Source: Rufibacter latericius
GTDB lineage: Bacteria > Bacteroidota > Bacteroidia > Cytophagales > Hymenobacteraceae
Direction: 5' to 3'
Assembly (NCBI RefSeq): GCF_003721515.1
Contig: NZ_RJJD01000001.1
Coordinates: 186,001 to 250,000 of the forward strand
Length of the DNA: 64,000 nucleotides
Both the position numbers and the translations under genes were made by a program. Of this stretch, positions 1-64,000 are shown in pieces. Each line of letters begins with the position of its first letter. The first letter of the stretch is position 1. The notes beneath the pieces were generated by a model that did not search any database, had not been told where the DNA came from, and saw only the letters and a program-made list of their open reading frames with translations.

Positions 1-1
1 T

Positions 2-1309
2 ACCGTAAATGGTCGCCTGGTGTACGTTTTCTCCCAGGATTTCACCGTTTTCGGCGGTTCCCTTTCTGAGACGCACGCCGAGAAGATTGTCAAGATCATG
101 GATCTGGCCATGAAAAACGGTGCTCCCGTAATTGGCTTAAATGACTCCGGCGGGGCCCGTATCCAGGAAGGCGTGGTTTCCCTGGGCGGTTACGCCGATA
201 TTTTCTACAAAAATACCTTGGCTTCTGGCGTAGTCCCGCAACTCTCTGGTATTATGGGACCATGTGCTGGAGGAGCGGTTTATTCGCCGGCAATTACCGA
301 CTTCATCCTGATGGTGGAGGACACGTCTTACATGTTTGTGACCGGCCCTAACGTGGTGAAAACGGTAACGCATGAGACCGTGACCTCAGAGGAACTAGGC
401 GGCGCCAGCACCCACAGCACCAAAAGCGGCGTGACCCATTTTTCCTGCGCCAATGAGGTGGTGTGCATCCAAAACATAAAGCAACTGCTCAGCTACATGC
501 CGCAGAACTGCGAGGAACTTCCTCCTGCCCTGCCGTATGAAGCCAAAGCCGATGAATCCCGTGAGGTTCTGAACAACATCGTTCCGGAAAACCCTAATCA
601 GCCTTACGATATCCGTGAGGTGATTGAAGGCATCATCGATTCAGATACGTTCCTGGAGGTGCATAAGAACTTCGGGGAGAACATTGTGGTAGGGTTTGCC
701 AGATTGGCAGGTCGTAGCATAGGTATTGTGGGTAACCAACCTGCAGTTTTAGCCGGGGTTCTGGACATCAACGCCAGCACCAAAGCCGCCCGTTTTGTAC
801 GCTTCTGCGATTCCTTTAACATTCCGTTGCTGGTTCTGGAAGACGTGCCCGGTTTCCTTCCCGGCACTGACCAGGAGTGGCGCGGCATCATCACCAACGG
901 AGCCAAATTGCTGTACGCCTTCTGCGAGGCCACCGTGCCCCGCGTAACCGTGATCACCCGTAAAGCGTATGGCGGGGCCTATGACGTGATGAACTCCAAG
1001 CACATTGGGGCTGACCTGAACTACGCCTGGCCTACCGCCGAGATTGCCGTAATGGGAGCCAAAGGAGCCGCGGAGATCATCTTCAAACGCGAGATTGCCG
1101 CCGCCGAGGACCCTGAAGCGAAACTCGCCGAGAAAGTGGCCGAGTACCAGGCGAAATTCGCGACGCCGTACCGCGCCGCCCACCGTGGCTTCGTGGATGA
1201 AGTGATTTATCCATCTGAGACCCGGGCCAAGTTGATTAAAGCCTTTAAGATGCTGGAAAATAAAGTAGATCAGTTGCCTAAGAAAAAGCACGGCAACATT
1301 CCGTTATAA
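2..1309 (+). CDS. pccB: Acyl-CoA (propionyl-CoA type) carboxylase beta subunit, 5' end missing
   Basis: Carboxyltransferase subunit of a biotin-dependent acyl-CoA carboxylase, which moves CO2 from carboxybiotin to propionyl-CoA or a similar acyl-CoA in the cytosol. The reading frame is open from the first bases of the window, so the start lies upstream; about 435 of the usual ~510 residues are present. Visible family motifs are the N-terminal crotonase-fold segment [11 protein letters not shown], the oxyanion-type stretch [13 protein letters not shown], and in the C-terminal half [23 protein letters not shown] and [11 protein letters not shown]. The GTG at 20 is not credible as a start because conserved sequence continues before it. 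Substrate choice (propionyl versus other acyl-CoA) cannot be settled from sequence alone. No biotin carboxylase partner lies in the window. Confidence 0.9.
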
Positions 1310-1501
1310 GAGTTGAGACTTTAGAAGTAAGACAAGGTTTTGTAGGGCATATTACCGCTCACCAGAACCGCTTCTCACCTCCCAGAAAAGACATTCAATA
1401 TTCTATGCGCCTTGGCTGGCGATGACAAAGCACCCAGCCAAAACTATTTCAACTGACAAACAACTACCGGAGAGTGCTTTGCTCCACCTAAATGGAAAGC
1501 T

Positions 1502-2572
1502 ATGAGAGAAGAAAGCTTTGAATTCCTGCAAACCTACCTCAACAACGCCGCGCCAACCGGCTTTGAGTCATCGGGACAAAAACTGTGGTTAGACTACATC
1601 AAACCGTATGTAGACGAGTACTTCGTGGACACCTACGGCTCCGTGGTGGGCGTCATCAACCCAGAGGCTGAGTACAAGGTGGTTATTGAGGCGCACGCCG
1701 ATGAGATTGCCTGGTTTGTAAACTACATCACCCCAGAAGGGTTCATCTACGTGCGCCGCAACGGCGGATCTGACGCTGTGATTGCCCCTTCCAAGCGGGT
1801 AAACATCCATACCAAAAAGGGAATGGTAAAAGCGGTGTTCGGGTACCCGGCCATTCATGTACGCAAACCAGATCAGGACAAAGCCCCTACCGTAGAAACC
1901 ATTTTCCTGGACTGTGGTGCCGCTAACAAGCAGGAGGTAGAAGACATGGGCATTCACGTAGGTTGTGTGATTACCTTTGACGATGAGTTCTGGGTGATGA
2001 ACGACAAGTTCTACGTAGGCCGCGCCCTGGACAACAGAATTGGGGGATTCATGATTGCCGAGGTGGCCCGCATGCTCAAGGAAAACGGAAATACACTTCC
2101 TTTCGGATTATACATTGTAAACGCAGTACAGGAGGAGATTGGCCTGCGCGGGGCCGAGATGATTGCCCACCGCATCAAACCGGATCTGGCCATCATCACC
2201 GATGTGACGCATGACACGCAGTCGCCTATGTACGAAAAGAAAACCAACGGAGACCTGCACTGCGGCAAAGGCCCGGTATTGACCTACGGTCCGGCGGTAC
2301 AGAACAACGTCCTGAACATGCTTATTGAGGTAGCCCAGAAAAACGAGATTCCGTTCCAGCGCGCCGCAGCAACCCGCGCCACCGGCACTGATACCGATGC
2401 CTTTGCATATTCTTCTGAAGGCGTAGCCTCGGCACTTATCTCCCTACCGTTGAAATACATGCACACCACCGTGGAAACCGTGCACAAAGACGACGTAGAC
2501 AGCATCATCAACCTGTATTACCAGTTCCTGATCCAATTGGAAAGCGGTCATGATTTCCGCTATCTGAAATAG
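1502..2572 (+). CDS. M42 family metallopeptidase (glutamyl aminopeptidase/endoglucanase-like)
   Basis: Cytosolic di-metal aminopeptidase of family M42 (TET/DAPEP type), which trims peptides from the N-terminus; 356 residues is the usual length. The metal-site pattern is visible: H65 in EAHADE, D177 in ALDNRIGG, the catalytic pair E211-E212 in VQEEIGLRG, an Asp in ITDVTHD, and H321 in MHTTVETVH. There is no signal peptide. The gene stands alone, about 190 bp after the carboxylase gene, and is followed by a strong terminator hairpin. Members of this family are often mis-labelled cellulases; peptidase is the safer reading. Confidence 0.92.
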   Translation: MREESFEFLQTYLNNAAPTGFESSGQKLWLDYIKPYVDEYFVDTYGSVVGVINPEAEYKVVIEAHADEIAWFVNYITPEGFIYVRRNGGSDAVIAPSKRVNIHTKKGMVKAVFGYPAIHVRKPDQDKAPTVETIFLDCGAANKQEVEDMGIHVGCVITFDDEFWVMNDKFYVGRALDNRIGGFMIAEVARMLKENGNTLPFGLYIVNAVQEEIGLRGAEMIAHRIKPDLAIITDVTHDTQSPMYEKKTNGDLHCGKGPVLTYGPAVQNNVLNMLIEVAQKNEIPFQRAAATRATGTDTDAFAYSSEGVASALISLPLKYMHTTVETVHKDDVDSIINLYYQFLIQLESGHDFRYLK

Positions 2573-2622
2573 GCGTTTCTCTCCCGTTTCTCAGAAACCA
2601 GGGGTAAAACAACAATACATAG

Positions 2623-2657
2623 AAAACCTGCCGGGCGACAGAAGCCCGGCAGGTTTT
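2623..2657 (+). terminator. Terminator after M42 peptidase
   Basis: Perfect 14-bp inverted repeat (2623-2636 with 2644-2657) around a 7-base loop, ending in TTTT. It begins about 50 bp after the peptidase stop and is a typical Rho-independent terminator. Confidence 0.85.
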
Positions 2658-2660
2658 CCT

Positions 2661-2695
2661 GTTTTAAAGCCGTGTCTGGGAAAACAGGCCTAAAG
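2661..2695 (+). repeat. Degenerate copy of the GTTTTAGGCC palindrome family
   Basis: Right behind the terminator lies GTTTTAAAGCC, a short gap, then GAAAACAGGCCTAAAG. The right arm matches the recurrent family well and the left arm only partly. Confidence 0.5.
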
Positions 2696-2810
2696 AAAAC
2701 CTCTGACAAGTAGCTGACCCATCATTCCGCATCCGTATTCTACGCAAGATGATAGATTAAGGAATCTCAATTTTGCCTATCTTCACCTTCAGCACAGATG
2801 AACCATCTCC

Positions 2811-3353
2811 ATGGAATTACACACCTCCCGTTTGCACCTGCGGGAATTCAAAGAAGACGACTGGCATTTCACCAACCTGTATGAATCCAATGAGGAGGTA
2901 ATGCGGTACCAGACCAGCGCAGTGCGCACCGGAAAAGAAAGTCGGGAGTACATTCTGCACTGTCTGGAGGAAGCCAAAGAAGAACCGCGCACCTTGTTTG
3001 ACCTTGCCATCGTGCTGAAGACGACGAACATGCTGATTGGCCGCGTGGGCATGAAAGTGGACTACGATGCCGAGGAAGCCGTGCTGTGGTATATCCTCAA
3101 CCAGACCTACTGGAACAAAGGCTATACCACCGAAGCCGCTGCCGCCCTCCTACGGTTCGGATTTGAAGACCTGCACCTCCACCGCATCTGGGCCGACTGC
3201 GACCCGCGCAACAACGGCTCTTTCCGCATCATGGAAAAGCTGGGCATGCGCCGCGAAGCCCATTTCAGGGAGAACATTTTCATCAAAGGCCACTGGTGCG
3301 ATTCATACGTCTACGCGCTCCTTGATCATGAATGGAAAATAATTAAGAATTAG
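2811..3353 (+). CDS. GNAT family N-acetyltransferase (RimJ/RimL-like)
   Basis: Cytosolic acetyltransferase that uses acetyl-CoA, 180 residues, of the RimJ/RimL/SpeG-like branch. The N-terminus (LHTSRLHLREFKEDDW) is the usual beta1-alpha1 opening. The acetyl-CoA pyrophosphate loop is around residues 102-112 (WNKGYTTEAA), followed by the HRIWADCDPRNNGSFRIMEKLGM motif that marks this branch (split here only for description). The substrate is unknown and could be a protein N-terminus, an antibiotic or a small amine. It stands alone and is followed by an AT-rich heptamer arm and a hairpin. Confidence 0.88.
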   Translation: MELHTSRLHLREFKEDDWHFTNLYESNEEVMRYQTSAVRTGKESREYILHCLEEAKEEPRTLFDLAIVLKTTNMLIGRVGMKVDYDAEEAVLWYILNQTYWNKGYTTEAAAALLRFGFEDLHLHRIWADCDPRNNGSFRIMEKLGMRREAHFRENIFIKGHWCDSYVYALLDHEWKIIKN

Positions 3354-3480
3354 GAATTAAAAACGAGCACCCTCTTCTTTTAAGCCTGTTTTCTGAAAAC
3401 AAGCTTAAAAGACTCCTTTCCCAAAACAATCCCTTAAACTATAATCTATTACTTTTAAGGCCAACCTAATTCCTAATTCT
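3346..3480. repeat. Composite inverted-repeat element with heptamer arms
   Basis: The 14-bp arm AGAATTAGGAATTA (3346-3359) returns as its exact reverse complement at 3467-3480. The left arm overlaps the acetyltransferase stop and the right arm ends just before the next start. Each arm is made of AATTA-containing heptamers, and a 17-bp palindrome (3377-3411) lies between them. The architecture is the same as at 43458-43621. Confidence 0.6.
3377..3411 (+). terminator. Hairpin of the GTTTTAGGCC family after the acetyltransferase
   Basis: The 17-base arms 3377-3393 and 3395-3411 pair with one mismatch around a single base. The left arm reads CTTTTAAGCCTGTTTTC, close to the family consensus. It probably ends the acetyltransferase transcript, although no strong T-run follows. 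Confidence 0.65.
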
Positions 3481-3486
3481 AGAAAA

Positions 3487-4272
3487 GTGCACTTCCTGGA
3501 TCAGATGAACCGCCGTTTATATTTGCCCCAACTGCCTCAGCGGATTGTGTCACTGGTGCCCTCTCAAACGGAGTTGCTGTTTCATCTGGGTTTGGGAGAT
3601 AGGATTGTGGGCATCACTAAATTCTGTATTCACCCGAAGGAAGCGGTAAAAAGGATACCTAAGATTGGCGGCACCAAGAACTTCCATTTTGAGGCCATTG
3701 ACGCGCTGCAACCCGATCTGATTATTGGAAACAAAGAGGAGAACTACCAGGAGGGCATTGAGCGGCTGCAGCAGAAATACCCCGTTTGGATGAGCGACAT
3801 CTACACTTTGGAAGATGTATTTCAGATGATGCAATCCATTAGTCAATTAACCGGCACAGAGGAAAAGGCGCGGGCTTTAGTGAGCACGTTGGAACAGCAG
3901 TTCCTAGAGCTTCGGCCCGCAGAACCGCCCGTTCCTACTGCTTATTTTATCTGGCGGAACCCGTACATGGCTGTTGGCAACGACAACTTTATTGACCACA
4001 TGCTAACCCGTTGCGGGTTTAAGAACGTTCTGGGGCACTTGGCCAGGTACCCTCAGGTTACAGCTGCACAGCTGCAGGAAGCCAGCCCTGAGCTTATTCT
4101 GCTTTCTTCTGAGCCCTACCCTTTCAAGGAAAAACACATTGCCGAGTTCCAGGAAATTTGCCCAAATGCCCGCATCAAGGTGGTGGACGGGGAACTGTTC
4201 AGTTGGTACGGAAGTAGGCTGCTGCACTCTGTTACTTACCTGACCCAATTGATTCGGGAAGTTACCTCTTGA
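3487..4272 (+). CDS. Helical-backbone metal receptor (BtuF-like substrate-binding protein)
   Basis: Protein of the periplasmic-binding-protein class III fold (BtuF/FhuD-like), 261 residues. The opening PQRIVSLVPSQTELLF and VGITKFCIHP are typical of cobalamin/iron-chelate binding proteins. There is no signal peptide or lipobox, so this copy may be cytosolic or the start may be mis-set. The GTG at 3487 is chosen because the residues it adds (HFLDQM) match the family opening; ATG 3505 is the alternative. No ABC permease or ATPase lies nearby, so the ligand is a guess. A corrinoid adenosyltransferase is encoded far away at 61.6 kb. Confidence 0.75.
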   Translation: MHFLDQMNRRLYLPQLPQRIVSLVPSQTELLFHLGLGDRIVGITKFCIHPKEAVKRIPKIGGTKNFHFEAIDALQPDLIIGNKEENYQEGIERLQQKYPVWMSDIYTLEDVFQMMQSISQLTGTEEKARALVSTLEQQFLELRPAEPPVPTAYFIWRNPYMAVGNDNFIDHMLTRCGFKNVLGHLARYPQVTAAQLQEASPELILLSSEPYPFKEKHIAEFQEICPNARIKVVDGELFSWYGSRLLHSVTYLTQLIREVTS

Positions 4273-4314
4273 GCTATCTCAGGAAAAGACTCCAAAGGAG
4301 TTTGCTTTTGCATA

Positions 4315-4349
4315 AAAAAAGCCCTTCGCAGTTGATGCAAAGGGCTTTT
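4315..4349. terminator. Bidirectional terminator between convergent genes
   Basis: AAAAAAGCCCTT (from 4315) pairs with AAGGGCTTTT (to 4349) around a 12-base loop. With A-run and T-run on both sides it can end the BtuF-like gene (+) and the DUF4142 gene (-). Confidence 0.8.
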
Positions 4350-4365
4350 CATTCTTTATTCCAAA

Positions 4366-4923
4366 TTAAGGTTTAGCGTTTTTATCTACTTGCGCAACCG
4401 CATCTTTCAGTTCTTGCGCGGCGGCTAAGTGCTCCTTCAGAACCGGTAAAATCTGGTCAATGAATTGCTGCACATCTGGGTCGGCTACTTCTTTATCGGC
4501 TTGCTCGTAAAAAGCAATCGCCTCTTGGTGGGCAGTTACTTCCAAATCTGCGAAAGTTTGGTCAAACTCCTCTCCTTTTTTATTTTCAAGGCTATCTACC
4601 AAAGCTTTTTTCTCGCTTCCCATCTGGGCAGGCAGTTCAATGGCTTTCTTCTTGGCTATTTCTGCCAGAACCGGAGTTGTTCTGGAGTGCACGTGGTATA
4701 TTTTCTGTCCTAAAGCGCTTACTTCCCCTTTCTTACTTTGGTCTTCGGCCATCATCCCAGCCATTAACTGAAAGTTATCGTTGGTGGCGGCTTGCTTCAG
4801 GAACTTCTCTACTTTGACATGGTCTGCGGCAGTAGCTTCCTTATCCACTTTATTGCAAGAAACCAATGTCATACCGCTCATCAGCATAGATGAAGTCAGC
4901 ATCAAAACATTGAATTTTTTCAT
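4366..4923 (-). CDS. DUF4142 domain lipoprotein
   Basis: Secreted lipoprotein of 185 residues with a lipobox ending at C23 (TLVSC), so it is probably anchored in an envelope membrane. The mature part is helical and resembles DUF4142, a ferritin-like four-helix fold of unknown role: pieces such as FLKQAATNDNFQLMAGMMAE and VTAHQEAIAFYEQADKEVAD place paired E/H residues on helices. Metal binding is not shown. It is transcribed alone, between a bidirectional terminator and a 300-bp AT-rich spacer. Confidence 0.75.
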   Translation of the reverse strand: MKKFNVLMLTSSMLMSGMTLVSCNKVDKEATAADHVKVEKFLKQAATNDNFQLMAGMMAEDQSKKGEVSALGQKIYHVHSRTTPVLAEIAKKKAIELPAQMGSEKKALVDSLENKKGEEFDQTFADLEVTAHQEAIAFYEQADKEVADPDVQQFIDQILPVLKEHLAAAQELKDAVAQVDKNAKP

Positions 4924-5234
4924 AGTCGTATTCTTTAGTGTTTCCTAAGGTTCTGAGTTTATTAAACGAACCGCACAAGCACCATGTTGTAAATGTTCAC
5001 AATAATATTTCACCATTATCTCATATTACAATCATTTACTTAGAAATACAATATCTTATATTCCCAAACAACCTTTAATAATCGTTGTTAATTTCTATGC
5101 TTTCTTCTGACTCAGAAATATAAAATACAATTCACAAACTCCTTTTAGCCGAATCTTGAAGTATAAACAAACACATATCAAGGAGTTAATTCTTAACAAG
5201 TGCCGCTTTAAGGATGATTTGGAAAAAACCACCT
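4924..5234. other. AT-rich intergenic spacer
   Basis: About 310 bp upstream of the DUF4142 gene. It should hold that gene's promoter, but I find no clear TAnnTTTG box. No ORF, tRNA or convincing structure is seen. Confidence 0.5.
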
Positions 5235-5278
5235 TTAAACAAAAAGCCCTTTGCCAAGGCAAAGGGCTTTTTGTTTAA
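5235..5278. terminator. Terminator after aroA (21-bp perfect stem)
   Basis: Perfect 21-bp inverted repeat (5235-5255 with 5258-5278) around AA, with a GCCCTTTGCC core flanked by A/T runs. It lies 13 bp beyond the aroA stop on the minus strand. Confidence 0.9.
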
Positions 5279-5291
5279 TAGAAATCATCGC

Positions 5292-6533
5292 CTAAGAAGG
5301 TTCTTCCACGATAAAACCTGCTTTCTGAAGCTCCTCCCAGTACCGAGGATACGATTTTCGGACAACGCGAGGTTCCTCAATAGCTATAGGATAAGTTAAA
5401 GCCAAAGGCGCAAACGCCATGGCCATGCGGTGGTCTTCATAGGTATGGATGCTGGCTTCGCTTTGGGGCTGGTTTCCTAAAAACACCTTGAAAACATCGG
5501 GTTCTGTTTCGCGCAGTTCTGCGCCTAGTTTAACCAATTCAGCTTGCAGTGCGGCAATTCGGTCGGTTTCCTTTATCCGGAGACTTTCCAGGCCGGTCAT
5601 TTCCACCTCTACCTTCAGCCCGGCGGCCAAGGCTGCTACGGTTTGAGCCAGATCTGGACAGGCGAAGAAATCAATTCGTTTAAAGGGCTCTTGCAGGGGC
5701 TGCTTGGTCAATTGGACGCCTTCTGGAGTAAACGTGGTGTGTACGCCAAACGGGGCCATCAAGGAGGGCAGCACGCTATCGCCCTGAAGAGAATCTTCGC
5801 GGAGTGCAGGCAAGAACAAATCGGCCTCTTTGGACAGCGCCGCGATGCTGTACCAGTAACTGGCCGCGCTCCAGTCAGACTCCACCGTGTATTCTTTGGC
5901 TTGGTATTTTTGCTTGGCTACGGAGATTTTCTGGCCTTCAAAGGTGGCCTGCACGCCGAAGTGGGCCATCTGTGCCAAGGTCATCCTGATGTAAGGCTCT
6001 GAACTGATTTTCCCTTCTAGGGTAAGTTCCAACCCTTCCGGCAAAAGCGGTGCGATCATGAGCAGCGCCGAAATATATTGGCTGCTGATATCAGACCGAA
6101 TGGATAACCGATTAGTGCCGGAAAACTCAAACCCGTTCATCTGCAGCGGCGGGTAGCCTTCCTCGCCCAGGTACTTAATCTGCGCTCCCAGTTGCCGAAG
6201 CGCGTCAACCAACACCCCAATAGGTCGCTGGCACATGCGCGGTGTTCCGGTCAACGTTAGTTTCTGGCCGGTGGCCGCGTAATAGGCGGTTAAAAAACGC
6301 ATCACGGTTCCGGCATCCTCGGCGCTAACCTCTGCACCCGCAGGCGTGGACAGCAGGCGGTTCAGGAGTTGGGTATCGTTGGCATCTGACAAGTTATGGA
6401 TAGGAAAGTCTTTCCCCGACAAGGCCCGGATGATGAGGGCACGGTTGGCCTCGCTTTTGGAGGCCGGCAAGGTCACGCGTCCGCGCAACACGCCCGTGGG
6501 GTGCGATACGCGCACGGCAGCAGCTGAAATCAT
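5292..6533 (-). CDS. aroA: 3-phosphoshikimate 1-carboxyvinyltransferase (EPSP synthase)
   Basis: Joins shikimate-3-phosphate with phosphoenolpyruvate in the sixth shikimate step. It has 413 residues and a two-domain fold. Visible motifs are PASKSEANRAL (K26, S27, R31), DAGTVMRFLTA (in place of the usual NAGTAMR), SSQYISALL, ESDWSAASYW, RIKETDRIAALQ, YEDHRMAMAFA and the C-terminal RKSYPRYWEEL. Its ATG overlaps the aroB TGA by four bases (ATGA, 6530-6533), so the two genes are translationally coupled. The Gly-to-Asp change at the start of the NAGT-type motif is a small departure; the rest of the active site looks intact. Confidence 0.95.
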   Translation of the reverse strand: MISAAAVRVSHPTGVLRGRVTLPASKSEANRALIIRALSGKDFPIHNLSDANDTQLLNRLLSTPAGAEVSAEDAGTVMRFLTAYYAATGQKLTLTGTPRMCQRPIGVLVDALRQLGAQIKYLGEEGYPPLQMNGFEFSGTNRLSIRSDISSQYISALLMIAPLLPEGLELTLEGKISSEPYIRMTLAQMAHFGVQATFEGQKISVAKQKYQAKEYTVESDWSAASYWYSIAALSKEADLFLPALREDSLQGDSVLPSLMAPFGVHTTFTPEGVQLTKQPLQEPFKRIDFFACPDLAQTVAALAAGLKVEVEMTGLESLRIKETDRIAALQAELVKLGAELRETEPDVFKVFLGNQPQSEASIHTYEDHRMAMAFAPLALTYPIAIEEPRVVRKSYPRYWEELQKAGFIVEEPS

Positions 6534-7570
6534 AGTAATTGGTAGTAGCGCAAGGCACTCTGTACCTCTTGCAGGGTGATAGGTTTATCATAAACAGCCT
6601 CGCCGATCTTCTGCAAAAGGGTGCAGTTGATGGTGGCGCCGTCATTCTTTTTATCGTGCAGGCACAGTTCGCTAATGGCAGACACATCTGACTGGGGCAG
6701 GTTCACCTTCTCGTAAATGGAGAGCAGAAACGTCTCTATCTGCTCCAGTTCCTCCTGCGCCAAAAGCCCTTTCTGTACCGAGAGCCAGGCCTCGCACAAC
6801 ATGCCCACGACAATAGCTTCGCCGTGCAACAGGGTCTGGCCTGGTTTCTCCAGGTAAAAACTCTCCACGGCGTGGCCGATGGTATGCCCGAAGTTGAGAA
6901 TCTTGCGTAGGCCGTTCTCCAGCGGATCAGCGGTGACTACCCGTGATTTGATATCGATGGAATGCTGGATGAGATCGTTCCAGTCTTCGGTAAACATACC
7001 GATGTAGCGCTGCTCAAAGAACTTATCGGCATCCATGATGAGCCAGTGCTTGATGATCTCGGCGTAACCCGATTTCATTTGCCGTACGTCCAGGGTTTGC
7101 AGAAACTCAGGGTTTACTAAAACCGCCAACGGCTCCTGAAAAACGCCTATGTGGTTCTTGAAACCCATAAAATCAATGCCGGTTTTGCCACCCACGCTGG
7201 CGTCTACCTGAGCCAGGAGCGTAGTAGGCACGTTCACGAACCGGATGCCTCGTTTGTAGAGGCTCGCGCAGAAGCCGCCCAGGTCGGTGAGCACGCCCCC
7301 GCCCAGATTCACGAGCAGGCTCCAGCGGTCCAGGTTCTGCTCGGTGAGTTCGCGCCACACGTGCTCGCAGGTGGCCAGGTTCTTATTTTCCTCGCCGCTT
7401 TTAATCTGCACCACATGGTGGCCATCAGGTAAAGAAGGCTTTAGAAGCGGATAGCAGTGCCGGTGCGTGTTCTCGTCTACCAGTACCACCGTCTTTTTGA
7501 AGGCCCGGTTCTGCAACAGTTCCTGGAGCTGGCTAACCGCTTCCTTGCCTATGAAAATCTCTTCGGTCAC
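6530..7570 (-). CDS. aroB: 3-dehydroquinate synthase
   Basis: Converts DAHP to 3-dehydroquinate using NAD+ and a metal, the second shikimate step; 346 residues. The nucleotide-binding stretch GGGVLTDLGGF is followed by NVPTTLLAQVDASVGGKTG, the family signature. Metal ligands are expected at the Glu in GYAEIIKHWL and the His residues in NFGHTIGHAVE and LLHGEAIVVGM. It shares an ATGA overlap with aroA downstream. A 213-bp spacer with a hairpin separates it from the DAHP synthase gene upstream, so it may have its own promoter or depend on read-through. Confidence 0.96.
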   Translation of the reverse strand: MTEEIFIGKEAVSQLQELLQNRAFKKTVVLVDENTHRHCYPLLKPSLPDGHHVVQIKSGEENKNLATCEHVWRELTEQNLDRWSLLVNLGGGVLTDLGGFCASLYKRGIRFVNVPTTLLAQVDASVGGKTGIDFMGFKNHIGVFQEPLAVLVNPEFLQTLDVRQMKSGYAEIIKHWLIMDADKFFEQRYIGMFTEDWNDLIQHSIDIKSRVVTADPLENGLRKILNFGHTIGHAVESFYLEKPGQTLLHGEAIVVGMLCEAWLSVQKGLLAQEELEQIETFLLSIYEKVNLPQSDVSAISELCLHDKKNDGATINCTLLQKIGEAVYDKPITLQEVQSALRYYQLL

Positions 7571-7587
7571 TGTGTTTCTGTTTTAAG

Positions 7588-7625
7588 CGTTTAGCGGCTG
7601 TCTTCCTCAAAAGAGCCGCTAAACG
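7588..7625 (-). repeat. GTTTAGCGGCT hairpin between DAHP synthase and aroB
   Basis: CGTTTAGCGGCT (7588-7599) pairs perfectly with AGCCGCTAAACG (7614-7625), with partial pairing further inside. It has the same layout as the GTTTTAGGCC family with altered core bases, and it sits between two genes of the same pathway. Confidence 0.6.
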
Positions 7626-7783
7626 GGATAATCCCCTAAAAAAGGGAATGTCTGCGGAGGATCAAAATAAAACTCCCGGAAAATGCCCTTGGTCTGCAAG
7701 GTACTGCCATTGAATTCATATTGGACTTTAGGGCCGGGAGAATTGTCTGGAAGTTTCTGCTAGCATTCCATTGGGAAAACCGA

Positions 7784-8887
7784 TTACCAATTCTCTTTTT
7801 TCTCTTCGGCTTTCTCTACGATCTCGGTCTGCACTCTAATGGATTCCAGATGAATCAGCTCATAAAGCTCAGCTGCAAATTCTGGGTTGACCTGCATCTG
7901 CCGGGCCCACTCCTTGCGGCTCTCAAAGATGCTTTTCCAACGCTCGGGCTGCAGCACGGCAATGTTGTTCTGCTTTTTGTCTTCCCCAATCTGCTCTACC
8001 AGGCGCATGCGGCGGGCCAAAGACTCAATGATCTCGCGGTCGGCGCGGTCTATCTTCTGGCGGAGTTCCTCGGTTCGGCTGATGAAAGCGGCATCGGGGA
8101 GGCTGCGCACCTGCAGTTTGGCCAGCACCTCGGCCAGAGCCGAGGGCGTGATCTGCTGATCGGCATCGGAAAGGGCCTGGGCCGGGTCAAGATGCGTCTC
8201 TATCATCACCCCATCGAAGTTCAGATCCAGGCCAGTCTGGGAAATGGGTAGAACCAACTCCTGCTTGCCGCCGATGTGGCTGGGATCCACCACCACAGGC
8301 AGCCAAGGGTACATTCCCTTCAGCTGGATGGGGATTTGCCAGAGCGGCACGTTGCGGTATTTGCTGACTTCATAAGACGAGAATCCCCGGTGAATGGCCG
8401 CCACATCCTGCACGCCTACCGCCCATAGCCGCTCAATGGCTCCGGCCCAAAGGGAAAGATCTGGGTTCACGGGGTTTTTGACCATAATGGGCACATGGGT
8501 TCCGCGGAGGGCCTCGGCCAGTTCCTGCACGTCAAAGGGGTTGACAGTGGTGCGGGCGCCAATCCAAAGCACGTCAATGTTGTGCTTGAGGGCGATTTCA
8601 ATGTGGTGTGGTCGGGCCACCTCGGTAGCCACCGGCATCCCGAATTCCTGCCGCACCTCGTGCAGCCATTTCATGCCCTCGGTGCCCACTCCTTCAAAGG
8701 TGCCGGGCTTGGAACGGGGCTTCCAGACGCCCGCCCTGAAAATATCCACGTGTTGTGCGCGAAGTTGACGGGCCGTATCCACGACCTGTTCCCGGGTTTC
8801 GGCGCTGCAGGGTCCGGCAATTACCAAAGGCCGGCGGTGCAGCTTACTCAGCTGGTGAAAATAATTCCTTTCTTTTTTCCGTTCCAT
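7784..8887 (-). CDS. Bifunctional DAHP synthase / chorismate mutase (type II)
   Basis: Fused enzyme: an N-terminal 3-deoxy-7-phosphoheptulonate synthase that starts the shikimate pathway, and a C-terminal AroQ-type chorismate mutase that directs chorismate to Phe/Tyr. Synthase motifs are VIAGPCSAE, FRAGVWKPRSKPGTF, LWIGART, VMVKNPVNPD-like residues and VVDPSHIGGK. The mutase helices start near residue 270 (RTEELRQKIDRADREIIE). I chose ATG 8887, giving 367 residues. The frame runs on to a TTG at 8944, which adds 19 poorly conserved residues. It heads the minus-strand aromatic cluster and is divergent from proline dehydrogenase. Fusion of this kind usually allows feedback control through the mutase domain. 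Confidence 0.9.
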   Translation of the reverse strand: MERKKERNYFHQLSKLHRRPLVIAGPCSAETREQVVDTARQLRAQHVDIFRAGVWKPRSKPGTFEGVGTEGMKWLHEVRQEFGMPVATEVARPHHIEIALKHNIDVLWIGARTTVNPFDVQELAEALRGTHVPIMVKNPVNPDLSLWAGAIERLWAVGVQDVAAIHRGFSSYEVSKYRNVPLWQIPIQLKGMYPWLPVVVDPSHIGGKQELVLPISQTGLDLNFDGVMIETHLDPAQALSDADQQITPSALAEVLAKLQVRSLPDAAFISRTEELRQKIDRADREIIESLARRMRLVEQIGEDKKQNNIAVLQPERWKSIFESRKEWARQMQVNPEFAAELYELIHLESIRVQTEIVEKAEEKKENW

Positions 8888-8970
8888 GGCCAATTGATCT
8901 CGTAGCAGGTAGCGTTTTGGGGGTGGTTTTCGCAAATCACCCAAAAAACAACTAACAACCGTTTTTACGT

Positions 8971-8978
8971 TATCTTTG
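8971..8978 (+). promoter_or_regulatory. TAnnTTTG -7 box before proline dehydrogenase
   Basis: TATCTTTG is an exact match to the Bacteroidota -7 consensus, 26 bp before the ATG at 9005. No clear TTG-type -33 box is seen at the expected distance. Confidence 0.6.
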
Positions 8979-9004
8979 TACAGCTTAAATGTAGCACTTA
9001 ATCT

Positions 9005-10186
9005 ATGACTCCTGCACTAAAAGTTTCTTTTGAAGATACCGCCATTGCGTTCGCTGATAAATCTGACGCTGAGCTCTACAAAACCTACCTCCTGTTTGCG
9101 GCCATGAACAACAACTCCATGGTGAAGATGGGCGGCGGGCTTATGAAAAAGGCACTTAGCTGGAACCTGCCGGTGAAGTTCCTCATCAAGAAAAGCATTT
9201 TTGAGCAGTTCTGCGGCGGCGAGACCATCCAGGAATGCAAACCCACCATTGAGAAACTGGGCAGATCGGACATCGGTACAATTTTGGATTACTCGGTGGA
9301 AGGCGAAAGCAACGAGGCCAGCTTTGACCACACGGTGCAGGAAATTATTGCAACCATTGAAATGGCGGCCACCTCCAACCACATTCCGTTCAGCGTGTTC
9401 AAGGTCACCGGCCTCGCCGATTCTGCCCTACTCACCAAAGCTCAGTCTACCCAGGAATTAACTCAGCACGAGAAAGCAGCCTTCGGGCGGGTACGGGCCC
9501 GGGTGAAAGCCATCTGCCAGCGGGCGTTTGAGCGCGGCGTGCGCGTCTTCATTGATGCCGAGGAAAGCTGGATGCAGGAAACCATTGACAATCTGTGCCT
9601 GGAGATGATGGAACTCTATAACCAGGAGCGCCCCATCGTCTACAACACCTATCAGTTATATCGCCATGACCGGCTGGATGTGATCAAGCGTGATTTTGAG
9701 CGGGCGCGGAAACTGGGCTTTTACCTGGGCGGCAAGCTGGTGCGCGGTGCTTACATGGAGAAAGAAGGCCGCATTGCCCAGCAACGGGGCATCAACAACC
9801 CTATCAACCCTACCAAAGAAGCCACGGATGCCCTATATGACGAGTCATTGCGGTACTGCCTGGAGCACGTAGACCGCATTGCTATCTGTGCGGGCACGCA
9901 CAACGAGCAAAGCTGCTATTTCCTAATGGAACTCATGGACGAGTTCAACATCCAGCCTTCTGATGAGCGCATCTACTTCGCGCAATTACTGGGTATGAGC
10001 GATAACCTTTCCTACAACCTGGCCCATGCCGGGTACAACGTGGCCAAATACGTGCCTTACGGTCCGGTAGAAGCCGTAATGCCCTACCTGCTGCGCCGCG
10101 CCGACGAGAACACCGCCATTGCCGGCCAAAGCAGCCGCGAGTTCTCCCTGGTGAAGAAAGAACTGGAGCGCCGCAAACGCAGCTAA
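9005..10186 (+). CDS. Proline dehydrogenase
   Basis: FAD-dependent enzyme that oxidises L-proline to pyrroline-5-carboxylate; 393 residues, a stand-alone ProDH domain without the P5C dehydrogenase half of PutA. Barrel motifs are VFIDAEESWMQ, LGFYLGGKLVRGAYMEKE, IAICAGTHNEQS, FAQLLGMSDNLSYNLA and PYGPVEAVMPYLLRRADENT, the last carrying the Arg pair that holds proline. It is transcribed alone from a spacer with an exact TATCTTTG box and ends at a GTTTTAGGCC-family hairpin. A partner P5C dehydrogenase must be encoded elsewhere. Confidence 0.94.
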   Translation: MTPALKVSFEDTAIAFADKSDAELYKTYLLFAAMNNNSMVKMGGGLMKKALSWNLPVKFLIKKSIFEQFCGGETIQECKPTIEKLGRSDIGTILDYSVEGESNEASFDHTVQEIIATIEMAATSNHIPFSVFKVTGLADSALLTKAQSTQELTQHEKAAFGRVRARVKAICQRAFERGVRVFIDAEESWMQETIDNLCLEMMELYNQERPIVYNTYQLYRHDRLDVIKRDFERARKLGFYLGGKLVRGAYMEKEGRIAQQRGINNPINPTKEATDALYDESLRYCLEHVDRIAICAGTHNEQSCYFLMELMDEFNIQPSDERIYFAQLLGMSDNLSYNLAHAGYNVAKYVPYGPVEAVMPYLLRRADENTAIAGQSSREFSLVKKELERRKRS

Positions 10187-10193
10187 AAATCTA

Positions 10194-10243
10194 AAAAGGC
10201 GTTTTGGAGCTGTTTCAGAAGAAACAAGCCCAAAACGCCTTTT
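10194..10243 (+). terminator. GTTTTAGGCC-family hairpin after proline dehydrogenase
   Basis: AAAAGGCGTTTTGG...GCTGTTTC pairs with GAAACAAG...CCAAAACGCCTTTT; the outer 14 bp and the inner 7 bp are perfect. It starts 8 bp after the stop and ends in TTTT, so this copy also works as a terminator. Confidence 0.85.
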
Positions 10244-10262
10244 CCAATTCGTTCTAAAAAGA

Positions 10263-10299
10263 AAGAGCGTCTCTCACGCAAACCGTAAGAGACGCTCTT
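10263..10299 (-). terminator. Terminator after the Thr-rich lipoprotein gene
   Basis: AAGAGCGTCTCT (10263-10274) pairs perfectly with AGAGACGCTCTT (10288-10299), with a partly paired centre. It lies 40 bp beyond the minus-strand lipoprotein stop. Confidence 0.75.
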
Positions 10300-10340
10300 A
10301 TCTTGTCCTAATCAGGAGGTGTGCTTACGCACACCACTAA

Positions 10341-10565
10341 TTACTGAGCTGTAGTTGTACCAGTAGTGGTAGTAGTGTCAGCACCAGTAGTGGTGGTAGT
10401 AGTGTCAGTGGTAGCTGTAGTAGCAGTGTCACCTTCAGTAGCAGTAGCATCAGTAGAAGTTGCTTCAGTGCCAGCAGCACCTTCAGTTCCTTCAGCAGAC
10501 TTAGACTCGCAAGAAGCGAAAACGAACATACCAGCAACTAGGGCAAGAGAAAATACCTTTTTCAT
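10341..10565 (-). CDS. Small Thr/Ala-rich lipoprotein
   Basis: 74-residue protein with a clear lipoprotein signal (MKKVFSLALV..., lipobox FASC, C19). The mature part is low-complexity Thr, Ala, Gly, Glu and Asp, with tandem variants of TTTTTTGAD and no recognisable domain, so an extended surface or periplasmic linker is likely. The DNA repeats a GTAGTAGTGTCAG-like unit, so copy number could drift between strains. Long ORFs in other frames here are by-products of the repeat. It is flanked by its own terminator and convergent with proline dehydrogenase. Role unknown. Confidence 0.7.
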   Translation of the reverse strand: MKKVFSLALVAGMFVFASCESKSAEGTEGAAGTEATSTDATATEGDTATTATTDTTTTTTGADTTTTTGTTTAQ

Positions 10566-10705
10566 GGTGATTTTTTTTAAAGGGTTTTAGCGTTAAATTC
10601 AACCTTTATACCACTACCCCCCCGGAGGTAACCCACCTTTTTCAAAAAAATTTTATTTTTTTTCTGTGGGTTACTAAATGACTGAAACTGTATTAATTGA
10701 CAAGC

Positions 10706-11287
10706 ATGATTCAAAAGGCGCTAGTGACCGATGCGGCCATAATAGAAGGGATTCTTCAAGACGATGATACGGCACTGGGTAGGTTATACAAACTCCACTT
10801 TCCTATGGTGTTGTTCTTTGTACAGAGCAACAACGGGACCGAGGATGATGCCAAGGACATTTTTCAGGAAGCGGTGATTGTCTTCTACGAGAAGATAAAA
10901 GCAAGCCAACTGGAACTAAATTGCCAGATCAAAACCTACCTGTACTCCATCTGCCGTCGGTTGTGGCTTAAAAGGCTGTCCAGAAGCAGCCGGTTCAGCC
11001 ATGGCATGATTGAAGACACCGAGGCTGAGTTGGCGCCCCAGGCTGACGGCGATGCCGAACAAGCCGAGCAGAACGAACTCAAGTTCGAAGCCATGGGTAA
11101 CGCCCTGGCCCAACTGGGCGAGCCCTGCAAAACCCTGCTGGAGGATTTTTACCTCAGAAGCATGGGCATGCCCGAGATCACCGAGAAGTTTGGCTACACC
11201 AACGTAGACTCGGCCAAGAACCAGAAGTACAAGTGCCTGATGCGCCTCAAGAAGCTGTTCTTCTTAGACTATCAGGTTCCTTTGTAG
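10706..11287 (+). CDS. ECF-type RNA polymerase sigma factor
   Basis: Sigma-70 family alternative sigma factor, 193 residues. Region 2 is at about residues 22-90 (LHFPMVLFFVQSNNGTEDDA, DIFQEAVIVFYEKI, then YLYSICRRLWLKRL), and region 4 at about 130-185 (LGEPCKTLLEDFYLRSMGM with a helix-turn-helix around EITEKFGYTNVDSAKNQKYK). ATG 10706 is preferred over the TTG nine bases upstream. The next gene, 52 bp downstream, encodes a membrane protein with an anti-sigma-like N-terminus, which suggests regulation by sequestration at the membrane. Its target promoters are unknown. Confidence 0.9.
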   Translation: MIQKALVTDAAIIEGILQDDDTALGRLYKLHFPMVLFFVQSNNGTEDDAKDIFQEAVIVFYEKIKASQLELNCQIKTYLYSICRRLWLKRLSRSSRFSHGMIEDTEAELAPQADGDAEQAEQNELKFEAMGNALAQLGEPCKTLLEDFYLRSMGMPEITEKFGYTNVDSAKNQKYKCLMRLKKLFFLDYQVPL

Positions 11288-11339
11288 AAGAGGGGAATTC
11301 GCAAAAACAGACATCCGCCAAAAGGATGCGCAGCTATAT

Positions 11340-12455
11340 ATGAGTGAAAGGGAATTATTAGAATTAATTGAACGCTACCACCAGCACCAGGTGACTTCTA
11401 CTGAGCGGCGCGCGCTGCAGGAGCGCATGGCGTCTGACCCGGTGTTTGCCCAGCGGGTGCAGGAGGTGAAAGTGTTCATAGGCGCCTTACAGAACCATGG
11501 CCGTCAACAGGCCCTCCGCGACCGCCTGAACCAGCACCACCAGGCTTGGCAACAGGAAACCGAAAAGGCTGCTCCGGCAGCGGTACCGGTACTGCGTCGG
11601 CGTACCCCCATGCAGATTTTTATGCGCCGCTATGCCGCTACCATGGGTGTGGCCGCAACGGTGGCCATTGTCACGGTATTCAGCAGTCTATTGGGCATGG
11701 AGATGTGGCGTTCGGCTACCAAGCAGCAGACCGCCCGTTACGTAGAGCTTCGCCGCGAGGTAGATGCCCTTAAACGCAAGCAAAACGCCCTCCTGAACAC
11801 GAATCCAGTAACTCCTAAAACTACCCCTTTGAACCCAGGGCAGTTCTCAGGCACTGGTTTCGTACTTACCTCAGACGGATATTTCGTTACCAGCTACCAC
11901 GTGATTGAGGGCGCCGATTCGCTCATGATCGAGAACAAAAAAGGCACCAAGTACAAGGTGGAGGAAATCTACTCAGACCAGGTACGTGACCTGGCTTTGT
12001 TAAGGGTAACCGATACGGCCTTCACTGGCTTCGGGAAACTGCCTTACTCCTTCAAACAGAAAGAAAGCGAACTAGGCGAGCGCGTGTTCACCCTGGGTTT
12101 CCCGAGAGAAGACGTGGTATTCGGGGAAGGTACCCTGAGTTCCCGCTCCGGCGTGTACGGCGATACCGCCTCTTACCAGATCTCCATCCCGTTGAACCCG
12201 GGCAACAGTGGCGGCCCTCTCCTTGATGACCGCGGAAACATGATTGGCGTGATCAGCGGCAAGATGCTGGGAGTGGATGGAGCAGCCTTCGCGGTGAAAT
12301 CTGCCTACCTGTTAACCCTGCTGGACCAACTACCCGAACACCGGCTACCCAAGCCTATTTCTTTGCCTAAAGTAAACAACCTGGCCGGCAACCCACGTCC
12401 GCAGCAGCTTAAGAAACTGCAGGATTTTGTGTACATGGTAAAGGTGTATAACTAA
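11340..12455 (+). CDS. Membrane-anchored trypsin-like protease with anti-sigma-like N-terminal domain
   Basis: 371 residues. Residues 1-75 are helical and resemble cytosolic anti-sigma domains of Bacteroidota (LLELIERYHQHQVTSTERRA, then a DPVFAQRVQEVKVF helix). One membrane span lies at about 98-122. A coiled linker follows (YVELRREVDALKRKQNALL), then a periplasmic DegS/HtrA-like trypsin domain with H187 (SYHVIEG), D217 (VRDLALL) and S290 (NPGNSGGPL). No PDZ domain follows. Lying directly behind an ECF sigma gene, it may sense envelope stress and release the sigma factor. The protease motifs are clear; the anti-sigma reading is inference from pattern and context. Confidence 0.82.
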   Translation: MSERELLELIERYHQHQVTSTERRALQERMASDPVFAQRVQEVKVFIGALQNHGRQQALRDRLNQHHQAWQQETEKAAPAAVPVLRRRTPMQIFMRRYAATMGVAATVAIVTVFSSLLGMEMWRSATKQQTARYVELRREVDALKRKQNALLNTNPVTPKTTPLNPGQFSGTGFVLTSDGYFVTSYHVIEGADSLMIENKKGTKYKVEEIYSDQVRDLALLRVTDTAFTGFGKLPYSFKQKESELGERVFTLGFPREDVVFGEGTLSSRSGVYGDTASYQISIPLNPGNSGGPLLDDRGNMIGVISGKMLGVDGAAFAVKSAYLLTLLDQLPEHRLPKPISLPKVNNLAGNPRPQQLKKLQDFVYMVKVYN

Positions 12456-12471
12456 CCTAATAAAGCCTCTA

Positions 12472-12507
12472 TTTAAAGGCTCATTTTCCTAAATAATGCC
12501 TAAAACG
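12472..12507 (+). repeat. Degenerate GTTTTAGGCC element leading into a terminator
   Basis: TTTAAAGGCTCATTTTCC is followed by TAAATAATGCCTAAAACG. The arms pair partly, and the TAAAACG end runs straight into the stem of the next terminator. Confidence 0.5.
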
Positions 12508-12529
12508 CCCGTGCTCCGTACGGGCGTTT
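12503..12529 (+). terminator. Terminator after the sigma/protease pair
   Basis: AAACGCCCGT (12503-12512) pairs perfectly with ACGGGCGTTT (12520-12529) around a 7-base loop. Confidence 0.8.
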
Positions 12530-12666
12530 CTGTTTCCAGGGAGCCCGGCAGATGTAACTTATACGTAGGGTTTGCGTTAAGCATAATCTAATTGCCAGTT
12601 GCCAGTTTTGCGACTGGCCTAGTAATTACCACTATGTTACATCTACTAAATATTAAGCAAAAGACT

Positions 12667-13209
12667 ATGGAAAATCGCACTGGTAACACTCACAATTCTG
12701 GTATGTTGACGGGTATGTTCAGAGACAGAGATAGCGCTGAACGTGCCTATAATTCTTTACATAGCCGCGGCTACAGCAGAGACGATATTAACGTGATCAT
12801 GAGCGATGATGCCCGCAAGCGTCACTTCTCAGACAGCGATAACAATAATACTGAATTAGGAAGCAAAGCCCTTGAAGGAGCCGGAGCTGGTTCTGCCATT
12901 GGCGGTACTTTGGGTGCTATTGTAGGCGCAATTGCTGCTATTGGTACTTCTATTGCGTTGCCAGGTTTGGGCTTGGTAATTGCTGGTCCGTTGGCAGCTG
13001 GTCTGGCCGGTGCAGGTGCCGGTGGTCTGACAGGTGGTTTGCTGGGTGCACTGGTAGGTTCCGGTATTCCTGAGGAACGCGCCAAGGTGTATGAGTCTGG
13101 TATCAAAGAAGGTAACATTGTGATGGGCGTAACGCCAAGAAACGCTGAAGATGCCGCTTATTTTGAAAATGACTGGCGGACTAACCGCGGTGAGCATATT
13201 TACCGTTAA
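12667..13209 (+). CDS. Gly-rich stress protein with YflT-like N-terminal domain
   Basis: 180 residues. The N-terminal part (MLTGMFRDRDSAERAYNSLH, then YSRDDINVIMSDDARKRHF) resembles the YflT/general stress protein 17M domain. The middle is a long Gly/Ala-rich hydrophobic stretch (about 65-135) that could form a membrane hairpin, followed by a second alpha/beta piece (GIPEERAKVYESGIKEGNIV). ATG 12667 is chosen because the upstream extension to 12592 lies in repeat-like intergenic sequence (TTGCCAG twice). Such proteins are usually stress-induced, but the molecular role is unknown. It is followed by a strong terminator. Confidence 0.75.
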   Translation: MENRTGNTHNSGMLTGMFRDRDSAERAYNSLHSRGYSRDDINVIMSDDARKRHFSDSDNNNTELGSKALEGAGAGSAIGGTLGAIVGAIAAIGTSIALPGLGLVIAGPLAAGLAGAGAGGLTGGLLGALVGSGIPEERAKVYESGIKEGNIVMGVTPRNAEDAAYFENDWRTNRGEHIYR

Positions 13210-13232
13210 TCAGTAGAAATACTTTTATATAG

Positions 13233-13265
13233 AAACGCCTCGGTTCTTTGTGAACCGAGGCGTTT
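13233..13265 (+). terminator. Terminator after YflT-like gene
   Basis: AAACGCCTCGGTTC pairs perfectly with GAACCGAGGCGTTT around a 5-base loop and is followed by more T residues. Confidence 0.9.
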
Positions 13266-13397
13266 TTTATTGTTCCTTATTTCGCCGTTCTTAATTCTAT
13301 TTGTCGTTCTATTTAAGGGTTATTTTAAGGAAATAACTCCAAAAACAGCACTACCTTTTCTCGCAAAGCAAGGGGCAATTTACTTGTAATTCTAAAG

Positions 13398-14237
13398 CTA
13401 TTTCAATTCTAGCCGGATGGGCAAGGTCATACGTACAGGAACGTTTCGGCCGTTTTGGCTGCCGGGTTTCCAGCGCGGCACTTTCTTCAAGACCCTCATC
13501 GCCTCTTCCTCTGTGCCATAGCCCAGGCCTTTCAGCACCTGGATTTCGGTGAGGTCACCCGTGGCGGCTACCACAAAACTCACTATCACGGTACCTTCAA
13601 TGCCATTGGCCTGAGCCGCCCTCGGGTATTTGATATTCTTGCCTACAAACTCCATCAGTTTAGAAAGGCCACCCTCAAATTGGGGCATGTTTTCCACGCT
13701 CAGGAAAGGCTCTGTTGTAGCAGAAACCGGCGCTTCTCCGGTTCCGGCACCTGAACCTGTACCAGATCCTCCGCCAGGTTCAGGATTGTTCAGGTTTTCT
13801 TCCCCGTTTCCTTCAGAAGCCACCAGCCCCGAATTGGCTGTTTTCAGTTGCTCTTGCGTGGGAATTTCGTCGGTTACCGGTTTGGTTTCCTCTACTACTT
13901 TAGGAGTCACGTTTTTCACAGTTGGGCCCGAGGCTTTCGGGGCAGCGGGCTCCACACCTTTTTCCGCCTTGATTTCATCAACTTTCGGAAAATCGATGTT
14001 TACCCACCTTCCCTCCTCTTTCTTCGGTTTTATGGCAGGGATTCCGGTTTCCTCCAAAAACCTGTTTGCTAGCGTAGGCAGCGAGAACCCGATTATAAAC
14101 AAGGCAATAGCATAAAGGGCAGCCTGATTTAAGTGGTGGTGGTACAGTTTGCGTAAGACATAGGCGCCATAGGCTTTGTTGCGGCCTTCAAAGATCATGT
14201 CATCAAGGGTGGCGGCGTAGGTGGTGTTTGGTTCCAT
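13398..14237 (-). CDS. TonB family energy transducer
   Basis: 279 residues: a short cytosolic start with the Bacteroidota motif LDDMIFEGRNKAYGAYVLRK, one membrane span at about 38-57, a periplasmic Pro/Lys/Glu- and Gly-rich linker (about 60-185), and a C-terminal TonB domain (about 190-279) with NIKYPRAAQANGIEGTVIVS and VLKKVPRWKPGSQNG. It would carry proton-motive energy from ExbB/ExbD to outer-membrane receptors. No exbBD or receptor lies next to it. The linker DNA is repetitive, and overlapping ORFs in other frames are shadows. Confidence 0.88.
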   Translation of the reverse strand: MEPNTTYAATLDDMIFEGRNKAYGAYVLRKLYHHHLNQAALYAIALFIIGFSLPTLANRFLEETGIPAIKPKKEEGRWVNIDFPKVDEIKAEKGVEPAAPKASGPTVKNVTPKVVEETKPVTDEIPTQEQLKTANSGLVASEGNGEENLNNPEPGGGSGTGSGAGTGEAPVSATTEPFLSVENMPQFEGGLSKLMEFVGKNIKYPRAAQANGIEGTVIVSFVVAATGDLTEIQVLKGLGYGTEEEAMRVLKKVPRWKPGSQNGRNVPVRMTLPIRLELK

Positions 14238-14578
14238 GGGATTGTTTGTTTGGTGGAAGGAAGGGTGTCATTTCCCCCATGATGCACTCCCCTTCCAGAT
14301 TCCACATACACACCAGTCTAAATCTCGTATATAGAAAACTGGCTATTCTTTTTTCTTTTGAGTATCAGGAAGAAACAAAACCCAGAACAGGATTGTTAAA
14401 AAAAAGAGGATCAAAAAGAACAAGTACTGCCCTGTTCTGCTTACTTGCATTTCTTTAGCAAATAATCTTTTCAGGTGCACACCTTTCTGGTGCTTGACTA
14501 CGTTTAACGTAGGGTAATGCACCGCAAAACAGGCACTACTTTTGTATATACATTAACAGACATTTCTAGGGAATCTAT
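14238..14578. other. Divergent intergenic region
   Basis: 341 bp between the tonB-like gene (-) and the S41 protease gene (+). It must hold both promoters; an exact TACTTTTG box lies at 14537-14544. The 76-codon plus-strand ORF from 14228 has no family resemblance and is not called. Confidence 0.5.
14537..14544 (+). promoter_or_regulatory. TAnnTTTG -7 box before S41 protease
   Basis: TACTTTTG matches the Bacteroidota -7 consensus exactly, 34 bp before the ATG at 14579. A TTGAC at 14494 is too far upstream to be its partner. Confidence 0.5.
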
Positions 14579-16687
14579 ATGTTTTCATTAAAAACCAAGC
14601 TGGTTGCGTACGGGACTGCCGCCTCTGTGGTGTTTGGCATTGCCTCCTATAGACTTCTGGAGCCAGATGGCGCAGCACGTGACCAGAAAAACGAAGTATT
14701 GACCAAGGTGCTCATGCAGGGTTTGAGTTCGGCCCACTACAAACCTGAGCGCTTAGATGATAATTTTTCTAAAAAGGCCTTTAACCTGTATCTGGAGCGC
14801 CTTGACTACAACAAGAAGTTCTTGCTGCAGTCAGACGTAGACCAACTGGCTACCTACCAGACCCAACTTGACGACGAGTTCAAGAACGGCTCCTTTAAGT
14901 TCTTTGACCTTTCCATGGGCATTTTCCAGAAAAGGTTGAAAGAGGCTGAATCCTATTACAAAGAGATTCTGGACAAGCCGTTCACCTTTGACAAAGAGGA
15001 AACCATTGAGGTAAAACCAGAGAAACTGAAGTTCGCTACCTCGCCGGCCGCTTTGAAAGAAGAATGGCGCAAGTACCTCAAGTACCAGGCCCTGATCAGG
15101 GTGGCCGATGCCCTGGACAGCCAGCAGAAAGCCGACTCAGCGGGTTCCAAGGAGCCCAAGAAAACCATGCCTGAAATTGAGGCCGATGCCCGTAAAAAAC
15201 TGAAGGACAACTATGATGACCTGTTCAAACGGATGGAGCAGTTGGAGAACGAGGATTACCGTTCTTCTTACCTGAACTCGTTTGCCAACATCTACGACCC
15301 GCACACCGAGTACTATGCACCCAAAGAGAAAGAGGACTTTGACTATGAGTTCTCCGGCCGCTTGGAAGGAATTGGTGCCCTGCTGCAGGAAAAAGACGGT
15401 TTGATCAAAGTTTCGGAAATTACCCCCGGAAGCCCTTCTTACCTGCAAGGTGAGTTGAAACCCGGTGACGTGATCCTGAAAGTTGCCCAAGGCGACCAGC
15501 AACCTGTTGACATCCAGGGCATGCGCATAGACAAGGCCGTTACCCTCATTAGAGGTAAAAAAGGTACTGAGGTTCGCTTGACGGTGAAAAAGGTAGACGG
15601 AACCATGAAAGTGGTTTCCATCATCCGTGACGTGGTGGTGCGGGAAGAAGGCTACGCCAAATCTCTGCTTATCAAAGGGCAGAAACCAATTGGGTACATC
15701 CACTTACCTGCCTTCTACGCTGACTTCAAAAACGCCGGTGGCCGTAACAGCGGCAAAGACGTGGCAGCCGAGATCCAGAAACTGAAGCAGGAAAACGCCC
15801 AAGGCATCATCCTTGACCTTAGAAACAACGGCGGTGGCTCTTTGCAGGACGTGGTAGACATGGTGGGCTTGTTCATCAAGTCTGGTCCGGTGGTACAGGT
15901 GAAATCAGCGAACGGCCCGGCGGCTGTACTGGAAGACAGAGACCCGCAGATTCAGTTTGGCGGTCCGTTGGTGGTGCTGGTAAATGAGAACAGCGCCTCG
16001 GCATCTGAGATCATGGCGGCGGCCATCCAGGACTACAAGCGCGGCGTGATCGTGGGTAGCTCTACCTACGGCAAAGGCACCGTACAGCAGTTTTTCGATC
16101 TGGACCAAGTTTTACCAGCTTCCTTCGATGCCGTGAAACCTCTTGGTCACCTGAAACTGACTACCCAGAAGTACTATCGTATCAGCGGTAAAACCGTGCA
16201 GTTGCGCGGCGTAACGCCAGACATTGTGCTACCCGATACCTATACTTACCTGAAATACGGGGAAAAAGAGCAGGAATACGCCCTGCCGTTCGATGAGATC
16301 CAGTCAGCGAAATTCAACACCTGGAGCAGCCCTAACTTCTCAATTGACAAGCTGAAGGCTTCTGCAAAAACCAGAATTGCTGCCAGCCCAACGTTCTCCT
16401 TGATCAACCAGAGCGCCATGCGCCTGAAAGACAGAACCGAGTTGTCTACCCGTTCGCTGAAGCTGAGCACCTACTTAGCCGAAGAACGCCGGACTCAGGA
16501 AGAATCTAAAAAACTGGATAGCCTGCGCAAGAACATACCGCAACTTGACGTGGCCGGCCTGAAAGCCGACCTAAGCAAACTGAACGGTGACACCGCCGCC
16601 TCGGCACGGTTCCAGGCATTCACCAGAAATGCCAAGAAAGACCTCTACATTCAGGAAGCCGTTTCTATCCTGAAAGATGGATTATAA
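14579..16687 (+). CDS. S41 carboxy-terminal processing (tail-specific) protease
   Basis: 702 residues, Prc/Tsp-like. An N-terminal hydrophobic segment (about 8-25) exports or anchors it. A helical domain runs to about 240, a PDZ domain spans about 255-345 (GIGALLQEKDGLIKVSEITP, GELKPGDVILKV), and the S41 catalytic domain follows. The catalytic Ser is in NENSASASEIMAA and the Lys in GSSTYGKGTVQQF, with the substrate-groove motif ILDLRNNGGGSL before them. The C-terminal Lys/Gln-rich helices match the Prc C-terminal domain. It acts on periplasmic proteins from their C-termini. It is transcribed alone. Confidence 0.93.
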   Translation: MFSLKTKLVAYGTAASVVFGIASYRLLEPDGAARDQKNEVLTKVLMQGLSSAHYKPERLDDNFSKKAFNLYLERLDYNKKFLLQSDVDQLATYQTQLDDEFKNGSFKFFDLSMGIFQKRLKEAESYYKEILDKPFTFDKEETIEVKPEKLKFATSPAALKEEWRKYLKYQALIRVADALDSQQKADSAGSKEPKKTMPEIEADARKKLKDNYDDLFKRMEQLENEDYRSSYLNSFANIYDPHTEYYAPKEKEDFDYEFSGRLEGIGALLQEKDGLIKVSEITPGSPSYLQGELKPGDVILKVAQGDQQPVDIQGMRIDKAVTLIRGKKGTEVRLTVKKVDGTMKVVSIIRDVVVREEGYAKSLLIKGQKPIGYIHLPAFYADFKNAGGRNSGKDVAAEIQKLKQENAQGIILDLRNNGGGSLQDVVDMVGLFIKSGPVVQVKSANGPAAVLEDRDPQIQFGGPLVVLVNENSASASEIMAAAIQDYKRGVIVGSSTYGKGTVQQFFDLDQVLPASFDAVKPLGHLKLTTQKYYRISGKTVQLRGVTPDIVLPDTYTYLKYGEKEQEYALPFDEIQSAKFNTWSSPNFSIDKLKASAKTRIAASPTFSLINQSAMRLKDRTELSTRSLKLSTYLAEERRTQEESKKLDSLRKNIPQLDVAGLKADLSKLNGDTAASARFQAFTRNAKKDLYIQEAVSILKDGL

Positions 16688-16703
16688 TATTTCTTAACCT
16701 TCT

Positions 16704-16737
16704 AAAAAAGGCCGTTGCTCAAGTGACGGCCTTTTTT
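16704..16737 (+). terminator. Terminator after S41 protease
   Basis: AAAAAAGGCCGT (16704-16715) pairs with ACGGCCTTTTTT (16726-16737) around a 10-base loop, starting 17 bp after the stop. Confidence 0.9.
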
Positions 16738-16740
16738 ATT

Positions 16741-16769
16741 GCCTTTTCCTGAAAAACAGCCCTGAAACG
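16741..16769. repeat. Half copy of the GTTTTAGGCC family
   Basis: Reads CCTTTTCCTGAAAAACAGCC then CTGAAACG. Only the GAAAACAGGCCTAAAACG side is recognisable. It lies between the convergent S41 and PLP-enzyme genes. Confidence 0.5.
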
Positions 16770-16862
16770 AATAAACCCTTTCCTCTCCCAGAGCTAGTCC
16801 AAACCCTAGAAGAAACCTCTTCAGCGATACAGATCCCTCAGTTCGAGACAAGCTATTTCCCG

Positions 16863-16892
16863 CTTGGTTTTCTGAAACCGGGCCTAAAACAG
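16863..16892 (-). repeat. Copy of the GTTTTAGGCC family downstream of the PLP enzyme
   Basis: On the minus strand CTGTTTTAGGCCCGGTTTC is followed by AGAAAACC. The inner part pairs (GGTTTTC/GAAACC) and the outer left arm is well conserved. It is about 30 bp after the stop at 16925. Confidence 0.6.
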
Positions 16893-16924
16893 GAAGCCAT
16901 TACTGGCTTGAAAACAATTGCCGC

Positions 16925-18088
16925 TTAACCCTTCATTTTACCGAAGGCCTGCTCCAGGTCTTTGATCAGGTACTCTGGGTCTTCCAGCCCGATGTAAAAC
17001 CTGATGAGGGTAAAAGGCAGCGAAGATCGGTAATTCCCTTCCTTGTAAGTGGCTGCCGCAGGAAAAATCAGCGACTCATGCCCGCCCCAGGAAGCAGCCA
17101 TCAGGAAGTGCTGCAGGCTGTCACAGAACCGGTCAACCTCTCTAATATGCTCCGTGTTCAACCGGATGGTGAATTGCCCGGTATTGTTGCGCATCTGCTT
17201 TTTGGCCAGGTAATATTGCGGATGTTCGGGCAGGAAAGGCCAGAGGATTTCCGCCACTTCATCTCTTTGCTGCAGGTACGCCACCACCTGCCGCGTGGTC
17301 TTCGCAATGCGTTCCATGCGCACGGGCAACGTGCGGAGGCCTCTTAGCAGCAGCCAGGCATCGTGCGGCGACAACACCGCGCCCAAAGTCATAAACTCCG
17401 TCTCGAAGATTTGGTTGATGCGCTCCCTTGATCCGCAGACTACCCCACCCATCACATCGCTATGGCCACCTATGTATTTGGTAGCCGAATGCACCACCAG
17501 ATCAACGCCCATAGCCGCCGGGTTCTGGAACAAGGGTGAAGCAAAGCTGTTGTCAATCACGGTACAGATGTTTCTTTCCTTGGCAAGGGCCGCAATCTGG
17601 CCGATGTCCTGCAATTCAAATGTAAAGGAGTTGGGACTTTCCAGGTAATATAAAACTGTGTTCTCTTTGGTGGCTTGGGCGAAGTTTCGGACATCTGAAC
17701 CGTCTACCATGGTCACCTCCACCCCAAACCGGGGCAGGAAATGGCGCATGAGTTTATTGGTCCAGGTATAGGGTTTCCTGATGCAGACCACATGATCACC
17801 CGCCTTCACCTGTGACAGCACCGCCGCCGAAACCGCTGCAATGCCGCTCCCAAAAGCTATGGCGTGCTCGGTCCCTTCCAGGGCGGCAATCTTCTTTTCC
17901 AGGATGTCTACCGTAGGGTTGTTGCCGCGGGTATAAAAGTCAACCTCAAACTCATGCTGCAGCATGTACCGCATCTCGTCAATGGTTCTGCACGCGAAGT
18001 TGCTGGTCTGGATAATGGGAGGCGCTACGGCATTGAAATACGCCGCCCGGTCTTCGCCAAGTTCGTTCAGGATATAGGAAAGGTCCAT
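16925..18088 (-). CDS. Trans-sulfuration family PLP-dependent enzyme
   Basis: 387-residue member of the Cys/Met metabolism PLP family (cystathionine gamma-synthase, beta/gamma-lyase or methionine gamma-lyase types). The Lys that binds PLP is in HSATKYIGGHSD. Other family marks are YTRGNNPTVDILEKKIAALE (N-terminal half), AFGSGIAAVSA, and VIDNSFASPLFQNP before the Lys. The C-terminal domain includes ESLIFPAAATYK. The motifs do not decide between synthase and lyase, and no methionine gene adjoins it. It is transcribed alone. Confidence 0.9.
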   Translation of the reverse strand: MDLSYILNELGEDRAAYFNAVAPPIIQTSNFACRTIDEMRYMLQHEFEVDFYTRGNNPTVDILEKKIAALEGTEHAIAFGSGIAAVSAAVLSQVKAGDHVVCIRKPYTWTNKLMRHFLPRFGVEVTMVDGSDVRNFAQATKENTVLYYLESPNSFTFELQDIGQIAALAKERNICTVIDNSFASPLFQNPAAMGVDLVVHSATKYIGGHSDVMGGVVCGSRERINQIFETEFMTLGAVLSPHDAWLLLRGLRTLPVRMERIAKTTRQVVAYLQQRDEVAEILWPFLPEHPQYYLAKKQMRNNTGQFTIRLNTEHIREVDRFCDSLQHFLMAASWGGHESLIFPAAATYKEGNYRSSLPFTLIRFYIGLEDPEYLIKDLEQAFGKMKG

Positions 18089-18163
18089 ACAGATGAAACA
18101 GTTTTCCTCCTTCTACTCCCAGTATTCTAAAAGAGTTGTAGGGTGAAAACCCTCCTCAAAGTA

Positions 18164-18213
18164 AGAGCAAAAAGAAAGGGCTTACCATGCGGCAAGCCCT
18201 TTCTTTTTGCTCT
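18164..18213 (-). terminator. Terminator after PorP/SprF-like gene
   Basis: The 23-base arms 18164-18186 and 18191-18213 pair with one mismatch around ATGC. The core is GAAAGGGCTT with A/T runs, 10 bp beyond the minus-strand stop. Confidence 0.9.
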
Positions 18214-18223
18214 TTAAAGTATC

Positions 18224-19129
18224 TTAGAACCTGATTCTAAGGTTAGCTTCCACCTGTGGATCTGGCTTGGCTACGTCTTTGGTTTCTTTGGTGAGGTCAA
18301 AGGAAGTGATAAGTTGCACGTTGTCTTTAATGTTCACGCCGGCACTCACGTTCCAGGGAGCGGTTTTGTCAAACTGCCCACGGTAGTTTACTCCGGCCGT
18401 CACAAATTTGATATTGGCCATCGTCCCGAACTGGTATTCTTGTTTTCCGTCTTTCAGGGGTTGGCTCATCAGGAACGAAGGAGTTAAACTGAACTCGGGT
18501 GCGAAAGCCACTTTATAACCAGCGGTCACCAGCAGTTCCTGAATGCCTTCGTGCTCAGCATCACCTACCAGGTTATAGGTTGGTTTCAGCAGGCTGGCGA
18601 AGATACCACCGGCATAGAAGTTCCGTATCTTCAACCAAACACCCGCATCTACATCCGGGCGGAGGTCGTTGTCATGGCCCACCATTTTCTTTTCCTCGGT
18701 ACGGGTTTTCTCCGCTAGGTCTACGTTAAGGTATTCTGCGGCTAGCTGCGCCCCAAAAGAGAGGCTGCTTTGCTCACCCAACCGGAAGCGCTTAGCATAG
18801 GAGAAGCCAATTTTGCCTAACCAATACGGGCCGAACTGATCATAAGAACCCACCACCCCGATTCCGTTAGGGTTTTCCGCACTAATGTACCCTTGGTAAT
18901 GGGCAATCACCGACAAAGGAGCCGAAGACGCTTTGCTGTTGAAGGAATTCAGGTGTCCGTTTACGCCAAACTCTCTTCTTCCCTCAGCGCCTGCAAAGGC
19001 CGGGTTCAGGTAAAAATAATTCTGTTGGTAAAGCCGCGGGATCACCATCCGTTGCGGAGTAACCTGGGCCTGAGTAACACTTGCAGCCAGCAGTAGCAAG
19101 CTGAAAGCAATGATTTGCTTCAGATTCAT
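18224..19129 (-). CDS. PorP/SprF family type IX secretion system membrane protein
   Basis: 301 residues with a cleavable signal (about 1-21, ending AQ) and an outer-membrane beta-barrel pattern of alternating strands to a terminal Phe (LRIRF). The opening QNYFYLNPAFAGAEGRREF is the hallmark of the PorP/SprF family, which anchors type IX cargo or gliding proteins at the surface. ATG 19129 is chosen; the TTG six bases upstream is less likely. No large cargo gene with a CHU_C/type B tail is adjacent, so its partner is unknown. The nuclease at 21.4-24.9 kb has a different tail. Confidence 0.88.
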   Translation of the reverse strand: MNLKQIIAFSLLLLAASVTQAQVTPQRMVIPRLYQQNYFYLNPAFAGAEGRREFGVNGHLNSFNSKASSAPLSVIAHYQGYISAENPNGIGVVGSYDQFGPYWLGKIGFSYAKRFRLGEQSSLSFGAQLAAEYLNVDLAEKTRTEEKKMVGHDNDLRPDVDAGVWLKIRNFYAGGIFASLLKPTYNLVGDAEHEGIQELLVTAGYKVAFAPEFSLTPSFLMSQPLKDGKQEYQFGTMANIKFVTAGVNYRGQFDKTAPWNVSAGVNIKDNVQLITSFDLTKETKDVAKPDPQVEANLRIRF

Positions 19130-19455
19130 TAACAAAGGGAAAATTTAATTTAATTGTATTAAAAGTAGCAGTAGGCAATAAAATTTCAGATGGATGTATT
19201 TGCAATAGATGCTGAAACAACTTTTTGTCTCAAATTAAAGTTCATAAAATTGTAACCCTCTATATTCATTTTTACAAATATAAAGCTAAAAAGTGCACCT
19301 AATCAGCCCTTTACCTATTTTCTAAGCAAATTTTTTTCAGAAAATTTTTAATAATTCCTACTCCTTTCCAGAATACAGATCGTTCTAAGTAGACAACAAC
19401 AAAGCCACTCTCCCCTAAGCTAACTAACCTGAAATAGGATTATTTTACATAAAAC
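19130..19455. other. AT-rich spacer upstream of the PorP/SprF-like gene
   Basis: About 325 bp, strongly AT-rich. It should hold the PorP promoter. No ORF or convincing repeat is seen apart from the hairpin that begins at 19456. Confidence 0.5.
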
Positions 19456-19514
19456 GGCCTTAAAACGAAAACCCCTCTTTTGCTAGACAGAAGAGGGGTT
19501 TTCGTTTTAAGGCC
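19456..19514 (-). terminator. Terminator with 24-bp perfect stem after gamma-glutamyltransferase
   Basis: 19456-19479 pairs perfectly with 19491-19514 around 11 bases. The outer part is GGCCTTAAAACG, as in the GTTTTAGGCC family; the inner part is AAAACCCCTCTT, shared with the hairpin at 34287. Confidence 0.9.
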
Positions 19515-19605
19515 AATTCAGAGAAATGAGGCAAAAAGCAGTTAGCGGCCTTCCAAAACAACAGATTAAAGGCTCAGGAATATATCCTTTGAGTATGATT
19601 AAGGT

Positions 19606-21321
19606 TTAGTATCCAAGGGCAGTATCATCTCCGCGAGGATCGGCTCCACCTTCCCATTTCCCGTCTTTGCCTTTCAGGATGCCGTCTACCGCACCATAGT
19701 TGGATCGGTTCTGCAGGGTATGGCCTTTCTTTTGCAGGCTTTCCCTTACTTGAGATGAAATTGCCGCTGGTTCAGGCTCAATTCTGTCGGGGAGCCATTG
19801 GTGGTGGAAGCGTGGCGCCGCTACTGCCTGTTGCATGCTCATCCCGTGATCTACCACATTCAAAATAGCTTGAAATACCGAAGTGATAATAGTAGATCCG
19901 CCGGGAGTGCCCACCACCATGAACAGTTTTCCGTCTTTCTCCAGGATGGTAGGCGTCATAGAGCTCAGCATGCGTTTACCAGGAGCAATGGCATTGGCTT
20001 CTCCCCCAATCAACCCGAACATATTGGGCACGCCGGGCTTGGCGCTGAAATCATCCATCTCGTTGTTGAGGATGAATCCCGCTCCTTCTACCACTACTTT
20101 AGAGCCGTACCCTCCGTTAAGGGTGGTAGTAATAGAGGCTGCGTTCCCCCATTGGTCAACAATGGAATAATGGGTAGTCTGGTCACTTTCTTTGGCTACC
20201 AACTGGCCCGCCCCTACCTGCGTTGACGGTGTTGCCTTTCCCATGTCAAAGGTAACCATGCGGTTCTTCAGGTAGGCCGGGTTCAGCAGGGAGGCCATAG
20301 GCACCTGAACGAAATCGGGGTCTCCAAGATAGGTGGCTCGGTCGGCGTAGACGCGGCGCTGGGCCTCAGTCATCACATGCACGGTATTCGCCTGTTGCCA
20401 CCCCCATTTGCCTAAATCAAATGGTTCCACCATCTGCAGTAACTGCAGCAGCGCGATTCCCCCGCTGGAGGGCGGAGGCATGGAAATGACTTTGTAGCCG
20501 CGGTACGTCCCGGTCACCACAGGGCGCCACACTGACTGGTACTCTTTCAGGTCTTGGTGCGAGATAATGCCGCCTCCCCGTTTCATTTCCTTTACCAGCA
20601 GGTCGGCGGTTTCGCCTTCGTAGAAGCCTACCCGTCCTTTGTCCCGAATACGCTCCAGGGTTCGGGCTAATTCAGGCATGGGCAACACGTCTCCCTTCTG
20701 CCAGGGTGTGTCTCTTACCACATTCGGGATAAACTTATTTGCTTTGAGGAAACTCTCTTTCGCGCCGTTCAGCATGCTGGCTTCGCGCTCAGTCAGCACC
20801 ACGCCTTTGCGAGCCAGATCAATGGCGGGTTGTATGACCTGCGCCCACCGAAGACTGCCCAGCTTTTGATGAATGGCTACCATTCCGTCTACCGCGCCGG
20901 GTACCCCTACGGCCAAATGCCCCAGCGTACTGGCATCGGCTATCACGTTGCCTTGAGCGTCTAAGTACATGTCACGGGAAGCAGCTTTAGGAGCTTTTTC
21001 GCGATAATCGAGGGCTCCTACTTCGCCATCTTGCTTGCGGTAGACCAGGAAACCGCCGCCGCCAATGTTTCCGGCTACCGGAAAGGCTACGGCCAAAGCA
21101 AATCCGGTGGCCACGGCTGCGTCATAAGCATTTCCGCCCTTACGCAGAATCTCCAATCCAATCCGGGAGGCCTCTGGGTGAGCACTGACCACCATGCCCT
21201 TTTCGCCGGTGGCTCCTTTTTCTTGGGGAACCGAGGAAACGGGTGTACCAGAGGGTTTGCAACCGGTGAACTGCCAGAGCAGCAAGAGCAACAACAGAGG
21301 GAAAGGGAGGCGAGTAGTCAT
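19606..21321 (-). CDS. Gamma-glutamyltransferase lipoprotein
   Basis: Self-cleaving N-terminal nucleophile hydrolase that removes or transfers the gamma-glutamyl group of glutathione and similar peptides; 571 residues. It starts at ATG 21321 with a lipobox ending at C21 (QFTGC), so it is envelope-anchored. The catalytic Thr is T382 in DQTTHYSIVD, where autoproteolysis makes the two chains. Other marks are NIGGGGFLVYRK, DYREKAP, PPPSSGGIALLQLLQM and GTPGGSTIITSVFQ. The open frame reaches 21399, but that extension crosses the terminator of the upstream gene, which supports the ATG chosen here. Confidence 0.93.
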   Translation of the reverse strand: MTTRLPFPLLLLLLLWQFTGCKPSGTPVSSVPQEKGATGEKGMVVSAHPEASRIGLEILRKGGNAYDAAVATGFALAVAFPVAGNIGGGGFLVYRKQDGEVGALDYREKAPKAASRDMYLDAQGNVIADASTLGHLAVGVPGAVDGMVAIHQKLGSLRWAQVIQPAIDLARKGVVLTEREASMLNGAKESFLKANKFIPNVVRDTPWQKGDVLPMPELARTLERIRDKGRVGFYEGETADLLVKEMKRGGGIISHQDLKEYQSVWRPVVTGTYRGYKVISMPPPSSGGIALLQLLQMVEPFDLGKWGWQQANTVHVMTEAQRRVYADRATYLGDPDFVQVPMASLLNPAYLKNRMVTFDMGKATPSTQVGAGQLVAKESDQTTHYSIVDQWGNAASITTTLNGGYGSKVVVEGAGFILNNEMDDFSAKPGVPNMFGLIGGEANAIAPGKRMLSSMTPTILEKDGKLFMVVGTPGGSTIITSVFQAILNVVDHGMSMQQAVAAPRFHHQWLPDRIEPEPAAISSQVRESLQKKGHTLQNRSNYGAVDGILKGKDGKWEGGADPRGDDTALGY

Positions 21322-21402
21322 TTGTTTTGAGGGTGATTTTACCAAAAGGGCCTTGAAACGAAAGTTTACTAAGGAGTAAGTAAGGAAATATATCGGCATA
21401 AA

Positions 21403-21435
21403 AAAAGCCTGGCGGAAGTTCTCCGGCAGGCTTTT
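21403..21435 (-). terminator. Terminator after the secreted nuclease
   Basis: AAAAGCCTGGCGGA pairs with TCCGGCAGGCTTTT with one mismatch around a 5-base loop, 17 bp beyond the stop at 21452. Confidence 0.85.
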
Positions 21436-21451
21436 GGGGAAGCAGGTTAGC

Positions 21452-24400
21452 TTATTTCTTGATGATTCTGGTTTGGTAGACTTGGGTGCCCGCCTGAACT
21501 TTCACCAGGTACATGCCCGATGGCGCCTTGCTCAAAGCCTGAGAAAGCTGCTGGTTCAGGGTTTGCTCTAAGCCTGCGGTTTGCAGGACAACTTCTCCGC
21601 GCAAGTTGTACAGGGTCAGAGAAAGGTTGTTTTTAGGCGCCAACACCGGCAGTTGCAAAGTCACCGCTCCGGTGGTTGGGTTTGGCGAGATTCTGAACTT
21701 GCTCTTCAGATCTTCTTTGGTGCCCAACGGATCATTGGCCGTGAAGGCAAAACGCGCATACACCGGCAAGTGGTCTGAGGTGGTGTTAGAATAGTTGGTT
21801 ACGTAGCTTCTTGGGTCTTCCACGGTGGTGGAGTTCTCCAGGTAATCATCGGTTAACTCATTGGAGATGATGATGTGGTCCAGGAAGCTGTTGGAGCTTG
21901 GGAAAGAGAAGCCCCCGTTTTCGGCCAGGGTTTTGGTAAGGGCCATGTAATCGTCTACATCGGTCACGAAGGAGTTGTAGGAAGAAACCCCACCGGCGTT
22001 GATGGAACCTACCACATTGTCATTGTAATCGCCCAGCAAGATCACGTTATGGTTTGCGTAGTACATGTCTAAGGTATCTTTCAAAACCTTCAGGTCATTC
22101 ACCCGGCGGTTGAAATCGGCATTGGCACCACCTGATTTGGCGTGGATGTCAATTACCCTGATGCGCTTGGTGATGCCGCCTACGGTCACATCAAAAGTAC
22201 CCATGTACGGCAGACGGCCTGAAGACCAGAAATCATCATCAATCTGGGTGGTGGTACCGGCAACGGCTTTTCTGTACATATCCTCAAACATCACTCTGAA
22301 CCCAACCGGAGTCACCGTTGCGGTGTTGTAGATGAAGCCGATCTTCTGGGCCGGGAAAGGAGTAGTGGAGGAATTCGGTTTGATGGAGTACGAATACACC
22401 GGGGAAATCTGCTTGGCATAACTTCCTGGCAGGTCAGCAATCACTTTTGCCAAGGCCGTTTCATCGCTGATTTCCTCAATCCCGACGATATCCATGTTCA
22501 ACCGGTTCAACACGGTGGTGGCGTTCTCAATCTGCAGGTGGGCGTTGGCCGGACCGTACCCTTCGATCTGCGTTCCGTTCCCGAAGAACTCCATGTTGTA
22601 AGTGGCTACGTCAAAGGTCTCCGATTTCAGGTAAGAAGAACCTACTAGGCTGATGTTTCTGGCTTCCAAACCAGTACCGGTAAAGGAAAGCGTTCCCTCA
22701 ACCTTGAGTTGCTTGGCCGAAGGCGCAAAACGCACTTGCACGGTTTTGCCAGCAGCTACTGCTGCCTCGGTTTCAGGGATTACAACGGAAGAAGCAAAGG
22801 TGGTTCCGTTATCTGCAGACACTTCAAAACCAGCAGGGGCAGTCACAGTGATGGCTCCATACCCTACGGCTCTGAAGGAAAGCGACTGCGCGGCAGACTT
22901 AGTACCCATGGCTGCTTCGCCGAAGCTGAAGGTTGCAGTTGGGATGGTGTTGAAGCTGCTCAGGTCCTGAATTTTGACATCATCCACGGTCCAGCGGGAA
23001 GCCCCTTGGGTGGTAGAGGTATAGACAAAGGCCACGTATTTTGCGGTTTTTGGCAGTTCAATTCCCTGCGTCAAAGTCCAGAGGTTGCTGTTAGAGGCTG
23101 GGAAGGCATTCTGTACCTCGGTCCAAGTGGCATCTGATGGGTTGCCAGTTCCAGAATAATCTGCCGAGTACATCAACTTCAACTGGTTCCCGGCAAAAGC
23201 CGAGATGGTCCAGAATTGCAATACCGGCATGTTGGTGAAAGTAGTCAGATCCAGTTGCGGAGAAATCAACCAGTCTTCGTTTGGAACGCCCGCCCCGCTC
23301 ACGAACCCATTGATCTGAGCTGCTTTGTTTGGGGTAGGAGCATTACAACCGGTAAGGCAATCACGTCCGAAGTTGGTGCTTGCCCATACCTGGGCGCCTG
23401 TTACGCTAATCTGCATCCAGCCGCTGTTGGTGAGAAAATTAGGGTCGTTGAAGTTCTGGTTATAAGGGTCTATTCCCAAACCTGATAAGTTCACGGTCAC
23501 CGCCTCGGCTCCGGTTGAGGTGTGGCTGATGGAACCCGTCACGCTGCCTACGTTTGTAGCCGTAAACCGCACGTACACTTTTTGGGCTACAGCCAGCTCG
23601 GCTCGGGTAAACACCAATGGCGTAGTGGCATAGGAACCATCGGTTTTGGAGATCTCAAAAGGTCCGGTTACAGAAACCGTCACATCGCCGGTCACATTTG
23701 CAGCGGATAAGTCATACGATTTTACCACACTCTTGGTAAGCGCCAAGGCCGGAAAGGCCAGGGAAGCGACCGAAGGCGTTAAAACAGGAGTTGGTGCCGC
23801 GGCGGTGGTAAAGGACCAGGAAGTACCGGACAAACCTGCATAAAAATTACCTGCTGCGTCTTTAAAGGCTGTATTCTCAATGAAAGCCGTATAGGTTGTA
23901 TTTGGCTGCAGGCTGGTGTTTTTGATGGTCACGGTAGAACCCGAGTACACTACATCTGCCTCATTGGCCACTTTTGAAATAGGATCTCCGCTCCAGGTAA
24001 GACCTACTTTACCGGTTCCAGCTACAACAGGCTCACTGAACGTAAGGACGAAGTCTGTATTAGTAGGTACGTTGGTAGCTGCGTTTGCGGGAGTAAAGGA
24101 AACCAGGGTTGGAGGTGTGTTATCTGCAATAGCCACAGGGGTTACATCTGCCCAAGAAGTACCAACTCTTATTTCATCAACTTCTGCGTTGGGGGTATTT
24201 GATCCATTCCGAAGGGCAATAGAACCAAAGGCGGTAGAAGTAGTAGCTGTGCCACTATTGTTAGAAACACTACCTGTAGAGGGTTCTGCTCCTCCAAATT
24301 CTGAGGGATTCACCCAAAGAGTTGCTATATCCGGATTGCTCCCATTTAGATCATACTTTACAACTATCAGGTACGTTTCACCAAAATTCAAGTCAGTTAC

Positions 24401-24916
24401 ATACTCGGTTTGAGTAGGAGCACCACCAGTAGTATTTTGAATCCCAAATCGGAAATTATTCCCACCGTTTACGCTCTTAATTTGTAAGCGGCCGAAAAAG
24501 GCACCTGTTGAAGTACCAGCAGATACACCAAAGTGCATGAAATAATCAAAGGCTGTAGATGACAACTGGGTTTTATCAACTACTTTAATTAAAGCAGAAT
24601 AATAACCCACTTGGGCTTCAGCCGCAATACCTGTAGGAGCGTTTACATCCTTGCTGACCCCAGATAACATCACTTTATTTCCAACCGGCCCTCTTAAACC
24701 AGGGTAAGAAAGGCTGCCTTCCACAATAGGAAAGACTCCTGTACCACTATGTGCTGTCCAACCATTGCTAATCGAAGTTCCAGTAGCCTCAGTTTTACCA
24801 ATTTCCCCAATTCCTAAAAAAGGATCATAGAAGGTTTGCCCTAAAACTTTCCCGCTACTTCCTAGCCCAAGAAGTGCAATTAGCAGAAAAGTTATTTTCT
24901 GTAAAGGTTTGATCAT
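21452..24916 (-). CDS. Secreted multidomain endonuclease/exonuclease/phosphatase protein with T9SS sorting tail
   Basis: 1154 residues. Order: signal peptide (1-27); LamG-like beta-sandwich (about 30-265, ending EIRVGTSWADV); SbsA-type Ig domain (about 268-370, SFTPANAATNVPTNTDFVLT); a further Ig-like block; a choice-of-anchor J-like domain (about 485-650, NEDWLISPQLDLT); another beta domain; an EEP nuclease domain (about 766-1057) with ATYNMEFF, IVGIEEISD, IDIHAKSGG, LLGDYNDN and TTSDHLPVYA; and a C-terminal type A sorting signal (about 1075-1154, ISPNPTTG to a Lys-Lys end). It is probably an extracellular nuclease or phosphodiesterase secreted through the type IX system. The first ~265 codons are clearly lower in GC than the rest. 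Confidence 0.88.
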   Translation of the reverse strand: MIKPLQKITFLLIALLGLGSSGKVLGQTFYDPFLGIGEIGKTEATGTSISNGWTAHSGTGVFPIVEGSLSYPGLRGPVGNKVMLSGVSKDVNAPTGIAAEAQVGYYSALIKVVDKTQLSSTAFDYFMHFGVSAGTSTGAFFGRLQIKSVNGGNNFRFGIQNTTGGAPTQTEYVTDLNFGETYLIVVKYDLNGSNPDIATLWVNPSEFGGAEPSTGSVSNNSGTATTSTAFGSIALRNGSNTPNAEVDEIRVGTSWADVTPVAIADNTPPTLVSFTPANAATNVPTNTDFVLTFSEPVVAGTGKVGLTWSGDPISKVANEADVVYSGSTVTIKNTSLQPNTTYTAFIENTAFKDAAGNFYAGLSGTSWSFTTAAAPTPVLTPSVASLAFPALALTKSVVKSYDLSAANVTGDVTVSVTGPFEISKTDGSYATTPLVFTRAELAVAQKVYVRFTATNVGSVTGSISHTSTGAEAVTVNLSGLGIDPYNQNFNDPNFLTNSGWMQISVTGAQVWASTNFGRDCLTGCNAPTPNKAAQINGFVSGAGVPNEDWLISPQLDLTTFTNMPVLQFWTISAFAGNQLKLMYSADYSGTGNPSDATWTEVQNAFPASNSNLWTLTQGIELPKTAKYVAFVYTSTTQGASRWTVDDVKIQDLSSFNTIPTATFSFGEAAMGTKSAAQSLSFRAVGYGAITVTAPAGFEVSADNGTTFASSVVIPETEAAVAAGKTVQVRFAPSAKQLKVEGTLSFTGTGLEARNISLVGSSYLKSETFDVATYNMEFFGNGTQIEGYGPANAHLQIENATTVLNRLNMDIVGIEEISDETALAKVIADLPGSYAKQISPVYSYSIKPNSSTTPFPAQKIGFIYNTATVTPVGFRVMFEDMYRKAVAGTTTQIDDDFWSSGRLPYMGTFDVTVGGITKRIRVIDIHAKSGGANADFNRRVNDLKVLKDTLDMYYANHNVILLGDYNDNVVGSINAGGVSSYNSFVTDVDDYMALTKTLAENGGFSFPSSNSFLDHIIISNELTDDYLENSTTVEDPRSYVTNYSNTTSDHLPVYARFAFTANDPLGTKEDLKSKFRISPNPTTGAVTLQLPVLAPKNNLSLTLYNLRGEVVLQTAGLEQTLNQQLSQALSKAPSGMYLVKVQAGTQVYQTRIIKK

Positions 24917-25234
24917 AAAAATTGAATTATTTGAAAAGTGGAGGAAGAAAAGATATTACTTAATGCCTTAGAAAACAGCCTCAAGTGACTCGAGGATCGG
25001 AAAACAAATGTAACTAATAGCTTTCTATAGAATGTAACGATTAGGTTAATTTTTACCCTCAAGCTAAACTCCCGCTTCTCTTCCTTCCACAAACTTTTCT
25101 ACAATTTTCTGCCGTGCTTCACCTTGATAAAACTCACTTCTGAAGGAGCGTTTCAGAGCCTCTGGAAGCGCCCGTAAACCAATAGTCAAATTGCTAAAAA
25201 TCAATTAGTTAAATACCTAAAATTATTAGCAAAA
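24917..25234. other. Divergent intergenic region
   Basis: 318 bp between the nuclease gene (-) and the unknown gene at 25235 (+). A near-match TATCTTTT lies on the minus strand about 40 bp before the nuclease ATG. Nothing else is seen. Confidence 0.4.
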
Positions 25235-26305
25235 ATGCAACTCAACCTGCTTCTAATGTGTTTAAAACATATGAAGAAGGTACTAGATGAAAATGTGATT
25301 CCGCTCTTTCAGGAAGAGCAAAAACCACAGGATTCAGCCTGGCGGAAATCTATTCCGGCTCAGGTTTTCCTGAACTACTTTTTTGCGATCAACTACCATA
25401 TCAACCACAGTGCAGAAGAAGCCGGCCTGCGGAATAACGCCTTTTTCAGACAGCATTCCGCTGACCTTTCTGAGCAGGATCTGCAGGCTATTGCCCGAAC
25501 GTTGCATAATAGTTGGAGCACAGAGTATGCCCTCCGCGCTACCGCTGAGTTAGGAGATGAAACGTATTTGCGCAACGCCCTGCACTGGACGTTTCCGCAG
25601 GCGTATTACTCCATCTTCGCGGGGTTGCAGGCTTTCCTGTACACACTGGGTACTAAAACCAACAATGAGGCGGCTATCAGAAGAGAGTCTGGAAGATTGG
25701 TGGTGAAGAATGCGTACCCGCGGGCAATTGGCTTCTATGCAGCTGGGGCGTACAATGACTTCAGCATCCACCGCTTGCCGCTGGCGGGCTACAAACCTGG
25801 GCTACAGATTGCGGGCAAGGAGATTGAAGCACAGGCTCAGATTGGACAGTTTTTGCGCACTACCAGAAAGCTCACAGCCAACGCAATTCGGCAGCAGGTG
25901 CAGAAGAACCCGGCTACGGCCATCAGAAGCAGCAAGACGGGGAAAGTATTGGACAAGTGGGCAGCGCAGCACTGGCAACAGATTACCTGGCGCATGGGGT
26001 ACACCACCCTGTTCGATTTACTGAGCCGTTTGCGCATCTCTTCCACGCAGAAGGAAATTGACCGTTTCGTAGAAGCCGAGATTGATTTCAAGCTCTTTCA
26101 CGAGTGCTTGTTGTCTATTGTAAGCTACATGAACGGCTTGCACGAGAGTTACGTCGCTCAGGCCATGGGACTGGAGAAATACCGCAAGGTAGTAGCCGAG
26201 TTGCCCGAGCACTTGCGCACTGGCTTCGTGATGAACCGCTTAAACCAACAGGTGGAACCTCTTTTCAACGAAGGAACCGCCATGCAACTTTCTGCCGCAG
26301 CTTAA
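25235..26305 (+). CDS. Uncharacterised helical protein
   Basis: 356 residues that I do not recognise. The sequence is predicted mostly alpha-helical and soluble, with no signal peptide or membrane span. It is rich in Tyr, His, Arg and Gln, for example VFLNYFFAINYHINHSAEEA, LRNALHWTFPQAYYSIFAGL and FKLFHECLLSIVSYMNGLHE. Helix pairs with His and aromatic residues recall HEPN-like or four-helix proteins, but no RxxxxH motif is present, so that is only a likeness. ATG 25271 (MKKVLDEN) is an alternative start. It is a single gene followed by a family hairpin 54 bp downstream. Confidence 0.65.
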   Translation: MQLNLLLMCLKHMKKVLDENVIPLFQEEQKPQDSAWRKSIPAQVFLNYFFAINYHINHSAEEAGLRNNAFFRQHSADLSEQDLQAIARTLHNSWSTEYALRATAELGDETYLRNALHWTFPQAYYSIFAGLQAFLYTLGTKTNNEAAIRRESGRLVVKNAYPRAIGFYAAGAYNDFSIHRLPLAGYKPGLQIAGKEIEAQAQIGQFLRTTRKLTANAIRQQVQKNPATAIRSSKTGKVLDKWAAQHWQQITWRMGYTTLFDLLSRLRISSTQKEIDRFVEAEIDFKLFHECLLSIVSYMNGLHESYVAQAMGLEKYRKVVAELPEHLRTGFVMNRLNQQVEPLFNEGTAMQLSAAA

Positions 26306-26358
26306 TCAAAGAAGTGACTGTAGGAGGAAGTGAATGAGTGAATAATTTACACCAGCTT

Positions 26359-26390
26359 TTTCGGCCTGTTTTCTCTAAAACAGGCCGAAA
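26359..26390. terminator. Perfect GTTTTAGGCC-family hairpin between convergent genes
   Basis: TTTCGGCCTGTTTT (26359-26372) pairs perfectly with AAAACAGGCCGAAA (26377-26390) around CTCT. One of the cleanest copies of the family, it can serve both flanking genes. Confidence 0.85.
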
Positions 26391-26449
26391 TCATTTTAGG
26401 GCAGGTTTGGTTCTTTCTCTTCTAAACCTCACATCCACAAAGGAGAGAC

Positions 26450-26917
26450 TTACTCGTGGCTGAATTTCTCTATTTGCACGCCTTTCGCCCCAGCCGTTTT
26501 CAGGGCTTCAATGGCGCAGAGATTGATTTGCTTCAGCTTCAGTTCATGTCCCTCAAACAAAGCCAACACCTCGGGGTCTACAGATTCCGGGTCGGCGGCA
26601 GCCTGCATGTGGCCCGCCTGCTCAATGGTGAAACAGATAGACTTTATCTTCTCTCCTTTTACCCGCACCTGCTCTGCATTGAACTTAAGCAGGTTCTGCT
26701 TCAGGTAATCGCGCACGAAATCACCTTCCTCAATATCAGTTTCGGCCAGGCGGATGACCTCCTGGTAGCTGCGTTTGTGCAGGAACTCCTTCAGGGTTGG
26801 TTGCAGCATTTTACGCACTTGCGGCTCGCTGATTTGGTGGGCATAGATCAGGATGTTGAAAATCCAGCGGAGGGTTCCGTCGGTCTCCTCGAAGATCAGA
26901 CTAAGTTCACACTTCAT
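26450..26917 (-). CDS. Uncharacterised small protein
   Basis: 155 residues from ATG 26917; the frame reaches a GTG at 26974. I do not recognise the family. The sequence looks soluble and alpha/beta, with no signal: MKCELSLIFEETDGTLRWIF, then helices rich in Glu/Lys (EPQVRKMLQPTLKEFLHKRS, DIEEGDFVRDYLKQNLLKF), and a C-terminal part with VDPEVLALFEGHELKLKQI. It is convergent with the gene at 25235 and divergent from the aldo/keto reductase. No function is proposed. Confidence 0.6.
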   Translation of the reverse strand: MKCELSLIFEETDGTLRWIFNILIYAHQISEPQVRKMLQPTLKEFLHKRSYQEVIRLAETDIEEGDFVRDYLKQNLLKFNAEQVRVKGEKIKSICFTIEQAGHMQAAADPESVDPEVLALFEGHELKLKQINLCAIEALKTAGAKGVQIEKFSHE

Positions 26918-27022
26918 AACTTGGGGGATGGTTTCTGACTTTAACGGCGAAAGCGCCTGAAGGATTACAAACACCGTTCAGTTTACCTGTCCCCTCCTGC
27001 TTCTCGTTTTCCTTTTTCCCCG

Positions 27023-27056
27023 CTTTTAGGCCATTTTCTAAAAACCACCTGAAAAA
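27023..27056. repeat. Degenerate GTTTTAGGCC-family copy
   Basis: GCTTTTAGGCCATTTTC is followed by TAAAAACCACCTGAAAAAC. The left arm is well conserved and the right one decayed. Unlike most copies, it lies between two divergent genes. Confidence 0.5.
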
Positions 27057-27218
27057 CACTGATTCTGCAAGTGGTGCCTCCTCAGGTTAGTATCCTTTAA
27101 ACCACCAAGGCAATAATCGAAAAACTAAACGCAGTCATTTTCTTTGGGTCTCGTACAAACAGGTTAGGCCGCTTTCAAAGGCGGCCAGAACCGAATTTAG
27201 ATCTTAACCGAAGCAAGA

Positions 27219-28214
27219 ATGGAATACAGAAGAGTAGGAACCACAGACCTGGAAGTATCAGTGTTGACCTTTGGCGCCTGGGCAGCCGGCGGCTGGATGT
27301 GGGGCGGAACCGAGCGACAGGAAGCCGTGGACGCCATCAAAGCCGCCTATGACCACGGAATGACCTCCATTGACACAGCGCCCATCTACGGACAAGGCCT
27401 GAGCGAAGAGATTGTGGGCGAAGCCATCAAAGGCATTCCGCGCGACAAAGTGCAGATCCTCACCAAATACGGCATGCGCTGGGACCTGGCCAAAGGCGAT
27501 TTCGGGTTTAAAAGCCAGGACAACAACGGCAAGGACATTGATGTCTACAAATACGCCGGCCGCGAGAGCATCATCAAGGAATGCGAAGACAGCCTCCGCC
27601 GCCTGGGGACTGACTATATTGACCTCTACCAAATCCATTGGCCCGATGTGACCACGCCCATCCAGGAAACCATGGAAACGGTGGCGCAACTGATTAAGGA
27701 AGGTAAAGTGCGTCAGGCCGGAGTGAGCAACTACAACGTGGCCCAGATGCAGGAAGCCGAAAAGTACATTACGTTGGCTTCTAACCAGGTTCCCTACAGC
27801 ATGGTGCACCGCAACATTGAGGCCGATGTGGTGCCGCACAGCTTGGAGCAGCAGATCGGGATCCTGGCCTACAGTCCGCTGGAGCGCGGTTTACTCACCG
27901 GCAAAATCAAACCCGGCCATCCCTTCAACGAAGGCGACCATCGCGCGAGCCTGCCCATCTACCAACCCGAGAACCTGGTGAAAGTGAATGCCTTCCTGGA
28001 CAAAATCAAGCCTCTGGCCGATGACAAAAACGCCACGCTAGGTCAGTTGGTGCTTCGCTGGACCATCGCGCAGCCCGGCATCACTATTGCCCTGGTAGGC
28101 GCCCGCAACGCCGAGCAAACCATCCAGAACGCCAAAGCCATGGACGTGCAACTCAGCCAAGATGAGATTACTTTCATCACCGATGAACTGAACAGACTGC
28201 AGTTGCCGGGCTAA
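27219..28214 (+). CDS. Aldo/keto reductase
   Basis: NADPH-dependent (beta/alpha)8 oxidoreductase of 331 residues, cytosolic. The catalytic tetrad can be placed: Asp in SIDTAPIYG with Tyr at PIYGQG, Lys in ILTKYG, and His in YQIHWPD. The cofactor end is visible in AYSPLERGLLTGKI and TIALVGARNAEQTIQNAKAM. The sequence belongs to the YghZ/YajO-like branch; the substrate is unknown. It is a single gene with no clear promoter box, followed by a long family hairpin. Confidence 0.92.
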   Translation: MEYRRVGTTDLEVSVLTFGAWAAGGWMWGGTERQEAVDAIKAAYDHGMTSIDTAPIYGQGLSEEIVGEAIKGIPRDKVQILTKYGMRWDLAKGDFGFKSQDNNGKDIDVYKYAGRESIIKECEDSLRRLGTDYIDLYQIHWPDVTTPIQETMETVAQLIKEGKVRQAGVSNYNVAQMQEAEKYITLASNQVPYSMVHRNIEADVVPHSLEQQIGILAYSPLERGLLTGKIKPGHPFNEGDHRASLPIYQPENLVKVNAFLDKIKPLADDKNATLGQLVLRWTIAQPGITIALVGARNAEQTIQNAKAMDVQLSQDEITFITDELNRLQLPG

Positions 28215-28245
28215 TTCACTTTGGTAAACCCTGTTTCCTTTACAG

Positions 28246-28289
28246 AAGCGTTTAGGGGCTACTTTTCAGAAAGTGGCTCCTAAACGCTT
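28246..28289 (+). terminator. GTTTTAGGCC-family hairpin after aldo/keto reductase
   Basis: The 20-base arms 28246-28265 and 28270-28289 pair fully as RNA with two G-U pairs (AAGCGTTTAGGGGCTACTTT on the left), followed by more T residues. The wobble pairs suggest the RNA stem is what is conserved. Confidence 0.85.
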
Positions 28290-28446
28290 TTTTACGTCTT
28301 TTCGCCCATTTTCCGCAAGCAGGCTGGCTTTGTGAAGCAGCAATCTGGTCCAAACGTTTCTATTTCAGGCGGTATCTTCTCTATGTATGGGAATAATTTC
28401 CGAAATTCGCGCTCTGATTTTAAGCATACACTGAAAGACCGTTTCC

Positions 28447-29967
28447 ATGCATTTAAGCGAACAGGAACTACGCCGGCGCCATGAGCGCGAAGAGCTCCAG
28501 AAGATGGGCATCAACCCCTACCCTTCCGAACTTTTTGACGTGAACGCCACGGCCAAGGATATAAAGCAAAACTTCGATCCGGAGCAGAACAATTACCAGG
28601 AAGTGAGCCTGGCGGGTCGCCTCATGAGCCGCCGCGTGATGGGCAAGGCCTCGTTTGCCGAACTCATGGACAGCTCAGGCCGCATCCAGATCTACGTGTC
28701 GCGGGATGACATCGCCCCGGGCGAGAACAAGGACCTGTACAACACCGTGTTCAAGAAGATGCTGGACATCGGGGACTTCATCGGAGTAAAAGGCTACGTA
28801 TTCAAAACCCAGGTGGGTGAGACATCGGTTCACGTAACCGAGCTGACCTTGCTGGCTAAGTCTCTAAAACCGCTGCCCATCGTGAAGCGCGAGGTGGACG
28901 AGAACGGCGTAGAGCACGTGTACGATGCCTTCACCGACCCGGAACTGCGGTACCGTCAGCGGTACGTGGACATGGTGGTGAACCCCGAGGTGCGCGATAC
29001 TTTCATCAAGCGCACCAAGCTGGTGAACACCATGCGCGAGTACCTCAACGAGCGCGGTTACCTGGAAGTGGAAACCCCCATCCTGCAGCCCTTGTATGGT
29101 GGCGCCGCCGCCCGTCCGTTTAAGACGCACCACAACACCCTGGACATGACCTTGTACCTGCGGATCGCCAATGAGCTGTACCTGAAACGTCTGATCGTGG
29201 GTGGTTTCGATGGCGTGTACGAGTTCTCCAAGGACTTTAGAAACGAAGGCATGTCGCGTTTCCACAACCCGGAGTTCACCCAGGTGGAGTTGTATGTGGC
29301 CTATAAAGACTACTACTGGATGATGGACCTAGTGGAAGAAATGGTAGAGAAAGTGGCTTTGGCGCTGCACGGCACCACGCAAGTACAGGTAGGCGAAAAC
29401 GTGATCAACTTCGCGCGTCCCTGGAAGCGTTTCACCATGTTTGAAGCTATCCAGCACTTCACTGGCATCGACATCTCGGAGATGGACGAGGCCCAACTGC
29501 GCGAAACCGCCACTGGCTTGGGCATTAAACTGGACCCAACCATCGGGAAAGGAAAGATCATTGACGAGATCTTCGGGGAAAAATGCGAAGGTCAATTGAT
29601 CCAGCCAACCTTCATCACCGATTATCCGGTGGAGATGAGCCCGCTGGCCAAAAAGCACCGCAGCAAAGAAGGTTTGGTAGAGCGTTTTGAGGCGATCTGC
29701 AACGGAAAAGAGATCTGTAACTCCTTCTCTGAGCTGAACGACCCCATTGACCAACGCGCCCGCTTTGAAGAGCAGTTAGAGCTTGGCAAACGCGGCGACA
29801 CCGAAGCCATGGTATTGGACGAGGACTTCCTGAGAGCCTTGGAATATGGCATGCCGCCAACCGCTGGTTTGGGCATCGGGATTGACCGCTTGAGCATGAT
29901 CATGACTAACTCCCAGTCTATTCAGGACGTGCTGTTCTTCCCGCAGATGAAACCTGAGAACAATTAA
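28447..29967 (+). CDS. lysS: Lysyl-tRNA synthetase, class II
   Basis: Charges tRNA-Lys with lysine; 506 residues, the usual length. The OB-fold anticodon domain is at about 55-150 ([20 protein letters not shown]). The class II core follows with motif 2 [31 protein letters not shown], and motif 3 [11 protein letters not shown] near the C-terminus. It starts at ATG 28447 with conserved sequence directly after. It is a single gene with a very stable terminator. Confidence 0.97.
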
Positions 29968-30022
29968 TTAATGTGCTAATTAGGTATTGTGCTGATGTGC
30001 TAATGGTTTCATCAGCTTTATT

Positions 30023-30064
30023 AAGCAGAAAGGCCGCTCTTTTACAAGAGCGGCCTTTCTGCTT
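30023..30064 (+). terminator. lysS terminator
   Basis: Perfect 19-bp stem (30023-30041 with 30046-30064) around TTAC, with core AAAGGCCGCTCTT. Confidence 0.9.
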
Positions 30065-30095
30065 TGGGGCTATTTTCCTTAAAACGGGCCAAAAA
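30063..30095 (+). repeat. Degenerate GTTTTAGGCC-family copy
   Basis: TTTGGGGCTATTTTCC is followed by TTAAAACGGGCCAAAAAC. It starts at the last bases of the lysS terminator. Confidence 0.5.
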
Positions 30096-30183
30096 CTCAA
30101 ATTCTGTAAAATGAAATTCTGAACGCTGGCGCAAGCTTGCAGCACGTGTCTGCACGAATTGCTGATAAAAGCCCTACTCTCTT

Positions 30184-30274
30184 TTGTCATCCTGAAAGGA
30201 TCTTGTGAGCAAACGGTAGAGTCGTTTCTCTATTGCTTGTCTAGTTCGCCCACAAGATCTTTCCAAGAGGACAA
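30184..30274. repeat. MITE-like 31-bp inverted repeat element
   Basis: The arms TTGTCATCCTGAAAGGATCT... (30184-30214) and its near reverse complement (30244-30274) match at 25 of 31 positions around a 29-base loop. The core GTCATCCTGAAAGGATCT resembles dispersed palindromes I associate with other bacterial genomes. It has no coding capacity. Confidence 0.65.
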
Positions 30275-30362
30275 GTTAGGAGGAGAATTTCCTTTAAGAT
30301 TCAGGCAGGTACCTGAACCCTGACTGGCTAAGATCCTTAAACAGCACTAACATAGCCAGCTG

Positions 30363-30400
30363 TTTTAGAGCTTCTCTTTAAGAAAACGGCCTAGAAACGG
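30363..30400. repeat. Degenerate GTTTTAGGCC-family copy
   Basis: TTTTAGAGCTTCTCTTTA is followed by AGAAAACGGCCTAGAAACGG. The right arm is close to the family and the left arm is decayed. Confidence 0.5.
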
Positions 30401-30415
30401 AATGGCTGTAAATGC

Positions 30416-30446
30416 AGAAAGCCTTCCCCGTCTGGGAAGGCTTTCT
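30416..30446 (-). terminator. Terminator-like hairpin
   Basis: AGAAAGCCTTCCC pairs perfectly with GGGAAGGCTTTCT around 5 bases. It may end transcription from the minus-strand YtxH gene, though it lies about 240 bp away. Confidence 0.6.
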
Positions 30447-30688
30447 TATATTGGTTAAATAACTTCTACTCGCTACTTCTGATGTGACTTTCGTCTGTGT
30501 GCTAAGCTATTTACGTATCCCTCAAAAACTAAATCTAAATCGATCTCTATTATCAAGTTTCAACGCTAATAATCTGCTTCGCTTTACTTCATCTGTTTCG
30601 CAATTTCTTATTTAACCAATCATACTTTCTATCTTTAACGGCCTGAAAACCCAAAGGTTACGGAAGCCATCAAAATTATAGAAAAAAT

Positions 30689-31228
30689 TTAAACTGAGGC
30701 ATCTGCGCCAGTGCCAGTGCTGCCGCCTTTTGCGGCACCTTTGGCTCTGCTGGCTCTCTTCGGCTTGGTGGTAGCTCCCGAGGTGATACCGGCACTGGTG
30801 CCAGTAGCGTTCGCGTCAGTGTCAGAGCCCAGGGTGCCGGCATCGGCTCCATAGGCGCCGCCGCCAACTCCTGCGCCCATGTCTGATGGAGCGGTTCCGG
30901 TAGCGTTATCACGAGGATTGTCCCCAGCCATCAAATCTACATTTCCGCCGGTTGGGTTGTTGTCCAGGTGCGAAGTTGGAGTGCTGTTAGAACCAGTATT
31001 CACCACATCGGGGTCACCGCTGCCTGACTTTCTGCCAAGCAACGACCCGGCGCTGGAACCCAGGCCCTTCACGGTAGATCCAATACCAGAACCTAGTTTG
31101 GAAGCAGATTTTTTCAGGTTGCCGCGGGTGGTTTCGCCCGCTTCAGGAGCCATTAAGATACCGGCCACTAAACCAGCGCTGGCGCCGGCAAGCATGGCCA
31201 GGATGATTTTTCCATTATCGTCTTTCAT
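30689..31228 (-). CDS. YtxH domain protein
   Basis: 179 residues. The N-terminus KIILAMLAGASAGLVAGILM is a single membrane segment followed by APEAGETTRGNLKKSASKL, the YtxH pattern. The remainder is low-complexity Gly/Ser/Asp/Ala with a basic patch near the end (KPKRASRAKGAAKG). YtxH proteins are small membrane proteins of unclear, often stress-linked, function. It is a paralogue of the next minus-strand gene upstream (31349-31636), 120 bp apart, and the two may share a transcript. Confidence 0.8.
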   Translation of the reverse strand: MKDDNGKIILAMLAGASAGLVAGILMAPEAGETTRGNLKKSASKLGSGIGSTVKGLGSSAGSLLGRKSGSGDPDVVNTGSNSTPTSHLDNNPTGGNVDLMAGDNPRDNATGTAPSDMGAGVGGGAYGADAGTLGSDTDANATGTSAGITSGATTKPKRASRAKGAAKGGSTGTGADASV

Positions 31229-31348
31229 GAGCTTTATTTTTAAAGGAACAATTGTTTGGGTTTCAAAACGTTCGTTCCTACTTAACGATAGTCAAAAACA
31301 TTTAGTTATCTCCTCCGCTTCCCAGACCTAAGGCCCTGATGCTCAGAT

Positions 31349-31636
31349 TTAGGACTGTGAACCGGCGTCTGTGTTGCCGGTACCGTTATCGGCTCCGCCA
31401 GACTTCGCGCCAGCGTTCCCGCCTTTCACACTGTCCAACAGGCTTGTAAGGCCGCTCAGTTTTTCAAGGTAAGGAGCAATCTGTCCGTTTACGCTTTCAG
31501 CCAATTGTCCGGCGGCTTTCACCAAGCCTTCACGAGAATCTTTGCCGTTGCTTGGGGCCATCAGGATACCTGCAACTACACCAGCGGCGGCACCTGCGGC
31601 AGCAGCGATCAAAATTTTTGAATTGTCATTTTTCAT
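31349..31636 (-). CDS. YtxH domain protein (short paralogue)
   Basis: 95 residues from ATG 31636; the frame reaches 31666, but the MKNDNSK start matches the paralogue's MKDDNGK. The membrane segment is AAAAGAAAGVVAGILMAPS, followed by a helix (SREGLVKAAGQLAESVNGQI) and a Gly/Asn/Ser-rich tail. It lies upstream of the longer YtxH gene on the same strand. The pair looks like a local duplication with diverged tails. Role unknown. Confidence 0.8.
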   Translation of the reverse strand: MKNDNSKILIAAAAGAAAGVVAGILMAPSNGKDSREGLVKAAGQLAESVNGQIAPYLEKLSGLTSLLDSVKGGNAGAKSGGADNGTGNTDAGSQS

Positions 31637-31894
31637 AGTGGTAATAAATAAGGGTTGATATTTCATTTCCGGTCCGGTTCAGACACATCATTAGAACGAC
31701 AGACTACGCACCGGCAATATGCTAAACAATAAATATATATTGTAACATATATTCAAGCGGTTTACGGATTTATACGGATACAGGTTAACCGTTTTTATCT
31801 GATTTAGAAAAAAACAGGCGAAAAACGTCTGCTTAGCGCCTCAAAGAAAGGCCAATTGGCTTATTTCCGTATATTTCCCCATAGAATGACTCCT

Positions 31895-32143
31895 ATGAAA
31901 AAACACCTTCTTTTTTTTGCATTGGTGCTGGGGAGCGTGGCACTAGGCTGCAAGAGCAACCAACAGACGGCCACCGCCTGCATTGACCCTTCTAAAATTG
32001 ACAAGGAACGCGCCTGCACCATGCAGTATGACCCGGTGTGCGGCTGCGATGGAAAAACCTACGGCAATGCTTGTATGGCCTTAAGCGCTGGGCTTACTTC
32101 CTATAAACCGGGAGAATGCCCCGACAAAGGCACGAACAACTAA
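31895..32143 (+). CDS. Kazal-type protease inhibitor-like lipoprotein
   Basis: 82 residues with lipobox ending at C19 (VALGC), so a lipid-anchored envelope protein. The mature part holds one Kazal-like domain with the spacing C...C.....[15 protein letters not shown]...C (motif [16 protein letters not shown]), a fold that blocks serine proteases. ATG 31895 is preferred over 31886 because the signal peptide starts there. A cupin gene follows four bases after the stop, so the two are an operon. A role in shielding the cell from its own or foreign proteases is inference. Confidence 0.85.
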
Positions 32144-32147
32144 GACT

Positions 32148-32516
32148 ATGAGCGAGAAAAAATACTTTCTTCAAACAGCTCCCTACCGGGTACCCACCAC
32201 CGACGGTAAACTAATTGAGGAGCATTTTGGCCTGGCCAGCACCCGTACCGAAGCCTTTAGCGTGGCGCACATGGTGGCTCCGCCCCACTGGGGAGAGCCG
32301 CACCAGACCCCGGAATTCGACGAGGTGACCATTGTACTCCGCGGCCGAAAACAGATTGAGATTGACGGGGAAAACGTGGTCCTTTCGGCGGGGCAGACGC
32401 TGCACATCAAAGCGGGCGTCCGCATCCAGTATTCCAACCCCTTCGATGAGGAATGTGAGTACTGGTCTATCTGTGTGCCCGCCTTCGACATCAACACCGT
32501 TAACCGCGAAGACTAG
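32148..32516 (+). CDS. Cupin domain protein
   Basis: 122-residue single-domain cupin, cytosolic. The first cupin motif is around PPHWGEPHQTPEFDEVTIVLRG (two His and a Glu positioned for metal) and the second around LSAGQTLHIKAGVRIQYSNP. It starts four bases after the Kazal lipoprotein stop, so it is co-transcribed. Cupins of this size may be sugar isomerases, sensors or small dioxygenases; nothing here decides. Confidence 0.8.
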   Translation: MSEKKYFLQTAPYRVPTTDGKLIEEHFGLASTRTEAFSVAHMVAPPHWGEPHQTPEFDEVTIVLRGRKQIEIDGENVVLSAGQTLHIKAGVRIQYSNPFDEECEYWSICVPAFDINTVNRED

Positions 32517-32534
32517 GCTTTGGCCTGTTTTCCT

Positions 32535-32582
32535 CTGAAACCATAAAGCCGCCGCAACCCTGTAGCGGCTTTATGGTTTCAG
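32535..32582 (+). terminator. Terminator after the Kazal/cupin operon
   Basis: Perfect 18-bp stem (32535-32552 with 32565-32582), core CATAAAGCCGC. Just upstream TTTGGCCTGTTTTCC (about 32519-32533) is the left arm of the GTTTTAGGCC family without its partner. Confidence 0.85.
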
Positions 32583-32679
32583 CCACATTTTGCCAAATCA
32601 AGCCGAAAACCAGACTTGACTATTTCTGGTTGTGCCACCTTTTTGGTTTCTTGACCAGACCAGACCAAACCACCAACTC

Positions 32680-34230
32680 ATGAAACAAGCCTACCCTACT
32701 TTCAGACAATTCAAAAGCGTTGCTCCAGTTTGCATGGCCGCACTGCTTTCTTTGGCGGGCTGCACACGTCCTGCCTCCACGGCCAGCGCACCGGCTTCCG
32801 CTACCAATCCGCCCGCTTTCTCAGCCATTACTGAAGAAGACCTTCGCCACGACCTGTTCGCCATGGCCAGTGATAGCCTTCGGGGCCGCCGGGCAGGGGA
32901 AACCGAGGAACTCCGGGCCGCCACCTGGACCGCCGAACGCGCCCGCCTAGCCGGCTTGGAGCCAGCCGGGGACGACGGCACCTATTTCCAGTTCTTTCCG
33001 CTTCGCCGGACCCAGGTTTCGCCCCAAAGCCAAATTACCTTAGCCGGAAGAAAGCTGACCCTGAACAAAGACGTTTGGGTAACCTCGCCCATAGAAGGTC
33101 AGATATATGGGGCACCTGTCTGGCTGAACGCCCTATCTGATACCACCCGGCTGCAGGTGCGCGGAAAGATTGTGGTCATGAGAATGCTGCCGCCCACCAC
33201 TTTACCCGCTCCGGGCATGAGTTTGTGGGGCTATCGGTACATCTTGTCAGCGGTGAGGCAGCAGGGAACCCTTTTGACCAGGGCCGGCGCATCTGCTATC
33301 GTTCTCCTCGCGGACTCTACTACCCAAGCCAACCTGGCTTTCGCCGGCCACGGGTTTGAGGAAGGAACCTATCAGTTAGAAGGAGCTACCCCAACCCAAA
33401 CCAGCAGCCGGGCCGTTCCTATTTTGATTGCCTTACCCACCCTCAGCGGTCAGTCTTTGGAAGACCAATTACGCAAGGCCAACGGAACAGCCAGCCTCCA
33501 CATCAAGGTAGACAGCTACCTTTATCCCTCGGCAAACGTGGTGGCCCGCGCTCCCGGATCAGACCCTACCCTGAAGAATGAATATGTACTTTTCAGCGGG
33601 CACCATGACCATGACGGAGTTGGAACCCCTATCAACGGAGATTCCATCTGGAACGGAGCCGATGACAACGGAACTGTCAACGTGGCCATGCTGGCCATTG
33701 CCCGCGCCTGGAAACAAACCCCGGGGCAACGCTCGGCTTTGTTTGTATGGCACGGCGCCGAGGAACGTGGCCTGCTGGGCTCCCGCTGGTACGCCGAGAA
33801 CCCTACGGTCAAGAAAGAGTCTATTGTAGCAGTGCTGAACGGAGACATGATAGGAAGAAACGCACCCGACTCGGCGGCTTTGCTAGGCTCCACCCTGCCC
33901 CACCGCAACTCACAGGCCTTGGTGGACATGGCCCTTCAGGCGAATCAGAACTTTACCAAATTCAAGCTGGATACTTCCTGGGATGATCAAAAGCACCCCG
34001 AGGGCTGGTATTTCCGGAGCGATCACCTCCCTTATGCCCGCGTAGGTATCCCTGCTATCTTCTTCACCACCCTCCTGCACCCCGACTACCACACCCCAAA
34101 GGATGAAGCCGATAAAATCGACTACAAAAAATTGGCTAGGATGACTCGTTGGATGTACGCCACCGGTTGGGCCATTTCCAACACCCCGCAGCGCCCTACG
34201 GTAGATCCCGGTTTTAAATTGGAACGGTAA
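32680..34230 (+). CDS. M28 family zinc peptidase lipoprotein
   Basis: Envelope-anchored aminopeptidase of 516 residues with lipobox ending at C28 (SLAGC). A protease-associated (PA)-like insert lies at about 125-270. The di-zinc site follows: H309/D311-type ligands in FSGHHDHDGVG, Asp in WNGADDNGT, the Glu pair in WHGAEERGLLGS, Asp in LNGDMIGRN, and His in HPDYHTPKDE. It would release N-terminal residues from peptides in the periplasm or at the surface. ATG 32680 is chosen because the signal peptide begins there. Confidence 0.92.
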   Translation: MKQAYPTFRQFKSVAPVCMAALLSLAGCTRPASTASAPASATNPPAFSAITEEDLRHDLFAMASDSLRGRRAGETEELRAATWTAERARLAGLEPAGDDGTYFQFFPLRRTQVSPQSQITLAGRKLTLNKDVWVTSPIEGQIYGAPVWLNALSDTTRLQVRGKIVVMRMLPPTTLPAPGMSLWGYRYILSAVRQQGTLLTRAGASAIVLLADSTTQANLAFAGHGFEEGTYQLEGATPTQTSSRAVPILIALPTLSGQSLEDQLRKANGTASLHIKVDSYLYPSANVVARAPGSDPTLKNEYVLFSGHHDHDGVGTPINGDSIWNGADDNGTVNVAMLAIARAWKQTPGQRSALFVWHGAEERGLLGSRWYAENPTVKKESIVAVLNGDMIGRNAPDSAALLGSTLPHRNSQALVDMALQANQNFTKFKLDTSWDDQKHPEGWYFRSDHLPYARVGIPAIFFTTLLHPDYHTPKDEADKIDYKKLARMTRWMYATGWAISNTPQRPTVDPGFKLER

Positions 34231-34261
34231 AAAGGTTTGTTAATTGATGATTCAGGTTTGC

Positions 34262-34295
34262 TTTGAGGCTGATTACACCAAAACAGGCATAAAAC
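34262..34295 (+). repeat. Degenerate GTTTTAGGCC-family copy before a terminator
   Basis: TTTGAGGCTGATTACACC is followed by AAAACAGGCATAAAAC, and the last bases form the start of the next hairpin stem. Confidence 0.5.
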
Positions 34296-34338
34296 AGAAA
34301 CCCCTCTGCAGTTCTGCAGAGGGGTTTCTGTTTTATGC
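34287..34338 (+). terminator. Terminator with 24-bp perfect stem after M28 peptidase
   Basis: 34287-34310 pairs perfectly with 34315-34338 around GTTC. The arm holds AAAACAGAAACCCCTCTG, strongly resembling the stem at 19456, so the two hairpins look related. Confidence 0.92.
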
Positions 34339-34567
34339 AAGTGTAAGAACTATATAATCCTTTTAGCCCTAGTGCATCCATCTTCTATAATTCGTCTTGA
34401 ATTATTAGCGTGCCGTGGTTGATGTTATTACCAACAACCTGTATTACAGTAGCTGGCGCAAGGGCAACCACAAGGGATTGCCCCTCCAGAGGAACGCCAT
34501 GATCAGCAGATGTAAACACCCCCTTTTTAACTTACCTGAGGGGAGACTCCACTTTGGCAAGCGCTTA

Positions 34568-34600
34568 TGGCTTCATTTCAGCAAAACAGGCTCTAAACGG
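34568..34600 (-). repeat. GTTTTAGGCC half-element after recN
   Basis: On the minus strand CCGTTTAGAGCCTGTTTTGC follows 11 bp after the recN stop. The second arm is largely lost, so it cannot form the family's usual hairpin. Confidence 0.55.
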
Positions 34601-34611
34601 ATATGGCTTTT

Positions 34612-36270
34612 CTAAGCACTCAATGCCAGCAACTCTTTCGCGCTTTGGAAGGCGTTCTCTGAAGGGTTCGCCCCGGCAATCATCTGCGCGATTTCCACCA
34701 CCCGTTCTTCGTGGCTCAACTGACGGATGCGGCTCACGGTGCGCTCTGCCCTATCCTCTTTGTAAACGAAGTAATGGGTTTCACCCTGGGCAGCCATCTG
34801 CGGCAAATGCGAGATGCAGATCAACTGGTGCTTCTGCGACATCTGTTGCATCATTTTACCCACTTTTACGGCAATCTCCCCGGAGATACCGGTGTCAATC
34901 TCATCGAAGATAATGGTTGGCAGGGCGGTTTTATCGGCGAGAAGGTACTTCACGCAGAGCATCAGACGGGAGAACTCTCCGCCCGAGGCGGCTTTGCTCA
35001 AGGTCTGCGGGGCAGCACCCTTGTTCGCGCTGAACAGGATGTTGACAATATCAATACCGGTTGGCGCGGGGACTGATGTTTTATGTTCCATGACTACCCG
35101 GGCGTTTGGCATACCCAACTCGGAGAGCAGGCTATGCAATTCATCCTGGAAAATGGTGAAAACACGCGTGCGGCTATCTGATAATTCCTGGGCACGGGTT
35201 TCCACTTCCTCCAAGGCGGCAGCCAGCGCTTTCCGGGTTTTCTCAATGGCGGCATCCAGGTTGTGGACGCTGCTCACCTTTACCTCCAACTCGGCCTGAA
35301 GGGTTAGCAGTTCCTCAACGGTACGCACCTGGTGCTTGCGCTGTTGGGTATAAATCAGGTCCAGGCGCTCCTGCAGTTGCTCGGCGCGCTGTGGATCTGC
35401 CTCGGTTTTACGTTCGGCATCTTCGAGCTCCCCTGCAATGTCGTTGAGCTCGATGAGACAACTGTCCAGGCGCTCTTTCAGGGTCTGAAAACTTTCGCCG
35501 AACTCCGTCACTTGTCCTACCAGGTGACTGGCGTCTTTAAGCGCCCCAGCGGCGTTGTACTCGCTTTCCGAGATATACTGCAAGGCCTGGCTCAGCTTCA
35601 GCTTTATTTCCTCGGCATGCTCCAGTTGCTTCAGCTCTATCTCGTGGCTTTCCTGTTCCTCAGGCTGAAAGTTGGCTTCGGAGAGTTCGTTCAGGAGGTA
35701 CGTATTGTAGTCCAGTTCCTTTTCAGATTGGGCCAGTTGTTTCTCCAGGTCTTTGTACTCCCGCTCCAGCTTCTTATAGGTGCGGTAAGCCATGCCGTAT
35801 TGGTTCCGCAGTTCCTCGTTCTGGGCGTACAAATCCACGATGTTCAGCTGGTATGCCTGGTCGCCCAATAGCAGCGTGTCGTGCTGAGAGTGGATGTCCA
35901 TGAGCTGCTCCCCGATGCGGCGCAACTGATCCAGGGTCACGGGCGTGTCATTCACGAACGCGCGTGATTTCCCCGAGGGGCTGATTTCGCGGCGCAGCAA
36001 GCTCACGGGTTCAAAGTCAAGGTCCTCTTCCTCAAAAAAGGGCCGCAGGTTGTATTCCGCAATATCAAAGGAGCCTTCAATCACGCACTTCTCGTTCTGG
36101 TTGAACAGCAGTTTAGAATCGGCGCGGTTTCCCAGCAAAAGGCCAATGGCACCCAGCATGATGGACTTTCCGGCGCCGGTTTCCCCGGTGATAATGTTCA
36201 GCAGCGGCGAGGGTTGCAGCTCCAGCTGCTCAATAAGGGCGTAATTTTTTATCTTAAGATCTACGAGCAT
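34612..36270 (-). CDS. recN: DNA repair protein RecN
   Basis: SMC-like ATPase that acts at DNA double-strand breaks; 552 residues. Walker A is ITGETGAGKSIML near the N-terminus, a long coiled coil runs at about 155-370, then come the signature-like SKAASGGEFSRLML and Walker B TIIFDEIDTGISGEIA near residue 460. The order and spacing are typical for RecN. It is a single gene. A near-match CATCTTTG box lies about 55 bp upstream on the minus strand. No SOS box is recognised. Confidence 0.96.
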   Translation of the reverse strand: MLVDLKIKNYALIEQLELQPSPLLNIITGETGAGKSIMLGAIGLLLGNRADSKLLFNQNEKCVIEGSFDIAEYNLRPFFEEEDLDFEPVSLLRREISPSGKSRAFVNDTPVTLDQLRRIGEQLMDIHSQHDTLLLGDQAYQLNIVDLYAQNEELRNQYGMAYRTYKKLEREYKDLEKQLAQSEKELDYNTYLLNELSEANFQPEEQESHEIELKQLEHAEEIKLKLSQALQYISESEYNAAGALKDASHLVGQVTEFGESFQTLKERLDSCLIELNDIAGELEDAERKTEADPQRAEQLQERLDLIYTQQRKHQVRTVEELLTLQAELEVKVSSVHNLDAAIEKTRKALAAALEEVETRAQELSDSRTRVFTIFQDELHSLLSELGMPNARVVMEHKTSVPAPTGIDIVNILFSANKGAAPQTLSKAASGGEFSRLMLCVKYLLADKTALPTIIFDEIDTGISGEIAVKVGKMMQQMSQKHQLICISHLPQMAAQGETHYFVYKEDRAERTVSRIRQLSHEERVVEIAQMIAGANPSENAFQSAKELLALSA

Positions 36271-36812
36271 AAGGTAGGAATGCCTGTTTCTGTTTTGCGT
36301 GTATGGTGTACTCCAATAGACAAAGATGCTAATTTATTTAGTCTCGAAACTAATAAATATAGCCTAATATTTATTTAACGAAAACCGCTGCCGCGATTGG
36401 AAAATCCTATCAAAGCCAGGTTCCTCTTGCAGTACGTGCGAAGAGGGTAAACGGTACAACTTCTCTACGTACTGGTCCTTGGTCCGGAATCATCAACAAC
36501 CTTCACCTCCTCTCTGTTCCAGTCATCGGCATAAAACCCGCCCTTTTACTTAATCGAAAACCAATGGATTTTTGCCGAACAACGGCTTCTAAAGAAACGT
36601 GATTTTTCTCTCATTGTAAAGTCCTGCCCACTTGGAAGATGAAGTACTCCGGAATGATGCATCGGGTCAACCCATACCTTTGCCCTTTAGGCCTGGTTTT
36701 GAAAAACTGGCCTGAAAACGGAAGCTAAAAACATTCCTCAAGAAGAACCTTCACAAGCTGATCATTTGAGTTGTTTATGCTGTTTGTCAAGGCTTTCGAA
36801 TGCCCCAAAGCT
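36271..36812. other. Gene-free region between recN and porD
   Basis: About 540 bp with no credible ORF. It contains a degenerate family palindrome (36686-36719). The rest has no repeat, tRNA or riboswitch that I can recognise, and it should hold the recN promoter. Confidence 0.5.
36686..36719. repeat. Degenerate GTTTTAGGCC-family copy
   Basis: TTTAGGCCTGGTTTT then GAAAAACTGGCCTGAAAAC; the arms pair with a one-base offset. Confidence 0.5.
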
Positions 36813-36867
36813 AAAACGAGTGCTCCTACTTCTGCTTTGAACTGGCAGAAGAGGGAGCACTCGTTTT
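36813..36867 (-). terminator. Terminator after porD
   Basis: AAAACGAGTGCTCC...CTTCTGC (36813-36835) pairs with 36845-36867 at 21 of 23 positions, about 40 bp beyond the porD stop. Confidence 0.8.
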
Positions 36868-36869
36868 AC

Positions 36870-36900
36870 AGGTATTTTCCTGAAAATAGGCCTTAAACAG
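36870..36900 (-). repeat. GTTTTAGGCC-family copy directly after porD
   Basis: On the minus strand CTGTTTAAGGCCTATTTTC is followed by AGGAAAATA. The inner TATTTTC/GAAAATA pair is perfect. It starts 5 bp after the stop. Confidence 0.6.
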
Positions 36901-36904
36901 AGAC

Positions 36905-37819
36905 TTAGCGCCTAGTCAGTGGCTCATATTTGGCACGGTTGGTTGGGTCTACCTGGGTAAGGAGATCGTAGGCTTGCTGTTTTTGGGCCGGGGTGGCAGA
37001 GGCGAAGGCGTTGCTCAACTCGGTGGCTTTGGCCTCAAAGAAAGACCGGAGGGCAGCGGCTCCTGGCCTGATACGAGCCACCTGCTGAATGTTACGCAGG
37101 GCTTCCAGGATATTCTGGCGGGCTTTCTCAGGGTCTTGGGTCATCAGATCTAACCCTTGGCGGTGATACAGGTAAAGGGCCGAACGCAAAGGTTCAAACT
37201 GGGGGTCTTGCAGGTTATTGATGAGCCAATAACGGTTACGGGTATCGGCGGTGGCGCTCCATCCGCCCCCGGCCGCGCCGGCAGACGTCACCAGGTTCAC
37301 AATGTTATTGGCCTCTGCCAAGGCATTGGCTCCACCTAGCCGTGAGAAGCTGTCATTGTCCATTCCGATGATGGTGTAAGCATAGAAAGACAGGATGGCC
37401 GTTAAGTTGGAGGTATAGGTATTAGGCGCGTACTGCAAAGGTTGCGCCGGGTTGTACTCAAACTCAAACTTGGTGTCTACAAAAGAAAGCACCGTGGTCT
37501 CATAACCGGTACCGTAAGTTGGCCTACTGGAGATGATCTGGGTATTGGCCTCGTACACGCCAATCTGGGGCATGGCCCGAAGCGTGATGAACATTTTGCA
37601 CCGGATGCGCTCCTCGTTCTGGTAGACATCGCTGGTCCAGCGGGTGTTGTTCATGATCTCGGAGATGGCGTTCTGCATCTGCTGAAACACCTGCCGGTCG
37701 GTGGCCTGTACCTGCTCGCTGTTCACGGTCACCTCGCAACGCAGTTCCTGCGCCTGTACCCAGAACGGAAACAGAAGTGTCAGCAACACCCCTCCTATTT
37801 TTTTTGCAAACATGCCCAT
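36905..37819 (-). CDS. porD: Type IX secretion protein PorD (DUF4835 family)
   Basis: 304 residues with a signal peptide (about 1-24, ending VQAQ). The mature start ELRCEVTVNSEQVQATDRQV, then FQQMQNAISEIMNNTRWTSD and the later FYAYTIIGMDNDSFSRLGG, are the DUF4835/PorD pattern. It is a periplasmic factor linked with type IX secretion in Bacteroidota, exact role unsettled. The start overlaps the end of the CoaB frame by 25 bp (a second ATG, at 37813, is also possible), so it is co-transcribed with coaBC, as is common in this phylum. It fits with the PorP/SprF-like protein and the sorting-tail nuclease in this window. Confidence 0.82.
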   Translation of the reverse strand: MGMFAKKIGGVLLTLLFPFWVQAQELRCEVTVNSEQVQATDRQVFQQMQNAISEIMNNTRWTSDVYQNEERIRCKMFITLRAMPQIGVYEANTQIISSRPTYGTGYETTVLSFVDTKFEFEYNPAQPLQYAPNTYTSNLTAILSFYAYTIIGMDNDSFSRLGGANALAEANNIVNLVTSAGAAGGGWSATADTRNRYWLINNLQDPQFEPLRSALYLYHRQGLDLMTQDPEKARQNILEALRNIQQVARIRPGAAALRSFFEAKATELSNAFASATPAQKQQAYDLLTQVDPTNRAKYEPLTRR

Positions 37820-38496
37820 TCAGCTTTAATGGATTCCAGAATATCTTGTGCTACCTCGTCCTTGGTTTTGAGTTCGTATTCCTCTACGGTTTCCGCCTTT
37901 ACGATGGTGATTTTATTGGTATCATGCTTGAACCCGGCACCAGGATCACGGAGGGAGTTGAGCACCACCATATCCAGGTTCTTTTTCAAGAGCTTGCCGC
38001 GGGCATTCTCCAGTTCCTGATCGGTTTCCAGGGCGAAGCCTACGGCAAACTGATCAATGCGCTTCTGCTGGCCCAGGGTAGCTGCTATATCAACGTTCTT
38101 TACCAGCTCAATGGTAAAAGTTGCGTCGCTTTTTTTTATTTTGGAAGCAGCGGTATCCTTCGGTTTGTAATCAGCCACAGCCGCCGCGAAAATCCAGAGA
38201 TCGGCTTCAGGTGCGATCTGGGCGCAGGCGGCAAACATTTCATCGGCGGTCATGACATTCGTGAGGTGTACCTGCGAATGCTTTAACGTAAGTGCTGTGG
38301 GACCGGAAACCAGGAAAATCTCGGCTCCTTCATCAGCCAGGCTTTTTGCCAAAGCGTAGCCCATTTTGCCGGTGGAATGATTCCCGATGAAGCGTACCGG
38401 GTCCAGGGGCTCATAGGTAGGCCCGGCAGTGATCAAGACTTTCTTGCCGCTAAACAATGTTCTGTGAGATAAAATGCTGTTGTAAAACCTGAACAA
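37795..38496 (-). CDS. coaB: Phosphopantothenate-cysteine ligase part of CoaBC (separate frame)
   Basis: C-terminal half of the usual bifunctional CoaBC. It condenses 4'-phosphopantothenate with cysteine in coenzyme A synthesis. Motifs: KKVLITAGPTYEPLDPVRFI, GNHSTGKMGYALAK, AAAVADYKPKD, KIKKSDATF and NSLRDPGAGF. The frame is +1 relative to the CoaC half and has no ATG near its start, only TTG (38496, or 38457 overlapping the CoaC stop). Removing one T from TTT at 38452-38454 would restore a single ~400-residue CoaBC. It is either a true split, a recoded gene or a sequence error; the domain itself looks intact. Confidence 0.85.
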   Translation of the reverse strand: MFRFYNSILSHRTLFSGKKVLITAGPTYEPLDPVRFIGNHSTGKMGYALAKSLADEGAEIFLVSGPTALTLKHSQVHLTNVMTADEMFAACAQIAPEADLWIFAAAVADYKPKDTAASKIKKSDATFTIELVKNVDIAATLGQQKRIDQFAVGFALETDQELENARGKLLKKNLDMVVLNSLRDPGAGFKHDTNKITIVKAETVEEYELKTKDEVAQDILESIKAEWACLQKK

Positions 38497-39010
38497 TCTC
38501 CTCGGGCTCGGCCAGCCGTCCCTGCCCTATCAATCCGCTGGCGAGTTCCCCGTGCCCCGCTTCAATCACGTGGTTCCCGTAAGAGCGCAACAACCGGAAA
38601 TTTTCCTGCACGGCCGGGTGCTGGTACATGTCCAGGTCCATGGCCGGGGCCACAAACACGGGGCAGCGCGCCGAGAGGTACGTAGCTGACAAAAGGTTAT
38701 CGCACAGGCCGTGGGCGAACTTGCCTACCGTATTGGCACTGGCAGGCGCTATGACCATGGCATCGGCCCAGAGGCCCAGTTCCACGTGATTGTGCCAGAG
38801 CCCGGAGTTGTCATCGCGCACGAACTCGGTTAAGACCGGCCGTTTGGAGAGGGTAGCTAAAGTGACAGGGGTTATAAAAGCAGAAGCAGAAGTGGTCAGG
38901 ATCACCTGCACTTCTGCTTCTGCTTTGATGAGGAGCCGCACCAGCAACGCCGCTTTGTACGCCGCTATGCTACCGCAAACCCCCAGGAGTATTTTCTTAT
39001 GCCGAAGCAT
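38450..39010 (-). CDS. coaC: Phosphopantothenoylcysteine decarboxylase part of CoaBC
   Basis: N-terminal half of CoaBC, a flavoprotein that decarboxylates 4'-phosphopantothenoylcysteine. Motifs: ILLGVCGSIAAYKAALLVRL (FMN site), the active-site His in WHNHVELGLWAD, APASANTVGKFAHGLCDNLL, and APAMDLDMYQHPAVQENF (the PXMNXXMW-type loop). It stops at TAG 38450-38452, just where the inter-domain linker to CoaB should run (after LQQHFISQNIV). It lies 14 bp after rpoZ in the bamD-rpoZ-coaBC-porD run. Confidence 0.88.
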   Translation of the reverse strand: MLRHKKILLGVCGSIAAYKAALLVRLLIKAEAEVQVILTTSASAFITPVTLATLSKRPVLTEFVRDDNSGLWHNHVELGLWADAMVIAPASANTVGKFAHGLCDNLLSATYLSARCPVFVAPAMDLDMYQHPAVQENFRLLRSYGNHVIEAGHGELASGLIGQGRLAEPEEIVQVLQQHFISQNIV

Positions 39011-39024
39011 TCAGAAACGGGTAA

Positions 39025-39354
39025 TTAAAACGCGGAAGAGGTTTGCTCTTCGTCATCGGCGTTCCGGAAGTATACTTTTCCTTCTACAAACTCTTCGATG
39101 GCCATGTTGGTAGGCTTAGGAAGGCGCTCATAGTATTTAGATATCTCAATCTGCTCGCGGTTCTCAAACACCTCTTCCAGGTTATCCACGGTGGTGGCAA
39201 ACTCGGCCAGTTTGGAGTTCAATTCCTCTTTCACCTTCACGGCAATCTGGTTGGCACGCTTAGAGATAATGGAAATAGACTCATATACGTTACCGGTCTC
39301 AACCGCCAGGTCAGAAATGTTACGCGTTACGATAGATGCTGGTACTTGGGCCAT
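39025..39354 (-). CDS. rpoZ: RNA polymerase omega subunit (Bacteroidota type)
   Basis: 109 residues. The N-terminal part SIVTRNISDLAVETGNVYES and IISKRANQIAVKVKEELNSK corresponds to the omega core that binds beta-prime. The C-terminal acidic part (EFVEGKVYFRNADDEE) is typical of the Bacteroidota version, which is often annotated only as RpoZ-like. It sits 27 bp after bamD and 14 bp before coaBC on the same strand, an arrangement I recall from other members of the phylum. Confidence 0.85.
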   Translation of the reverse strand: MAQVPASIVTRNISDLAVETGNVYESISIISKRANQIAVKVKEELNSKLAEFATTVDNLEEVFENREQIEISKYYERLPKPTNMAIEEFVEGKVYFRNADDEEQTSSAF

Positions 39355-39381
39355 ATGTCTAGTGAATTGGGGTTTACAAAA

Positions 39382-40239
39382 TTATTTAGTGGTTGCCGTT
39401 GCAGCGGCGGGAGCAGGCGTCTTGCTCAGTTTCTCCAAAGCCTCGCGACTAGCGTCGTACAGGTTCTCAGCGTTACGCAGGTACTTGCTTTTAGGATAGG
39501 CATCCACAAAGGTTTGGTACATGGTCACCACCTCGGCATAACGATCGCGCTGCTTTGACTCAATACTTTCCTTGGCGTAGTTGTACTGGGCATCTATGCG
39601 CAGGAAGGCCGCCTCCTCGTTGTACACTGAGGACGGATAGCTCTTCCGGAAGTTCTCCAGGGTCACTACCGCCGCTTTGTAGTACTGCGGATCGTAGTTG
39701 GTGAGTTTGTAGTACTGTTTGGCGTTCTCAAAGGCTTTTACCTCAATCTTACGGGAAAGCTCATCATAGATGGTGTTGGCTTCCTGCATGTATTTGCTTT
39801 GCGGGTACCGGCGCATGAATTCCTGCAGGGCAGACATCGCCTGAACGGTGTTCTGTTGGTCCAGGTTCTCAGACGGAGATTCGTTGGTCAACGAGCGGGC
39901 GTTCATGAAAGCGGCCTCTTCGGCGTACTGGCTGCGTGGAAACGTTTGCCCGAACGAGGTGAAATGGAAAGAGCTCTCCAGGTACAGTTGCTGGTGGTAT
40001 TTGGTATACGCGTACAGGAAATTGGCCTTCTCGTACTCGCTGCGGCCTTTTAACAGGGGCATGAGGTCTTCCAGCAACGCTCCGGCTTTTTCATACTCTT
40101 CTTTTTCATAGTAAGAGAGAGCCGCGGCGTACTTCTTGTCTACGTCGTCGCTTTTCAGGATCTTATTGTATTGCCCACAAGCGCCTAAAAGAAAGACGAT
40201 GAGCACCAGGGGCAAATAGGAAAGAATGCGTTTGGTCAT
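39382..40239 (-). CDS. bamD: Outer-membrane assembly lipoprotein BamD
   Basis: Lipoprotein part of the BAM complex, which folds beta-barrel proteins into the outer membrane; 285 residues, lipobox ending at C21 (LLGAC). At least five TPR-like helix pairs follow, including YAAALSYYEKEEYEKAGALL, the second-repeat motif YEKANFLYAYTKYHQQLYLE, ALQEFMRRYPQSKYMQEA and MYQTFVDAYPKSKYLRNAEN. The tail after residue 275 is Ala/Thr-rich. It heads the minus-strand run with rpoZ, coaBC and porD. Confidence 0.93.
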   Translation of the reverse strand: MTKRILSYLPLVLIVFLLGACGQYNKILKSDDVDKKYAAALSYYEKEEYEKAGALLEDLMPLLKGRSEYEKANFLYAYTKYHQQLYLESSFHFTSFGQTFPRSQYAEEAAFMNARSLTNESPSENLDQQNTVQAMSALQEFMRRYPQSKYMQEANTIYDELSRKIEVKAFENAKQYYKLTNYDPQYYKAAVVTLENFRKSYPSSVYNEEAAFLRIDAQYNYAKESIESKQRDRYAEVVTMYQTFVDAYPKSKYLRNAENLYDASREALEKLSKTPAPAAATATTK

Positions 40240-40246
40240 AAGCGCG

Positions 40247-40254
40247 CAAAAATA
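40247..40254 (-). promoter_or_regulatory. TAnnTTTG box just before bamD
   Basis: On the minus strand TATTTTTG matches the -7 consensus exactly, but it is only 7 bp from the ATG. If used, the bamD mRNA would be almost leaderless. The match may be chance in an AT-rich spacer. Confidence 0.3.
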
Positions 40255-40317
40255 ACGAAAAATTTTTGAATATACATATAACGAAGAACCAAGGCCCTAG
40301 AGTATACCCTCATCAGA

Positions 40318-42081
40318 TCAGGAACCCATCCGTTTGAAACCCGGCCCACTTCTTACAGGCCTTTTTGGAACAGCTTGCTTTTGCACGGGCGCCGGCAAGA
40401 CAGGTTTCGCGGTACTGGTGGTAGGCGCCTTCGATTTGTCCCCGGTTACTCCCGATGCTTTGCTTTTGTTGGTTTGACCAGCCTTGGCAGAAACCGGGGG
40501 AACAGCGGTGCGTCCTTTTGGTTTGGGAGCGGTTTTCTTACCACCCCTTTTCTGAAGCACAAACGCGCGGGTGGGTTTTTCATCGCTGCGCCACTCAAAG
40601 CCCTTCAGACGTTTGTCGGGGTCTTTAAGTTCATGGGGCGGAATAAGTTTGGCATCTGGCTGTTCCAGGAACGTGATGTACTGCACCTTTCCTTCGTCGA
40701 ACATCATGCGCATGTCACTGCTCACGGCCCGGTTCATGCCCATGGTGGTGGTATCGCCCTGCAGGGCGAAGTAAAGGCTTTCAGCGTTCCCGTTCACGTC
40801 TATTCGCCGAATCTTGCCTTTGGCGAACCGGGCTACCATGTTGCGCCCTTTCACCTGGTTATAATTTTCCAGCGTGTCAATAGATATGGCGAAGGAGTTC
40901 CCGAACATCCGCATCTGGTCCACGGTATTGCCGCGCAGTTGCATGACCACGCTGTCAGCGGTCATCTGGTTTTTATTGGCCCACAAACGCGGGTTGCGGT
41001 CCATGAAGATGATGGAGTCTTGCTGGTCATAGGTCAGCGAGTCGCACAGGCCCTGCAGGTCAGACTTGAAGATGCGCACATCGTGGTACGCGAACAGTTT
41101 GCCCTTTTTGGTTTTGTCTTTCACGTTCTCCACCGAGACCAGCGTATCAGCGGAAAGGTACATGGTATCGCGTTTGGAAATGGTACGCAACACCGGCGAC
41201 CCGTAGACTTTGGCCCTCCCCTTTGCCCGCCAGTACAGCGCCGTCTGCCCGGTAATGATGGTAGTGTCTTTGATGGACGTCATGGACACGTTCTTGGAGG
41301 CGGTATAGTACTCCTTGAATTTGTCATAAGTCAACACTTCGCCTTTGATAAGGTAATCGGGGGTTTTGATGCTGGCGTTGCCCCGGAAGTTAGACTCGCG
41401 GGTGACGGTGTTGTAGGTGCCGCGGTTAGCGTACAGCGTGCCGTCCGGAGATTTAATAGTAGTCGGCCCGAAAAACTCCACCACTTTGGTCACCGTGTTA
41501 TAGGACATGGTATCGCTCAGCACCTCGGCATTCTGGCCTATGTATTTGATGTTTTTCTTGAAGGTAAGAACTTTGTCTTCAGAGGTGTAGGTACCCAACT
41601 GGCTGTTGATGGTGTAATCAGGACCCACAATGTTCCCGGCCTGGGTATAGTAGGCGCGTTTGGCATTCAAATCATAATCCAGCGAAGGGGTGGTGAGGGT
41701 CATCTGCTCGTCGCGCAGGGTTACGCCGCCGCGCATGTTGGCGATGCGGCGGGTACCGTCATAGCTGGCGGTGGCGCTGGTGGCATCCATACCGGGCTGA
41801 GTGATGTGCACGTTCCCAAAAACCTCCAGCTTGTTGCGGTCGCTGGCGTACTGATAGGCCGAGTCTGAAGTCAACGTAGTCTGGCCCTGGCGCATGACCA
41901 CGTTGCCCAGTAACCGCCGCACCTCCTCGCCGTTGTACCTACCAGACTGCAACGTACTCGCCGATACCTCCACCGGTTGCCCGTTCCCTTGTGGCGCGGA
42001 AGCGGGTGTGCCCTGCCCAAAAGCCAAAACAACCGAGAACAGGGAGAAAAGAGATACTAAACCTATCTTTGTGAACTTCAT
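40318..42081 (-). CDS. OstA-like/LptA-type envelope protein
   Basis: 587 residues from ATG 42081, with a signal peptide (about 1-22, ending AFGQ). The bulk (about 40-470) consists of repeated beta-jellyroll strands of the OstA/LptA type, with recurrent forms such as VFGNVHITQPG, FFGPTTIKSPDG and FRGNASIKTPDY. This fold carries lipopolysaccharide across the periplasm. The last ~90 residues are Lys/Pro/Ala-rich and disordered, which is unusual for LptA. It is divergent from tilS. The lipid-transport role is inferred from the fold. Confidence 0.85.
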   Translation of the reverse strand: MKFTKIGLVSLFSLFSVVLAFGQGTPASAPQGNGQPVEVSASTLQSGRYNGEEVRRLLGNVVMRQGQTTLTSDSAYQYASDRNKLEVFGNVHITQPGMDATSATASYDGTRRIANMRGGVTLRDEQMTLTTPSLDYDLNAKRAYYTQAGNIVGPDYTINSQLGTYTSEDKVLTFKKNIKYIGQNAEVLSDTMSYNTVTKVVEFFGPTTIKSPDGTLYANRGTYNTVTRESNFRGNASIKTPDYLIKGEVLTYDKFKEYYTASKNVSMTSIKDTTIITGQTALYWRAKGRAKVYGSPVLRTISKRDTMYLSADTLVSVENVKDKTKKGKLFAYHDVRIFKSDLQGLCDSLTYDQQDSIIFMDRNPRLWANKNQMTADSVVMQLRGNTVDQMRMFGNSFAISIDTLENYNQVKGRNMVARFAKGKIRRIDVNGNAESLYFALQGDTTTMGMNRAVSSDMRMMFDEGKVQYITFLEQPDAKLIPPHELKDPDKRLKGFEWRSDEKPTRAFVLQKRGGKKTAPKPKGRTAVPPVSAKAGQTNKSKASGVTGDKSKAPTTSTAKPVLPAPVQKQAVPKRPVRSGPGFKRMGS

Positions 42082-42099
42082 CAATTCGTGTAATAGAAA

Positions 42100-42107
42100 C
42101 AAAATTA
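42100..42107 (-). promoter_or_regulatory. TAnnTTTG -7 box before the OstA-like gene
   Basis: On the minus strand TAATTTTG matches the consensus exactly, 18 bp before the ATG at 42081, in the 49-bp spacer shared with tilS. Confidence 0.5.
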
Positions 42108-42130
42108 CTAAAAATACCCTTCCTTCACCG

Positions 42131-43459
42131 ATGCTCGAGAAAGTTTTACACTATATAACCACCCACCAACTGGCATCTGCCGAGACTCGCATTCTGGCCG
42201 CCGTCAGCGGAGGCCTTGATTCAGTGGTCTTAGCCGATGTCCTGCACCGCCTCAAATTCCCGTTTGCGGTGCTGCACTGCAATTTCGGGCTACGCGGCGA
42301 GGAATCTGAGGCCGATGAGTTGTTTGTGCGCAAGCTGGCCAAACAGTACGACGCGCCTTTTTACAGCGAGCAGTTCCAGACCCAAGCCTTTGCCGAGCAG
42401 GAAGGCATCTCCACCCAAATGGCGGCCCGCACCCTGCGCTACCAATGGTTTGAGCAGATGCGCCAGCAATTGGGCTATGACCTTATCGCCACGGCGCACC
42501 ACCAGTCCGATGCCCTGGAAACTGTGCTATTGAATCTGGTGCGCGGCACCGGTTTGGCCGGACTTCACGGAATTCTGCCCAAAAACGGGAACCTCATCCG
42601 TCCGCTGCTGGGCCTCACCAAAGACGATCTGTATGACTGGTTGGTAGCCAAACGCCTAGCCTGGCGGGAAGATTCCAGCAACGAGAGCCGAAAGTACAAC
42701 CGCAACCTGGTGCGCCATGAGGTCATCCCGGTGCTCAAGAAACTAAACCCCAACCTGGAAGAGACTTTCACCTCCACGCTGGAAAGGCTGCAAGGTGCCG
42801 AGGCCGTTTTTCAGGCCTCTTTTCTGGAAATGAAGGCTAAAACGCAACGCGTGGAGAACGGAGCTACCTATCTTTCTATTGCCCCGCTGCAAGCCAGCCC
42901 CGCGCCCGTGGTTCTGCTGCACGAGCTGCTAAAACCGTTCCACTTCTCCTACAGCCAAGCCCAGGAAATCGCGGCTGCCTGGGAAGCCCAGTCTGGCAAA
43001 ACGTTCTCCTCTCCTACCCACGTGCTGGTAAAAGACCGCGAGGACCTGGTCATCACCGCCAAGCCGCTGGAGAAATTCGGGAGCGTGACTGTGCCGGAGG
43101 AGACCACTGAACTGCGTTTCGGCCCTTATTTGGCCAAATTCAACCGAAAACCCGCTGAGGGCTACAAGGTGCCGCGCTCCAAAGACGTGGCCGCCTTAGA
43201 CGCTGATCTGGTGAAGTTCCCGCTTAAGCTGCGCCCTTGGAAAGAAGGTGACTGGTTTATCCCACTAGGCATGAACGGCAAGAAAAAAGTAAGCGACCTG
43301 CTCATCGACCGTAAAATCCCGGCCAACCTTAAACCCGATGTCTGGGTATTAGTCTCGGACGCGTCGCTGACGTGGGTCTTGGGCCAGCAACTGGACAACC
43401 GGTTCAAAGTCACGGAGAACACCCAGCAAGTTCTGGAAATCACCGTCACCCGGGCTTAA
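42131..43459 (+). CDS. tilS: tRNA(Ile)-lysidine synthase
   Basis: Modifies C34 of the CAU-anticodon tRNA-Ile to lysidine so that it reads AUA; 442 residues from ATG 42131. The PP-loop SGGLDS is at residues 26-31, followed by LHCNFGLRGEESEADE, ARTLRYQWFE, ATAHHQSDALETVLLNL and REDSSNESRKYNRNLVRHEV. The C-terminal TilS domain ends around RPWKEGDWFIPLGMNGKKKV. The frame is open upstream to 41894, but that part is antisense to the OstA-like gene and not conserved. Confidence 0.95.
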   Translation: MLEKVLHYITTHQLASAETRILAAVSGGLDSVVLADVLHRLKFPFAVLHCNFGLRGEESEADELFVRKLAKQYDAPFYSEQFQTQAFAEQEGISTQMAARTLRYQWFEQMRQQLGYDLIATAHHQSDALETVLLNLVRGTGLAGLHGILPKNGNLIRPLLGLTKDDLYDWLVAKRLAWREDSSNESRKYNRNLVRHEVIPVLKKLNPNLEETFTSTLERLQGAEAVFQASFLEMKAKTQRVENGATYLSIAPLQASPAPVVLLHELLKPFHFSYSQAQEIAAAWEAQSGKTFSSPTHVLVKDREDLVITAKPLEKFGSVTVPEETTELRFGPYLAKFNRKPAEGYKVPRSKDVAALDADLVKFPLKLRPWKEGDWFIPLGMNGKKKVSDLLIDRKIPANLKPDVWVLVSDASLTWVLGQQLDNRFKVTENTQQVLEITVTRA

Positions 43460-43621
43460 TTATTCATTGTTGATTGCTGATTGTTGATTGTTCTTGAATG
43501 GTCATCACTTCAGCCAGATTATTGGCAAATAGAAAAAGAGACTAATTTGCGTTTAGGGGCTGTTTTTAGAAAAACAGCCCCTAAACAACAATCAACAATT
43601 AACAATCAGCAATTAATAATT
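43458..43621. repeat. Composite inverted repeat with heptamer (ATTGTTG) arms
   Basis: The left arm 43458-43492 carries tandem ATTGTTG/ATTGCTG heptamers. Its reverse complement recurs at 43587-43621 with four or five mismatches in 35. Between them, right against the right arm, sits the perfect 17-bp family hairpin 43551-43586. The layout is like the element at 3346-3480, although the heptamer differs. Confidence 0.7.
43551..43586 (+). terminator. Perfect GTTTTAGGCC-family hairpin after tilS
   Basis: GTTTAGGGGCTGTTTTT (43551-43567) pairs perfectly with 43570-43586 around two bases. It is enclosed by the heptamer arms. Confidence 0.8.
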
Positions 43622-43696
43622 TTCAGGTGGCGGGGTTTTTCCTAAATTCACCGCGTAGTCTAGATAAGTACATTAACCTAACCAAAATAAAACAGA

Positions 43697-44635
43697 ATGA
43701 AAGTAACCGTAGTTGGAGCTGGTAACGTTGGGGCCACCTGTGCCGACGTTTTAGCGTACCGCGAAATCGCCAATGAAGTAGTGTTAGTGGATATCAAAGA
43801 AGGCTTCGCCGAAGGCAAGGCATTGGATATCTGGCAGAAATCGCCGATTAACCTGTATGACACCCGCACCGTGGGTGTTACCAATGATTATACCCGCACT
43901 GCCAACTCTGACGTGGTGGTGATTACTTCCGGTTTGCCCCGCAAGCCCGGCATGACCCGCGACGACCTGATCAGCACCAACGCCGGCATCGTTCGTTCCG
44001 TGACCGAGAACGTGATCAAGCACTCGCCTGAGGCCATCATTATTGTGGTGTCTAACCCGCTGGATGTGATGACTTACGCGGCTCATATCACCTCTAAACT
44101 GCCCCGCACCAAAGTAATGGGAATGGCCGGTATCCTGGATACCGCCCGCTACCGCGCGTTCCTGGCCGAGGAACTGAATGTGTCTCCCAAAGACATCCAG
44201 GCGGTTCTGATGGGTGGCCACGGCGATACCATGGTTCCGCTTCCGCGCTATACTACGGTTGGTGGTATCCCGGTAACCGAACTGATTGACTCTGCCAAAC
44301 TGGACGCCATTGTAGACCGCACCAAAAACGGTGGTGGCGAACTGGTGAAACTGATGGGTACCTCCGCCTGGTATGCTCCGGGTTCAGCAGCTGCCCAAAT
44401 GGTAGAAGCCATCGTGCGCGACCAGAAACGCGTATTCCCGGTTTGTATCAAACTAGAAGGCGAATACGGCATCAACGGCACTTACCTGGGTGTACCGGTG
44501 GTGCTAGGTAAAAACGGTATTGAGAAAGTAATTGAGCTGCAACTGAACGAAGACGAAATGGCCTTGTTGAGAGCCTCTGAGAAAGCCGTGCGCGAAGTAA
44601 TGGACGTGTTGGATAACATGCCCGCCAACGCCTAA
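43697..44635 (+). CDS. mdh: Malate dehydrogenase (LDH-like type)
   Basis: Interconverts malate and oxaloacetate with NAD+ in the TCA cycle; 312 residues. The dinucleotide loop is VGAGNVGATCAD (about 6-17). Substrate Arg residues are expected in GLPRKPGMTRDDL, with VVSNPLDVMTYAA and the active-site His in MGGHGDTMVPL. The sequence belongs to the LDH-like (type 3) MDH group usual in Bacteroidota. It is a single gene ending in an 18-bp stem terminator. Confidence 0.96.
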   Translation: MKVTVVGAGNVGATCADVLAYREIANEVVLVDIKEGFAEGKALDIWQKSPINLYDTRTVGVTNDYTRTANSDVVVITSGLPRKPGMTRDDLISTNAGIVRSVTENVIKHSPEAIIIVVSNPLDVMTYAAHITSKLPRTKVMGMAGILDTARYRAFLAEELNVSPKDIQAVLMGGHGDTMVPLPRYTTVGGIPVTELIDSAKLDAIVDRTKNGGGELVKLMGTSAWYAPGSAAAQMVEAIVRDQKRVFPVCIKLEGEYGINGTYLGVPVVLGKNGIEKVIELQLNEDEMALLRASEKAVREVMDVLDNMPANA

Positions 44636-44656
44636 GCACTAGCTATAAACAGCCTT

Positions 44657-44698
44657 AAAACAGGAGAGCCCGGCCAATTAGCCGGGCTCTCCTGTTTT
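44657..44698 (+). terminator. mdh terminator
   Basis: Perfect 18-bp stem (44657-44674 with 44681-44698) around CAATTA. It is preceded by AAACAGCCTTAAAACAGG, a half-element of the GTTTTAGGCC family that runs into the stem. Confidence 0.9.
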
Positions 44699-44702
44699 GG
44701 AC

Positions 44703-44730
44703 CCATTCTGTAGAAAACGGCAATAAAACG
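44703..44730 (-). repeat. GTTTTAGGCC half-element after the amidohydrolase
   Basis: On the minus strand CGTTTTATTGCCGTTTTC starts two bases after the amidohydrolase stop. The second arm is lost. Confidence 0.55.
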
Positions 44731-44732
44731 AT

Positions 44733-46022
44733 TTACTGCTTGTACACCATCCCATCCTTCATCACGAAACTCACCTGCTGCAACAGCTTAATATCCTGCA
44801 AAGGGTTCCCGCTTACGGCAACAAAGTCGGCGAACTTGCCCTTTTCAATGGTGCCCAGTCTAGCTGACATACCCAATAGATCAGCGGCGTAGACGGTGGC
44901 GGCTTTAATGGCTTCCATGGCGGGCATGCCTGCTTCTACCATGTATTCAAATTCTTTCGCGTTCCTTCCGTGCATGAACACTCCGGCATCGGTGCCGAAG
45001 GCGATCTTCACGCCTTTTTTGTACGCTTTCGCGAAAGTGCCCTGTAACTGAGGTCCGATGGCCAAAGCTTTGGGTGTCACCAAGGCTGGGTAGTAGCCTT
45101 TGATCTTTGCTGAATCGGCCACTGATTTTCCGGCGGTGAGGGTGGGTACGTACCAGGTGCCATTCTTTTTCATCAGGTTCATGGTTTCCTCATCCATCAG
45201 GGTGCCGTGCTCTACTGAGGTCACGCCCGCCCGCACGGCTCGTTTCATTCCTTCAGCTCCGTGGGCGTGCACCGCCACTTTCAGGCCCAGATCATTAGCC
45301 GTTTGCACAATGGCCCTGATTTCCTCCTCGGTGAACTGCGGGGCAGAGCCGTCTTTGGCTACGCTCAACACTCCGCCCGTGGACGCTATTTTAATCAAAT
45401 CGGCTCCGTTCTTGTATTGGTAGCGCACGGCTTTCCGGCATTCATCAGGGCCGTTGGCTACGCCATGCGCCGGACCCGGATCGCCCTGGAGGTCAGCTCG
45501 GTAGCCGTTGGTGGGATCCATATGGCCGCCAGTGGCCGAGATGGCTTTGCCTACCACAAACATCCTCGGACCTTTTACCAGCCCCTGGTTAATGGCGTTG
45601 CGCAACTGCACATTCACGCCGCTTCCGCCCAAATCCCGAACGGTGGTAAAGCCCGCCATCAGGGTTTTCTCGGCGTAGTTGATGGACCGGAATGCAATGG
45701 TCCCTTGATTTAAGGAAAGCGCCTCGGCGTAGGCGGTGGGGCTGGTTTCACTTTCAAAGTGCACGTGCATGTCCATGAATCCTGGCATCACGGTTCTGTT
45801 TTTCAGATCGATGACCTTGGCCCCGGCAGTTGGAGTGGTGTAGCCTTTCTCCACGCTTACGATCTGGTTTCCGTCAATGATGATCGTCATCTCTGTTTGG
45901 GGCTGGTTTTTTACGCCGTCAATCAGGTTGCCGCAGTGCAGATACGTTCTTTGGGCCAGGGCCTCCATACTAGAAAAAACTACCAACGCAAAGGCAGCCA
46001 CCGAGTAGAAATATTTCTTCAT
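44733..46022 (-). CDS. Secreted amidohydrolase (prolidase-like)
   Basis: Metal-dependent hydrolase of 429 residues with a signal peptide (about 1-23, ending ALAQ), so periplasmic or exported. Metal-site motifs are MPGFMDMHVHFES (HxH), the carboxylated-Lys candidate in LIKIASTGG, AVHAHGAEG, SVEHGTLMDE and FGTDAGVFMHG. This set matches the Xaa-Pro dipeptidase-like amidohydrolases (Sgx9260 type). The substrate is probably an N-acyl or N-terminal-proline peptide, but this is not certain. It is a single gene. Confidence 0.9.
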   Translation of the reverse strand: MKKYFYSVAAFALVVFSSMEALAQRTYLHCGNLIDGVKNQPQTEMTIIIDGNQIVSVEKGYTTPTAGAKVIDLKNRTVMPGFMDMHVHFESETSPTAYAEALSLNQGTIAFRSINYAEKTLMAGFTTVRDLGGSGVNVQLRNAINQGLVKGPRMFVVGKAISATGGHMDPTNGYRADLQGDPGPAHGVANGPDECRKAVRYQYKNGADLIKIASTGGVLSVAKDGSAPQFTEEEIRAIVQTANDLGLKVAVHAHGAEGMKRAVRAGVTSVEHGTLMDEETMNLMKKNGTWYVPTLTAGKSVADSAKIKGYYPALVTPKALAIGPQLQGTFAKAYKKGVKIAFGTDAGVFMHGRNAKEFEYMVEAGMPAMEAIKAATVYAADLLGMSARLGTIEKGKFADFVAVSGNPLQDIKLLQQVSFVMKDGMVYKQ

Positions 46023-46214
46023 AGGGTAATAATCAGGGTAGGTTTAGATAGCCTAAAGTACTAAAATTCAGGAGAACTAGAGCGAAACCTGCCACTGCCG
46101 TTCGTGGCTCTATTTTATGGCCATTTTACACAAGTCAGGGTAAAACCAATTCTTACCGGGCTTTGCTTATCCCCTTGAAAATGGTTATCTTGACTACATA
46201 AAACACAGAAATTC

Positions 46215-46646
46215 ATGGACCTAGCATTTTGGTGGTTTTGGCTCATTGCGGGCATCCTGCTGCTGGTGGCGGAGATGTTGACCGGAACCTTTTACCTCCT
46301 GTGGCTGGGCATTGCTGCACTGGTAGCTGCCGTGCTGGCCTACTTTTTCCCGGAAAACCTGTGGCTCCCGCCAGTTGGGGCCAGCTCCAGCGCCTTGCTG
46401 CTCCTGCTTTTGACCAAACCCCTGACTGCCCGGGCAAGACTGGCCCGCGGATACCATGACCCTTCTCACCAGCTGGTTAACCTGCATGGCGAGGTGGTGG
46501 AGAAAATAGCTCCCGGCCGGTTGGGCATTGTGCGGGTTGGGAACGAGGTCTGGTCCGCTAAGGCGCAGGAAGAGTTGGACATGGGGCAACGGGTTCTGGT
46601 GGTAAGCCAGAGCAGCACCGTTCTACAGGTAGTGCCCATCAAATAA
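46215..46646 (+). CDS. NfeD family membrane protein (short type)
   Basis: 143 residues: two or three membrane segments in the first 75 (FWWFWLIAGILLLVAEMLTG, LVAAVLAYFF) and a C-terminal OB-fold (about 85-140, NLHGEVVEKIAPGRLGIVRV). Short NfeD proteins partner with SPFH/stomatin proteins in membrane microdomains, and exactly such a gene follows 70 bp downstream. A possible promoter is TATCTTGA near 46186, a 6/8 match to the -7 box. Confidence 0.88.
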   Translation: MDLAFWWFWLIAGILLLVAEMLTGTFYLLWLGIAALVAAVLAYFFPENLWLPPVGASSSALLLLLLTKPLTARARLARGYHDPSHQLVNLHGEVVEKIAPGRLGIVRVGNEVWSAKAQEELDMGQRVLVVSQSSTVLQVVPIK

Positions 46647-46716
46647 CCTCTGCCAGCTTTCCTCTGGCCAGGCAAAACCGTCATTTACTCACTTACACAA
46701 TCCATTTCCTACAATT

Positions 46717-47664
46717 ATGACCACCTCTCTTATTATTCTGGCCGCTGTTATTGTGCTATTGGCGCTTTCTGTCCGCATTATTCCGCAGCAGCGGGTGGGT
46801 GTGGTAGAACGGTTGGGCAAATTTCAGCGCCTCATGCACCCGGGACTGAACCTGTTCATTCCCATTGTGGACCGGGTGCGGGTGTACCATGACCTGCGCA
46901 TCCAGCAGACGAACGTTCCGCCACAGTCGGTGATCACCCGGGACAACGTACAGGTGCTCATTGACACCATTGTGTTCTACCAGGTAGTGGGTCCCGAACA
47001 GGCGACTTACGGCATCTTTGACTACGTACTGGGCGTGCGGAACATCACTACGGCCACCATGCGCCAGATCATCGGGAATCTGGAACTGGACGAGACGCTT
47101 TCGGGCCGCGAGCGGATTTCCGCGGAAATCAGGACGGCGCTGGATGAGGCCACCGAAAAATGGGGCGTACGCATTGAACGCGTGGAGGTCATCGACATAA
47201 AACCGCCGCTGGACATCCAGGAAGCCATGGACAAACAGATGAAAGCCGAACGGAACCGCCGCGCCACCATTCTGGAGGCCGAGGCTGCCAAACAAGACAT
47301 GATCCTACGGGCCGAGGGAGATAGGGCCAGTAAAATACTTCGGGCCGAGGGGGAACGGGCTGCCATGGAATTGGATGCTTTAGGCCAGGCCAAAGCCATC
47401 TCTGACATCGCCGAGGCCGAGAAAGCCCGTATTCGGTTGCTGATTGAGGCAGGGTTGGATGAACGGGTCCTCACCTATCGGTCCTTTGAGGCTTTGGAGA
47501 AAATGTCTATGGGACCAGCCAATAAAATCTTCCTGCCTACTGCCGCGGTAGAAACCTTGGGCAATATCGGGGCAATCGGAGACATGCTGAGAAGCAGCAA
47601 AGAGAAACCTGATTCCAGCCTCGTTTCGTTAAAACCAGCCCAAAACGGAGACAAGGTTTCCTGA
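46717..47664 (+). CDS. SPFH/Band 7 (stomatin/QmcA-like) protein
   Basis: 315 residues: one N-terminal membrane anchor (about 3-20), the SPFH domain (about 22-185, QQRVGVVERLGKFQRLMHPG, ILEAEAAKQDMI) and a Glu/Ala/Arg-rich coiled coil (about 190-265). The tail is short and polar. It oligomerises at the membrane together with NfeD proteins and often acts with membrane proteases; two rhomboid protease genes lie just downstream on the opposite strand. The last codons include CGTTAAAACCAGCCCAAAACGG, resembling the intergenic palindrome family. Confidence 0.92.
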   Translation: MTTSLIILAAVIVLLALSVRIIPQQRVGVVERLGKFQRLMHPGLNLFIPIVDRVRVYHDLRIQQTNVPPQSVITRDNVQVLIDTIVFYQVVGPEQATYGIFDYVLGVRNITTATMRQIIGNLELDETLSGRERISAEIRTALDEATEKWGVRIERVEVIDIKPPLDIQEAMDKQMKAERNRRATILEAEAAKQDMILRAEGDRASKILRAEGERAAMELDALGQAKAISDIAEAEKARIRLLIEAGLDERVLTYRSFEALEKMSMGPANKIFLPTAAVETLGNIGAIGDMLRSSKEKPDSSLVSLKPAQNGDKVS

Positions 47665-47708
47665 AATGAGAACGCCTCCCTGATCAACTCAGGGAGGCGT
47701 TCTCATTT
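47664..47708. terminator. Terminator between SPFH and rhomboid genes
   Basis: Perfect 20-bp stem (47664-47683 with 47689-47708), overlapping the last base of the SPFH stop. It can serve both converging genes. Confidence 0.9.
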
Positions 47709-47723
47709 TAAGCAAAGGTGAAT

Positions 47724-48641
47724 TTACTTCTGGCTGGCCTTAAAGAGCTTCTGCTTTTCTTCCTTGGTCAGGCTTTCATACCCCGATACCGAAATTTTAT
47801 CCAGGATCTGGTCAATCTCCAACTGCGAAGGATTGCCGGGAGTACCAATAGAAGAAGACATGGAAGAACCGGCCGAGGCCGTGTAAGGCCGATTGGGGTT
47901 TTTATAAGCTACTTTCAACGGAGAACGGCGCTGGAACAACCCTCTGAAGAAGCCCAGAAAAGCCTGCAAGGGTCGTCCCATGTCAGAGCCCCGCTGCAAC
48001 TGGCGTACGTAGAAAAAGCCCAGGATAGCCCCGCCCAAGTGGGCAATGTTTCCCCCCGCGTTTCCGCCGGTTGCCCCTGAAATGGAGAGCAGCACCATCA
48101 CCAAGGCAATGTATTTGATCCGGATAGGCCCGATCAGAATGAGGTTGAAGGTGTAGTTAGGCAACAAAGTGGCAGCAGCCACCATAATAGCGATTACGCT
48201 GCCCGAAGCCCCCATCATGAAAGACCCCTCGGCCCGCAACTGCAGGTACGGAATGGTGTTGTAGCTCAGCAGGTAAATGAGTCCGCCGGCTAAACCGCCC
48301 AGCACGTACAGGTTCACCAGCCGTTTGTCTCCCAGGTACTCCCTTATCAACATCCCAAACCAGTACAGGTTGAGCATGTTGAACAGGATGTGGAAGAACT
48401 CCAGATGGGTGAAGAAATAGGTGATGATGGTCCAGAACCGGAACGCGAAGAGCTGCAGGTTAGAGGGCATGCTCAGGAACGTCATCAGGTACCCGAACGT
48501 GCCACCCGAGCCACTCAACGTCATGACCGTGCGCAGGATAATGAGTACCGCAAACACCACCACATTGAGGAAAATGAGTTGGTGCAGCGCATTATTCCCC
48601 CGGCTGAACGCTGAACGGATATCGTCAAAAATACTGGTCAT
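47724..48641 (-). CDS. Rhomboid family intramembrane serine protease
   Basis: 305 residues with six membrane helices. The catalytic Ser is in MGASGSVIAIM and the His in NIAHLGGAILG, with the Asn/Tyr-type helix LFNMLNLYWFGMLIREYLG before them. The last ~90 residues are a basic cytosolic tail ending in EEKQKLFKASQK, where a DUF6576-like short helix (QILDKISVSGYESLTKEEKQ) is seen. It starts 3 bp after a second rhomboid gene, forming a tandem pair. Substrates are unknown. Confidence 0.9.
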   Translation of the reverse strand: MTSIFDDIRSAFSRGNNALHQLIFLNVVVFAVLIILRTVMTLSGSGGTFGYLMTFLSMPSNLQLFAFRFWTIITYFFTHLEFFHILFNMLNLYWFGMLIREYLGDKRLVNLYVLGGLAGGLIYLLSYNTIPYLQLRAEGSFMMGASGSVIAIMVAAATLLPNYTFNLILIGPIRIKYIALVMVLLSISGATGGNAGGNIAHLGGAILGFFYVRQLQRGSDMGRPLQAFLGFFRGLFQRRSPLKVAYKNPNRPYTASAGSSMSSSIGTPGNPSQLEIDQILDKISVSGYESLTKEEKQKLFKASQK

Positions 48642-48644
48642 AGG

Positions 48645-49424
48645 TTAATAGAAGTTGTTGCGTTGCCGCTCCCAAAGTTTCAATAATATATACGCAAAAA
48701 GCATCCCGCCCAAATGCGCAAAGTGCGCCACGTTGTCGCCCGGGTTCCGGTTAAAGCCAGAGTACAACTCAAACGCCCCATACATAAGCACAAAGTACTT
48801 GGCCTTGATGGGAATAGGGAAAAATAGCAGCATGAGCTCGGTGTTAGGAAACAGCATGCCAAACGCCATCAGAATGCCAAACACCGCGCCCGAGGCTCCC
48901 AGCATGGGGCTGTTCAAAATCACCTCTGAGAGACGGGTCGCGTAGGCCTTGGCCTGCAGAATCAACTGGCCGTCAGTGGCGTTGCGGTTGAAATCAATCA
49001 GGAAAGACTCCAGGCTTCTTGGGTCTACCCCGGCTTTCTCCAGCAAATTCCGGAAATCAATAGGATCTGGGTTTTGCATGAACGCCGAGGCCCCTTCCAA
49101 CACTTGGCTTATCTCATAGTAATGAACCGCCGAGTACAGAAAACTGGCCCCAAGCCCGGTGATCAGGTAAAAGGTAAGGAAGCGCATCTCGCCCCAGTAC
49201 CTTTCCAGCATGGGTCCGAAGATAAACAAACTGAACATGTTGCTGAACAAGTGACCTAGGTTCCCGTGCATGAACATGTGGGTGACAAATTGATGCGGCC
49301 GGAAAGCCTCTGAGCGGATATCATGCAAGGCAAACAGTTCCGTAGGAAAAAGCCGATCGCTTAAAAAGAACATCAGCACGTTCAGAATAAGCAGGTTACG
49401 CACCATGGGCGTGATGGGTGGCAT
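48645..49424 (-). CDS. Rhomboid family intramembrane serine protease
   Basis: 259 residues. It has HMFMHGNLGHLFSNMFSLF (the helix with the conserved His/Asn), the catalytic Ser in LGASGAVFGIL, and the His in NVAHFAHLGGML. Between the third helix and the Ser helix is a longer polar loop of ~60 residues (about 112-165) with no known domain; it might gate substrates. It lies three bases upstream of the other rhomboid gene, so the two are co-translated. Confidence 0.92.
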   Translation of the reverse strand: MPPITPMVRNLLILNVLMFFLSDRLFPTELFALHDIRSEAFRPHQFVTHMFMHGNLGHLFSNMFSLFIFGPMLERYWGEMRFLTFYLITGLGASFLYSAVHYYEISQVLEGASAFMQNPDPIDFRNLLEKAGVDPRSLESFLIDFNRNATDGQLILQAKAYATRLSEVILNSPMLGASGAVFGILMAFGMLFPNTELMLLFFPIPIKAKYFVLMYGAFELYSGFNRNPGDNVAHFAHLGGMLFAYILLKLWERQRNNFY

Positions 49425-49459
49425 AGCAGGAGGTTAAGTATATATGGTTTAAAGGAAAC

Positions 49460-49497
49460 GAAAAAGCCGGGCAAAACCATACCGCCCGGACTTTTTC
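49460..49497 (-). terminator. Terminator downstream of mutL
   Basis: GAAAAAGCCGGGC (49460-49472) pairs with GCCCGGACTTTTTC (49484-49497) with one bulged base. Confidence 0.65.
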
Positions 49498-49597
49498 TCC
49501 TTCTGTAACAGCGAACGAAAGTAATGGTTCTGATACAAACAGTACGGCAAAACACCCGCTATTGGTACCTTCGGCTGCCGAATTTATCTGCCTTCTG

Positions 49598-49635
49598 CCT
49601 GTTTTCTGGCCTAAATCCAGAAAAGCGCCTTAAAA
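49598..49635 (-). repeat. GTTTTAGGCC-family copy immediately after mutL
   Basis: On the minus strand GTTTTAAGGCGCTTTTC begins at the mutL stop, followed by TGGATTTAGGCCAGAAAAC. A further partial palindrome is visible. Confidence 0.55.
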
Positions 49636-51483
49636 CTAGTTGCGAAGAAACAAGTCCTGAAGCTGTTCAGTTTGCAGAATCACCAGCGTCTTCTGGCCGC
49701 TGGGCGTGTAATTAGGTACCTGGCACCCAAACAGGCGATCTACCAGCGCGTTCATCTCCTGATCACTCAGGCGGCCGGTAAGCCGCGAAGCCACGCGTTT
49801 GGCCATGGCTCGGGCCAGGTTCTCCTGCCGGTCTACTTTCAGCGAACTCAGGTTGTTTTTGTATTGCTCCAGCAGCCCTTCTATCAGCTCTTTTTCATCG
49901 CGCAGCGGGATCTCCGCCGGAATGCCGTTTACCACCAGCGTATTGTTCCCGAAATCATTGAACACGAAGCCCAGCGCCGTGAATTCCTCAGACAACTCCA
50001 TCACCAGCGAGAAATCGGCGGGCGAGAGTTGGAGGGTCTGTGGGAAGAGCAGTTGCTGCGAGGCACCAGTGCGTTTGCCCAGAGCCTGGCTGTATTTCTC
50101 ATAAAGGATGCGTTCCTGCGCCGCCTGCTGGTCTACCACCATCAAACCAGACTTTACTTGTACCATCAAATACTTCTGGTGCACCTGCAGGGTCTTGGAG
50201 CCGCCGGTTACGCCCGCCTTGGCCGGTGCGAAAGAATCTTCCTCTTCCTCGGGGAACAGGGTAGTGTCTTCTGAGTTGGCGCGGGAAACCTCGCGGGTAG
50301 GGGCAAAATCTGAATAGCTCTCTCCCCTGCCACCGCCCGAAGCCCGGGAAGGAAAAGTAGTAGGTTGGTGGTGACTTGACGATGACCTGGGTGCCTGCGC
50401 GGGAGCGGTCTCAAAATCCATGGAGGCCGGGAATTTCATGGGCTGCAGCGGCATGTAGTTCACATCAGCCCCAAAGTCCAGCGACGGCGCGATGTTGTGC
50501 AATCCCAGGCTCTGTTTCACGGCCGCCCGCACAATGGCGTACACGGTTTTCTCGTCCTCGAACTTGATCTCGGTCTTGGTGGGGTGCACGTTAATGTCTA
50601 TCGTTTCCGGCGCGATTTCCAGAAAAAGCACGTAAAACGGAAAACTGTCCTTTGGCAGCAGGCCTTCGAAGGCGGTGAGCACCGCGTGGTTCAGGTACTG
50701 GCTTTTAATGTAGCGGTTGTTCACGAAGAAAAACTGCTCTCCGCGGCTCTTGCGGGCAAACTCCGGTTTCCCGATGTAGCCTTTGACGGTCAGGAAGGGC
50801 GTGGTTTCCTCACAGGAGGCCATCTGCTCTTTATAGTCCTTCCCGAACATGCTCACAATGCGCTGGCTTAGTTTGCCGGCGGGCAGGTTCATGACCTCCA
50901 CCTCGTTTTGGTACAAAGCGAAAGCGATCTCAGGGTTTGCGAGGGCCACGCGCTGGAACTCGTCCAGAATATGGCGCATCTCCACGGGGTTACTTTTCAG
51001 GAAGTTTCGGCGGGCGGGCACGTTGAAGAATAGGTTCTTCACGCTTACCACCGTTCCCTCGCCCATGGCCACAGGCTCCTGCTTGATGACCTCGTTTCCT
51101 TCAATGGTCAGGCAGGTGCCTAGTTCCGCCCCCCGGGCGCGGGTTTTCATCTCCACCTGGGCTACGGCTGCAATGGAAGCCATCGCCTCGCCCCGGAACC
51201 CCATCGTCTTGATGCGGAACAGGTCTTCGGTGGTTTTTATTTTAGAGGTGGCGTGGCGCTCAAAACACATGCGGGCATCGGTCTCCGTCATGCCTACGCC
51301 GTCGTCCACTACTTGAATGAGCTGTTTGCCTGCATCTTTGATAATCAAGGTTACGCTGCTGCTGCGCGCGTCTACGCTATTCTCCAACAACTCCTTTACC
51401 ACGGAGGCCGGGCGCTGCACCACCTCGCCGGCGGCGATCTGGTTGGCCAGGTACTCGGGTAACAATCGGATAATATCTGCCAT
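49636..51483 (-). CDS. mutL: DNA mismatch repair protein MutL
   Basis: GHKL ATPase that couples MutS mismatch recognition to repair; 615 residues from ATG 51483 (MADIIRLLPEYLANQIAAGE). The frame is open to 51732, but that extension is not conserved. The N-terminal ATPase shows IAAGEVVQRPASVVKELLEN, QVVDDGVGM and TMGFRGEAMASIAA. A Ser/Pro/Thr-rich linker spans about 350-425. The C-terminal dimerisation domain has VVDQQAAQERILYEKY, where the endonuclease motif DQHAxxExxxxE carries Gln in place of His, and CQVPNYTPSGQ instead of the usual CPHGRP, so the nicking site looks altered. Confidence 0.95.
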   Translation of the reverse strand: MADIIRLLPEYLANQIAAGEVVQRPASVVKELLENSVDARSSSVTLIIKDAGKQLIQVVDDGVGMTETDARMCFERHATSKIKTTEDLFRIKTMGFRGEAMASIAAVAQVEMKTRARGAELGTCLTIEGNEVIKQEPVAMGEGTVVSVKNLFFNVPARRNFLKSNPVEMRHILDEFQRVALANPEIAFALYQNEVEVMNLPAGKLSQRIVSMFGKDYKEQMASCEETTPFLTVKGYIGKPEFARKSRGEQFFFVNNRYIKSQYLNHAVLTAFEGLLPKDSFPFYVLFLEIAPETIDINVHPTKTEIKFEDEKTVYAIVRAAVKQSLGLHNIAPSLDFGADVNYMPLQPMKFPASMDFETAPAQAPRSSSSHHQPTTFPSRASGGGRGESYSDFAPTREVSRANSEDTTLFPEEEEDSFAPAKAGVTGGSKTLQVHQKYLMVQVKSGLMVVDQQAAQERILYEKYSQALGKRTGASQQLLFPQTLQLSPADFSLVMELSEEFTALGFVFNDFGNNTLVVNGIPAEIPLRDEKELIEGLLEQYKNNLSSLKVDRQENLARAMAKRVASRLTGRLSDQEMNALVDRLFGCQVPNYTPSGQKTLVILQTEQLQDLFLRN

Positions 51484-51664
51484 AAATCTTCCCTGCGTAG
51501 TGTGATTTGAACTGTCTTTGCACCGCTTTTCCCAAGGCCAAACCATGTGGCCCGGGTATTTTTTACCGCGCAAAAGCAAAATTTTCAGTAATATTACGAG
51601 CTTAAACGGCGGCCTAACCTCCCTCACCTTCTGGCTTTTCGCTTCTTTCCCGCTCCTTTTGCCC

Positions 51665-51705
51665 GGCCTTTTGGCGCGGGTTTTATGGAAACGGGCCTGA
51701 AACCG
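51665..51705. repeat. Degenerate GTTTTAGGCC-family copy
   Basis: GGCCTTTTGGCGCGGGTTTT then ATGGAAACGGGCCTGAAACCG. The right arm is clear. It lies between divergent genes, which is unusual for the family. Confidence 0.5.
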
Positions 51706-51743
51706 AATCATAGAGGGGGCGGCCCTGAACAAATCCGCTTTAC

Positions 51744-51774
51744 AGCCGTTTTCACAGATTCCGGCCTAAAACGG
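51744..51774. repeat. Degenerate GTTTTAGGCC-family copy
   Basis: AGCCGTTTTCACAGATT then CCGGCCTAAAACGG. The outer CCGTTTT/AAAACGG pairs. Second copy in the same divergent spacer. Confidence 0.5.
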
Positions 51775-51860
51775 ATCAGAGCCAGCAAAGCCGCGGCTAG
51801 TTTTCCTCTGCGAAATTAGCCCTATGAAACAGTTATTCAAATTAAATTACGCGTTGCGAA

Positions 51861-54815
<2,955 letters not shown>

Positions 54816-54838
54816 CTTCGCGGCAAACACATACGCGC

Positions 54839-55975
54839 ATGAAGATTGGAATTGTATGCTACCCTACGTTTGGCGGTAGCGGAGTGGTGGCCACAGAGTT
54901 GGGTAAAGCCTTGGCGCAGAAAGGGCATAAGGTGCATTTTATCACCTACAGCCAACCCGCCCGTCTGGACCACTTCAACGAGAACCTGTTTTACCACGAA
55001 GTCAACATTCCCAATTACCCGCTGTTCCAGTATCCGCCGTATGAACTGGCTTTGGCCAGCAAGATGGTAGACATCGTGCAGTATGAGAAACTGGACGTGT
55101 TGCACGTGCACTATGCCATTCCCCACGCTTCGGCAGCGTATATGGCTAAACAGATTCTGCTCACCAAAGGCATCCAGATTCCGGTTATCACTACCCTGCA
55201 CGGCACCGATATCACCCTGGTGGGCAAAGACGCGTCTTACGAGCCGGTGGTGACCTTCAGCATCAACCAGTCAGACGCAGTCACCTCCGTGTCTGAAGAC
55301 CTCAAGAAAGAAACCTACGAGTATTTCCCCATTGACAAGGAGATTGTGGTCATCCCCAACTTCATCAACCTGGAACGGTTCCAGAAACAGCGTAAAGACC
55401 ATTTCAAGTCAGCCATTGCACCGTTCGGCGAGAAACTGCTGGTGCACACCTCCAACTTCAGGGGCGTGAAACGGATAGGCGACATCATTAAGATATTTGC
55501 CAAGGTACGCGAGCAGATGCCGTCAAAGCTGATTCTGGTAGGGGACGGACCGGAGCGCCCTAAAATGGAGAACCTCTGCCGCAAGCTGGGCATCTGGCCC
55601 GATGTGCGTTTCCTGGGCAAGCTGGAAGCCGTGGAAGAACTCCTTTCCATTGCCGATGTCTTCCTGATGCCCTCCGAGAAAGAGAGTTTCGGGTTGGCGG
55701 CTTTGGAAGCAATGGCCTGCGAGGTTCCCGTGATCTCTTCCAACGCCGGCGGATTGCCTGAGCTGAACGTGCACGGCGTAACTGGATTCGTGAGCAACGT
55801 GGGCGACGTGAAAGACATGGTCAAAAACACGCTCTTCCTCCTGCAAGACGATCAGTTGCCTACTTTCAAAGCCAACGCCCTGGCTCGTGCCAAGGAGTTT
55901 GAGATAGGCAAGATCGTGCCCATGTACGAGGAAGTCTACCAACAGGCCGCCGAGGCCGTGCGCACGCACGTTTAA
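54839..55975 (+). CDS. bshA: N-acetyl-alpha-D-glucosaminyl L-malate synthase (BshA)
   Basis: GT4 glycosyltransferase that joins UDP-GlcNAc with L-malate, the first step of bacillithiol synthesis; 378 residues. The opening MKIGIVCYPTFGGSGVVATE and HVHYAIPHASAAYMAKQIL are characteristic, as are TLHGTDITLVG, SNFRGVKRIGDI and the nucleotide-sugar motif PSEKESFGLAALEAMACEVP. It lies 23 bp after the GH3 fusion gene and is probably co-transcribed. BshB and BshC are not in this window. Confidence 0.94.
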   Translation: MKIGIVCYPTFGGSGVVATELGKALAQKGHKVHFITYSQPARLDHFNENLFYHEVNIPNYPLFQYPPYELALASKMVDIVQYEKLDVLHVHYAIPHASAAYMAKQILLTKGIQIPVITTLHGTDITLVGKDASYEPVVTFSINQSDAVTSVSEDLKKETYEYFPIDKEIVVIPNFINLERFQKQRKDHFKSAIAPFGEKLLVHTSNFRGVKRIGDIIKIFAKVREQMPSKLILVGDGPERPKMENLCRKLGIWPDVRFLGKLEAVEELLSIADVFLMPSEKESFGLAALEAMACEVPVISSNAGGLPELNVHGVTGFVSNVGDVKDMVKNTLFLLQDDQLPTFKANALARAKEFEIGKIVPMYEEVYQQAAEAVRTHV

Positions 55976-56009
55976 AGAACCTTTTCCCTTTTAAGAAAGA
56001 TATTCAAAA

Positions 56010-56051
56010 GCTGTTTCGGGGCTGTTTTACCTGAAACAGCCCCGAAACAGC
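56010..56051 (+). terminator. Perfect GTTTTAGGCC-family hairpin after bshA
   Basis: GCTGTTTCGGGGCTGTTT (56010-56027) pairs perfectly with 56034-56051 around six bases. The A/T flank is weak, so termination is not certain. Confidence 0.75.
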
Positions 56052-56081
56052 GGTTACACTACGGCCATTAACGAGAACGCC

Positions 56082-56660
56082 ATGCACTTTGAAAAACCAC
56101 ACCACTCAGAAGAGAACCCCTGGAAAACGTTAGAGTCTAAACCCATCTACAGCAATCCCTGGATCAGCGTGCGCGAGGAGCAGGTGATCAACCCGGGGGG
56201 TGGCAGGGGCATCTACGGCGTGGTTTCCATGAAAAACAAGGCAATCGGGATTATCCCGATCGATGACGAGGGCAATACCTGGCTCGTGGGACAGTACCGC
56301 TACACGGTGAACGAGTATTCCTGGGAGATTCCCATGGGCGGAGGTCCGGTTGGGATTGATCCGCTGGAATCCGCGAAGCGCGAGCTGAAGGAGGAAACCG
56401 GCTTCACTGCCGCCGAGTGGACGAACATAGGCCGCATCCATACCTCCAACTCGGTGACCGATGAGGAAGGCTTTATTTTCCTGGCCGAGGAACTGACCGC
56501 CGGCGAGACCGAGTTTGAAGAAACTGAAGATCTGAAAATCTGGAAGTTACCCCTGCACGAGGCGGTGCGCATGGCCATGGACAGCGAGATCACGGATGCC
56601 ATCAGCATTGCCGGTCTGCTTAAAGCCGAGAAGATCCTTTTAACCCGCCGGCCTAAATAA
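56082..56660 (+). CDS. NUDIX hydrolase (ADP-ribose pyrophosphatase-like)
   Basis: 192 residues. The Nudix box is at about 87-108 (GGGPVGIDPLESAKRELKEE, then TGF), with RELKEETG as the metal-binding core. The strand before it, NEYSWEIPMGG, and the later EEGFIFLAEELTAGETEFEE fit the ADP-ribose/NDP-sugar group. It cleaves nucleoside-diphosphate compounds to two monophosphates; the exact substrate is unknown. It stands between two family hairpins, so it is likely a single-gene unit. Confidence 0.88.
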   Translation: MHFEKPHHSEENPWKTLESKPIYSNPWISVREEQVINPGGGRGIYGVVSMKNKAIGIIPIDDEGNTWLVGQYRYTVNEYSWEIPMGGGPVGIDPLESAKRELKEETGFTAAEWTNIGRIHTSNSVTDEEGFIFLAEELTAGETEFEETEDLKIWKLPLHEAVRMAMDSEITDAISIAGLLKAEKILLTRRPK

Positions 56661-56699
56661 CCACCCCTAATTGGCACTAAGTCAAGGCAGAACGCGTTT

Positions 56700-56741
56700 G
56701 CCGTTTTGAAGCCGTTTTCCTGGAAACAGGGCCAAAACGGC
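56700..56741 (+). terminator. GTTTTAGGCC-family hairpin after the NUDIX gene
   Basis: The outer GCCGTTTTG/CAAAACGGC and inner GTTTTCC/GGAAAC pair; the middle is diverged. It starts about 40 bp after the stop. Confidence 0.7.
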
Positions 56742-56780
56742 TTTACGGTAGGCACGTGTGGTGCTTTTCTTATTAATTCG

Positions 56781-56788
56781 TAATTTTG
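56781..56788 (+). promoter_or_regulatory. TAnnTTTG box before plsC
   Basis: TAATTTTG is an exact -7 match ending 6 bp before the ATG at 56795, so if used the transcript would have almost no leader. Confidence 0.35.
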
Positions 56789-56794
56789 GAAAAG

Positions 56795-57589
56795 ATGAAC
56801 AGGTTAAAAGGAATCGGCAAAAAGGCATATTCGGTGTGGTGTACCGCTTGGTTTGTATTACCGTTTCTCACCTCGTACCCTTTGTTCCGGGTGCTGATCG
56901 CCAAACCCAACCGCCTGAAGCATGCCCACCACCTGAACCGCCTTTGGTCCAAGTTCCAGCTGCGTATGTACCTGATGCCGGTGACGGTAAAAGGCCTGGA
57001 GCAACTGAACCCCAACCAGAAATACGTGTTCGCGCCGAACCACAGCTCGTACATTGACATCCCCATGATCCTGGCCGCCGTACCGGGCTTCCTCAATTTC
57101 GTGGGCAAGAAATCATTGACCAAAGTGCCGCTGTGGGGAAGGATCTATGACGCGCTGTACATCTCGGTGGACCGCGACAGCCCCATCAGCAGTGCCAAAG
57201 CCTATATTGCCAGCAAGCAAAGTCTGGAGGCGGGCCGCAGTATCGTGATTTTCCCCGAAGGCAAGATTTCGCCGGAATCGGGCCGCAAACTGTTGCCGTT
57301 CAAGGACGGTCCGTTCAAGCTGGCCATTGAGAAACAGGTGCCCATTGTGCCCATTACCATGCCGTACAACCACCTGTTCCTGCCCGATGTAAAGGGCAAA
57401 CTCATCATCCGGTACCATCCGCTGGAGATGATTATCCATCCACCTATTTCCACTGAAGGATTGACCATGCAGGACCTGGAGTTCCTGAAAAACCAAACCT
57501 TCACCATCATTCAAGAGACCTTAGATCAGAAAAACCATGAGCACCAACATAGAAACCTTACGCCAGCTGGCGCACTTAGCCCGGCTTGA
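56795..57589 (+). CDS. plsC: 1-acyl-sn-glycerol-3-phosphate acyltransferase (PlsC)
   Basis: Membrane-bound acyltransferase that makes phosphatidic acid; 264 residues. A hydrophobic N-terminal segment (about 12-32) is followed by the HX4D motif in APNHSSYIDIPM, then FVGKKSLTKVPLWGR, the glycerophosphate motif VIFPEGKISPE, and VPIVPITMPYN. ATG 56795 is preferred over TTG 56786. Its last 53 bases overlap the start of gatC in another frame, so the final ~17 residues (HQHRNLTPAGALSPA) are not conserved in character. Confidence 0.9.
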   Translation: MNRLKGIGKKAYSVWCTAWFVLPFLTSYPLFRVLIAKPNRLKHAHHLNRLWSKFQLRMYLMPVTVKGLEQLNPNQKYVFAPNHSSYIDIPMILAAVPGFLNFVGKKSLTKVPLWGRIYDALYISVDRDSPISSAKAYIASKQSLEAGRSIVIFPEGKISPESGRKLLPFKDGPFKLAIEKQVPIVPITMPYNHLFLPDVKGKLIIRYHPLEMIIHPPISTEGLTMQDLEFLKNQTFTIIQETLDQKNHEHQHRNLTPAGALSPA

Positions 57590-57824
57590 GTTTGACGAGA
57601 CCAAAGAGCAGGAAATGCTCAAAGACCTGAACAACATCCTGGACTGGGTAGACCAACTGCGCCAGCTAGACACTCAAAATGTGGAACCTCTCATCCATAT
57701 CTCCGAGGAGTTGAACGTGATGCGCGAAGATGCCGCCCAGAACACTGTGCGCCACGAAGATGCCTTAAAGCTGGCTCCGCGGAAAGATTCAGATTATTTC
57801 CGGGTTCCTAAAGTACTGGAGTAA
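57537..57824 (+). CDS. gatC: Asp/Glu-tRNA amidotransferase subunit C
   Basis: Small subunit of GatCAB, which amidates mischarged Glu-tRNA(Gln) and Asp-tRNA(Asn); 95 residues. The opening NIETLRQLAHLARLEFDETK, the helix DLNNILDWVDQLRQLDTQNV, EPLIH, and MREDAAQNTVRHEDALKLAP are textbook GatC. It begins inside plsC (53-bp overlap) and ends six bases before the next gene. gatA and gatB are not nearby. Confidence 0.94.
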   Translation: MSTNIETLRQLAHLARLEFDETKEQEMLKDLNNILDWVDQLRQLDTQNVEPLIHISEELNVMREDAAQNTVRHEDALKLAPRKDSDYFRVPKVLE

Positions 57825-57830
57825 GCCTGG

Positions 57831-60800
57831 ATGAAGCTTTTTTCGTTCTGGCCCCAGGTGGAACCTGGCCGCCGATTCCTGTATTCCCTTCTTGTTCTAT
57901 TAGCGCTGATTGCCGTCGCCTTTGGGGTGTACGGCTTTTTGCATGGGCAGCAAACCGTATTCCCGCTGGAGAAACAGGCTGAGCTATTCCCTGCTGAAGC
58001 CCATCTGGATTCTGCCACTCCCTTGCTCACGCCCATGCGGGTGGAGGTGAATGCCTACCTGGTCACGGAGCGCTACGCCATTGGCGACATGCAGCTTCCG
58101 CTGTGGGCCACCTTGGTCTATTTTGCGGGTTTGGCCGTGGCTCTCACCTTCTTCTGGACGCTAGCCAGCACCTTGAAACGGATTCCGTATTACGCAGCCG
58201 TAACGTTGGGCATGCTCTGGCTCTCTACCTTCAACCTGGATTTACTGGGCATTTTCTCAGAAACGAGCCGAATCCTGCTCATCATCGCCCTGGGTACTTT
58301 GGGTGCCGGGAGCTTCCTGTTTCAGGCATTCTGGACGCGGGTTTCTTTCCTGGGTCGGTTTCTGTTCTTCAGCATCCTGATCACAGTCATGTGCCTGGCA
58401 CTTTTCCATTTCTCCCCGCTGCCGGCACCGCTTACCGCCTTACACGTGGTAAATTACAGCACCTTGGCCAGCTTTGTGGCAGCCGTCCTGTTCATGGTCT
58501 TGGTGGCCTACGAGAACCTGCACGGGTTGCTTTGGTTCAACACGCAGGCCCAGCAGCCGCAGCGCAGGTTTGGACTGGTGCAGTTTGTGCTCATCAGTGC
58601 CTTGTATCTGGGCAACCTGTTGCTGTTGTATCTGCGCCAGACGGGCATGATCCAATTTGAGTTCACCGGCCTGGATGCCCTGCTCGTGTTCCTGATCTCC
58701 GCTTTGGTAGGACTTTGGGGCCTGAAACAGCGGCAAGGGCAATACACCCGTTTTTTCCGGTTCGAGACGGAGGCAGCACCGCTGTACCTGGTACTGGCTT
58801 TGCTCACGTTCCTGAACCTGGGCTACGCGCTTATGATGGCCAATGACCCGTTGGTGCAAGCCTATAGAAGTGCCGTCATTCTGACCCATCTGGCCTACGG
58901 TGTGGCCTTCTTTATCTACGTCCTGGTGAATTTCGGGCCGTTGATCAAGCAGAAGTTACGGGTGTTCAAAGTAGTGTATGACCCACGCCAGTTGCCGTAC
59001 TTCACCGTGTACCTGATGGGAACGGTGCTCCTGGTGGTTATGCTGATTCGGAGCCAGTACGCCTTATATTTTCAGCACCAGGCGGGTTACTTTAACTACT
59101 TGGGCGACCTCTACCGGCAAACGGAGGAGCAGCCGCTGCTGGCTGAGCAGTTCTACAACGAGGCTAGCATCCAGTCCCGAAACAACCAACGCTCCAGCTT
59201 CTCCTTAGCTGATATGTACCACCAAGGCGGCAGCCGTACCCTGGAGATGCACCGCTTGCAGGAAGCATTGGATAGAAGACCTTCACCGGAAGGCTACCTT
59301 CGCCTAGCCAATCTTTTCACGTCCTCGTCTGATCTGTTTGACCACTTGAAAGTGATGCAGGAAGCGGTAAAAGCTTTCCCTACCAACGCTCCGCTTCTCA
59401 ACAACCTGGGGTTGCTGTACGGCACCACCGCCTTCACCGATTCGGCCGGCTTCTACCTAGATGCCGCCTTAGCCCAGAGCCAGGAACCTGAAGTCATTCA
59501 AGCAAACCAATTGGCATTCTTAGCTAGCCACAAATTCCCGAAGCAAGCGAAAGAGTTTGCCAGTCAATACGCCACAGGCACTTACGGCCCTTTACTCACG
59601 AACCGGCTAGCCATTTCACTGACGCTGGGAGGACCTAAACCGCAAAATCTTCCGGCCCTGCCGCAGGACAGTGCTCTGAGTACCCAAACCTTTGCGCACT
59701 TTTACAACCGTCAGCTTTTCGCGGACAGTCCTAAAGACAGCACTGCCACATTTTCTCGTTTGAACACCTTGCTCCGCCAAGAGGAAAACCAACCGTTCCT
59801 GGATGACCTGACTCTGACCAAAGCATTGTTGCTCAAGCAAGGCAATATTTCTGTACCTCAACCGGGGCAAGCCAAAACCGTCCTTGAGACCTTAGCGGCC
59901 AATAGCGGAGGTGCAGCCGGGTATTATTATGACATTTTGGGCCAGTGGATGATGCAGGGCAAACTGTACCCTTTGGCAGCCGACTATTTTCAGAAGGCCC
60001 GTCAGGCTGGCTACCGCGATGCCCACTTGCATGCGGTGATCGCCTCAGCTTTGGCAGGGAATTACGGGCAAGCCACCGAAGTTGCTTTAGGCGCTTCTGA
60101 TTTCCCGGATGTAGGCCAGCGGAAAGCCGCTACCCAGATTGCCATTGTCACGCAAATGTCTGCGGAGCAAGCCGTCAACTCCCCTGATTCTCTCAAAGTA
60201 CAGTTTCTGCAATTGAAAGCGGCAACGTTGCCCCTGGACCAGGTTGAGAAAGTTGCCAACGCCATCACCACCCCGGCTTTGGCGCCGGTAGCAGCTTTGC
60301 CGCTGGTGGCCCGGTATCTCCAGGAAAACAATTTCAACACGGCCCAGAACCTGCTGAGCATCCATTTTCCGGCTGATTTCGCGAAAAACGGCCTAAAATC
60401 GGAGGCGAATACGTTGCAAGCGGAACTGTGGTGGAGAACCCAGAAAGGGGAGCAGCTAAGCAACGAATTGTCCAGACTCTATTTCACCAAGGCAGAAGCG
60501 GGCACCAGACTTTATTACCAGGCTTTGCTGGCCCAGCGTAATAATAATGCCAAAGCCGCGACTAATCTATTCAACCAGCTCCTGCAGCGGGCACCGTGGT
60601 CTGAAAGTGGGCAATTGGCTGCCGCCGATTTCTTTGTAGCCCAGAAGCAGCCCATGCGGGCATATGACCTTCTGCTGGAAGGCATCGGGTACAATCCTAC
60701 CTCGGTGGCGTTGCGAAAAGCGTACGTGAAAGTGGCCTTGAACCAAGGGCTGCGCGACTACGCCCTACAGGGTCTGGAGCAATTGCAACCTTTGGTAAGT

Positions 60801-60881
60801 CCTCAGGAATACCTTACTTTTAGAAAAGAAATAGAGCCCCAATTGCAGGCCAGCGAGGCGCTTCTGCAGGAATGGCAATAA
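57831..60881 (+). CDS. Large membrane protein with 11 helices and a TPR domain
   Basis: 1016 residues that I cannot assign to a named family. The first ~410 hold about eleven hydrophobic segments (such as [60 protein letters not shown]). From about 420 to the end, TPR-like helix pairs run ([60 protein letters not shown]). It is not an FtsX/MacB-type permease. It lies between gatC (6 bp) and a LolD/MacB-type ATPase (10 bp), which may mean joint function or just an operon. It probably lies in the inner membrane with the TPR part exposed for protein binding. Confidence 0.75.
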
Positions 60882-60891
60882 CCTCAGCCAT

Positions 60892-61626
60892 ATGAGCACC
60901 ATCATCAAAACCGAAGATATTTCCAGGATGTACCAGATGGGGACTGAAACCATTCATGCCCTTCGGTCTATTTCCATTGAAATTAAAAGAGGCGAGTATG
61001 TGGCGTTCATGGGGCCATCGGGGTCGGGTAAATCCACGCTCATGAATATCGTGGGTTGCCTGGACACGCCTACCTCTGGCACGTACATCCTCAATGGAAA
61101 CGATGTCAGCAACATGGCAGACAATGAGCTGGCTACGGTGCGTAACAAGGAGATTGGGTTCGTGTTCCAGACGTTCAACCTGCTGCCTCGCTCTTCTTCG
61201 TTAGACAATGTGGCGCTGCCGCTGGTGTATGCCGGTTACGGAAAATCTGAGCGCGAAGAACGGGCCATGGCTGCTTTAGACAGCGTAGGCCTGGGCTCCA
61301 GGGCCAAACACAAACCCAACGAACTCTCGGGCGGTCAGCGTCAACGTGTGGCCATCGCCCGTGCCCTGGTGAACGACCCAAGTATTATCCTGGCAGATGA
61401 ACCCACCGGTAACCTGGACACCAAAACTTCCTACGAGATCATGGGGTTATTTGAGGCCCTGCACGCCAAAGGAAACACCATCATCATGGTTACCCACGAG
61501 GACGACATCGCGCATTATGCCCACCGTATTGTGCGCCTGCGTGACGGCCTCATTGAATCTGATGAACTAAACCAGAACATTACGGTTCCTGCCCTGAAAG
61601 CGGCCGCTTTGAATATCTCCGAATGA
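60892..61626 (+). CDS. ABC transporter ATP-binding protein (LolD/MacB type)
   Basis: 244 residues. Walker [14 protein letters not shown]-loop [10 protein letters not shown], signature [15 protein letters not shown], Walker [13 protein letters not shown] and the H-loop [13 protein letters not shown] are all intact. The branch ([19 protein letters not shown]) is that of ATPases which pair with FtsX-like permeases such as MacB, LolE or FtsX. No such permease is encoded in this window; the preceding gene encodes an unrelated multi-helix TPR protein. Its stop overlaps the next start by four bases (ATGA). Confidence 0.93.
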
Positions 61627-62174
61627 AAATCTACACCAAAACCGGTGATAAAGGTGAGACATCCCTTATTGGCGGTACCCGCGTAAAGAAATCACATCTG
61701 CGTATTGAGGCTTACGGCACCGTAGACGAGCTGAACTCCTTCATAGGGGTGGTCCGGGACCAGGAGGTAAACCAGAAACGCCAGCCACTTTTCTCCGAGA
61801 TCCAGGACCGTTTGTTCACCATCGGGTCTACCTTGGCCACTGATCCGGTGAAAGAAGGAAAAGTCCACACCCCAGACCTGCACCAAAGTGACATTCAACT
61901 GCTGGAAGACCAGATGGACGTTTTAGACGAAATGTTACCCCCGCTGCGTAACTTCATTCTACCCGGTGGCCATCCGGCGGTCTCGTTCTGCCACGTAGCC
62001 CGTACTGTCTGTCGGCGGGCCGAGCGCCTGGTCATTGCCTTGCAGGAAGAGTCGCACGTAGATGACCTGGTGGTGCAGTACCTCAACCGGCTCTCAGATT
62101 TCCTCTTTGTGCTGAGCCGCGCCAACGGTTTTGAATTAGGAGTAAAAGAAATAACTTGGAAGCCTCGTATGTGA
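61623..62174 (+). CDS. Cob(I)yrinic acid a,c-diamide adenosyltransferase (PduO type)
   Basis: Transfers the adenosyl group of ATP to cob(I)alamin to make coenzyme B12; 183 residues. Motifs: [20 protein letters not shown] (ATP site), [36 protein letters not shown] and [10 protein letters not shown], and [13 protein letters not shown] at the end. It overlaps the ABC ATPase gene by ATGA and is co-translated. Its stop lies inside the hairpin at 62160-62179. A BtuF-like protein is encoded at 3.5 kb, without visible linkage. Confidence 0.95.
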
Positions 62175-62179
62175 GGCTT
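62160..62179 (+). terminator. Short terminator after the adenosyltransferase
   Basis: AAGCCTC pairs with GAGGCTT around six bases and is followed by TTTTTTT; it overlaps the stop codon. Confidence 0.75.
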
Positions 62180-62234
62180 TTTTTATTCAGAATTGCCAGA
62201 ATTGCGTATAATCCTTAGTCATATCACCAAACCT

Positions 62235-63305
62235 ATGCAAACCGAATCCATTTCTATCCATACCACCGTTACCACCGCTAGTCAATTAGCCGATCTTGAC
62301 CTTGAGAACCTGCAGTTCGGGAAAGTTTTCGCCGATCACATGTTGGAGGTTGATTTCAAGGACGGTGCCTGGCAACAGCCACGAATTCTCCCCTACGGTC
62401 CCATTGAGTTGAGTCCGGCTACCGCCGCGCTGCACTATGGCCAAGCCATGTTTGAAGGGATGAAAGCCTATAAAACCCCTGAAGGGAAAGTGGTGCTGTT
62501 CCGGCCGCAGGACAACTGGGCCAGGATGAACAAATCGGCTGTTCGGTTGTGCATGCCGGAGATCCCCGAAGACATTTTCATGGATGGCCTGAAACAACTC
62601 GTCGCCCTGGATGCTGATTGGGTTCCGCAGCGCCCCGGTTATTCTTTGTACATCCGTCCGTTCATGTTCGGGTCTGAAGGGTTGTTGGGGGTTCGTCCGG
62701 CCACGGAATACAAGTTCATTATCTTCTGCAGCCCCGCCAGCGGCTATTACGCTGAGCCGGTGCGCGTGAAGATTGAAGAACACTACACCCGCGCCGTAGA
62801 AGGCGGATTTGGTTTCGCGAAAGCAGCTGGTAACTACGGAGGTTCTTTGCTGCCCGCCAAACTGGCCCACGAAGAAGGCTACCACCAAATAATCTGGACC
62901 GATGGCCGCGAGCACAACTACATAGAGGAATCTGGCACCATGAACGTGATGTTCGTGATTGACGGCACCTTGGTAACGCCAGCCCTAAGCACCTCCATCC
63001 TGGCTGGTATCACCCGCGACAGCGTGCTGCAACTGGCCCGCGACTGGGGCGTTCCCGTAGAAGAAAGACGCATCAAAGTGCAGGAGATCGCCGATGCCTA
63101 CAAAGCTGGTAAACTGCAGGACGCCTTCGGGACCGGTACCGCTGCCACCATCGCCCACATTAAATCCATCACCTTCAGAGGAGAGGAAATGATGTTACCA
63201 CCGGTGGCTGATCGTACGCTTTCAAACAAGATTGCCACTGAGCTGGATAACATCCGCTACGGATTGTCGCCTGATCCACATGGATGGGTAGTTCCCGTGG
63301 TGTAA
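62235..63305 (+). CDS. ilvE: Branched-chain amino acid aminotransferase
   Basis: PLP enzyme of fold type IV that exchanges amino groups between Leu/Ile/Val and 2-oxoglutarate; 356 residues from ATG 62235 (the TTG at 62193 lies in the terminator region). It is the longer (eukaryote-like) form: FGKVFADHMLEVDFKDGAWQ, LHYGQAMFEGMKAYKTPEG, LYIRPFMFGSEGLLGV, the PLP Lys expected in GFAKAAGNYGGSLLPAKLA, EESGTMNVMFVI, and GTGTAATIAHIKSI. It is a single gene ending in a family hairpin with a T-run. Confidence 0.95.
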   Translation: MQTESISIHTTVTTASQLADLDLENLQFGKVFADHMLEVDFKDGAWQQPRILPYGPIELSPATAALHYGQAMFEGMKAYKTPEGKVVLFRPQDNWARMNKSAVRLCMPEIPEDIFMDGLKQLVALDADWVPQRPGYSLYIRPFMFGSEGLLGVRPATEYKFIIFCSPASGYYAEPVRVKIEEHYTRAVEGGFGFAKAAGNYGGSLLPAKLAHEEGYHQIIWTDGREHNYIEESGTMNVMFVIDGTLVTPALSTSILAGITRDSVLQLARDWGVPVEERRIKVQEIADAYKAGKLQDAFGTGTAATIAHIKSITFRGEEMMLPPVADRTLSNKIATELDNIRYGLSPDPHGWVVPVV

Positions 63306-63326
63306 TCTTTGAGTTAAATTTCTTTG

Positions 63327-63370
63327 ATCCGTTTCGGGGTTGTTTTCTGTAAAACGGCCTTGAAACGGAT
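63327..63370 (+). terminator. GTTTTAGGCC-family terminator after ilvE
   Basis: ATCCGTTTCGGGGTTGTTTT (63327-63346) pairs fully with 63351-63370 if G-U pairs are allowed, around CTGT, and runs into eight T residues. Confidence 0.9.
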
Positions 63371-63471
63371 TTTTTTTGATGTTTGTGCATGCAGTTGGCT
63401 TGTTCTGGCGAAAGTCCGTTCTTTTCGTGAGTGCATGAATTTTAATGTTTCATAGCTAGGCTCCGAGCGTT

Positions 63472-63509
63472 CACAGCTGCGAGACCCCGCCTTCCGCCCT
63501 CGCGCTGTG
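63472..63509. repeat. GC-rich stem-loop patch
   Basis: CACAGC-T-GCGAG pairs with CTCGC-GCTGTG around a 15-base C-rich loop. GC content contrasts with the spacer around it. It might be part of a dispersed repeat, but only one copy is in the window. Confidence 0.45.
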
Positions 63510-63862
63510 CCAGCTTCCTTTGCTCCTTGCAGTCGCAATGCCTATCGGCACCGGAACCTGCCTAGGCGCTCACCCGAAAGTTTAGAAACAGAGGGGTGCA
63601 GGAGAAAGGCAATCCTTTTCTGTTCCTTATAATATGATAATATGGTTCAAGTCTGCGACCTGGACCTAAATGACCTGCGGTTAGCAAAGCTGTGAGGCAA
63701 GAGTCTCAAATATGCGTCCCTGTAATTTTACGATGCCTAATTATGCCCTTAGCCTTATCACCAATAACATAAACGGCACCTACTTTCTACAATAAAACAT
63801 CGTTCATAGGCTACTCGGCTACCACTTTACCAACCTTTTCAGCCTTCTTTCCTTATAACTAG

Positions 63863-63870
63863 TATCTTTG
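63863..63870 (+). promoter_or_regulatory. TAnnTTTG -7 box before prfB
   Basis: TATCTTTG, an exact -7 match, 43 bp before the prfB ATG. No clear -33 partner is seen. Confidence 0.55.
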
Positions 63871-63913
63871 CAAAAACGGCTAATTCCCCAAATTAAGATT
63901 AGCACATCCTGAT

Positions 63914-64000
63914 ATGACCCAAGAACAAATCAAAGAATTGAAAGGCCGGGTAGAGGCGTTGAGGAGGTATCTTTGACTACGATGCCAAGAAAGAACAAGT
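63914..64000 (+). CDS. prfB: Peptide chain release factor 2, 3' end missing, with programmed +1 frameshift
   Basis: The first 20 codons from ATG 63914 (MTQEQIKELKGRVEALRRYL) are followed by an in-frame TGA at 63974-63976. The sequence AGGAGG TAT CTT TGA C is the classic RF2 recoding site: an internal Shine-Dalgarno-like AGGAGG three bases before CTT, slippery CTT, then TGA C. After a +1 shift the frame continues DYDAKKEQ, as in RF2. RF2 recognises UGA and UAA, so low RF2 favours the shift and the protein controls its own level. The rest of the gene lies outside the window. Confidence 0.93.
63962..63977 (+). promoter_or_regulatory. prfB: prfB +1 frameshift site
   Basis: AGGAGGTATCTTTGAC: internal SD-like AGGAGG (63962-63967), slippery CTT (63971-63973) and TGA C (63974-63977), with the spacing known from E. 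coli RF2. Confidence 0.93.

What the first reader, a model, noticed from the sequence alone, without database searches (positions are those of the whole stretch)
2661..63370. A recurring 3'-end palindrome family, consensus CGTTTTAGGCCTGTTTTC plus its reverse complement
About two dozen intergenic spots share the same words. Full hairpins: 3377, 7588, 10194, 26359, 28246, 43551, 56010, 56700, 63327. Decayed or one-armed copies: 2661, 12472, 16741, 16863, 27023, 30063, 30363, 34262, 34568, 36686, 36870, 44703, 49598, 51665, 51744. Most lie within ~60 bp after a stop codon. Read on the sense strand of the preceding gene, the CGTTTTAGGCC-TGTTTTC arm usually comes first. Several copies (34568, 44703, 49598) keep this arm but have lost the partner, so a simple terminator stem does not explain the conservation. 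Sequence and structure both seem to matter, as if a protein or RNA binds it. In several places the TAAAACG end runs directly into the stem of a normal terminator (12503, 19456, 34287, 44657). I do not recognise the family.
Basis: seen in the sequence. Interest (0 to 1): 0.75.

Follow-up and report, generated by a model that had tools for sequence, protein, structure and literature searches.

The report
Genus-wide 38-bp palindromic DNA signal
One genus of bacteria carries thousands of copies of a 38-letter mirror-image DNA word, mostly just past gene ends but also written into genes by silent letter changes, which suggests that a protein reads it along the chromosome.

Summary
All 24 listed spots are copies of one 38-bp palindrome, in essence GTTTT-n6-GTTTT-n4-AAAAC-n6-AAAAC. 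A profile finds 270 copies in 400 kb of this genome outside the window (about 3,800 per genome) and 169 in 400 kb of a congener. All 16 held genomes of the genus carry it; the strict pattern occurs in 7 of 390 genomes of the order, all of this genus. Copies peak 20-80 nt after stop codons, but others lie inside genes, where, with protein and codon usage fixed, they are 17-fold in excess in this genome. A copy inside mutL, without gap in the protein, is kept in 13 of 14 congeners and scores lower in all 12 outgroup genomes. So coding copies arise by point mutation, not insertion. Arms vary nearly independently and copies ignore intrinsic terminators; a near-perfect minority in this genome probably doubles as terminators. 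Best reading: a chromosome-wide DNA signal read by a protein, comparable to uptake sequences or HIP1 but longer and symmetric. Protein and function are unidentified.

The parts
2574..2611 (.). palindrome copy, intergenic, score 28.7
3376..3413 (.). palindrome copy, intergenic, score 27.9
5204..5241 (.). palindrome copy, intergenic, score 29.4
5459..5496 (.). palindrome copy inside ORF 5292-6533 (-), labelled aroA from memory; score 36.9, above all 5000 synonymous recodings
7588..7625 (.). palindrome copy with fully paired spacer, intergenic, score 31.1
8913..8950 (.). palindrome copy, score 35.2, called intergenic (overlaps the longest possible ORF 7784-8944)
10200..10237 (.). palindrome copy after stop at 10186, score 32.8, followed by T-rich DNA
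12470..12507 (.). palindrome copy after stop at 12455, score 30.0; by eye running into a terminator stem
13310..13347 (.). palindrome copy, intergenic, score 29.0
16732..16769 (.). palindrome copy, convergent gap, score 29.4; by eye starting in the T run of a terminator
16854..16891 (.). palindrome copy, convergent gap, score 32.0
19430..19467 (.). palindrome copy, intergenic, score 22.8
19503..19540 (.). palindrome copy, intergenic, score 28.7
21323..21360 (.). palindrome copy, intergenic, score 35.2
26356..26393 (.). palindrome copy with fully paired spacer, convergent gap, score 35.3
27021..27058 (.). palindrome copy, divergent gap, score 32.4
28249..28286 (.). near-perfect copy followed by T6, terminator-like; RNA fold of 28236-28300 is -32.3 kcal/mol, z -8.6
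30060..30097 (.). palindrome copy, convergent gap, score 38.0; by eye after a terminator
30362..30399 (.). palindrome copy, convergent gap, score 25.4
31790..31827 (.). palindrome copy, intergenic, score 26.8
32574..32611 (.). palindrome copy, intergenic, score 27.4
34259..34296 (.). palindrome copy, convergent gap, score 33.6
34562..34599 (.). palindrome copy, convergent gap, score 33.2; no stable RNA hairpin (z +1.2)
36683..36720 (.). palindrome copy, intergenic, score 32.0
36862..36899 (.). palindrome copy 5 nt after the stop of 36905-37819 (-), score 37.5
42807..42844 (.). palindrome copy inside ORF 41894-43459 (+), score 33.1, kept (27-39) in 6 of 6 relatives tested
43115..43152 (.). palindrome copy inside ORF 41894-43459 (+), score 21.4, kept in 4 of 6 relatives
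43550..43587 (.). highest-scoring copy of the window, 42.7, upstream of the malate/lactate dehydrogenase gene 43697-44635
44693..44730 (.). palindrome copy, convergent gap after 43697-44635, score 27.3; by eye after a terminator; no stable RNA hairpin (z -0.5)
46111..46148 (.). palindrome copy, intergenic, score 24.3
47610..47647 (.). palindrome copy inside the 3' end of gene 46717-47664, score 27.4
49600..49637 (.). palindrome copy overlapping the stop of mutL by 2 nt, score 21.9; no stable RNA hairpin (z -0.5)
50602..50639 (.). palindrome copy inside 49636-51711 (-), named mutL from memory of the peptide; score 30.2, conserved in the genus without protein gap
51667..51704 (.). palindrome copy at the called 5' end of mutL, score 27.1; not kept in G051 and G037, the true start may lie downstream
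51736..51773 (.). palindrome copy, divergent gap, score 27.8
54523..54560 (.). palindrome copy inside gene 51861-54815, score 22.2, weaker or lost in relatives
56012..56049 (.). palindrome copy with fully paired spacer after stop at 55975, score 35.2
56702..56739 (.). palindrome copy after stop at 56660, score 37.8
60363..60400 (.). palindrome copy inside gene 57831-60881, score 29.7
63330..63367 (.). copy that pairs fully if G-U counts, followed by T8, terminator-like; RNA fold z -6.9

Best explanation
The copies are DNA recognition sites, not mobile elements and, taken together, not RNA structures. Each is a 38-bp two-fold symmetric site with four GTTTT/AAAAC boxes; the two boxes of each half lie about one helical turn (11 bp) apart. 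A symmetric DNA-binding protein (a dimer, or a dimer of dimers) of this genus probably reads them. Selection or a copying bias (drive) acting on single base changes creates and keeps them about once every 1.3 kb (this genome) to 2 kb (G012), wherever genes tolerate them: mainly just after stop codons, rarely just before starts, and inside genes through codon choice. Some copies after stop codons have secondarily become intrinsic terminators. Shown by computation: abundance, near-confinement to the genus, symmetry, spacing (rigid in G012, looser here), base-level constraint, gain by substitution inside a gene, independence from terminators. Inferred: that a protein reads it, that it is a dimer or tetramer, and its use. 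My first guess for the use is a gene-end or chromosome-organising site (about 40%); an uptake-type self-recognition signal is second (about 25%).
For: Abundance and false-positive rate. All 16 held genus genomes: 14 of 14 sampled, this one included; all 15 fetched congeners; strict pattern in 7 of 390 order genomes, the 7 genus members in the sample, reversed control 0 in all. Columns TT (3-4) and TTT (14-16) are 86-96% conserved here and 93-98% in G012 even when left out of the scoring, while adjacent T columns are 58-66% here (82-89% in G012). Arms vary nearly independently in most columns. Half-sites alone show no excess; spacing is rigid in G012 (151 canonical, 2 and 3 one base off). Orthologous intergenic sites in three close relatives: core identity 0.87-0.93, flanks 0.74-0.76, other motif columns 0.66-0.73. 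Codon-shuffle excess 40 against 2.4 here, 11 against 2.2 in G012; repeated with gene ends trimmed, with a profile from another species, and on the untrained window. mutL site gained without indel. 3 whole-site absences in 95 site comparisons, none with clean ends. Terminators independent: 52 joint against 49.9 expected, 22 sites before and 27 after the terminator. Gaps between sites more even than a matched null (here 0 of 300 simulations, G012 P 0.03); coding sites farther from intergenic sites than random coding positions (here P 0.023; G012 P 0.22 with 16 sites).
Against: No binding protein was found: ParB_N and HU/IHF families show no genus-specific extra copy in the 8 genus genomes sampled, and only these two families were tested. 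In this genome the spacing test is looser: 204 canonical, 64 and 80 one base off. Columns 5 and 6 covary in both genomes (z 3.4-4.6), and near-perfect arm pairing exceeds independence in 4 of 5 genome groups, so something also favours palindromy. In this genome the 16 near-perfect co-directional copies show an RNA-level sign (G-U 20, A-C 2; none has another terminator), found after splitting into 15 group-by-class cells and not repeated in the other groups (15 to 22 pooled). In mutL 3 of 12 outgroups (11.5, 19.1, 20.5) pass the lowest calling threshold, so the protein itself favours a near-match. In G022/G017 the coding excess is seen only at higher thresholds (15: 6 against 2.4, shuffle maximum 5; 20: 6 against 1.0, maximum 3; at 10: 7 against 5.1, maximum 8). 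Counts per 20 kb are not significantly under-dispersed (P 0.14, 0.15). Profile information (27 and 42 bits) far exceeds the 10.5-11.2 bits needed to find that many sites, more than plain selection for binding predicts.
Confidence: 0.65

Rival explanations
1. Uptake-type self-recognition signal: a DNA import machine of this genus prefers DNA carrying the palindrome, and biased import plus recombination builds up copies genome-wide, as argued for DUS in Neisseria and USS in Pasteurellaceae.
For: Density (mean gap 1.3 and 1.9 kb) is like the 1,150-1,500 nt between DUS in meningococci (passages of PMC2397512). Intergenic excess with 83 of 270 inside called genes; 47-70% of USS are inside genes in five genomes (passages of PMC2346458). 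DUS pairs act as terminators. Depletion on two plasmid-like contigs: 1 and 4 sites per 40 kb against 438 and 525 per Mb on the same chromosomes. Information far above what is needed, as expected of drive.
Against: Known uptake signals are short and not palindromic (recalled). A third small contig of G006 (7.5 kb) has 3 sites. The one paper search on uptake sequences, Bacteroidetes and natural transformation listed 3 papers, none on this by title.
Confidence: 0.25
2. REP-like or MITE-like mobile repeats moved by a Y1 (RAYT) transposase and now decaying.
For: Palindromes of REP size, mostly intergenic near gene ends; Y1_Tnp genes in 15 of 16 genus genomes.
Against: Y1_Tnp is also over the cut-off in 27 of 33 non-genus genomes that lack the palindrome or nearly so and absent from G017, which is full of it. 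No GTAG or CGTC tag clearly above chance. No clean insertion in 95 comparisons. Coding copies by substitution. Core columns resist change in place. Copies avoid clustering here (in G012 the matched null is not rejected for short gaps, P 0.22).
Confidence: 0.07
3. RNA 3'-end element: terminator or mRNA-stabilising hairpin.
For: Strong folds at 3 of 8 copies folded (28249, 43550, 63330: z -6.9 to -8.6) and a moderate one at 56702 (z -3.6); near-perfect copies in this genome sit after stops, lack another terminator (0 of 16 co-directional) and prefer G-U to A-C 20 to 2.
Against: Arms vary nearly independently in most columns; the other 4 of 8 copies folded do not fold well (z +1.2 to -1.0); G-U equals A-C overall (236 against 230); 27 of 52 lie beyond the intrinsic terminator; copies inside genes and in divergent gaps; T tracts are inside the arms; no Rfam match at gathering threshold in the window.
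Confidence: 0.1
4. Product of a mutation or repair bias, as proposed for HIP1 (methylation-dependent mismatch repair), with template switching perfecting palindromes, and no binding function.
For: Excess of near-perfect arms with many different spacer sequences in 4 of 5 groups, without an RNA sign outside this genome; information well above need; HIP1 precedent (abstract and passages of PMC4390886).
Against: A 38-bp four-box site is far longer than known methylase targets (recalled); the need for both halves points to a long-range reader; 0 of 43 coding copies of score 20 or more have near-perfect arms.
Confidence: 0.08

Closest known systems
DNA uptake sequences (DUS of Neisseriaceae, USS of Pasteurellaceae)
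   Same: Hundreds to thousands of chromosomal copies about every 1-2 kb, intergenic excess, many inside genes, some doubling as terminators, lineage-specific; here also sparse on two plasmid-like contigs.
   Different: 38 bp, palindromic, four boxes, gapped and degenerate; Bacteroidota; no uptake link tested.
HIP1, the highly iterated palindrome of cyanobacteria
   Same: Highly iterated palindrome of unsettled use across a bacterial lineage.
   Different: HIP1 is an octamer tied to methylases; this is a 38-bp degenerate site concentrated after stop codons.
REP / BIME elements with RAYT transposases
   Same: Palindromes of 20-40 bp, many copies, mostly after genes.
   Different: No tag excess, no transposase association, no insertion seen, present in codons by substitution.
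parS and Noc-type binding sites
   Same: The inner 16 bp TGTTTTCnnGAAAACA resemble parS (recalled); symmetric protein sites spread over a chromosome.
   Different: Thousands of copies; extra outer boxes; one ParB_N gene per genome in the 8 genus genomes sampled, as in most sister genomes.

Membership tests
REP elements (GTAG/CGTC super-families) | Terminal GTAG or CGTC tag at one end | tested here: not met
   GTAG/CTAC below random expectation in both genomes; CGTC/GACG 2 and 7 against 8.0 and 6.9 here, 5 and 7 against 4.5 and 4.9 in G012, so no clear excess; definition from passages of PMC3733652
REP elements (GTAG/CGTC super-families) | Associated RAYT transposase, gene flanked by the repeat | tested here: not met
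   Y1_Tnp does not track the palindrome; 16 copies (profile >=15) in 7 transposase loci of 23 kb, 0.70 per kb, against 0.60 and 0.42 per kb in the two sampled genomes, not a clear enrichment
REP / MITE | Copies arise by insertion | tested here: not met
   mutL, no gap; 3 whole-site absences in 95 comparisons, 0 clean
Intrinsic terminator | GC-rich stem followed by a T run, acting on RNA | tested here: not met
   whole family; met in part by a near-perfect subset in this genome
DNA uptake sequence | Highly over-represented, chromosome-wide, in and between genes | tested here: met
DNA uptake sequence | Promotes uptake or transformation | not testable with these tools
   needs a transformation assay
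DNA uptake sequence | Sparse on plasmids and recent acquisitions | tested here: inconclusive
   two plasmid-like contigs, 40 kb sampled from each, are poor in copies; plasmid nature not proven; a third contig (7.5 kb) has 3 sites, and one of 4 chromosomal stretches of G006 has only 2
Symmetric protein-binding site | Fixed spacing, both halves needed, base-specific constraint | tested here: met
   spacing rigid in G012, looser in this genome
Symmetric protein-binding site | A bound protein | not testable with these tools
   only ParB_N and HU/IHF copy numbers checked
HIP1-like motif | Link to a cognate DNA methylase | not tested
   no methylase search made

The most novel reading that the evidence does not exclude
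A bacterial genus has evolved a chromosome-wide punctuation system: a dedicated tetrameric DNA-binding protein occupies about 2,000-4,000 palindromic sites, roughly one per gene end, strongly enough to shape codon choice inside genes, organising or insulating transcription units in a way for which I recall no bacterial counterpart.
Probability: 0.3. Interest if true: 0.92.

Novelty: new variant of a known kind. Interest (0 to 1): 0.78.

Why it matters
From general knowledge, few bacterial groups are known to carry chromosome-wide iterated DNA signals, and those that were understood revealed a basic process: DNA uptake, recombination or repair. This one is long, symmetric and nearly confined to one genus with complete genomes, so its origin can be dated against sister genera that lack it, and its reader could be fished out with a single 38-mer. 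If a protein occupies it, it would be an unusually numerous class of strongly conserved protein sites on a bacterial chromosome, and a handle on what happens at gene ends.

Tried and rejected
RNA hairpin family: 22 window copies chosen by match to a palindromic consensus showed covariation, but that choice favours palindromy. In unselected copies the pairing excess is small in most columns, with a near-perfect minority. REP/RAYT: rejected. Half-site as the unit: rejected. An equivalent palindrome of other sequence elsewhere: not seen in 9 non-genus groups of 40-293 kb each, testing only inverted exact 6-mers. Known RNA families: none at gathering threshold in the window. Phage origin: one viral contig holds a single strict copy. 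Paper searches for this motif or genus with repeats, uptake signals or nucleoid proteins listed nothing that looked relevant by title; only open PubMed Central text was searched. Weaknesses: my gene caller is home-made and finds 76-78% coding, so some 'coding' copies near gene starts are probably misplaced starts (trimmed); my terminator finder is home-made too. The profile for this genome was trained on the same 20 stretches in which densities were counted (controlled by the untrained window and by a profile from another species). Markov shuffles do not model codons (controlled by codon shuffles; at threshold 11.33 these still give 12.8 where 88 coding sites are found). The synonymous-recoding fractions are for sites picked because they score high, so they are not corrected for that choice; 7 of the 8 coding sites were tested (51667 was not). 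Core-column identity was measured on sites chosen by score in this genome.

Full report
Observation. The window shows 28 palindromic sites at 25 or more of 36 consensus matches against 0 in each of 10 order-2 Markov shuffles. All 24 listed coordinates coincide with a site (for 23 of them, for 63330). A symmetric 38-column profile trained on 20 other 20-kb stretches of the same genome finds 270 sites in those 400 kb at threshold 11.33, estimated false discovery 1.5% from order-3 Markov sequence; the same procedure on congener G012 finds 169 in 400 kb at 2.4%. Scaled up this is about 3,800 and 2,000 per genome. Real DNA of Pontibacter/Adhaeribacter gives 32 per Mb at that threshold and Hymenobacter 10, against 675 here, and none at 20 or more. 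The untrained window has 51 sites, of which 41 score 20 or more.

Where it occurs. The covariance model R1 matched 15 of 60 genomes of the family at E <= 1e-5: 14 of 14 in the window's genus (this one included) and one genome of another genus (two places on re-search, one strong). All 15 fetched congeners carry 7 to 16 sites of score 20 or more per 20 kb. The strict pattern GTTTTn6GTTTTn4AAAACn6AAAAC occurs in 7 of 390 genomes of the order, the 7 genus members in that sample (4 to 589 copies), and its reversed control in none. In 99 of the non-genus loci held (1.89 Mb) 3 sites score 20 or more. One congener (G042) has a contig of the same length, 468,943 bases, as a contig of Sabulibacter ruber, so the genus is probably the Rufibacter/Sabulibacter group of Hymenobacteraceae; this is inference from one contig length and from recalled taxonomy.

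Anatomy. The information is concentrated in two boxes per half: TT at columns 3-4 and TTT at 14-16 are 86-96% conserved here and 93-98% in G012 even when those columns are left out of the scoring, whereas the adjacent T columns fall to 58-66% here (82-89% in G012). Each half holds two GTTTT words 11 bp apart. Spacing between the halves is rigid in G012 (151 canonical, 2 and 3 one base off) and looser here (204, with 64 and 80 one base off, perhaps from slippage of the T runs); half-sites alone are not in excess, and the halves do not differ in strength relative to transcription.

DNA or RNA. If base pairing were conserved, arm positions would covary. In unselected sites the excess of Watson-Crick pairs over independence lies between -0.09 and 0.09 here and reaches 0.16 in one column of G012; columns 5 and 6 are significant in both genomes (z 3.4-4.6). 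In co-directional sites, sense-strand G-U pairs (168 and 68) match A-C mismatches (148 and 82). Intrinsic terminators occur independently of sites (52 joint against 49.9 expected in this genome; 29 against 29.7 in G012), and sites lie before (22, 12) or after (27, 17) them, 3 overlapping. So the family as a whole is not read as RNA. A minority differs: in 4 of 5 genome groups near-perfect arms are more common than chance (33 against 8.0 here, 50 against 22.2 in G012; not in G022/G017, 16 against 18.7), with many different spacers; 0 of 43 coding copies here are near-perfect. In this genome these copies sit after stops, none of 16 co-directional ones has another terminator, G-U beats A-C 20 to 2, and in convergent gaps half are followed by T-rich DNA. 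This split was made after the fact over 5 groups and 3 classes, and the other groups pooled give 15 to 22, so I claim a terminator role only for this genome's near-perfect copies, and only as probable.

Position. Site centres peak 20-80 nt after stop codons (6.5-11.5 per kb here, 6.1-7.6 in G012, against 0-3 farther out) and are scarce within about 60-80 nt of starts. Of convergent gaps of 100 bp or more 26 of 27 hold a site, of co-directional 81 of 119, of divergent 23 of 37; in G012 25 of 30, 64 of 119 and 18 of 39. Gaps between sites are more even than in a null that keeps intergenic occupancy (CV 0.81 against 0.95 here, 0 of 300 simulations as low; 0.83 against 0.95 in G012, P 0.03), but counts per 20 kb are not significantly even (P 0.14 and 0.15).

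Inside genes. 83 of 270 sites lie in called genes (16 of 169 in G012). Shuffling synonymous codons within each gene leaves 2.4 sites of score 20 or more where there are 40 (G012: 2.2 against 11); in Pontibacter/Adhaeribacter genes there are none. Trimming gene ends gives 24 against 0.9; a profile from G012 gives 25 against 1.8 at its threshold 10; the untrained window gives 4 against 0.4; close relatives 14 against 1.2; G012 8 against 1.4; G022/G017 show an excess at the higher thresholds only (15: 6 against 2.4; 20: 6 against 1.0; but 7 against 5.1 at 10). In mutL (name recalled from the peptide) the same ungapped peptide carries the site in 13 of 14 congeners with a match (score 26.5-30.8; G045 6.6; the G060 stretch gave no match), while 12 outgroup genomes score -13.5 to 20.5, all lower than the 13; 3 of the 12 (11.5, 19.1, 20.5) would pass the lowest calling threshold, so the protein sequence itself brings a near-match. 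Seven of the 8 window coding sites were tested: their scores are reached by at most 8 in 5,000 synonymous recodings, without correction for having been picked by score. Thus coding copies were written by substitution.

Evolution in place. At orthologous intergenic sites core columns keep 0.90, 0.93 and 0.87 identity with G051, G037 and G006, flanks 0.76, 0.76 and 0.74, other motif columns 0.73, 0.70 and 0.66. Three whole-site absences in 95 comparisons lacked clean ends. Of the double changes at once-paired positions 25 of 53 and 20 of 35 end paired, more than the third or so expected by chance (my estimate), in line with the near-perfect subset.

Mobile and plasmid-like DNA. Two secondary contigs (235 kb and 155 kb, 40 kb sampled from each) carry 1 and 4 sites of score 15 or more against 438 and 525 per Mb on their chromosomes; a 7.5-kb contig carries 3, and one of four chromosomal stretches of G006 only 2. 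One phage-like contig holds one strong copy.

Interpretation. Insertion is excluded for the coding copy examined across outgroups and unsupported for intergenic ones; RNA is excluded as the general level. What remains is a symmetric DNA signal created and kept base by base. A protein reader is the natural inference but none was found. Use: gene-end or chromosome organisation, or an uptake-type self signal. Density, intergenic bias, coding copies, terminator doubles and sparsity on two plasmid-like contigs resemble DUS/USS (passages read in PMC2397512 and PMC2346458); symmetry and length do not. HIP1 (abstract and passages of PMC4390886) and REPs (abstract and passages of PMC3733652) were compared and differ as listed.

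Noticed in passing
window 36900-42550: A 5.6-kb run of genes has no copy scoring 15 or more in the window, and none is shown over the same genes in the 14 congener stretches that hold them, although the average here is one per 1.3 kb.
   Followed up: partly
L189 (G008 C14:96305-96350): A single strong copy in a genome of another genus of the family (R1 43.7 bits; profile score 41); possibly transferred DNA.
   Followed up: no
L203 1274-1311: A strong copy between ORFs of a phage-like IMG/VR contig, the only viral contig with the strict pattern.
   Followed up: partly
G006 C2, G048 C2 (L204, L205, L207, L208): Plasmid-like contigs with about one fifth or less of the chromosomal density of copies; my gene caller finds few genes there, which suggests atypical codon usage.
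   Followed up: partly
G045 mutL (L088): One congener lacks the mutL copy through substitutions (score 6.6) with one amino-acid difference in the 43-residue peptide, a natural test case for whether loss matters.
   Followed up: no
G000 against G012 profiles: Strength and spacer dialect differ between species: exact four-box copies range from 4 (G006) to 589 (G012) in 7 genus genomes, and spacer preferences differ.
   Followed up: partly
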